From the NCBI GenBank assembly GCA_032358255.1, contig JAULBX010028737.1:1-27033 (forward strand): 27,033 nucleotides of DNA, in the 5' to 3' direction. Both the position numbers and the translations under genes were made by a program. The stretch is from Heterotrichella gracilis. Taxonomy: Eukaryota; Sar; Xanthophyceae; Tribonematales; Xanthonemataceae. Below the pieces are notes generated by a model. The model did no database searches and was not told the DNA's origin. It saw only the letters and a program-made list of their open reading frames with translations. Each line of letters begins with the position of its first letter. Positions within the stretch are counted from its first letter, which is position 1. Of the stretch, positions 1 through 27,033 are shown piece by piece.

Positions 1-353
1 GCGCCGCATGTGCAAGACTGACTGCTAATCTGGCTATTTTGCTGGAATGCATGTAACTAACTAACTAACTAACTATTATCCCCCGGTGCAGATGTCAGCA
101 GTGGCAGTCACTTGCGGCCTAATATATGATACTCAAACACCATGCATTTTATTTATGCAACCCACAATTTTAATACACGCACCAGATAAAGCTGGCGCAT
201 TCCACCGTGCGTCCCTATGCCAACCCCACCATCACCCACCTCCCCGCTTTCAACGCAGCCTTAAATGCCATTCCTAAACTCAGCCACACCAACACTGCCA
301 TCGCCATTCACGTGATGGCCACCCCCACAACCTTCAGAACCGCCACTACCCAC
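1..353. other. Intron or flank left of the golgin-like gene
   Basis: No exon can be supported here. It is probably intron after the exon that ends at 354 on the minus strand, because that exon closes with a good donor (AG|GTGGGT) in phase 2 and no acceptor in this stretch continues the frame. A short TAAC microsatellite lies near 57-77. Bases 1-53 resemble 13024-13083, inside an intron of the GT61 gene. The plus-strand open frame at 207-623 is antisense to the exon at 354-539 and is not considered a gene. Confidence 0.4.
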
Positions 354-2156
354 CTTGCGGCATCCGTGGCAGCTGTGAGCGCTTCTTCATACTGCGCCAC
401 TGTTTGCAGCAGGTGGGTGATGACCTCCCCTTCACCTTCATGGGACGGAGGGGCAACCCCCTGCATGACCCCGCCATCGGCATCCGGTGGAGAGGGTCCA
501 TTGGTGGTGGATGCGGCTGTGGCGTTTGCAGCGCGAAGCCTGGGGATGGGGAGGTGTGGTGCTACAGCATTGTCGTATGCCCTTCATTACTCATTATTTT
601 TACAGGAGTGCTCACCTGGCTGAACTACTGGAATGTGTCTAGGACATGAAGATATCGACATTACCATTTAAATATAAAAAACCATTCCAGCGCCACATGG
701 CGGGGTCGCCATTTGAAAATGCAAGGGACAGCACATGCAAGAAACATAACCACAGGCAGAAAACGTGGTAGAAGATACAGGGGAATAAACAGCAATATCG
801 TATTATGCGCATTGCAGCAATTACTAACTAGCCCATCTACTGAGGAGGGAGAACAAACCTTAAACTGATCGCTCTGCCATCTGCCCCACCACCACCATCC
901 ATCCCCACCCACCACCGACCCACCTGTCCTCCAGCGCCTCCACCAGCCCCTGGCGCTCCCCCACCGCCCCCCTCAGCGCCTCCACCTCAGCCTGCGCAGC
1001 CACCAGCAGCACCGCAGATACCCCCTCATCGTCGCTGCGCAGCTTGTCGGCATCTACAAGCATGTCCTGGAGGGTGCTGTCCAGGGCATGCGGGGGCAGG
1101 CCCTGCTGCTCAAGAAGCTGGGAGGGACCAGGGAGGGGTGTTAGTTAGCTGCTCTGTTAGCTAGACCCTGCTTTTTGTGCTGCTGCTAGGTCCTGCTCCT
1201 GCTTTTTGTGCTGCCGCACGATATTACTAGGTCCTGCACCAAAAGTAGTCCTGGCACTAGAACCAGCACAGCTTCTTGGCGCTGTCCACCAGCAGGCGCA
1301 CCAACCTACTAGGGTAGCTAGGGTAACCACGTGCATGCTGCGACGCGGGTCCCTACCTGTCTGAGCGCCGCGTTTGTATCGTGCAGCTCCTGCTTCTCGC
1401 AGGTGTGCTGCTGCACAATGTTGGCCAAGTCCTGGCGCTCAAACCAGCGCAGCTTCTTGGCAGAGTCCACCGGCAGGCGCACGTACTGGCGCTCCGCCTT
1501 TTCTGAGGACTTGTCTGAGGGCGTGGGTGAGCCGGGGGCGGGCTTGTCCATGAGCTTGGTGAAGGCGCTGGGCATCCTGTGGGCAAGGGAGGGGCAGGGT
1601 GGTGGGGCGACTGGATATGGAGGCGATGAGGTGGTGGAGCGTTGATGGTGGTGGGGGGGAGGGAGGAGGGTATTCATGTACTGGAGGTGGTTTGGGCAAG
1701 TGGTTTGCGTGCCAAGTTATGTTTAGGCAGCTGCACCGTTTAAGGTGAGAGGGTGACGTGGTCCCCTGGTGCGGTATTGGCAGACTTGCATTGTGAGGGA
1801 TCTTGTTTGACAGACGACCAGTGTATATGTGCCTGGCACTTGGCCGCTGCTTGAGAAAGACAGGCATGCACTGCAAGTGGGGCATTGGCGCTGGGTGCAT
1901 TCCAACTGAGGCATGAACCGTTACAGTAACTCTACCTGATGGTGGTAGGAAGGGGCATGGGGTTGGGGATCACACGCCTAGGAGAGCGCATGCAGGGATG
2001 GGTGTACAACCAAGTGTGGATGCAAGACGAGTCGTATGCTTACCTCACAGATCCAGCTGCGTCCTTGGCTGCGTCTGACAGGTTGTTCACAGTCCCCTGC
2101 ACGGCCTGCAGCGAGCTGCCTAGCTTGGAGCTCCAAAAGGTGTTCATGTTGTTCAT
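354..2156 (-). CDS. Coiled-coil golgin-like protein, N-terminal part (runs off left edge)
   Basis: Four exons join in phase on the minus strand: 2156-2044, 1576-1357, 1117-924 and 539-354, giving about 200 residues before the gene leaves the window. Each has a consensus GT donor and AG acceptor. The start ATG is at 2156; a second ATG three codons later is possible. Residues 5-37 (beginning NTFWSSKLG) are rich in Ser, Gly and Ala with spaced bulky residues, like the membrane-sensing amphipathic helix at the N-terminus of some golgins. The rest is charged and Glu/Gln/Ala-rich with heptad-like stretches (KQELHDTNAALRQ; AQAEVEALRGAVGERQ), interrupted by a Pro/Ser linker near residues 48-62. Helix plus coiled coil suggests a Golgi tether, but no GRIP or other diagnostic domain is visible, so the family is an inference. 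It is divergent from KIN17. Confidence 0.55.
1173..1302 (-). pseudogene. Decayed partial copy of golgin-like exon 2 inside intron 2
   Basis: Bases 1261-1302 match 1442-1483 in exon 2 of the golgin-like gene at 36 of 42 positions by hand count. Similarity continues weakly leftwards to about 1173 (shared pattern CTCCTGCTT...GTGCTGC...GCAC). The copy has stops and no splice sites, so it is an intronic remnant rather than an alternative exon. Confidence 0.6.
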
Positions 2157-2849
2157 GGTGAGGGGACTTGCTGGGCCCACGCCTCACCCAATCAGCTCAC
2201 AACGCAGATGAAACAGCTCCCACGAAGGAAAATATTGAAGTAGCTAAGGCAACTGCCACCCCAGGCGTGAAACAGTGAGCAAGCACTACTATGAGAGCTG
2301 CAGTGGATGGGATCTGAACCTGAGGGGTACCAGCTTTGGCCCCAACAAACAGCAGGTTCTACTGGGCTTATTTCGAACCACGGTGCACAAGGGAGGCAAG
2401 GTTATGCGTCTGGTACGAGGCGCATGGGCAGGGGCTGCCTGCCACGCTTGATCACCATCTACCACCGTGTCTCACGAGCATGAGGTGCGATTGTACGACC
2501 AGGTGCCCCAACAGGCCATGACTCTTGCTAACGTCAGCGATCTAGACCTGTGCAGTTCGTCTAGAGGAACTTAGCGCGGCTATGTGTCTCGTGCTTGGAG
2601 CAAATGGCGCATTATTTTCGATTTCTCCTTCCAGTAACCCAGCAGACTTCCGAGTACTGCGGAATGCCTATAAACTGAAGATGGGCTCACAAGCAGGGAC
2701 TTCTGAAACGCCAAGTACGTCTTCAAAGCTTGTTTGTTGACTGATCGTGCGCTGCACTTGCACCAACCCCGTACTTTTCGCCCCGACTATCGGTGCCTGA
2801 TTTTGCCTGGTGCACGCATTCCCATCAGTGGGGAAGTAGGCAGAGCAGG
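2157..2849. promoter_or_regulatory. Divergent intergenic region between the golgin-like gene and KIN17
   Basis: About 690 bases separate the two start codons, so this should hold both 5' UTRs and promoters. No TATA box or other element stands out enough to call. The only open frames are short and lack family resemblance. Confidence 0.4.
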
Positions 2850-3636
2850 ATGGGGAAAAACGACTTTCTCACACCAAAAGCGGTACGTTTGCCACGCGTA
2901 CTGCCATCCCAGGTTGTCTTATTAGCGACAGGCCATATGCATGCATATAGCAAAAACCATGGTACTCAACCCCACTACTTTACAGCTTGGTGACTACACG
3001 AGGTGGTCTCGTCAAGTCCCTCCAGTAATTTTACAATACTGAGTTGGATCCCTGAATTAGGACTGTCTCAAACATTGTAAAACCTTGCAGACCCCTCGCA
3101 CAGTCTTCCATGCATATGCATGCATATAGCAAACCAACCCTTATACCAAACCCCGGGCTGCTCATTCCCACAGATTGGCAATCGCATCAAGTCCAAGGGC
3201 CTCCAGAAGCTACGATGGTACTGCCAGATGTGCCAAAAACAGTGCCGAGACGAGAACGGGTTCAAGTGCCACCTGTCATCCGACTCCCACCGGCGACAGA
3301 TGGAGCTGTTTGGCATGAACCCTGACCGGGTGATCGAGGGCTACTCTGAGGAGTTTGAGGAGGAGTTCCTCACCCACCTCAAGCGCTGCCACCCCTCCAG
3401 CAGGTGCGGTGGGTTGTGGGGTTGTGGCGGTGGTGTGGTGGGTTGGCACGGCGTGCACATCCTGTGTTCGCACAAAGCGTTACATGCATTCTACGGGTAG
3501 AGCCGGGATGGTGCTATTTGGCATGAGCTCCTTGTCACGGGATGGAGTGGTACTTGAAGAATAATACATATATATATATATAGATAGATATATATAGATA
3601 TATATGTAAAGTAAATATATATGTGTAAAATAAATG

Positions 3637-3673
<37 letters not shown>

Positions 3674-6217
3674 GTAAAATAAACAAATGATTAAATGGTA
3701 TTTTGCAAGGCCACCTCTTTCAATGCTTCGTGGGCATACAATTCTTGCACCGGCGACAAGAACCACGTGCACATGGACTTCCATTTGTCCTTTTATTAGC
3801 ATAATTCATTGTAATTTCGCCCAAAAAACCTTCACCCAATACATTGTGCGTGCGCTCTTGGCTGCAGGGTGGCCGCCACAGTGGTGTACAACGAGTTCAT
3901 CGCCGACAAGAACCACGTGCACTCAAACGTTAATACGATCGTCCTTTTTACTGCATTGTGCAACATTGACTTCAATTTACCCAAACTTACTGTGCCTGCG
4001 CAAGAACGAACAAGGCACTGTGTTATTCTAAAATCCAATATCCCATCAAAGCCACACAACGAGTCCCTACTGTTTGCAGGGTTGCTGCCACAGTGGTGTA
4101 CAACGAGTTCATCGCCGACAAGAACCACGTGCACATGAACTCCACCAAGTGGTACACGCTCACAGACTTTGTCAAGTACCTGGGCAGGGAGGGAAAGTGC
4201 AAGGTGGACGAGACAGCAAAGGGGTGGTTCATCGCGCTCGTACAAAAGGTAGGGATCACGGGACGCTGGGGGGTACAGTGGGAGGCAAGATGCACCATGG
4301 CTGTCAAATTTGCCATAATCTGCAAGGCTCGGGGGGGGGGAAAGAGTGTGGTGGGGTTTATCAAAGAGTATTTAAGAAGAATTTTGCTGCATCCTCAATC
4401 CTAATTGCAAACACTCAAAATCACCTTGAATGTGTTCCTGTTAGGGGTGTGCACATGCCTACGCTCCCCCTGTCCTTTAAGCGCCAAACCCTACACCCTA
4501 CACTAGATCCTCCTCCCTGGGGCACCAAACCCTGAACTCTAAACCTGCCCTGCCCTGCCCTCATTCTTCAGGACCCTCTGAAGGACATTGGCGACGAGAA
4601 GCGCGTGAAGCGTGAGCGGGCGGAGGTGGACGAGGAGACGCGGCGGCAGCGGGAGGTGGCGGCGCAGGTGGAGCGCGCGCAGAAGCAGGTGGGGAGGTGG
4701 CAGTGCATGTTAAGGCGCAAATGGAAGCGGAGGGATTGGGGTGTGCGGTACCAAAACAAAGGCATTCTAGCATCACAATGTATGCGACTTATCGCAATAA
4801 ATAACTTCGCATTATCTATGAATACAGTAATTGATCATACTGATAAATCGGATGATTTGTGAAAAAATGAGTGATTAATCATACTGATAAATCAGGTAAT
4901 CAGAAATCATACTAATTAGTCAATACATCCCTCTGTTATAGCAGAGTGGGAGCATGCACCAATGACCGCAGACCGTCAACTCTAAATCCAAATCTGCCTG
5001 CACACCTCCACCCATGTGCACCACACCAGAGTGTGTCAATGCCCACCCTGTTCCCACCCATTGTTTGGGACCTGACCTTCACCATTAGATGCAATACCCA
5101 CCACCACCACCCACCCACAACCATAACCACCACCATAACCACCCACCACCATCCTTGCAGGCGCGTGTGGGTGAGGAGGGGGATGAACCCGCGGCACCAC
5201 GGGTGGGGGGTGAGCTGCAGCGGGACGAGGCGGAGGGGCCGCTGCGCATAGCAATGGGGGGTGGGGCTGCGGCGGCTGGCGGGGACAGTGGGGGAGTGGG
5301 GGGCGACGGGGGGAGGGCCCGCGTGCTTCCACCTGTGGCTGTGTTCAGCGACGAGGGGGGGAAGGGGCGGGTGGGGTCATCGGCCGGGTGAGTGGGGTGT
5401 GTGTGTGTGTGGTGGGTATGTGTGTGTGCGGGGGGCGTTGGCGGTGTTGTGCTGCGCATGTTTTGAGGGTGTGGTTGAGTGCCATCAACTACATGTTGGC
5501 ACTTGGCTGATGGAGAAGCAACATAATTGTCTTGGTTGGTGCATGCTCATGATGTTGCTGTGTCACCCACTGATGAAACTGTCCATGACTGTGCATGCAA
5601 CCTTGATGCTGCAGTGTCGCATGCAGCATGGACCTTGCAATGTTACGCCTGAACGTTCCTGCATTGTCTCCCTTCTCCATTTCCCCTTACCCCCTTGCCC
5701 AGTAAAGCTAAGCCCTCACCTATAAACCTAAAACCCTAACTCACGTCGCAGGGCCGGACCCTCCAAGGGGAAAAGCAAGATGGAGGAGATCATGGAAAGG
5801 GAGCGAGGGGCGGCGGCGCGCAAGGCGGCCCACAACCCCCCCCCACCCCCCACCCCTACCGCAGACAACTGGCTGCTGGAGGGTATTGTGGTGAAGCTGG
5901 TCAGTAAGGAGCTGCGGGAGGCGGGGTACTACAAGAAAAAGGGGGTGATTATCAAGGTGTTGAATAAATATGTAGGGGAGGTGAAGATGTTGGACAGTGG
6001 GGATGTATTGCGGGTGGATCAGGCGCATTTGGAGACGGTGCTGCCGCAGGTGGGGGGGGCGGTGGTGGTGGTGGGTGGGGGGCACCGGGGCACCAGGGGG
6101 GTGCTGCAGGAGGTGGAGGAGGGGAAGTTTCAGGCACGGGTGCGGCTGCAAGGGGGAGCGCTGGATGGCAAGGCGGTGTGGTTTGAGTATGAGGATATTT
6201 GCAAGTTGCATCGATAG
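2850..6217 (+). CDS. KIN17: KIN17 DNA/RNA-binding zinc-finger protein
   Basis: Six exons join in phase: 2850-2882, 3174-3403, 4080-4248, 4572-4688, 5161-5387 and 5752-6217 (413 residues; family members are about 390-410). The start MGKNDFLTPKA is the typical KIN17 N-terminus. A C2H2 finger follows in the segment WYCQMCQKQC, with likely ligands C28, C31, H44 and H50. Next come the conserved winged-helix region (RVAATVVYNEFIADKNHVH; KWYTLTDFVKYLG; about residues 55-145), a charged helix rich in Arg and Glu (to 183), a low-complexity Gly/Ala linker (184-258), and the C-terminal tandem SH3-like/KOW module from about 297, ending EYEDICKLHR. The family acts in the nucleus, binding curved DNA and RNA, with roles in DNA replication/repair and the spliceosome. 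Intron 2 holds AT microsatellites and two extra copies of exon 3 sequence. No frame damage is seen. Confidence 0.93.
3545..3680. repeat. TA-rich microsatellite in KIN17 intron 2
   Basis: Runs of alternating TA with GATA and GTAAAATAAA interruptions fill this stretch. The Tyr/Ile-rich minus-strand reading frames over it are artefacts of the repeat. Confidence 0.9.
3749..3781 (+). pseudogene. Decayed partial copy of KIN17 exon 3 (copy 1)
   Basis: The run GGCGACAAGAACCACGTGCA, followed by a diverged match to the next bases of exon 3 (around 4115-4145), places a fragment of that exon deep in intron 2. It lacks the acceptor and exon start. The downstream text (TGTCCTTTTATT) resembles the sequence after copy 2 (CGTCCTTTTTACT), so the duplicated unit probably included some intron. 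Confidence 0.7.
3868..3922 (+). pseudogene. Near-perfect partial copy of KIN17 exon 3 with acceptor (copy 2)
   Basis: These 55 bases match the true exon 3 start (4080-4134) at 53 positions by hand count, and are preceded by an intact acceptor (GGCTGCAG). The copy encodes the start of the winged-helix segment in the right phase for exon 2, but similarity ends before the rest of the exon and no matching donor follows. Splicing into it would therefore replace the conserved domain with unrelated residues. Confidence 0.85.
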
Positions 6218-7592
6218 GAGTGAAACATGGAGGAACGACTTTGCATGCGCATGATATTTTCTAAAATATGGATGTCGGTAATAGTTGCCGTTTTGGGTAT
6301 GGGGACATACAAGTTGAACCGACAGGGGTGGCGTGAATGCACCCAGCAAATATGCAACCTGTCCAGGCCTTTTGCGCCTTTTGGCTCACTTCCACTATGC
6401 TTTGCGCATTCCCTTGCTTCAAAATTTCCCCTTCTTAATTCAGGAGGCCCTATATATGTAGAGCCTAAGCATTGCTGACTGAATCCCTCGTTGTTGTTGG
6501 TTTCTCCCGCTTTTTTCTGACATGGCACGTTGGGGCGCATGCGACCATAGCCGCTAGTGTGAGGTTCACAACCACGCATGCAAGCAGTGCATAGCAAAAG
6601 CCGTATGAAGCTGCCAACTTGAAGGAAGCAATCATGCTGGGCACTTTGTAAATGCATGTGCGATCTCGTCGACGATCAACTTGAAGAGTATCCACTGTAA
6701 ATTGTTTCCTGGGGCCCCGGGGAACAAGGGCCTGTCACTGTTGGACCAGGCCTTGATTCGTCTTCCAAAACATTGTACAACATGTTGTCAACACACACAA
6801 TTGCCCTCCACTTTAGTAGACGATCGCCGGCATTGACACAGCGCGTGCGCGCCGCATGGCATGTATTTCAATATTCAGTACTGCTTAGTTACACAAAAGA
6901 GTCAGCTTGTTAAATAGCCGTACTGATACAACAATTGTAGAAATATGCCAAATTGGATCACCGGAATCCTTCTCCTATTAAGGAGTGGCAGAACCTGAGC
7001 AACTACAAAACTCAACACATAAACATAAAATGTGCCATTGGCAAGCAACACGCCGTGGGGCGGCAGCGCCGGGCATAACAACACACAAAGGGCCTGCACT
7101 CCATAGAAGGGCACGTTGTAGCATTGCCCATAAACATGCCCAATGGTTTTCCAATTGCCAGCACACACGTGGAAGCAATGGCCCATTGCGGCAACTCCAA
7201 ACCAGCAACAAGTAGACAACCTCAGCCCTGAGTATAAACGCAATGCGCCCACGCCATGGTTGCAGCATTGACTAGATCTTGATGCAAGCGTTGACGGCTG
7301 AATTCCCACTGCAGTGTGCGTTTTCAAGCTGGTCCCCGGGAAGGCTAAATAACTGTGAGTAAACCATCCCCACTTGACAAACTACCACCCCGGGGTTTGA
7401 CGGCCAACAGCTGACAAAGTGGGGATGCGGCCTTGTTAGCAGAGTACAACAAAAAGTGGTGTGTTCAAAATCCAGGGGTGTGCTAAAATACCGGGGTGTA
7501 TTAAAAACCAGAGTGTGTTCAAAACCGGACGGGACTTCTTGTGGGGGTAGAGTGGAAGCCTGCAATACACCTCCTTCAGGCAGCAGCCGCCA
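6218..7592. other. Convergent intergenic region, KIN17 to four-helix gene
   Basis: This stretch contains both 3' UTRs. TGTAA-type poly(A) candidates occur near 6645 and 6696 but are not decisive. A minus-strand frame at 6902-7327 (141 codons, no ATG at its start) has hydrophobic stretches and could be a relic of a membrane-protein exon. I cannot connect it to a gene. A short minisatellite lies at 7457-7529. Confidence 0.4.
7457..7529. repeat. Short degenerate minisatellite (unit about 20 bp)
   Basis: Four imperfect units of the form GTGTRYTMAAAAYMCSGG follow one another (GTGTTCAAAATCCAGG, GTGTGCTAAAATACCGG, GTGTATTAAAAACCAG, GTGTGTTCAAAACCGG). Confidence 0.7.
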
Positions 7593-9469
7593 CTACACCT
7601 TGGCCATTGCGCCGTATGGGTTCTGTGCATCTGATGCTGCGCCGTGTGTAGAGGGGGGCTTCACGTCCTCGCCATACTGCATTGGGGGCTCAGTCTCGGG
7701 GCCCTTCCTCAGCATCTGCAGGAAGCCAGCCACAGATGCCAGCCACTGGATGACTGCCAGGCTGAACTGGGTCCAGGCCATGGCCCACACAGCGTACCGC
7801 GAGCTATGTCCCGGGAGGGTATACCATCCCCATACCTGCAGAAAAGACATGTTGTAAAGCAGGGCAGTGCGCAACCTCGCACTGGCACAGGTGCAGAGTG
7901 GAAAGCAAGGCCGCCACTGCGGTGCAGGTTTCTCATTCTGGCTCTGCCCGGGTCATGTCAAGGCCATTTCATGTCAAGGGCTAATTTTGTCGTTTCGCTA
8001 ATAATCGTTTAGTAATACAATATATTGTAATATTATAAATGATCCCGTGGAATATGGCATGCCATGATGGAAGGGTCCCGGAACAAAGCAGCTGTGAAAT
8101 TGTCTTATCCTTGGCACTGGGATAAATTCAAGAAGAAAATGTCAAGAACAGTTGCATATAGCAAACCTCACCGAGTCAGCATCCCTTGCACTGTCCATGA
8201 GCACATCCGCGCCAATGCCCCAGTTGACAGCTTGCAGGGAAGAGAATATGAACACCATCACGCACCAGGCTGCTCCACATGGCAGGACCTGCAGCAAAGT
8301 GGGGATCTTTGATTAGCCTGCTTAAAGGGCTTGATCAAATCCATGATGGAGATACGCGCAGTCACATATGTGTATGGACCAGACTACTGAGTGACATGGA
8401 TGTGGATGGGTACAGGTAAATTCAGGGGGTAGACTTAGCCCTGCCATATTTTCCATAGATATTTGCTTGCATTTGGGCAACACAAATTCTGGCAAGGATG
8501 GTTATTAACGCTGAATAAGAGCAACTGCAGGTTTCCACCAATGTGGACCTTCTGTGCACAAGATACCGCACCGCAGATAGGAGTGTCCCCAGAGCAAAGA
8601 AGATGCCAAAGCCCGCAATTGCGTAGGTGTAGTTGCACAGCGTGTCGGTGTTCTGGATGAATGTGCCATTGATGTACAACCCCGAGCCGATTGACACCGC
8701 TGGGTACACATCATTCAGGTGAAGGTTGTTGATGCCTGACAGGCACTGGGCGTCCACAGTGGTTTCAGTGGTGTTCCATATTGGGGGCCGCTCTGGGCCT
8801 GTGAAGCTTTGGCCCTTCAGGTCTGCTGCCACCACGATGAAGGTGATGATAGCGAGGATGGTCTGCAGCAAGGGGTGAGTGCAGTGAGGGTGTGGTTATG
8901 CTAGGTAGCTTTTTTAGGGTAGGGTTTGGGTTTGGGTTTTAGGGTTTAGGGCCCACGTACCCCACAGTATGTGTCGTAGATACGGTAAGATACGTTCTGC
9001 TGAGTTGGGTTTCGAACACAGCTAGCTATATCACGTGATAGTCTAGTCAGCTAGCTGGCTGGACAACGTCACATGTGCACGCCGGTGGCGACAAACTGGC
9101 ACCAGTCCCAACAAGGTCCCCTATAAGAACGCCAGAAGTTGCATGCCACGGTTGGCGGAAGAAGCACAACAGTCACGAGGGTTGTGTTTGGAGGAAAAGC
9201 GCGGTTCCGATGCCCTGGCGCCCGGCATGCCAGTTCATGCCATATGGCATATATAGCAAAGGTTTGCCAAATGAACGTTTTACGTATCCGCTGACCCAAT
9301 ATTGTTGGTCACGGTATTTGTGTCAAGCAGTGGCTGTACACACATCAATGCCCACGGAACCGGCGGAGCATGCATGCACCTCGATGCGTGCGCACTGTGC
9401 AATGCCACCCACCAGTAAAATGGAGGTCAGGACCACAACGCCCTGAAGCTTGCCGACCTTTGGAGCCAT
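7593..9469 (-). CDS. Four-transmembrane membrane glycoprotein, family not recognised
   Basis: Four exons join in phase 0: 9469-9413, 8862-8572, 8288-8172 and 7835-7593 (235 residues with stop). The first intron splits the first helix; the join restores a continuous hydrophobic run at about residues 9-33, which supports the model. Predicted helices are at about 9-33, 99-116, 121-147 and 169-195. The first loop (34-98) carries N-glycosylation sequons at N49, N84 and N96 and cysteines at 59 and 95, so it probably faces the lumen or outside, leaving the short N-terminus and a Pro-rich 40-residue tail in the cytosol. The topology resembles MARVEL, claudin-like and other tetraspan proteins, but no signature motif was recognised. 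The exon 2 donor (GCG|GTGCGG) is weak and was chosen because it keeps the frame. Confidence 0.7.
8914..8951 (-). repeat. Telomere-like TTTAGGG tract in four-helix gene intron 1
   Basis: Degenerate tandem TTTAGGG/TTTGGG units on the plus strand read CCCTAAA on the coding strand of the host gene. Confidence 0.85.
9029..9040. repeat. Palindrome TATCACGTGATA in intron 1
   Basis: A perfect 12-bp palindrome with a central CACGTG lies in the first intron of the four-helix gene. AGCTAGCT occurs on both sides (at about 9020 and 9049), making a nested inverted structure. CACGTG is a common bHLH/bZIP site, but no role is shown. Confidence 0.5.
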
Positions 9470-10036
9470 TGCGGTTCTATATGGGTGCGGCTGGAGCTTT
9501 CACCCACCCGCGGGACGAGCACGATGTTGCGTGTGGGTTAACAACGATGGTGTTGAAGCCGGCAGTTGAAGCAATTGGACAAGTAGTGAGAGCAGTTGCA
9601 GGTGGAACAGTTGTGTAACGTGTTCAAGAAACAGTAGGAGCTTGTCAAATATAGGTTGTCCACAACAAACGGGAGGTGGAGTCCGGGCTTGACGAACCAC
9701 AGAATCCCACAAAATCGTCGCGCAAGCTCCATGTGCACAGCATGTGCATTTGTGCGATGGCGACAAATACAGGCTCATTGATTTCAAATCCCCGCAGATT
9801 TTCAAATCAAATCGTAGCAGATTCGCCGGCGGTCCCAGTTGGCTCAGCCCGATAGTCCCAACTTGGCTGCAGTCGGTTGAAAGCAACCAAAGAAAGGGAA
9901 CGCACAAGGCGGAGGTGATATGGTCTAGGTGCACAAGCACACCAAAAGGGCACTGCAAAAGGCAAGCCTTGTACTGCAGAACTGGTGGTGTGCATCTGTA
10001 CCCTAAGGGTGTTCCTTCTGCGCTTGCCCACGTCAG
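9470..10036. other. Intergenic region upstream of the four-helix gene
   Basis: This should include the promoter of the minus-strand four-helix gene. Long frames are open on both strands (9500-10042 minus, 9744-10265 plus), but they overlap each other, start without supported signals and show no family pattern. A stretch rich in CAACTG/CAGTTG words lies near 9550-9615. Nothing can be called. Confidence 0.35.
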
Positions 10037-10265
10037 GGTCATACAGTTACAGCTGGTTGAGGGGAATAGGGTACAGGGGTTTCAGTTCAGAGTAATGCTG
10101 CAGCAGCACCAGTCAGTGGCGGAGTCCCCCCTCCTGTGTGCGCACCTGCAGGCTGTTCACCACGTGCAACAGCTGGCGCCCATGTGCTTGAACACCAGGG
10201 GTACCAGGCCGGATGATGCGAGGGACAGTGAAAGTATCTCGGGGAGGAACTTCATAAGGGGTTGA
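10037..10265 (+). CDS. Possible 5' exon of the nuclease-like gene (uncertain)
   Basis: After an acceptor-like CCCACGTCAG the frame is open for 75 codons (VIQLQLVEGNRVQGF...), with plausible composition. No donor in this frame gives the phase needed to join the exon at 10501, so either the boundary lies elsewhere or this is not part of the gene. Confidence 0.2.
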
Positions 10266-10500
10266 TAGCAGGGATGCTGGTGTGAATGCGGGGTGGCGCC
10301 ATAGGGCCCCGGGGTGGGTGGTAATATCACAATACTTGCCTGGTTTAACCTAAAATTTCAAACGATAATTCTACATGCACGTAATATTCGATGAAAACTG
10401 CTTTTTCTACTATAGTATACCTGGTATGGTTTTTCAAAGTCCTTTCCTAAACAGTCGGACCCATGCAAGCTTAGTAATATCACTAAACCCTCGACTGCAG

Positions 10501-11559
10501 GAACCCTGAGGTGACCACGCGTGCGCAATTTGCTCTCCTGCAGAGGGAACTGGTCTCTCCTGTGGTTACCCTTGCAGACTCGCTGGTGGGTGGGGTGAGG
10601 CTGGTTCCCGATGGCAGGCTGCAAGGGACGAGGGGCCAGGGACCAGTGGACTATGCGGTGAGGTTGCGCCAACCTGGGGGCATGTAGGGCTAGTGGACAT
10701 TGGTATAGGGTTTAGGGCTTTACAGAAAGAGCGACTGTTGGTTTTGGAGGCCCATTCAGGCGGTAGCTCAATTTGGGTAATTTCGGTTTGTTAATGGCTT
10801 AACTTTCAACCAAATGAAGGTTGGTTTGTGCTGGTTGAAGGCCTAGGCGAGCATGCACATGCTTGCTGTTGCGCATTACCACAGCAATATGTGCTGGTAA
10901 CATGGATCTCCTGACCGCTGCTGTGCATCATTGTCCGCAGGTTCATGTTTCAGGGGGGTGCAAGGTCTTGATCAGCGTGCGCACGGTGGACAACTTCCAG
11001 GAGGCTGAGGGACCAGCATTTGCGCAGATGGCGGCAGCCCGTGAGGAGTATGCGTTCACTCGGGTGTTGCACCACAAGCGCAGGCATGCACAGCTGGATA
11101 ATGCCCTGCAGGTGTGTTGGGGATGTGTACCCTTAGGGTATCAGCTGGTGTTGCACATACTGCACAGCAGTACCTATGCAACAACGCATGCAAAAGGTTT
11201 CATCACTCCTGACATGCATGTGATTTTTGCACAAATGATATGGTGAAGGATGTTGTACTCCAGGATTGAGCCAGAATTGTAGAGAAGAAGCATAATGTGT
11301 GTTTTCCTGGTCCCAAGCACCACAGTCCTGTGCTGCGGCATGACCATAGATTTTCTACCGCTACTACCCCGCGACTGATGGCCAACAGCGCCGCTTGGTG
11401 AGGTCCACAGAGTACAGCATGGGCCTGGTGGGGGAGGCCACACCAGAGCGCATCAAGCCACAGCTGAAGCCCCTTGTCCTCACCATGCTGGGCGTGCTGA
11501 AGTCCCAGAGGGAATGCATTGAGCGTGCCAACTCCTCAAAGAGGCTCAAGGTAGCATGA
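10501..11559 (+). CDS. Crinkler-type REase-like domain protein, partial and probably degenerate
   Basis: Three exons join in phase: 10501-10657, 10941-11111 and 11350-11550, with a stop at 11557-11559 if the last donor is unused. The joined segment reads LQGTRGQGPVDYA|VHV followed by KVLISVRTVDNFQ, then FAQMAAAREE, and later FYRYYPATDG and a helix around KPQLKPLVLTMLGVL. This order resembles, from memory, the PD-(D/E)XK nuclease-like domain of Crinkler-type proteins: helix, G-x-G-x-VDY, then a strand normally holding E-x-K, then a Gln-containing helix, then an aromatic strand and final helix. Here the E-x-K position appears to be S-V-R, and the usual segment before the aromatic strand is missing, so it may be inactive or decayed. 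No 5' start was found. An unrelated gene cannot be excluded. Confidence 0.4.
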
Positions 11560-12236
11560 TCATTATTATGTGCAATTCAAGGGAATTCTTTGCATTTGTC
11601 TCAGTGCGGCCAGCGACAGCTTGAAAGTCCAGCTTCAGCTTTGACAAGTGCCTTCAAGACAGTAAATGACACTGGAAAAAAAAGCATTCAAGTTTCTCAA
11701 TGGTCTCACCTGGAGACTTTCTAAGTCATCATGATCTATGCATGATGTGCATAGTAGATAACCAGTGGACTTTTATCACATTTGTAGGCTTGTCTGATAG
11801 GTGATTGCTTGCAGAGTTACATGCGTTCCTGAAGTGCAGTCAGATTAGCACTCAGCCCTATGTGCGTTGTGTCAAGCAGGCCTGTCTTGACGTTGCTCAT
11901 ACCGGTGACCATTTCTGCACCGGCAGTGTCCCGATAAATGCAGTCATTTGTAAGTTAACGCAAGCTCAGAAATATTCCCGGAATGGGCATTACATTCAAA
12001 TGAAAATGAAAAAAACACTGAAGGAGACTGGTGCCCTCTCAGGTGTCACAACGTCCGAAAATGTTCATAGGGGCAAGAGGGCTGATTGCACTTTGAATAT
12101 CATAAAGGTGGCGCTCCGTTCATTGTGTCCCCGCCATTGCCCCAGTGCTGCGCGTTGCTGTCATGGTGTGCCAACCTGTCATCACTCTCTGTTGGAATCC
12201 GCTTGGGAGGATCACGCACAGTTGCCTCTTTCCCTG
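11560..12236. other. Convergent intergenic region before the GT61 stop
   Basis: A plus-strand frame from 11805 is open but begins with TTG, runs antisense into the last GT61 exon, and joins no upstream exon in phase. An acceptor-like GCTTGCAG at about 11810-11815 gives an immediate stop in the phase of the nuclease-like gene. No gene is supported; 3' UTRs of both neighbours are expected. Confidence 0.4.
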
Positions 12237-15200
12237 TCATTGGCCCAGCGCCGCCTGCGCTGCTGCGTGTCTAGCTGCCACGTGGTCCATCATTGGCGCC
12301 AGGTTGTGCACCACCAGGGAGGCGTTCAGGGGAGTAAGGGACAGGTCCATGTGCCTGCGAGGTGACTCACCAAGATGGAATAGGGTGGGATGGGATGGGA
12401 CGAGGATTGGTCATAGGGCACTTATCATTGGGGACGAGCTCATCCCCAATGAGAAAAGCCTCTACTAGGGGCTCTAGGGACGGTGACTGGTCAGGGGTGA
12501 GAGGCAGGATGTGCTATGCAGTGAAACGGCGAGAGGAGAGTTTGTGACATATGGGGGACATGTAGAAGCACTGTAAGTTGAATCAGCCGATTGTCCATGG
12601 ATAACTATCTGACATCTTGTGGACTATGGGTTGCAATAGAAAGTGAGCCTGATGTGCAGTGTACGTCCATGGGGTGTATGTGGTAGGGTTTAGGGTGCAG
12701 ACTTAGGGGTTTCCTCACCAGTAGATGAGGCCGTTCCAGTGCGCAATGTTGTGGTAGTGCTGGCTGCCCATGGGGTTCAATTCAAGCACGCCACCTGTAG
12801 AGGGGGGATGGGTAAGGGGTATACACCACATGGAAAGGGAAGGGGGGTGTGAAGAAGTGCAGGGTAGTTTGCACCAGGGGATGAGAGGTAGCGTGAGAAA
12901 CCGCTGCACAGCCCATCACAGACCCCACACAATCCTACCATGGCCCTTCCTGTCGTCTTTGTGTGTGTGGTGCAAGAACTTCACATGGTGTGTGTGCACA
13001 GTGCCAAGACTGCACTGAAAGGCGCGCCGCATGTACAGGACTGGCTAATAGTTACACTAGTATGACTGCATTGCTGGAATGATGCACCCGTATGAGTGGT
13101 CAAATTTCCTATGGTATCCCCAAAGGGTTTCCCAGGGTAATCCTCACCAACATTTGACCTCATATACAGCGCCATGGCCAGGCCCGCCCCATGCACCCCC
13201 ACCAGCATGCTTGTGCGCACAGCCACCGCCAGCTGCTCCACAAGGGGGATGTTGGAGAACTCCACAGATTGAAAGCGGAAGAGACAGGGGAGGTGGCGAC
13301 AGTCGCCAGTGTTCTGTGAGGCAAGGGGAGGAGGGATTGAATGGGCATTGGTGGTCATGGGGTTGCGTTTTGACCTCGTAAGGGTTGAGTTTAGGGATCA
13401 GGATGTAGCATAACCACACCCTAGTCCATGGCGGTGCGCCACCATATTGTCCATTCCCTACACCCAAAACCTTGACCTTTGATTCCCAACTCCCTGTTCC
13501 ATTCCCAACTCCTTGTTCCATTCCAGCGCAACACATGTACATTGCAGCGGTGCAACCATGCCAACCAAAGCCCTAGACCCTACAGTCTTTTACCCTGAAA
13601 CCTACAACATTTTACTCCAAACCCTGATGTTCTCACCCTCCGGTACATGCAGCTGTCCCTGTTTCATTTACCCAAAATCCCTCCACTCTTCTACCCCAAA
13701 CCCTTTGATCTCTCACCCTCCTGTACAGGCAGCTGCCCCTATTCCACTCCAGCACCGCCCGCTGCAGGTGGCCCACCACCTCATCCTCATTGGTCAGGCG
13801 CCGGGAGGACTGCCAGGCTGGGAAGAGAGGGGGATTGGTGAACGACACGGAAAGGGATGTTTTTTAGTGCAGGGCGTGTGGGGACATGGCAGGGATACTT
13901 TTAGTGCAGGGTGGGTGGGGAAGAGAGCCTGGGTGGGTGGCGTGACATGTGGGGCACAGGAGACATCGTGTGCGCACGCGTGGAGCTTGTGTGTGCTCTC
14001 CATCAGTTAGGGTATTGATGAGTTTTTTAGGGCTTCCGATGCGCACCTGACAGCTTGTGCGTGTACTCAAACTGCCTCCTGCTGACCCAGGTGACCAGCA
14101 GCTCGGCGTGTCCGCTATTTTGAGTATATGCCGCGTCCCTGGCGGCAGCAGGCACTGCGGGGGCGACCTCCGGCCACACCCGGGGGATCTCGTTCCTGCA
14201 GGGTGGAGGGTGCAAGGTTTTACCACACATTGTTCTCAAAGCAATACACAGACTCTGGGTTTCACCATGCAATTTCGGAAATTGAATTTTCCTTGCAATC
14301 ACAAATTTCTGATCCTGTATGCATTCCCCCTGCGTCAGAAAACATCCCTGAGGATGTACCACTCGTGTTCCCTGCACCAGTGACAGGGCACACGGCTACC
14401 CACATTTCCTAAAGCCACATGCGCCCCTCCACTCCGCTCAACTCCCCACATTTCCACATACATTCCATCAAGGGCCCATCTCGCACCTGAACATGTATTT
14501 TACCCATAGGGAAAAGGCCTGCACTAGCGTGGAAGGGCACGTCACCCGGTCTCCCACCCCCAGGTAAGATAAGAGTGATGACCCCCCATGCAGGGCGTGC
14601 ATTGCGCTGTGGAAGCATATCTGGGGGGCGGGGTAGGGGTGGGTGTGGAGGTGGCGGACGGGGTGGGGGTGGGAGATTTTTTGCCAGATGTGGTGGAAGT
14701 TGCCGGGGCCTTTCTTGTCCAGTACCACCACCTGGGGGGTGGGAAGGAGATGGGGGCAGTCATTGACCGGAAGAAACGGTTGAGGAGATAATAACATGAT
14801 GCAGTCATAAGTTATAAGCCATAGCCCTTGAGTTAGGGTACATGTGGGAGGTGGTGCATAGAAGTGGATGGGAGATGTTTGCACGACGTGATTAACTTAC
14901 CCCACAAGCCCCACATGAAACATTACCCTGCTCCGCCACCCACCCCATGCGACTTCCTCAGCACCGGTCCCACAAACCCACCCCACCATCCCACTCTCCC
15001 ACCCCCCTCCCACCTGCATCCCCTCCGCCCCCACCCCCTCCGACCCCCACAGCGCCAGCCCCATGAAGGCATTGCTCAGCTCCTCAGATGCATGGTAGGG
15101 GTTGGTGGTGTCGTTGCGGTCAATAAACATAACTGAGTGAGCGACACTCTGGGCAGGGGAGGAACACACAGCCTGGGAAGCAGGGAGAGAAAAGGAAATC

Positions 15201-16550
15201 AGAAGCACATACGGGTAAAAAATCTCTGCACTGCATTAGAGACACCACGTCACAAGGGAGAAGAGAATTGAGAAATCGATAACAATCTTATTGGGTTAGG
15301 GTTTATGGCTAGGGTTCAGGGTTTTGGCTGCCGCAACCTGCACATAGCCGCCTGGCACGGTGGTGAGCGCCAGGCCAAACCACTCCCGAGCGCACAGGCC
15401 AAGTGGTGTGGATTGAGCTGCCTCTGGGGGCACCGCGCAGGCCATGCGCAAGCCACCTAAGGATGAGAACGAAGTGTTTTTTGGCTGCTGGTGCACACGT
15501 TGGTATAATACATTGTTGGTAAATATATGTTTACTTTTTCTAGAAAACAACGACAAAAAGGGATTTTGCATGCGGGACGGCACGGGATGGGGGGGCATGA
15601 GGGCCGGGCATGTCCTGACGTGGAATCAACATGGACTAGGGTATTTGTCTAGGGTTTTTCGAGCAACGTGCAAAGCCTACCTAGCCAGTCCTGGTCTCTG
15701 TACGTGACTGCTGCCGCCGCCACCTGGTCTGTCACAACCACACCATTGCTGGAGGTGCACAGGGTGTGCGGCACCTGGGGGCCGAGGAGTGGGGGATAGG
15801 GTGAGGTGTACAGAATGAGGGGTGCCTGGGGGCCCAAGTTGGGGGTTTATGAAAGGGCGTTACTTTGTGATGTTTAGGGTTTAGAGCCCACCTTGCCATC
15901 CTCCCCTGCCAGGGGATAGCACGTGACTGCTGACGTGTCGCGCCGCGGTTGGCCGCCGCCATCCTTGTCTTGGCCCCTGCAGCAAATGCAACTAGCTATC
16001 ATGAACGATACGCAAGTTAATTACGTCGTTTGGTAAAAAAGTGAAAGTCTACTGATTTTTATCAGTTACCGCAATGAACTATTTGAACATTAGCCTTGAC
16101 ATCGTATGATTCTTTAAAAAATAATACAAAACAGCATTGATAAAACAATAAAAGCATGACAGTGTGTATCCCTTGCCTGCAGTAGGCCGTTTTGGTCCCT
16201 TTCCAGCGCTCCAACAGCCCAAGCCCCAGGGCGTTGCTGCAAGGGGTGGTGACTGTAATGTTGAGCAGCTGCATGCGGCGCGTGGCTAGGTCGATGAAGT
16301 AGCTGGCATTGAGGTGGAGGAGGTCGGTGGTGGTGGTGGGTGTGGTGGTGGTGGGCGGCTGGTGGTGGTGGTGGTGGGTGCTGAGGAGGGTGCGGATGGT
16401 GTTGAGGTGGCTGGTGGTGGTGTGGCTGTGCCAGAGGAGGGCTGTCAAGGTGAGGAGTAGGAGGAAAGCGAGGGAGAGGAATTGGGCTCCCGGGGTGAAG
16501 ATGTTTTGTAGGGTGAGTATGGCTCGCGTCTTGCTGGGCCTAGGCGCCAT
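12237..16550 (-). CDS. Glycosyltransferase family 61 protein (EOGT/xylosyltransferase-like)
   Basis: Eleven exons join in phase: 16550-16177, 15976-15892, 15774-15681, 15456-15338, 15172-15014, 14731-14487, 14195-14047, 13817-13717, 13313-13148, 12794-12719 and 12354-12237 (about 561 residues). Residues 21-40 form a signal-anchor helix, followed by a His/Thr/Pro stem, so the protein is a type II enzyme of the ER or Golgi lumen. Family features in order: DRNDTTNPYHASEEL (about 242-256), ICFHSAM, VTWVSRR then RRLTNEDEVVGHL, VGVHGAGLAMALYM (about 480-493) and VLELNPMGSQHYHNIAHW. These match GT61, which adds Xyl, Ara or GlcNAc to glycans; the acceptor cannot be told. Intron 1 uses a GC donor (TGCAG|GCAAGG). 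Exon 6 may contain a further intron starting at its GTGGGAG. Sequons occur at N81 and N97. Confidence 0.88.
12681..12710 (-). repeat. Telomere-like tract in GT61 intron 10
   Basis: GTAGGGTTTAGGG with a following TTAGGGG lies directly past the exon 10 donor and reads CCCTAAA on the coding strand of the gene. Similar tracts occur in other GT61 introns near 15294-15325 and 15871-15884. Confidence 0.75.
13024..13083. repeat. Dispersed repeat shared with the left edge of the window
   Basis: This intronic stretch shares GCGCCGCATGT, a GACTGGCTAAT-like core and GCTGGAATG, in the same order, with bases 1-53. The spacing differs by small insertions. It may be a fragment of a dispersed element; no coding or terminal repeats are visible. 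Confidence 0.45.
13628..13663 (-). pseudogene. Partial copy of GT61 exon 8 3' end with donor
   Basis: The plus-strand text CTCACCCTCCGGTACATGCA and the following bases parallel CTCACCCTCCTGTACAGGCA at 13712-13731, which is the 3' end of exon 8 with its GTGAG donor. The copy sits in the next intron and ends in text rich in CCCAAAACCCT-like sequence. Confidence 0.6.
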
Positions 16551-16789
16551 CCCCCCGCCTGGCTGGAACCCTAGTGGGACCCTGACTGGGTCTCTAGCTG
16601 ATAGTCTAGGCTGGGGACCTCGATGGAAATCTAAACTACCCCTCGAAATCCGGGTAAGGGAAGGCCTCCTACTAGAGCCATAGCGGAAATCCTATTAAAA
16701 ACCCTATGCAGAAACCCTAGTTGAGGGCCTAGGTGCCATTCCCCGTATCATATGGGCCATATGTCAGCCGCCGGCAACCGTTTGCAATT
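16551..16789. other. Upstream flank of GT61 with degenerate CCCTAG-like repeats
   Basis: This should contain the GT61 5' UTR. It is filled with degenerate words such as ACCCTAGT, GTCTAGGCT and AAACCCTAG. The segment 16728-16748 (GGCCTAGGTGCCATTCCCCG) repeats, with few changes, the sequence around the GT61 start codon (16538-16558), so part of the start region seems duplicated. Confidence 0.45.
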
Positions 16790-17173
16790 TCATATTGCAG
16801 CTGTTACTTCTGAGACCCGTAGGTTTGACCATACACCAATATGCACTTCGACACCTAGCGAGTGCATGCATCTGGCCATAATGCATGCATATGCAGGTGG
16901 CCAGCCCAACGAAAACTTTGGCGAGGTATGGCCGCTCAGTACGGTGTAGTAAATAACCCCTTTGGAAAGTAGGTATTCTAACAGAGGTTGCTCATACAAG
17001 CCAGCCCGCGGGGTAAACGGAACTAGCTCGGCAGTGCGACGGCGACGCAAACGATAAGCCACGGTCAGAAACCCGCTGATATCAATAGCTACAGGGATCT
17101 GGGTGATATGGCACCGGCGAAGACTACCCCTGAAAGTTCGCGTTCCAGACTGTTCAAAACTGGGTCTTTTCAC
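16790..17173 (-). CDS. Unrecognised open reading frame, possibly an exon
   Basis: The frame is open for 127 codons on the minus strand, with even composition (segments RLRRRRTAELVPFTPRAG, YEQPLLEYLLSKGVIYYTVL). It has no early ATG, so if real it is an exon or a relic. It runs head to head with the frame at 17233-17787, separated by a hairpin. I recognise no family; chance openness is quite possible. Confidence 0.25.
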   Translation of the reverse strand: MKRPSFEQSGTRTFRGSLRRCHITQIPVAIDISGFLTVAYRLRRRRTAELVPFTPRAGLYEQPLLEYLLSKGVIYYTVLSGHTSPKFSLGWPPAYACIMARCMHSLGVEVHIGVWSNLRVSEVTAAI

Positions 17174-17177
17174 GAAA

Positions 17178-17215
17178 GTAACCCAAAACTTTAAGAGTTT
17201 AATGTTTTGGGTTAC
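17178..17215. repeat. Perfect 12-bp inverted repeat (hairpin)
   Basis: GTAACCCAAAAC at 17178-17189 is exactly complementary to GTTTTGGGTTAC at 17204-17215, with a 14-base spacer. It lies between two head-to-head open frames. It could be a transcription-factor site, a hairpin or the end of a small element. Confidence 0.75.
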
Positions 17216-17232
17216 GATACCACGGCAACATA

Positions 17233-17787
17233 TTGGGAGATGGCAGGGCGGAATTGGCGCATGTGTTCAAAACTGGCATAAAAGGTGCCACACTTGCATC
17301 TGAGTTAGGAACGACGTGTTATAGTGCACGCAAGGCTTCTGCGGGTTGTCAAATCTATACAGCTGGTGTAGACAGGGCAGGCGTGGCGAGCTCTGCAGCA
17401 AGAGAGGCAGTTCTTGGGCTAGGGGCTGCTTTGCCTGGCGTGTCTTGTTCCTTGTGTGTTCTCTACAGCGCAAGGCAATTCTTTCGAGGAAAACGCTCAG
17501 ACTCTGAGTCAGAGGTGTCCTTCACACAAGGTCAGTGGCCCTGCATGGCTGTGATAGCCCTTTGGTGTATCGAAGTGGCAATTGGTGTATTTGAATGTCT
17601 GGCCGAAAAGTACTTGCACACACGGTGGCCGAGGGGTAGTGGCGAGCACGGTAGCGCTGAAAGCACATTGCACACCTATACATATATGGGTTATATTCAT
17701 AGTACTTGCAATTTGGCTTTCAACCATATCTCAGCTTCTTGGACACCCTTGTGGCATGTGGGTCCGGACTGTTTGATCCAGAACTGA
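17233..17787 (+). CDS. Unrecognised 184-codon open reading frame upstream of ABCG
   Basis: An uninterrupted frame with an ATG start encodes 184 residues, in contrast to the heavily split genes around it. Two moderately hydrophobic stretches (about residues 62-82 and 104-122, the second around IALWCIEVAIGVFECL) flank a short basic then acidic segment (RGKRSDSESE). No family is recognised. It ends 176 bases before the ABCG start, so it may also be ABCG 5' leader or plain non-coding sequence. Confidence 0.25.
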   Translation: MGDGRAELAHVFKTGIKGATLASELGTTCYSARKASAGCQIYTAGVDRAGVASSAAREAVLGLGAALPGVSCSLCVLYSARQFFRGKRSDSESEVSFTQGQWPCMAVIALWCIEVAIGVFECLAEKYLHTRWPRGSGEHGSAESTLHTYTYMGYIHSTCNLAFNHISASWTPLWHVGPDCLIQN

Positions 17788-17963
17788 TAGTAGCTTTCCT
17801 CTCCATGGTTGGGTCACTAGCAAGTCCTGACAAGTAATCAGTTGGGTGTCCTTGCTTTGGAGTAGATCCTGGTGGGTAGTTACGACCACAGCTGTCGTTG
17901 AGCCAAGATCACCCACCCACCACACCCACGACACCCACCGCACCCACACGCAGATAGCCAGAG

Positions 17964-20900
17964 ATGGCAGCTCAGCCGGAAGGGAAGGTTATGTCAGAGC
18001 CGTTAGACGACGATGGTGTCGAAGAGGTGGAGGTGAAAGGCCTGACGGTGGCCATCAAGGTACGCTTTGGGCACACAATGCAACTGCTGACATGGAGCTG
18101 GATCATGGGACAGAAAGCAAACCCTACAGGGTCACACCACCTGCTCAGTAACACCCATGGTTCGAGAGCAGGAGAAGACTGGATTCAGCACCGTAGAGCC
18201 TGCATCGACTTTCACCCTTGGCTCCTTGCTGAGTTTCCCCCCAGGAGCTGTCCTTCACCCTAAACCCTAAACCCTAGTTAGGCCCTCCCTAGGCCTATTT
18301 CTGCCCTAACATCTATCAGGGGAAAAATCCCGTTGACACCGTAGCACCTGCACCATCATACACTTTAAAATTGAATCTCTAAACCCTAAACCGTAAACCC
18401 TACCCTCCAAACCGTTGTTATCGGCGTCCTGTTCACTCCCTCCCTCCCCTCCTCCCGCCCAGGACATGACCTACACCGTGACCCACCACACCACCAAGGA
18501 GAAAATCAACCTGCTGCAAGGAATCAATGCAGTCTTCCTGCCAGGACAGATGGCGGCGCTGGTACGCACAAATCCCAGTCACAGTCAACTTCACAGTAAA
18601 AACTGAGAAAAACATGCCATTTACCGTTGGCAGGCCTCATAACACCAGTGCATGTCATCCTGATTTGAGACCAGATTTAGTTATCTGAGATCTAAAACGC
18701 CCCTGGTTTGGCGCCCCATGCAAAGTCCCTATGCATGCACCTGCTGCTGCCCCTTGTGGTTGTGGCCATGTGACTGACAGCTGGCCTGTGGTGCCCTGCA
18801 GATGGGTCCATCTGGGTCAGGCAAGACCACCATGCTAGGTGGGTTCTCGCACCAAAACCCTAAAATTACACCCCAAAACAGTGCTGTGGCCATTGCATCC
18901 CAGAAGCATCACATGGGTTACTGCTGCTATTGCGCACCTTCCCATCGTATGCCATGCCATGCCGTGCGATTTCCCCACGCCATTGGACGCGCCGGGCCAT
19001 TGTATTGCACAATGAAAGGTGACCCCATCTGATTGTGCCGTGCCATGCGGTTGCGACCACGCTATGTGGTCACGCCACCCCATCCAATTGACCCATGCCA
19101 TGCGACTGTGCTCTCCTACGCGATCGGACCATGCCATGCGATCGTACCATGGCACATGACCCAAAGCATTGTCCTGTCACTGTGTTGCTCCCACAGAGTG
19201 ACAGCTAGTGCTGGGCAATAACTGTCCCTTGACTCTGCTCTTACCCTATTACCTTGTCGCTCCCGTAGATGTGTTGGCGGGGCGCAAGACGCTGGGCAGC
19301 ATGACAGGCGATGTGCTGTTTGGCGGGGCAAAACCCTCCAAGGGGTTCCTGCGGCGCTACACGGGATACGTGGAGCAGTTTGGTGCGCATCTTGGGAGTG
19401 GGGTTGTGTTCAGCCTTTTTCAAGGGATTGGGGTGTAAACGGTGTGGTTGGGATCTGATTGGGTAGTTGCATGCATTTCAGCAATACAGCCAAATGGGAA
19501 ACTGTCTATTCCTGGCATGGTGGTAACTTATCCACCGGTAAGGCTGCCTTCAATGTGGAACCCTATACAAATGTCACCTAAAGCCCTAACAACTTCCCTC
19601 CCGTTTCCATTTACCCATACCTTAAAACATAACTTCTCCTCTCGCAGACACGCTGGCCGACGTGCTCACTGTCCGAGAGATGCTCCTGTACACCGCCGAG
19701 CTGAAGCGCTCCTCCAGCGAGCCGCTGGAGCACAAGGTGGCGCTTGTGCAGCACGTGGTGGAGGTGCTGGCGCTGGAGGGGTGTGCAGGGGTGCGCATCG
19801 GGAGCAGGTGGGGGAAAATGAGGGGGGGTGGGGGGATAATGAAAGGGGAGTCATGGCAGCAGGTGGTGAAGATGGAGGGTGGTGTTTTTCATGGTGCGTG
19901 CACATGTGTGGTAGGGGCCCACAGCTGGAGTCACAAGCTCATCAACCCCAAAACTCTGAAATATCTAACCTTGATCCCAAGCACAGAACTTCTGCCCCCC
20001 CGGCCACTGTATGTCCCGCGGCATCAGCAACAGCCAGGGCAACCGCGCCAACGTGGACTTGATATTTTAAGGTCCCACTCCTTGGACGTCCCTACTGCAC
20101 AATACCCTACACCTGAACCCTAAACCCTAAGCCACCTTGAAGACCCTAATACCTCGAACCACTAAACTTTGAAACCCTACACCGCGCTGCAGCATGGCCC
20201 GCGGCATCAGCGGCGGCCAGGCCAAGCGCGCCAAACCCTGCAACCCTAATACCTCAGACCCCTAAACCCTAAAACCCTACCCCGATGCTGTCCCGCGGCA
20301 TCAGCAGCGGCCGGGCCAAATGCGCCAAACCCTAAACCCCTAATACTTGACACCTCTAACCCCTGAAACCCTACCCCGCAGCATGGCCCGCGGCATCAGC
20401 GGCGGCCAGGCCAAGCGCGCCAATGTGGGTCTGGCGCTGGTGACCGGCCCCAGGGTGCTGTTCTTGGATGAGCCAACCACTGGGCTGGACAGCTTTACAG
20501 CAAACGAGGTGGGGGAAGGGTGTTTTCAGGGTGATCTTCTCATGTTAGTGTGGGTGGAGATATCAAAACACAACACCCAAACCTCACACCACTATCTCCA
20601 ATAAATTAACTACGCATGTTTAAATGTAAAGTTTATGGTGGCTTTATGTAAGTCATTGTTGTCTTGCCCCACAAGGTTAATTGTTTTTTTAGCTTTTCAT
20701 TTTGTTGCGAGTTCCAGGATGAATGGAGCATTTTGGCTTGTCACGTTTTACATCCACCACCCTTTGGTCCCCTACCCCTCTCTACTACCGCTTCCCCTCC
20801 CCTCCCAGGTGATGACTGTGGTCAAGAACCTCACCCGGGAGGGCATCACCATCTGCGCCACTATCCACGGGCCCACCCCCTACACATTCCAGCTATTCTC

Positions 20901-21157
20901 CTCCCTGCTGCTGCTCATGAGGGGGAGGGTGATCTACTTTGGGGCAAACGGGGCACCGGCGCAGTCCTACTTCATGGAAACTGCCTCCCAGCTGGGGATT
21001 GAGGGGGACAGCAGCTTGACCAGCGTTGCGGAGTGGATGGTGGACATGACTGTGCGGGTGGGTGGCAAGAATAAAGCAATGTATTAAAATAAATCGTAAC
21101 AAAATAAATCATTTCATATAACATCAATTGAAATTCATTTATTTAAATAGTTATATA

Positions 21158-21197
<40 letters not shown>

Positions 21198-24100
21198 GAG
21201 GTGGACATGACTGTGCGGGCCGGTGACGCATAGAATGCTGTGAAAATGAATGGCAGTGCATGCACGCACATTGGCATGCAACTCGAAACCATCCAGGCGA
21301 TTTACCTGCCGTCCCCCTCGCACCCCACCGCTTACATCCCAGCCCCAGCCCAATCAACAGGGCAGCCAAAAGTTTGCGTGTTGATTAATGCCTGCATCCT
21401 GGTCCTCGCTGCATGTGACCCCAACCCCGCAGCCTCAAAACCCAACCCCTCATTCCCACCCCACTCCCCACCATTAGGCGGACCGCCAAGGCAGGGGAGG
21501 GGACCTCGCCGATGCCTATGAGGCTAACCCCCTTGCTGCCGCAAACATCGTGCGGGTGGAGGAGTGCATGCATCAGCACTCCACCCTTTCCCCCGCCACC
21601 CTCAAGGCGCTGGCCACCCGCAGGGCAACTGAAACCAGCCTGTGGTGGGGCATGAAGACGCTGGTCAAGGTGGGTGGTGTGGGTGGTGGTGCAGTCGATG
21701 GGTGTTGGTGGGTTGCGTGCGTGTATGTGTGTGGTGGTGGTTTTGTCAGAGGTATGCTGACACAACAATCTTGGTTAATATCTTTATCTTTATCTTCATG
21801 TACTGTCATTATCTGATGTAAAGACAGTACATCTTTGAGACTGTAAAGATGTACTGTCTACAAATAACAGTACATTTATTGTTAATTGGAATACGTAAAG
21901 TACATTTTTACAATGTACATTCCTGGATTTGTTTGCAGAGGAGGCAATTTGGCCCCTTACCCCCCACCCACAAGGTGGTCGCGGCTCATTTTCAATTAAA
22001 AGTATTCTCACTCCCTTACTCTGCAGTACCGCACCGGCAACCTGTACTCCGACCCCTTTTGGATCCTGTCCCGCGTGGTTGACAAGGTGATCACCGGCCT
22101 GCTCATGCTCAGCCTGTACTGGGGCCTGGGGGACAACTTCCAAGAGAGCAACGTGGTCAACATCGCGGCGGTGCTGTTCATGTGGCTCATCCAGGTGGGG
22201 CGGGGTGGTGCGTGTGGGAGGAGGGTGGATGTGGTGGTACAGTTGGATGGGGGTTGGAAATACCCATTCAGGTGGGGGTGGGGGTGGATGTGCGGTGTGG
22301 GGTTGGAAAACTAAAAGAAGAGGAGGAAGAGGGAAATGCCATGCAGCAACCCCTTCACCTCCTAGAGTTAATCAAGCAGGGCTGCAGCCCACCCTAGTAT
22401 GCTGCCCCTGCATTTTCTGCCAGTTGCCATACAGGCATTGGCATTGGGACCCCGACCCCTACCCACAATCTGGATGTCTCCTCTCCCCCCGTCTCCCCCC
22501 CTCGCCCCCTTAACCCACCCACCCACCAACTCCCTAACCCTGCCTGTAGCCCGCCTTTGGCGCCGCCTCCTACATGCCCGCTCTCTTCATGAAGCGGCCC
22601 CTGTGCATTCGCAAGGTGCACGCCGGCATGTACCACTGCATACACCTTACCCACCCAGACGTATACACATATCCCCACCTCCCCCACCCCCAACCCCACC
22701 ACCGCATCCACCATACCAGCACCCATCACCCCCCCTTTCCCCCTTGCTGCAGCCTGCCTTTGGCGCCGCCTCCTACATGCCCGCCCTCTTCATGGAGCGG
22801 CCCCTGTACATACGCGAGGTGCACGACGGCATGTACCGACCCATCACCTTTCTGTGCTACAAGCTGGTTGAGGAGCTGGGCATCGCGGTGGTTGGGTCGC
22901 TGCTCTTCACCATCCTCCTGTTCTTTCCCCTGTCGCTGCAAGGCAGCTTCTTGTATGCATGGCTGGCGTACCTGGCCACGGGGCTAGTGGGTATACGTGC
23001 GTGCCTGAAACCCTAAAAACCCTAGAACGAAACCCTAATATGACCCTTGTGAGGGGCTCGGCATATTGGTTGTCGGAGTCACTGCTGTTCACCAGCCTCG
23101 TGTTTTCCCCCTGCCGCTGCAAGGATATTTACTTTAGGCCTGGTTGGCGTAGTAGACCCGGGGTCATTGCGGGGCCTGAAACCCTAAAAACTGAGACAAA
23201 CCCTGACAAAAAATGCCCTTCCCATAAACCCTTATGCCTGAAATCCTGTAAGGCACGTTCACACTGCCCAAAGCCCTAGCATTGCATGCCTCTATTTCCG
23301 CAAAGCACTGATAAGTAGACCTCATGCCACACCATTGTGCCCTGCCCCCACTCTGCATCCCCGCAACCCCCAACCCCCACAGCCCTGGCCTACGCAGTGG
23401 TTGCCCTTGCCTCACCTAGAACTAGCCAAAATTGACAAATGCTCTGATATCAAATTCTCGTTTCTGGTCTTCCCAGTGCCAACACTACAGCGCGCATCCC
23501 CTATCACCCAATTCTTACCCCCTCCCCCACCACCACAGCCCTGGCCTACTCGGTGGTTGCCATGGCCCCCAATCTAGAAGTGGCCAATGCGCTCATCCCT
23601 GCCTACGGAATCACCGGCCTCTTCTTTGTGGGGCTGTTCATTCGATGGGCGGACATCCCCAAATACTGGAAGTGGTGCGTTCTCATTTATGTACTTGCCA
23701 TGCGTCTGATAGGTAGCAGGTACCCTTGCCACCCATGGCAATATCTGTTTTGGCAGGCCTTGTAGCATGCACCCTTACGGGGTACGTAATGTCCTTGCGT
23801 ATGGAATCACTGGCATATACTTGTTGGACTGTTCATACGATGAGCAGACATACTTAGTTGGCTAAGCCCTACAACCCTACAATTCACAACCCCTCCCCGC
23901 ATTTGCAGGTATGGCTACCTTGTGTTCATGTGCTACTCAGTTGTCAAATCCTAAACCCTAAAATTCACAACCTCTCCCGCATTTACAGGGATGGCTAACC
24001 TTGTGTTCATGTGCTACTTGTGGATGGGTGCCATGACAAAACCTACAACCCTAAACCCGAAAACACGGCCGCGTATCACATTTGCAGGTATGGCTACCTT

Positions 24101-24692
24101 GTGTTCATGCGCTACTCATGGATGGGTGCCATGACAAACCAGTGGGACTCATCGCCCGCGGCAAGGGAAGCAACATTCGGGGGCATGACGGTGAGCGCAA
24201 CCCTAATACCCTAAACAAACCCTCCTGTCCGGTGCCACAGAACCCTGGCTGTGTGGCGCTACTTGGGATCGCAGTGGCCGCAGAAGCGTACCCTAATGCC
24301 ATAAAAAACCTCGAGCTTTGTGCCAAATACCCCAATTGTGTTGCCAGTCAGTGGAATTGCGTAAGTGGCGATAGGACCAAGAAAATTGTTAGCACTGCAC
24401 GTTTGATGCCCACTGAAACATGACACCATACACCCCAAGGAAGGCTAGGGTTTTTGCGGGTTTGTCTACCTTGTATATGCGCTGCATGCTGGAGCAGTGT
24501 TGACCCTAGACCCTAGACCTAAAACTCCAAACCCGACACCCTAACCTAGGATTTTGCCTGCAGGTGCTTGAGTACTACAGCCTGGACAATGTGAACAAGT
24601 GGGGCTACCTGGCGGTGGTGTTTGGATTCTTTGGCTTCTTCTTCCTGCTGGCGTGGCTGCTGCTGACGTTTAAAGTAAAGCAAAAGCGGTGA
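17964..24692 (+). CDS. ABCG-family half-transporter (white/brown type)
   Basis: Thirteen exons join in phase: 17964-18059, 18463-18561, 18802-18838, 19269-19382, 19648-19807, 20382-20508, 20809-21057, 21478-21669, 22027-22194, 22753-22990, 23539-23674, 24088-24190 and 24564-24692 (about 615 residues, normal for a half-transporter). The nucleotide-binding domain comes first: Walker A GPSGSGKT (67-74), Q-loop GYVEQFD, signature ISGGQAKR (174-181), Walker B VLFLDEP (D198, E199), H-loop IH (H231). The membrane domain follows, with [17 protein letters not shown] and helices in exons 9-13, ending KQKR. This order (ATPase before membrane domain) defines ABCG. Such proteins dimerise and export lipids, sterols or other hydrophobic compounds using ATP; the substrate is not readable. 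An acceptor-like CACACGCAG just before the ATG suggests a 5' UTR intron. Introns carry many extra partial exon copies. Confidence 0.93.
18258..18403 (+). repeat. CCCTAAA telomere-like tracts in ABCG intron 1
   Basis: Two tracts, 18258-18277 (three units) and 18379-18403 (three units, one mutated), lie on the coding strand of intron 1, the second about 60 bases before the exon 2 acceptor. Confidence 0.9.
18945..19150. repeat. Degenerate CATGCCATGCGAT repeats in ABCG intron 3
   Basis: Words such as CATGCCATGCCGTGCGAT, GTGCCATGCGGTTGCGA and CCATGCCATGCGATCGTACC recur across about 200 bases, interleaved with ACCCCATC-like spacers. This looks like a decayed tandem array. Confidence 0.6.
20008..20052 (+). 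pseudogene. Diverged copy of ABCG signature exon start (copy A)
   Basis: The stretch beginning TGTATGTCCCGCGGCATCAG resembles the first part of exon 6 at 20382, with several changes, and soon reaches a stop. It lacks the Walker B part of the exon. Confidence 0.75.
20192..20234 (+). pseudogene. Exact 43-bp copy of ABCG signature exon start (copy B)
   Basis: These 43 bases are identical to 20381-20423, the start of exon 6 with the last G of its acceptor, and are preceded by a usable acceptor (CTGCAG). Immediately after the match the sequence becomes ACCCTGCAACCCTAA, so the exon is cut off and joined to telomere-like text. Confidence 0.9.
20283..20330 (+). pseudogene. Slightly diverged copy of ABCG signature exon start (copy C)
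   Basis: Beginning GATGCTGTCCCGCGGCATCA, this copy has a few substitutions relative to exon 6 and is truncated at the same base as copy B. Immediately afterwards it reads ACCCTAAACCCC. The start-to-start distance from copies B to C to the real exon is about 93-97 bp. Confidence 0.85.
21151..21194. repeat. TA microsatellite in ABCG intron 7
   Basis: Almost pure alternating AT/TA dinucleotides, set between exon 7 and a 20-bp copy of its 3' end. Confidence 0.9.
21200..21219 (+). pseudogene. 20-bp copy of ABCG exon 7 3' end
   Basis: GGTGGACATGACTGTGCGGG is identical to 21039-21058, which spans the exon 7 end and the first donor base. The copy follows the TA microsatellite and lacks a GT donor (GCGGGCCGG). 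Confidence 0.75.
22550..22634 (+). pseudogene. Extra copy of ABCG exon 10 start with acceptor
   Basis: These 85 bases match 22753-22837 at 78 positions by hand count, are preceded by an acceptor (CCTGTAG) and stay open, with four amino-acid changes in 28 residues (E to K twice, Y to C, D to A). The rest of the exon (membrane helices) is absent and no good donor follows, so inclusion would break the transporter. Confidence 0.85.
23053..23165 (+). pseudogene. Decayed copy of ABCG exon 10 membrane-helix part
   Basis: GAGGGGCTCGGCATATTGGT through CTGCCGCTGCAAGG to the GGGGTCATT end parallels exon 10 from about 22869 to 22990, with many substitutions and lost frame. It lies in intron 10. Confidence 0.7.
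23393..23437 (+). pseudogene. Decayed copy of ABCG exon 11 start
   Basis: CCCTGGCCTACGCAGTGGTT and the following bases resemble the exon 11 start at 23539, including an acceptor (CCCCACAG). Small indels break the frame. Confidence 0.75.
23788..23856 (+). pseudogene. Decayed copy of ABCG exon 11 3' half
   Basis: TATGGAATCACTGGCATATA ... GGACTGTTCATACGATGAGC follows the order of exon 11 around 23603-23660, but with substitutions and stops. It sits in intron 11. Confidence 0.65.
23909..24040 (+). pseudogene. Two truncated tandem copies of ABCG exon 12 start
   Basis: Copies at 23909-23939 (after an intact ATTTGCAG acceptor) and 23989-24040 (after ATTTACAG) repeat the start of the real exon 12 at 24088. 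Both break off into text containing CCTAAACCCTAAAATTCAC or ACAACCCTAAACCC. The true copy is the one that stays in frame to the donor at 24191. Confidence 0.85.
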
Positions 24693-24760
24693 AGGGTCGT
24701 GCAATGTATAGTTTTTATGTCTGGTCTGGTTTAGGGTATAGGGTTTTGGCGGGTTTGTCG

Positions 24761-25065
24761 ACCTGGCGGTGGTGTTTGGCTTCTTTGGCTTCTTCTTCCC
24801 GCTGGCGTGGCTGCTGCTCATGTTCAAGATTAAGCAGAAGCGGTGAAGCTCTAGCCAGGGCTTGCAGTGTAGGTTTTCATGCCTCTTCTGGTTCTAGAGT
24901 AACGTTAGGGTTTTTGCTGGCCCCGTTTGGAAGGTTAAGCAGAAGCGATGAAGGGTTATGCAGTGTAGGTTTTATGTCTCTTCTGGTTTTAGAGTTTAGG
25001 GTTTTGGCGGCTTTGTCTACCTGGCGTGGCTGCTGCTCACGTCCAAATTGAAGCAGAAGCGGTGA
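24761..25065 (+). pseudogene. Three tandem copies of the ABCG terminal exon end
   Basis: Copies end in stop codons at 24844-24846, 24949-24951 and 25063-25065. The first (24761-24846) matches 24607-24692 at 77 of 86 positions by hand count and keeps the whole frame with the final KQKR and stop. The second keeps only about eight codons, the third about fourteen. Linkers share GCAGTGTAGGTTTT, CTCTTCTGGTT and TTAGGGTTTT words. None has an obvious splice acceptor. Confidence 0.85.
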
Positions 25066-25850
25066 AGTGGTGGTTAGAGTCAGGGTTCTGGGTACAGGGC
25101 TAGCTAGGGTTTTAGAGTTTGGCCTTGTGTTTTCTTATGTGGATATTTACACTGAATTCTTATGCAGGAGCCATGCGGCATGGTCAGTGTTTTTGGTGTA
25201 GTATTTGAAGTGCTTCTGCCTGGCCCATTACAACACTTGTCGAGTACCCACACTTCAGTATGCATTGTTGATCACCGTCAGAACTTTATTCCTTGGAACA
25301 GCAGGGCTGTGGTTTAAAGTGTTGGGGTTGAGGGTCTCTACTTGGGATTTCAAGACATGCAGGCTGTATTTTTTGGAACAGTGCAACCCATGTGGTCAGT
25401 ATGTGGGTGCAGGGCTTGGATGTAGGGTTTGGGATACAGGCCCACTGTGGCCTATTGCCCCAAATTAGGCTTTTTTGGCTCTAGTCACGCTTGTAGAGAT
25501 GTGATGCGAATGGAGGCATGTCAGTTGCAGCCTTTCATCACGCCTCAGGGTCATAGTTCAGCAATAATTGCACAAATTTCACTACCGGCATCCCCACATT
25601 GAGGAAGCTCATAATACATTGATCACGTGTGGACATTGACAACAATCATTATGCAGTATCAATTGTAATTGCTTGATCTATTGATACATATTTCGAACTG
25701 GAGCTCGTGGTTCTGAATCAGCCGAGCCCATTTGTACCAGAACAGACGTCTTACAGCCGCCTGGCAGTACATTACCAGTGCATACGAGCGCACCATCGAT
25801 TTGATTTACACTAGGGTACCATGGTAACTTCTGGCCAGACTCGCCAGCTG

Positions 25851-25866
25851 ACGTTCTATAGAACGT
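25851..25866. repeat. 16-bp perfect palindrome ACGTTCTATAGAACGT
   Basis: The 16 bases equal their own reverse complement and are followed by a short TATATATA run. A second small palindrome, TCTGGCCAGA, lies about 20 bases to the left. Function unknown. Confidence 0.6.
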
Positions 25867-25898
25867 ATATATATGCTTGTGTATGGGCCTTAAGATGC

Positions 25899-26062
25899 TC
25901 ACAAGTGCATATATGAGCATGCATCCATGGACTCCAAAGCAACGCAATGTTCAACGTGACAGTCACCATGGCAGCCAGGATCACTGATGGCAAATATATC
26001 TGCAATGTATTCAGGGGTGCACTTGATGTGCGTCACACTGCATATGGGCAGCCAGAGCTTTG
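25899..26062 (-). CDS. Possible 3' exon of the right-hand gene (two alternatives)
   Basis: The upstream exon ends in phase 2 at 26357. An acceptor before 26062 (TTTTGCCAG) would add KALAAHMQCDAHQVHP and stop at 26011. An acceptor before 26037 (CATATGCAG) also fits the phase and would add a cysteine-rich tail (THIKCTPEYIADIFAI, then DPGCHGDCHVEHC), stopping at 25899 or splicing on at a GTGAGC. The sequence alone does not decide. Confidence 0.3.
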
Positions 26063-26356
26063 CTGGCAAAATAAATAGCAGCAATTGACATGGCTGTCAA
26101 AATTGGCAACTAAATGAGTTGCCTGTACAAAAACCAGTAGTTGTTACCAAGACCATTAGGACTGCGGAGGAAGAGAGGGAGGGACGGCGAGGGAAGGGAC
26201 AACGAGCCCTTGACAAAACGCTACCCTATACCTTCACTTCCAAAGTCATTGGATTCCTATCCCCTGTTACCATCATGGCAAAACTCCTATAATTGACGAG
26301 GAAAATATAGCGTAGAAGTCACGGTGACATGATGCAACACGAGTCAAAATACTCAC

Positions 26357-26612
26357 GAGTCAAAAGCCTGCTGCAATTGCCCAAGATATTTGCCCGCCAA
26401 AGGAACATCCACAGCAAAATCCTGCCAGTCACTGCTTTTGCTGAGATCAGCCAACGCATTCTGTATGGTACCGCCATCTTCTAATTCAGCCTGCAGCCCG
26501 ACAAGCGTGTTGGCCAGCTCCTGCCGTGCAAGCGCATCCCGTGGCGTGTTGGCGCCAAAGGACTCGAAGGTGGTGTAGACTGCCGACTGTATCTGCTCTT
26601 GCGTAACTCTTG
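26357..26612 (-). CDS. Exon of an unrecognised protein, gene extends off right edge
   Basis: Bounded by an acceptor (CAATTGCAG) and a strong donor (GACTC|GTGAGT), this exon encodes about 85 residues beginning RVTQEQIQSAVYTTFESFG. It is rich in Ala, Leu, Gln and Asp and looks helical (ARQELANTLVGLQAELEDGG, then FAVDVPLAGKYLGQLQQAF), somewhat like a helical-repeat scaffold, but I recognise no family. The frame continues open upstream of the acceptor to about 26742 without a good start, so the 5' exons probably lie beyond the window. Confidence 0.5.
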
Positions 26613-27033
26613 CTGCAATTGCAACATGTGAGGAGTTATGTGCAAGTTGTTTATAGCAAGTACTCATGTTGCCATCACTGTGAAGGCTTCCATTGGATGG
26701 ACCCCAAGGGAGGAAAACATCCCTCCCCATTGCCTCCGCCACCTGCCCGCACTCCCCCGCCCCGCATGCTTTTTATTATTCAATTTTTTAATGAATGATA
26801 TCGCAATTTAGGAGGCAATAAGGGAACGGGACACAGGGTGGCAAATCTGTTTTGTATGATTCCAATTCCAATATTGCAAGATAGATTTTGCATTCACATT
26901 TAGGGAGCCAACCCAAGCTCACACAACTGGTATTGGGACACAACAAAGTCACCCCACACAAAATGCCGGATTTTTAGTGCAGTGGTGCTGACAACCCTTT
27001 TATATGGGGCTGACAGCTGGGCTATTAGGCAGC
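26613..27033. other. Intron or flank at right edge
   Basis: Probably intron of the minus-strand gene. I see no exon, RNA gene or strong repeat here. Confidence 0.35.

Follow-up and report, generated by a model that had tools for sequence, protein, structure and literature searches.

Introduction

Exon copies that lie near their source are familiar from whole-exon tandem duplication and from mutually exclusive exons. In one published case, a direct duplication of an intron-exon segment included the splice signals, and a tandem duplication of 83 bp within an intron is described as well. In the Rogers model, an AGGT exon duplication creates an intron (PMC4974935). Pace et al. (2009) describe repair-mediated local duplications, at most 619 bp long, in which exons were copied along with intron splice sites, with fillers, small deletions, and microhomology at the breakpoints (PMC2671141). 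Finally, Schimmel et al. (2021) describe small tandem duplications that arise via CST-guided Pol alpha fill-in at staggered breaks (PMC8355091). Among the matches listed from open-licence papers, what is in print on the pattern that we report here consists of single cases and mechanisms, with no such genome.

The window that we analysed is one whole contig of 27 kb from a eukaryotic draft assembly (68.5 Mb in 903 contigs).

Partial exon copies in the window

The initial annotation of the window reported extra copies of exons at four genes: golgin-like, KIN17, GT61-like, and ABCG. Self-comparison recovered copies at all four, with the GT61-like gene being the weakest. The copies and their sources are as follows.

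1247..1301, minus strand: partial copy of a golgin-like exon, downstream of it in the transcript sense; 85% over 55 nt to 1428-1482, spacing 181
1345..1567, minus strand: predicted source exon of the golgin-like copy (self-trained gene finder)
3748..3779, plus strand: older partial copy of the 5' part of the KIN17 exon; 91% over 32 nt to its source at 4110-4141, which begins 362 bp further downstream
3863..3922, plus strand: 5' edge of the KIN17 exon, copied together with its acceptor TGCAG; 97% over 60 nt to 4075-4134, spacing 212
4080..4248, plus strand: KIN17 source exon, with ends read from the sequence (gene finder: 4094-4239); PF10357 at E = 5.5e-24 on the finder's translation
13586..13746, minus strand: tandem copies with a period of about 78 beside a GT61-like exon, on its 3' side; 13586-13666 versus 13664-13746, 76%, mostly intron
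20006..20051, plus strand: decayed 5'-edge copy of the ABCG exon for the ABC signature; 80% to the copy at 20189, 85% to the exon over 20011-20056
20143..20423, plus strand: 94-bp tandem array of 2.9 copies (TRF), each the 3' part of the intron plus the exon's 5' edge; the final unit joins the full exon
20382..20508, plus strand: ABCG source exon (ABC signature), with the 3' end from the sequence (gene finder: 20519); ABC_tran at 4.6e-6
21200..21225, plus strand: 3' edge of an ABCG exon, copied with its donor; 92% to 21039-21064, spacing 161
22538..22634, plus strand: 5' edge of an ABCG exon, copied with its acceptor; 90% to 22741-22837, spacing 203
23050..23191, plus strand: copy of an ABCG exon 3' edge that continues into the intron; 71% to 22869-23020, spacing 181
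23368..23429, plus strand: copy of an ABCG exon 5' edge; 81% to 23524-23587, spacing 156
23792..23851, plus strand: copy of the 3' part of an ABCG exon; 79% to 23596-23656, spacing 196
23868..24040, plus strand: intron plus exon 5' edge in two tandem copies, at spacings of 81 and 98; the source exon starts near 24090 and was missed by the gene finder
24761..25067, plus strand: last ABCG exon (source 24607-24694), partially copied three times in a row past its stop codon

Between 20006 and 25067, ABCG copies occur at eight or more places. The three copies of the last ABCG exon are unequally preserved: the one at 24761 is 90% identical and the one at 24980 is 64% identical, while the one at 24931 is 91% identical to another copy over 23 nt.

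Pfam searches identify KIN17 (PF10357, 5.5e-24; PF25095, 2.7e-20; KN17_SH3, 6.4e-21) and ABCG (ABC_tran, 4.6e-6; ABC2_membrane, 1.7e-8); a third ABCG exon that we searched had no Pfam match. The identity of the GT61-like gene is weak (PF04577 at E = 0.03, under its Pfam cut-off). No Pfam family was above the cut-off for the three golgin-like exons that we tried, and that identity is not confirmed.

Extent across the assembly

The initial annotation took these copies as a sign of repeated short local duplication that adds sequence to introns, and it proposed a self-comparison with shuffled controls. We ran this on the window and on 18 eukaryote-like stretches of 10 kb from the same assembly. 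Exons were predicted by a gene finder that was self-trained on the sampled stretches, rather than from RNA; there were 234 of them, 30 in the window and 204 outside. We say that an exon has an echo if its own 1 kb flanks contain a match on the same strand that scores 36 bits or more. The gene finder called echoes as exons at least twice.

We found echoes for 42 of the 234 exons (8/30 in the window and 34/204 outside). No exon (0/234) matched in any of three dinucleotide shuffles. When each exon was instead compared with the flanks of a single, randomly chosen other locus, there was again no match (0/234). On the opposite strand, 3/234 matched. The echoes are genuine, and the duplication that the initial annotation proposed is widespread beyond the window. 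Its description of copies from exact to decayed also holds, as identities to the exon span 72% to 100%, and three copies are identical over 41-42 nt.

Pairs of similar sequences less than 1 kb apart are on the same strand 127 times and inverted 4 times. This count covers 20 stretches and the window (in three parts). It includes two bacterial stretches, L003 and L010, which also entered the spacing counts and were left out of the exon, cluster, codon, and junction counts. It also includes L016, which has a repeat-protein gene; this stretch was kept in the 234-exon echo count and the telomere-like word count and left out of the polarity, cluster, spacing, junction, and codon counts. The two bacterial stretches (20 kb) have no same-strand pair within 1 kb, and L010 has one at 1,049 bp.

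We counted 68 clusters of copies in 197 kb, or about one recognisable cluster per 3 kb. Echoes are not universal: 12 of the 18 eukaryote-like stretches have at least one echo-bearing exon. These exons are clustered in some stretches (as uneven in 2/5000 shuffles), and uniform mutation does not predict such an uneven spread.

Geometry of the copies

Copies of the 5' edge lie upstream of the exon and copies of the 3' edge lie downstream in 57/60 copies (L016 dropped; 60/67 rows with L016 included, and 44/45 copies outside the window). Most shifts, 69/103, are 80-220 bp, with 20 above and 14 below. The alignment reaches at least 75% of the spacing in 26 of 82 pairs and falls short in the other 56. 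Where nearly the whole unit can be aligned, the units are head-to-tail. Most of the duplication junctions are decayed. These copies have the following features of local tandem duplication: same strand and short distance, head-to-tail arrangement, and tandem polarity. Strand and polarity rule out inverted or dispersed copying. Our best reading is that small tandem duplications, about 80 to 220 bases in size, arise frequently and leave partial exon copies in introns.

The initial annotation described the copies as mostly fragments. It is true that 65 of 67 copy rows are missing one end of the exon, but on our reading they are the visible remains of intron-plus-exon units: several of the units that align over nearly their whole length cross the exon edge and continue in the intron.

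We also asked if exon edges are targeted. Over whole stretches, 30 of 61 pairs are exon-crossing, versus 17.4 expected (1/1000 shifts as high). Within genic space, 48/61 clusters touch an exon, versus 43.6 ± 3.3 at random placement (119/1000 as high). We reject exon edges as a target because the whole-stretch excess is gone in genic space; the restriction to genic space is the only thing that removed it. On our reading, exon edges are conspicuous because exons are constrained. Pairs in which both copies are exonic are depleted in genic space (5 versus 16.6; 0/1000 as low), and this depletion is weak at 85% identity or above (2 versus 5.1, 77/1000 as low, in 22 clusters).

Alternative explanations

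If copying were delimited by the exon, or if exons homogenised their copies up to the splice site (by gene conversion or from an RNA or cDNA template), then the intron side would be unshared. In 38 copies that we listed by hand for their clear edges, the intron side has no homology in 15, and the exon parts of these are 76-97% identical. Neutral tandem decay predicts that the intron should be alignable in the young ones. At the KIN17 acceptor, similarity stops sharply: the exon part is 96% identical and the intron adjoining the copy at 3863..3922 has no detectable homology. Several copies in a GH20 gene stop in the same way (92-97%). Furthermore, 7 of the 23 copies with a homologous intron have fewer exon mismatches than predicted (P < 0.05), and two of these have exon parts that are identical over 42 nt beside introns that are 22-23% diverged (P = 0.0013 and 0.0015). 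On the other hand, those 23 of 38 copies do retain a homologous intron, and their mean ratio of intron to exon divergence, 1.92 versus 1.57 predicted, is near neutral. Three of the 23 depart in the opposite direction, with more exon mismatches than predicted (P >= 0.9999), and several near-whole units cross the exon edge. Nor do acceptors and donors clearly differ (homologous intron at 11/21 versus 12/17). We consider exon-delimited copying or homogenisation to be unlikely, although it is the alternative that we take most seriously. A broader version is that a lineage-specific duplication process, still active and concentrated in certain genes, has a characteristic unit of about 80-220 bp and keeps rewriting introns from their own exon edges, and that part of the copies are delimited at the splice site or re-homogenised, as by an exon-only (possibly RNA or cDNA) template. 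This we regard as speculative and improbable.

Ordinary minisatellite instability might instead be seeded by low-complexity or telomere-like repeats in introns. Putative introns are rich in telomere-like CCCTAA words (74 versus about 21 expected), these words are present in the 94-bp array, and the motif occurs in 25/61 clusters versus 15.5 ± 3.1 expected (2/1000 as high). But with these words masked, 64 clusters remain, with 101 direct pairs versus 1 inverted pair, and the association is weaker: 21/57 versus 14.5 ± 3.1 (61/2000 as high, or 194/2000 by a 10-mer measure). We reject telomere-like repeats as the driver and keep them as a lead; that ordinary minisatellite instability explains the copies seems quite improbable to us.

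Could the copies be alternative or poison exons that are maintained by selection? As the initial annotation noted, splice sites are often copied: in our survey of indels and splice sites in 63 copies, AG was kept in 21/24 and GT in 17/24 of the alignments that span the site, although such alignments favour retention. Also, among the 13 ungapped copies that are youngest (92% identity or above), 22/35 differences are synonymous, which is above expectation. Overall, however, the substitutions between copy and exon (193 synonymous, 244 nonsynonymous, and 9 to stop, in 55 copies) are 43% synonymous; if the exon is constrained and its copy is not, the expected share is about 42.5%. These 55 copies include some that were entered from both sides of one pair (on L007, and at 24564 and 24742 in the window) as well as two low-complexity copies on L017. 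The reading frame is not kept, as 54 of 59 exonic indels shift it (copies without indels also exist), and nearly all of the copies lack an exon end. The differences fit copies that are free of coding constraint; introns lengthen, but a coding function is unsupported, and we found no support at the protein level for the suggestion in the initial annotation that copies seed potential exons. Functional exons are a very improbable explanation.

Although a draft in 903 contigs might contain falsely repeated segments, there is scarcely any chance that the copies are such an artefact, as most of them are 2-28% diverged from the exon and often have private indels, and the two bacterial stretches of the same assembly lack such pairs.

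Proposed mechanism

We return to tandem duplication. With a probability of roughly 0.7, we propose frequent tandem duplication that is blind to exon edges, followed by tolerance through splicing and then by decay of the spare copy. What was observed is a local same-strand excess with tandem polarity and a characteristic spacing, no preference for exons in genic space, and decay that is unconstrained overall. The mutational process would duplicate units of about 80-220 bp head-to-tail, within genes and near them, regardless of exon borders. A unit within an exon would usually be removed by selection. If a unit spans the acceptor, its extra copy would end up upstream of the full exon; if it spans the donor, the extra copy would end up downstream. 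Splicing would presumably pick the copy that is joined to the rest of the exon, so the message would be intact and the intron would merely be longer. The spare copy would then decay, free of coding constraint. Selection on the true exon would keep one side of the comparison fixed, and in an old unit similarity would therefore fade later in the exon part than in the intron part. An old duplication would come to resemble a truncated exon edge. As for the molecular cause, it may be misrepair of staggered breaks, or flap or slippage events about as long as one Okazaki fragment or nucleosome. Okazaki fragments and nucleosomes are similar in length to the observed units.

Comparison with known systems

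Unlike whole-exon duplication, the copies here are nearly all partial, and most exonic indels break the frame. Introner elements are one sequence family in the introns of unrelated genes; our comparison of exons with flanks did not show this, as none of the 234 exons matched the flanks of the one other locus that was drawn for it. In the published case of intron-exon duplication, as described, a new intron and an inserted exon arose, while the copies here stay within existing introns and flanks. The Rogers model (PMC4974935) resembles our case in that a tandem duplication touches an exon, but judging by eye, we saw neither its defining complementary exon halves nor a new intron born from a duplicate among the 72 exon-containing pairs of 109. 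The duplications of Pace et al. (2009) are local and include exons and splice sites, as ours do; ours differ in having the polarity of a tandem array. Their 824 proximal human cases came from a repeat-based pipeline and our clusters from another method, so the numbers are not directly comparable (PMC2671141). CST-guided Pol alpha fill-in is a candidate cause here, and the introduction of that paper gives human insertions of under 100 bp (PMC8355091).

This kind of mutation is already known, but in our judgement its density here looks unusual. One practical warning is that echoes may be mistaken for exons by gene finders. If the density in our sample holds across the genome, then this genome is a natural record of intron lengthening by tandem duplication and of the spare splice sites that come with it, and the copies in it are of all ages. 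This route to intron growth and gain would then become measurable, rather than being argued from single cases.

Results

Partial copies of exons lie in the adjoining introns and flanks well beyond the window, and this observation is confirmed. Besides the window, we sampled 20 stretches of 10 kb, each from a separate contig of the assembly (68.5 Mb in 903 contigs). A gene finder that was self-trained on these stretches predicted 234 exons with a length of 60 bp or more (30 in the window and 204 outside). For 42 of these (8 of the 30 and 34 of the 204), the sequence within 1 kb contains a match on the same strand that scores 36 bits or higher. The initial annotation had proposed a self-comparison against shuffled controls, and this bore out its expectation: 0 of the 234 exons matched in each of three dinucleotide shuffles of the flanks. 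None matched the flanks of another locus, and 3 matched on the opposite strand. In the window and the 20 stretches together, 127 same-strand pairs are less than 1 kb apart versus 4 inverted pairs; at less than 300 bp, these numbers are 104 and 1.

Introns in this eukaryote are GT-AG. Exons with copies occur in 12 of the 18 eukaryote-like stretches, with no such exon in the other six (L005, L008, L012, L013, L018, and L022), and their distribution is uneven (2 of 5,000 shuffles were as uneven). The assembly also contains bacterial contigs. Stretches L003 (from C1, an 894-kb contig; 36% G+C) and L010 (from C100; 35% G+C) are both bacterial, with intronless frames of bacterial look that we take to be Bacteroidota-like. 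Neither has a same-strand pair less than 1 kb apart; L010 does have one same-strand pair with a spacing of 1,049 bp, as well as one pair in inverted orientation. We left L016, which carries a repeat-protein gene, out of most counts. It has two arrays with a repeat length of about 126 bp (3204-4628 and 7321-8323), presumably resembling armadillo-type repeat proteins.

The window, 27 kb long, makes up all of contig C621. Truncated copies had been claimed there in the introns and flanks of four unrelated genes. The copies themselves were recovered by repeat search, TRF, and blastn. As for the names of the genes, Pfam confirmed KIN17 and ABCG and weakly supported GT61, while the golgin-like label found no support at all. 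The GT61 copies are chiefly intron sequence. The window also has long AT dinucleotide tracts (3563-3704 and 21140-21205) that pair as long inverted repeats.

The polarity of the copies is the geometry of tandem duplication: wherever a duplicated unit spans an acceptor, the spare copy is bound to lie upstream of the full exon. Among 67 copies, 33 are of the 5' edge and upstream, 27 of the 3' edge and downstream, 6 of the 3' edge and upstream, and 1 of the 5' edge and downstream (30, 27, 2, and 1 if L016 is excluded). Outside the window, again excluding L016, 44 of 45 have the expected polarity. Three copies (L016 excluded) go against this polarity: one lies about 900 bp away, and the other two arise from a downstream copy that the gene finder called an exon. 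Polarity alone is no proof of selection; it speaks against copies inserting on either side. Most shifts (69 of 103) are 80-220 bp, with 20 above this range and 14 below. The alignment covers at least 75% of the spacing in 26 of 82 pairs, including units that pass through the exon edge into the intron.

Are exons themselves preferred? With placement across whole stretches, 30 of 61 pairs cross an exon versus 17.4 ± 3.3 expected (1 of 1,000 as high); pairs that lie wholly in noncoding sequence are in deficit (17 versus 32.5). We then considered clusters in 197,033 bases (without L003, L010, and L016). By share of bases, 46.5 of 68 clusters would be in genic space, versus 61 observed. Within genic space the preference for exons disappears: 48 of the 61 contact an exon versus 43.6 ± 3.3 at random (119 of 1,000 as high). 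Few pairs have both copies in exons (5 versus 16.6 expected; 0 of 1,000 as low), as expected if duplications within exons are lost. For the 22 clusters with at least 85% identity, 17 contact an exon (14.9 expected) and 2 are exon-exon pairs (5.1 expected; 77 of 1,000 as low). The share of bases occupied by detectable copies is 10.4% in genic noncoding sequence, 7.1% in exons, and 2.0% elsewhere. Part of the genic excess may reflect easier detection beside constrained exons.

The 446 differences between exons and 55 copies comprise 193 synonymous changes, 244 nonsynonymous changes, and 9 stops. The synonymous share (43.3%) is close to the roughly 42.5% expected for a freely drifting copy of an exon that changes at synonymous sites only, and 54 of 59 exonic indels shift the frame, so the copies as a set are not maintained as coding sequence. 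The splice-site dinucleotide was retained in most alignments extending as far as the site (AG in 21 of 24, GT in 17 of 24), and such alignments favor retention. Judging from the sequence, many copies have usable-looking splice signals.

For 38 hand-listed copies, we asked how far the presumed unit's intron side resembles the true intron. This side is homologous in 23, with divergence of 327/1,534 in the intron and 145/1,305 in the exon; the ratio of 1.92 is near the predicted 1.57. In the other 15 the intron side is not homologous, though the exon parts are 76-97% identical. The clearest of these are in KIN17 (96%) and in a gene on stretch L017 (92-97%) whose GH20 family was confirmed. At 2940-3391 of L017, three 5' edges of a GH20 exon, near-identical over 60 nt, lie in an AT-rich intron, and their flanks are not clearly shared. 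Exon mismatches are fewer than predicted in seven of the 23 (P < 0.05), including two with identical 42-nt exon parts beside introns that have diverged by 22-23% (P = 0.0013 and 0.0015), and three depart in the opposite direction. In the youngest ungapped class, 22 of 35 differences are synonymous. These misfits could come from units that end near the splice site with filler, from later turnover of the intron, or from homogenization of the copy by the exon.

Two contigs open with (CCCTAAA)n, so we take the telomere repeat to be TTTAGGG, a type that is consistent with a green alga or plant. CCCTAA occurs 74 times in 159 putative introns, 3.5-fold above a second-order expectation of 20.8 and twice as often as its complement on the coding strand (37); it is rare in exons. 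The motif is in 25 of 61 clusters (15.5 ± 3.1 expected), or 21 of 57 (14.5 ± 3.1) if telomere-like words are masked before the search; after the same masking, a 10-mer measure gives 21 versus 16.1 ± 3.3. These words are a lead, not a cause. Plant-type CCCTAAA words are plentiful in introns throughout (for example, window 18252-18273 and 20112-20133; contigs C70, C140, and C320). A perfect telomere 28-mer has 108 and 101 occurrences in the assembly, counting overlapping positions, some of them internal to contigs (e.g., at 98,179 of the 248,559-base C320).

Discussion

Ordinary tandem duplication is the most probable cause, at a density that seems unusual. Duplications would be tolerated thanks to splicing, and constraint on the exons would make the copies visible.

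Duplications arise from adjacent nicks in plants, and they also occur in FEN1-deficient yeast. Okazaki fragments are nucleosome-length. Among the matches listed from open-licence papers, there was no report of a comparable genome. Published work describes tandem duplication of intron-exon segments as a route to new introns, along with a tandem duplication of 83 bp inside an intron (PMC4974935); repair-mediated local duplications in vertebrates, in which exons and splice sites were copied (PMC2671141); and small tandem duplications through CST-guided Pol alpha fill-in in mammalian cells (PMC8355091). Compared to these known systems, this genome seems different in the density of its duplications, in their range of lengths, and in their clustering in some genes.
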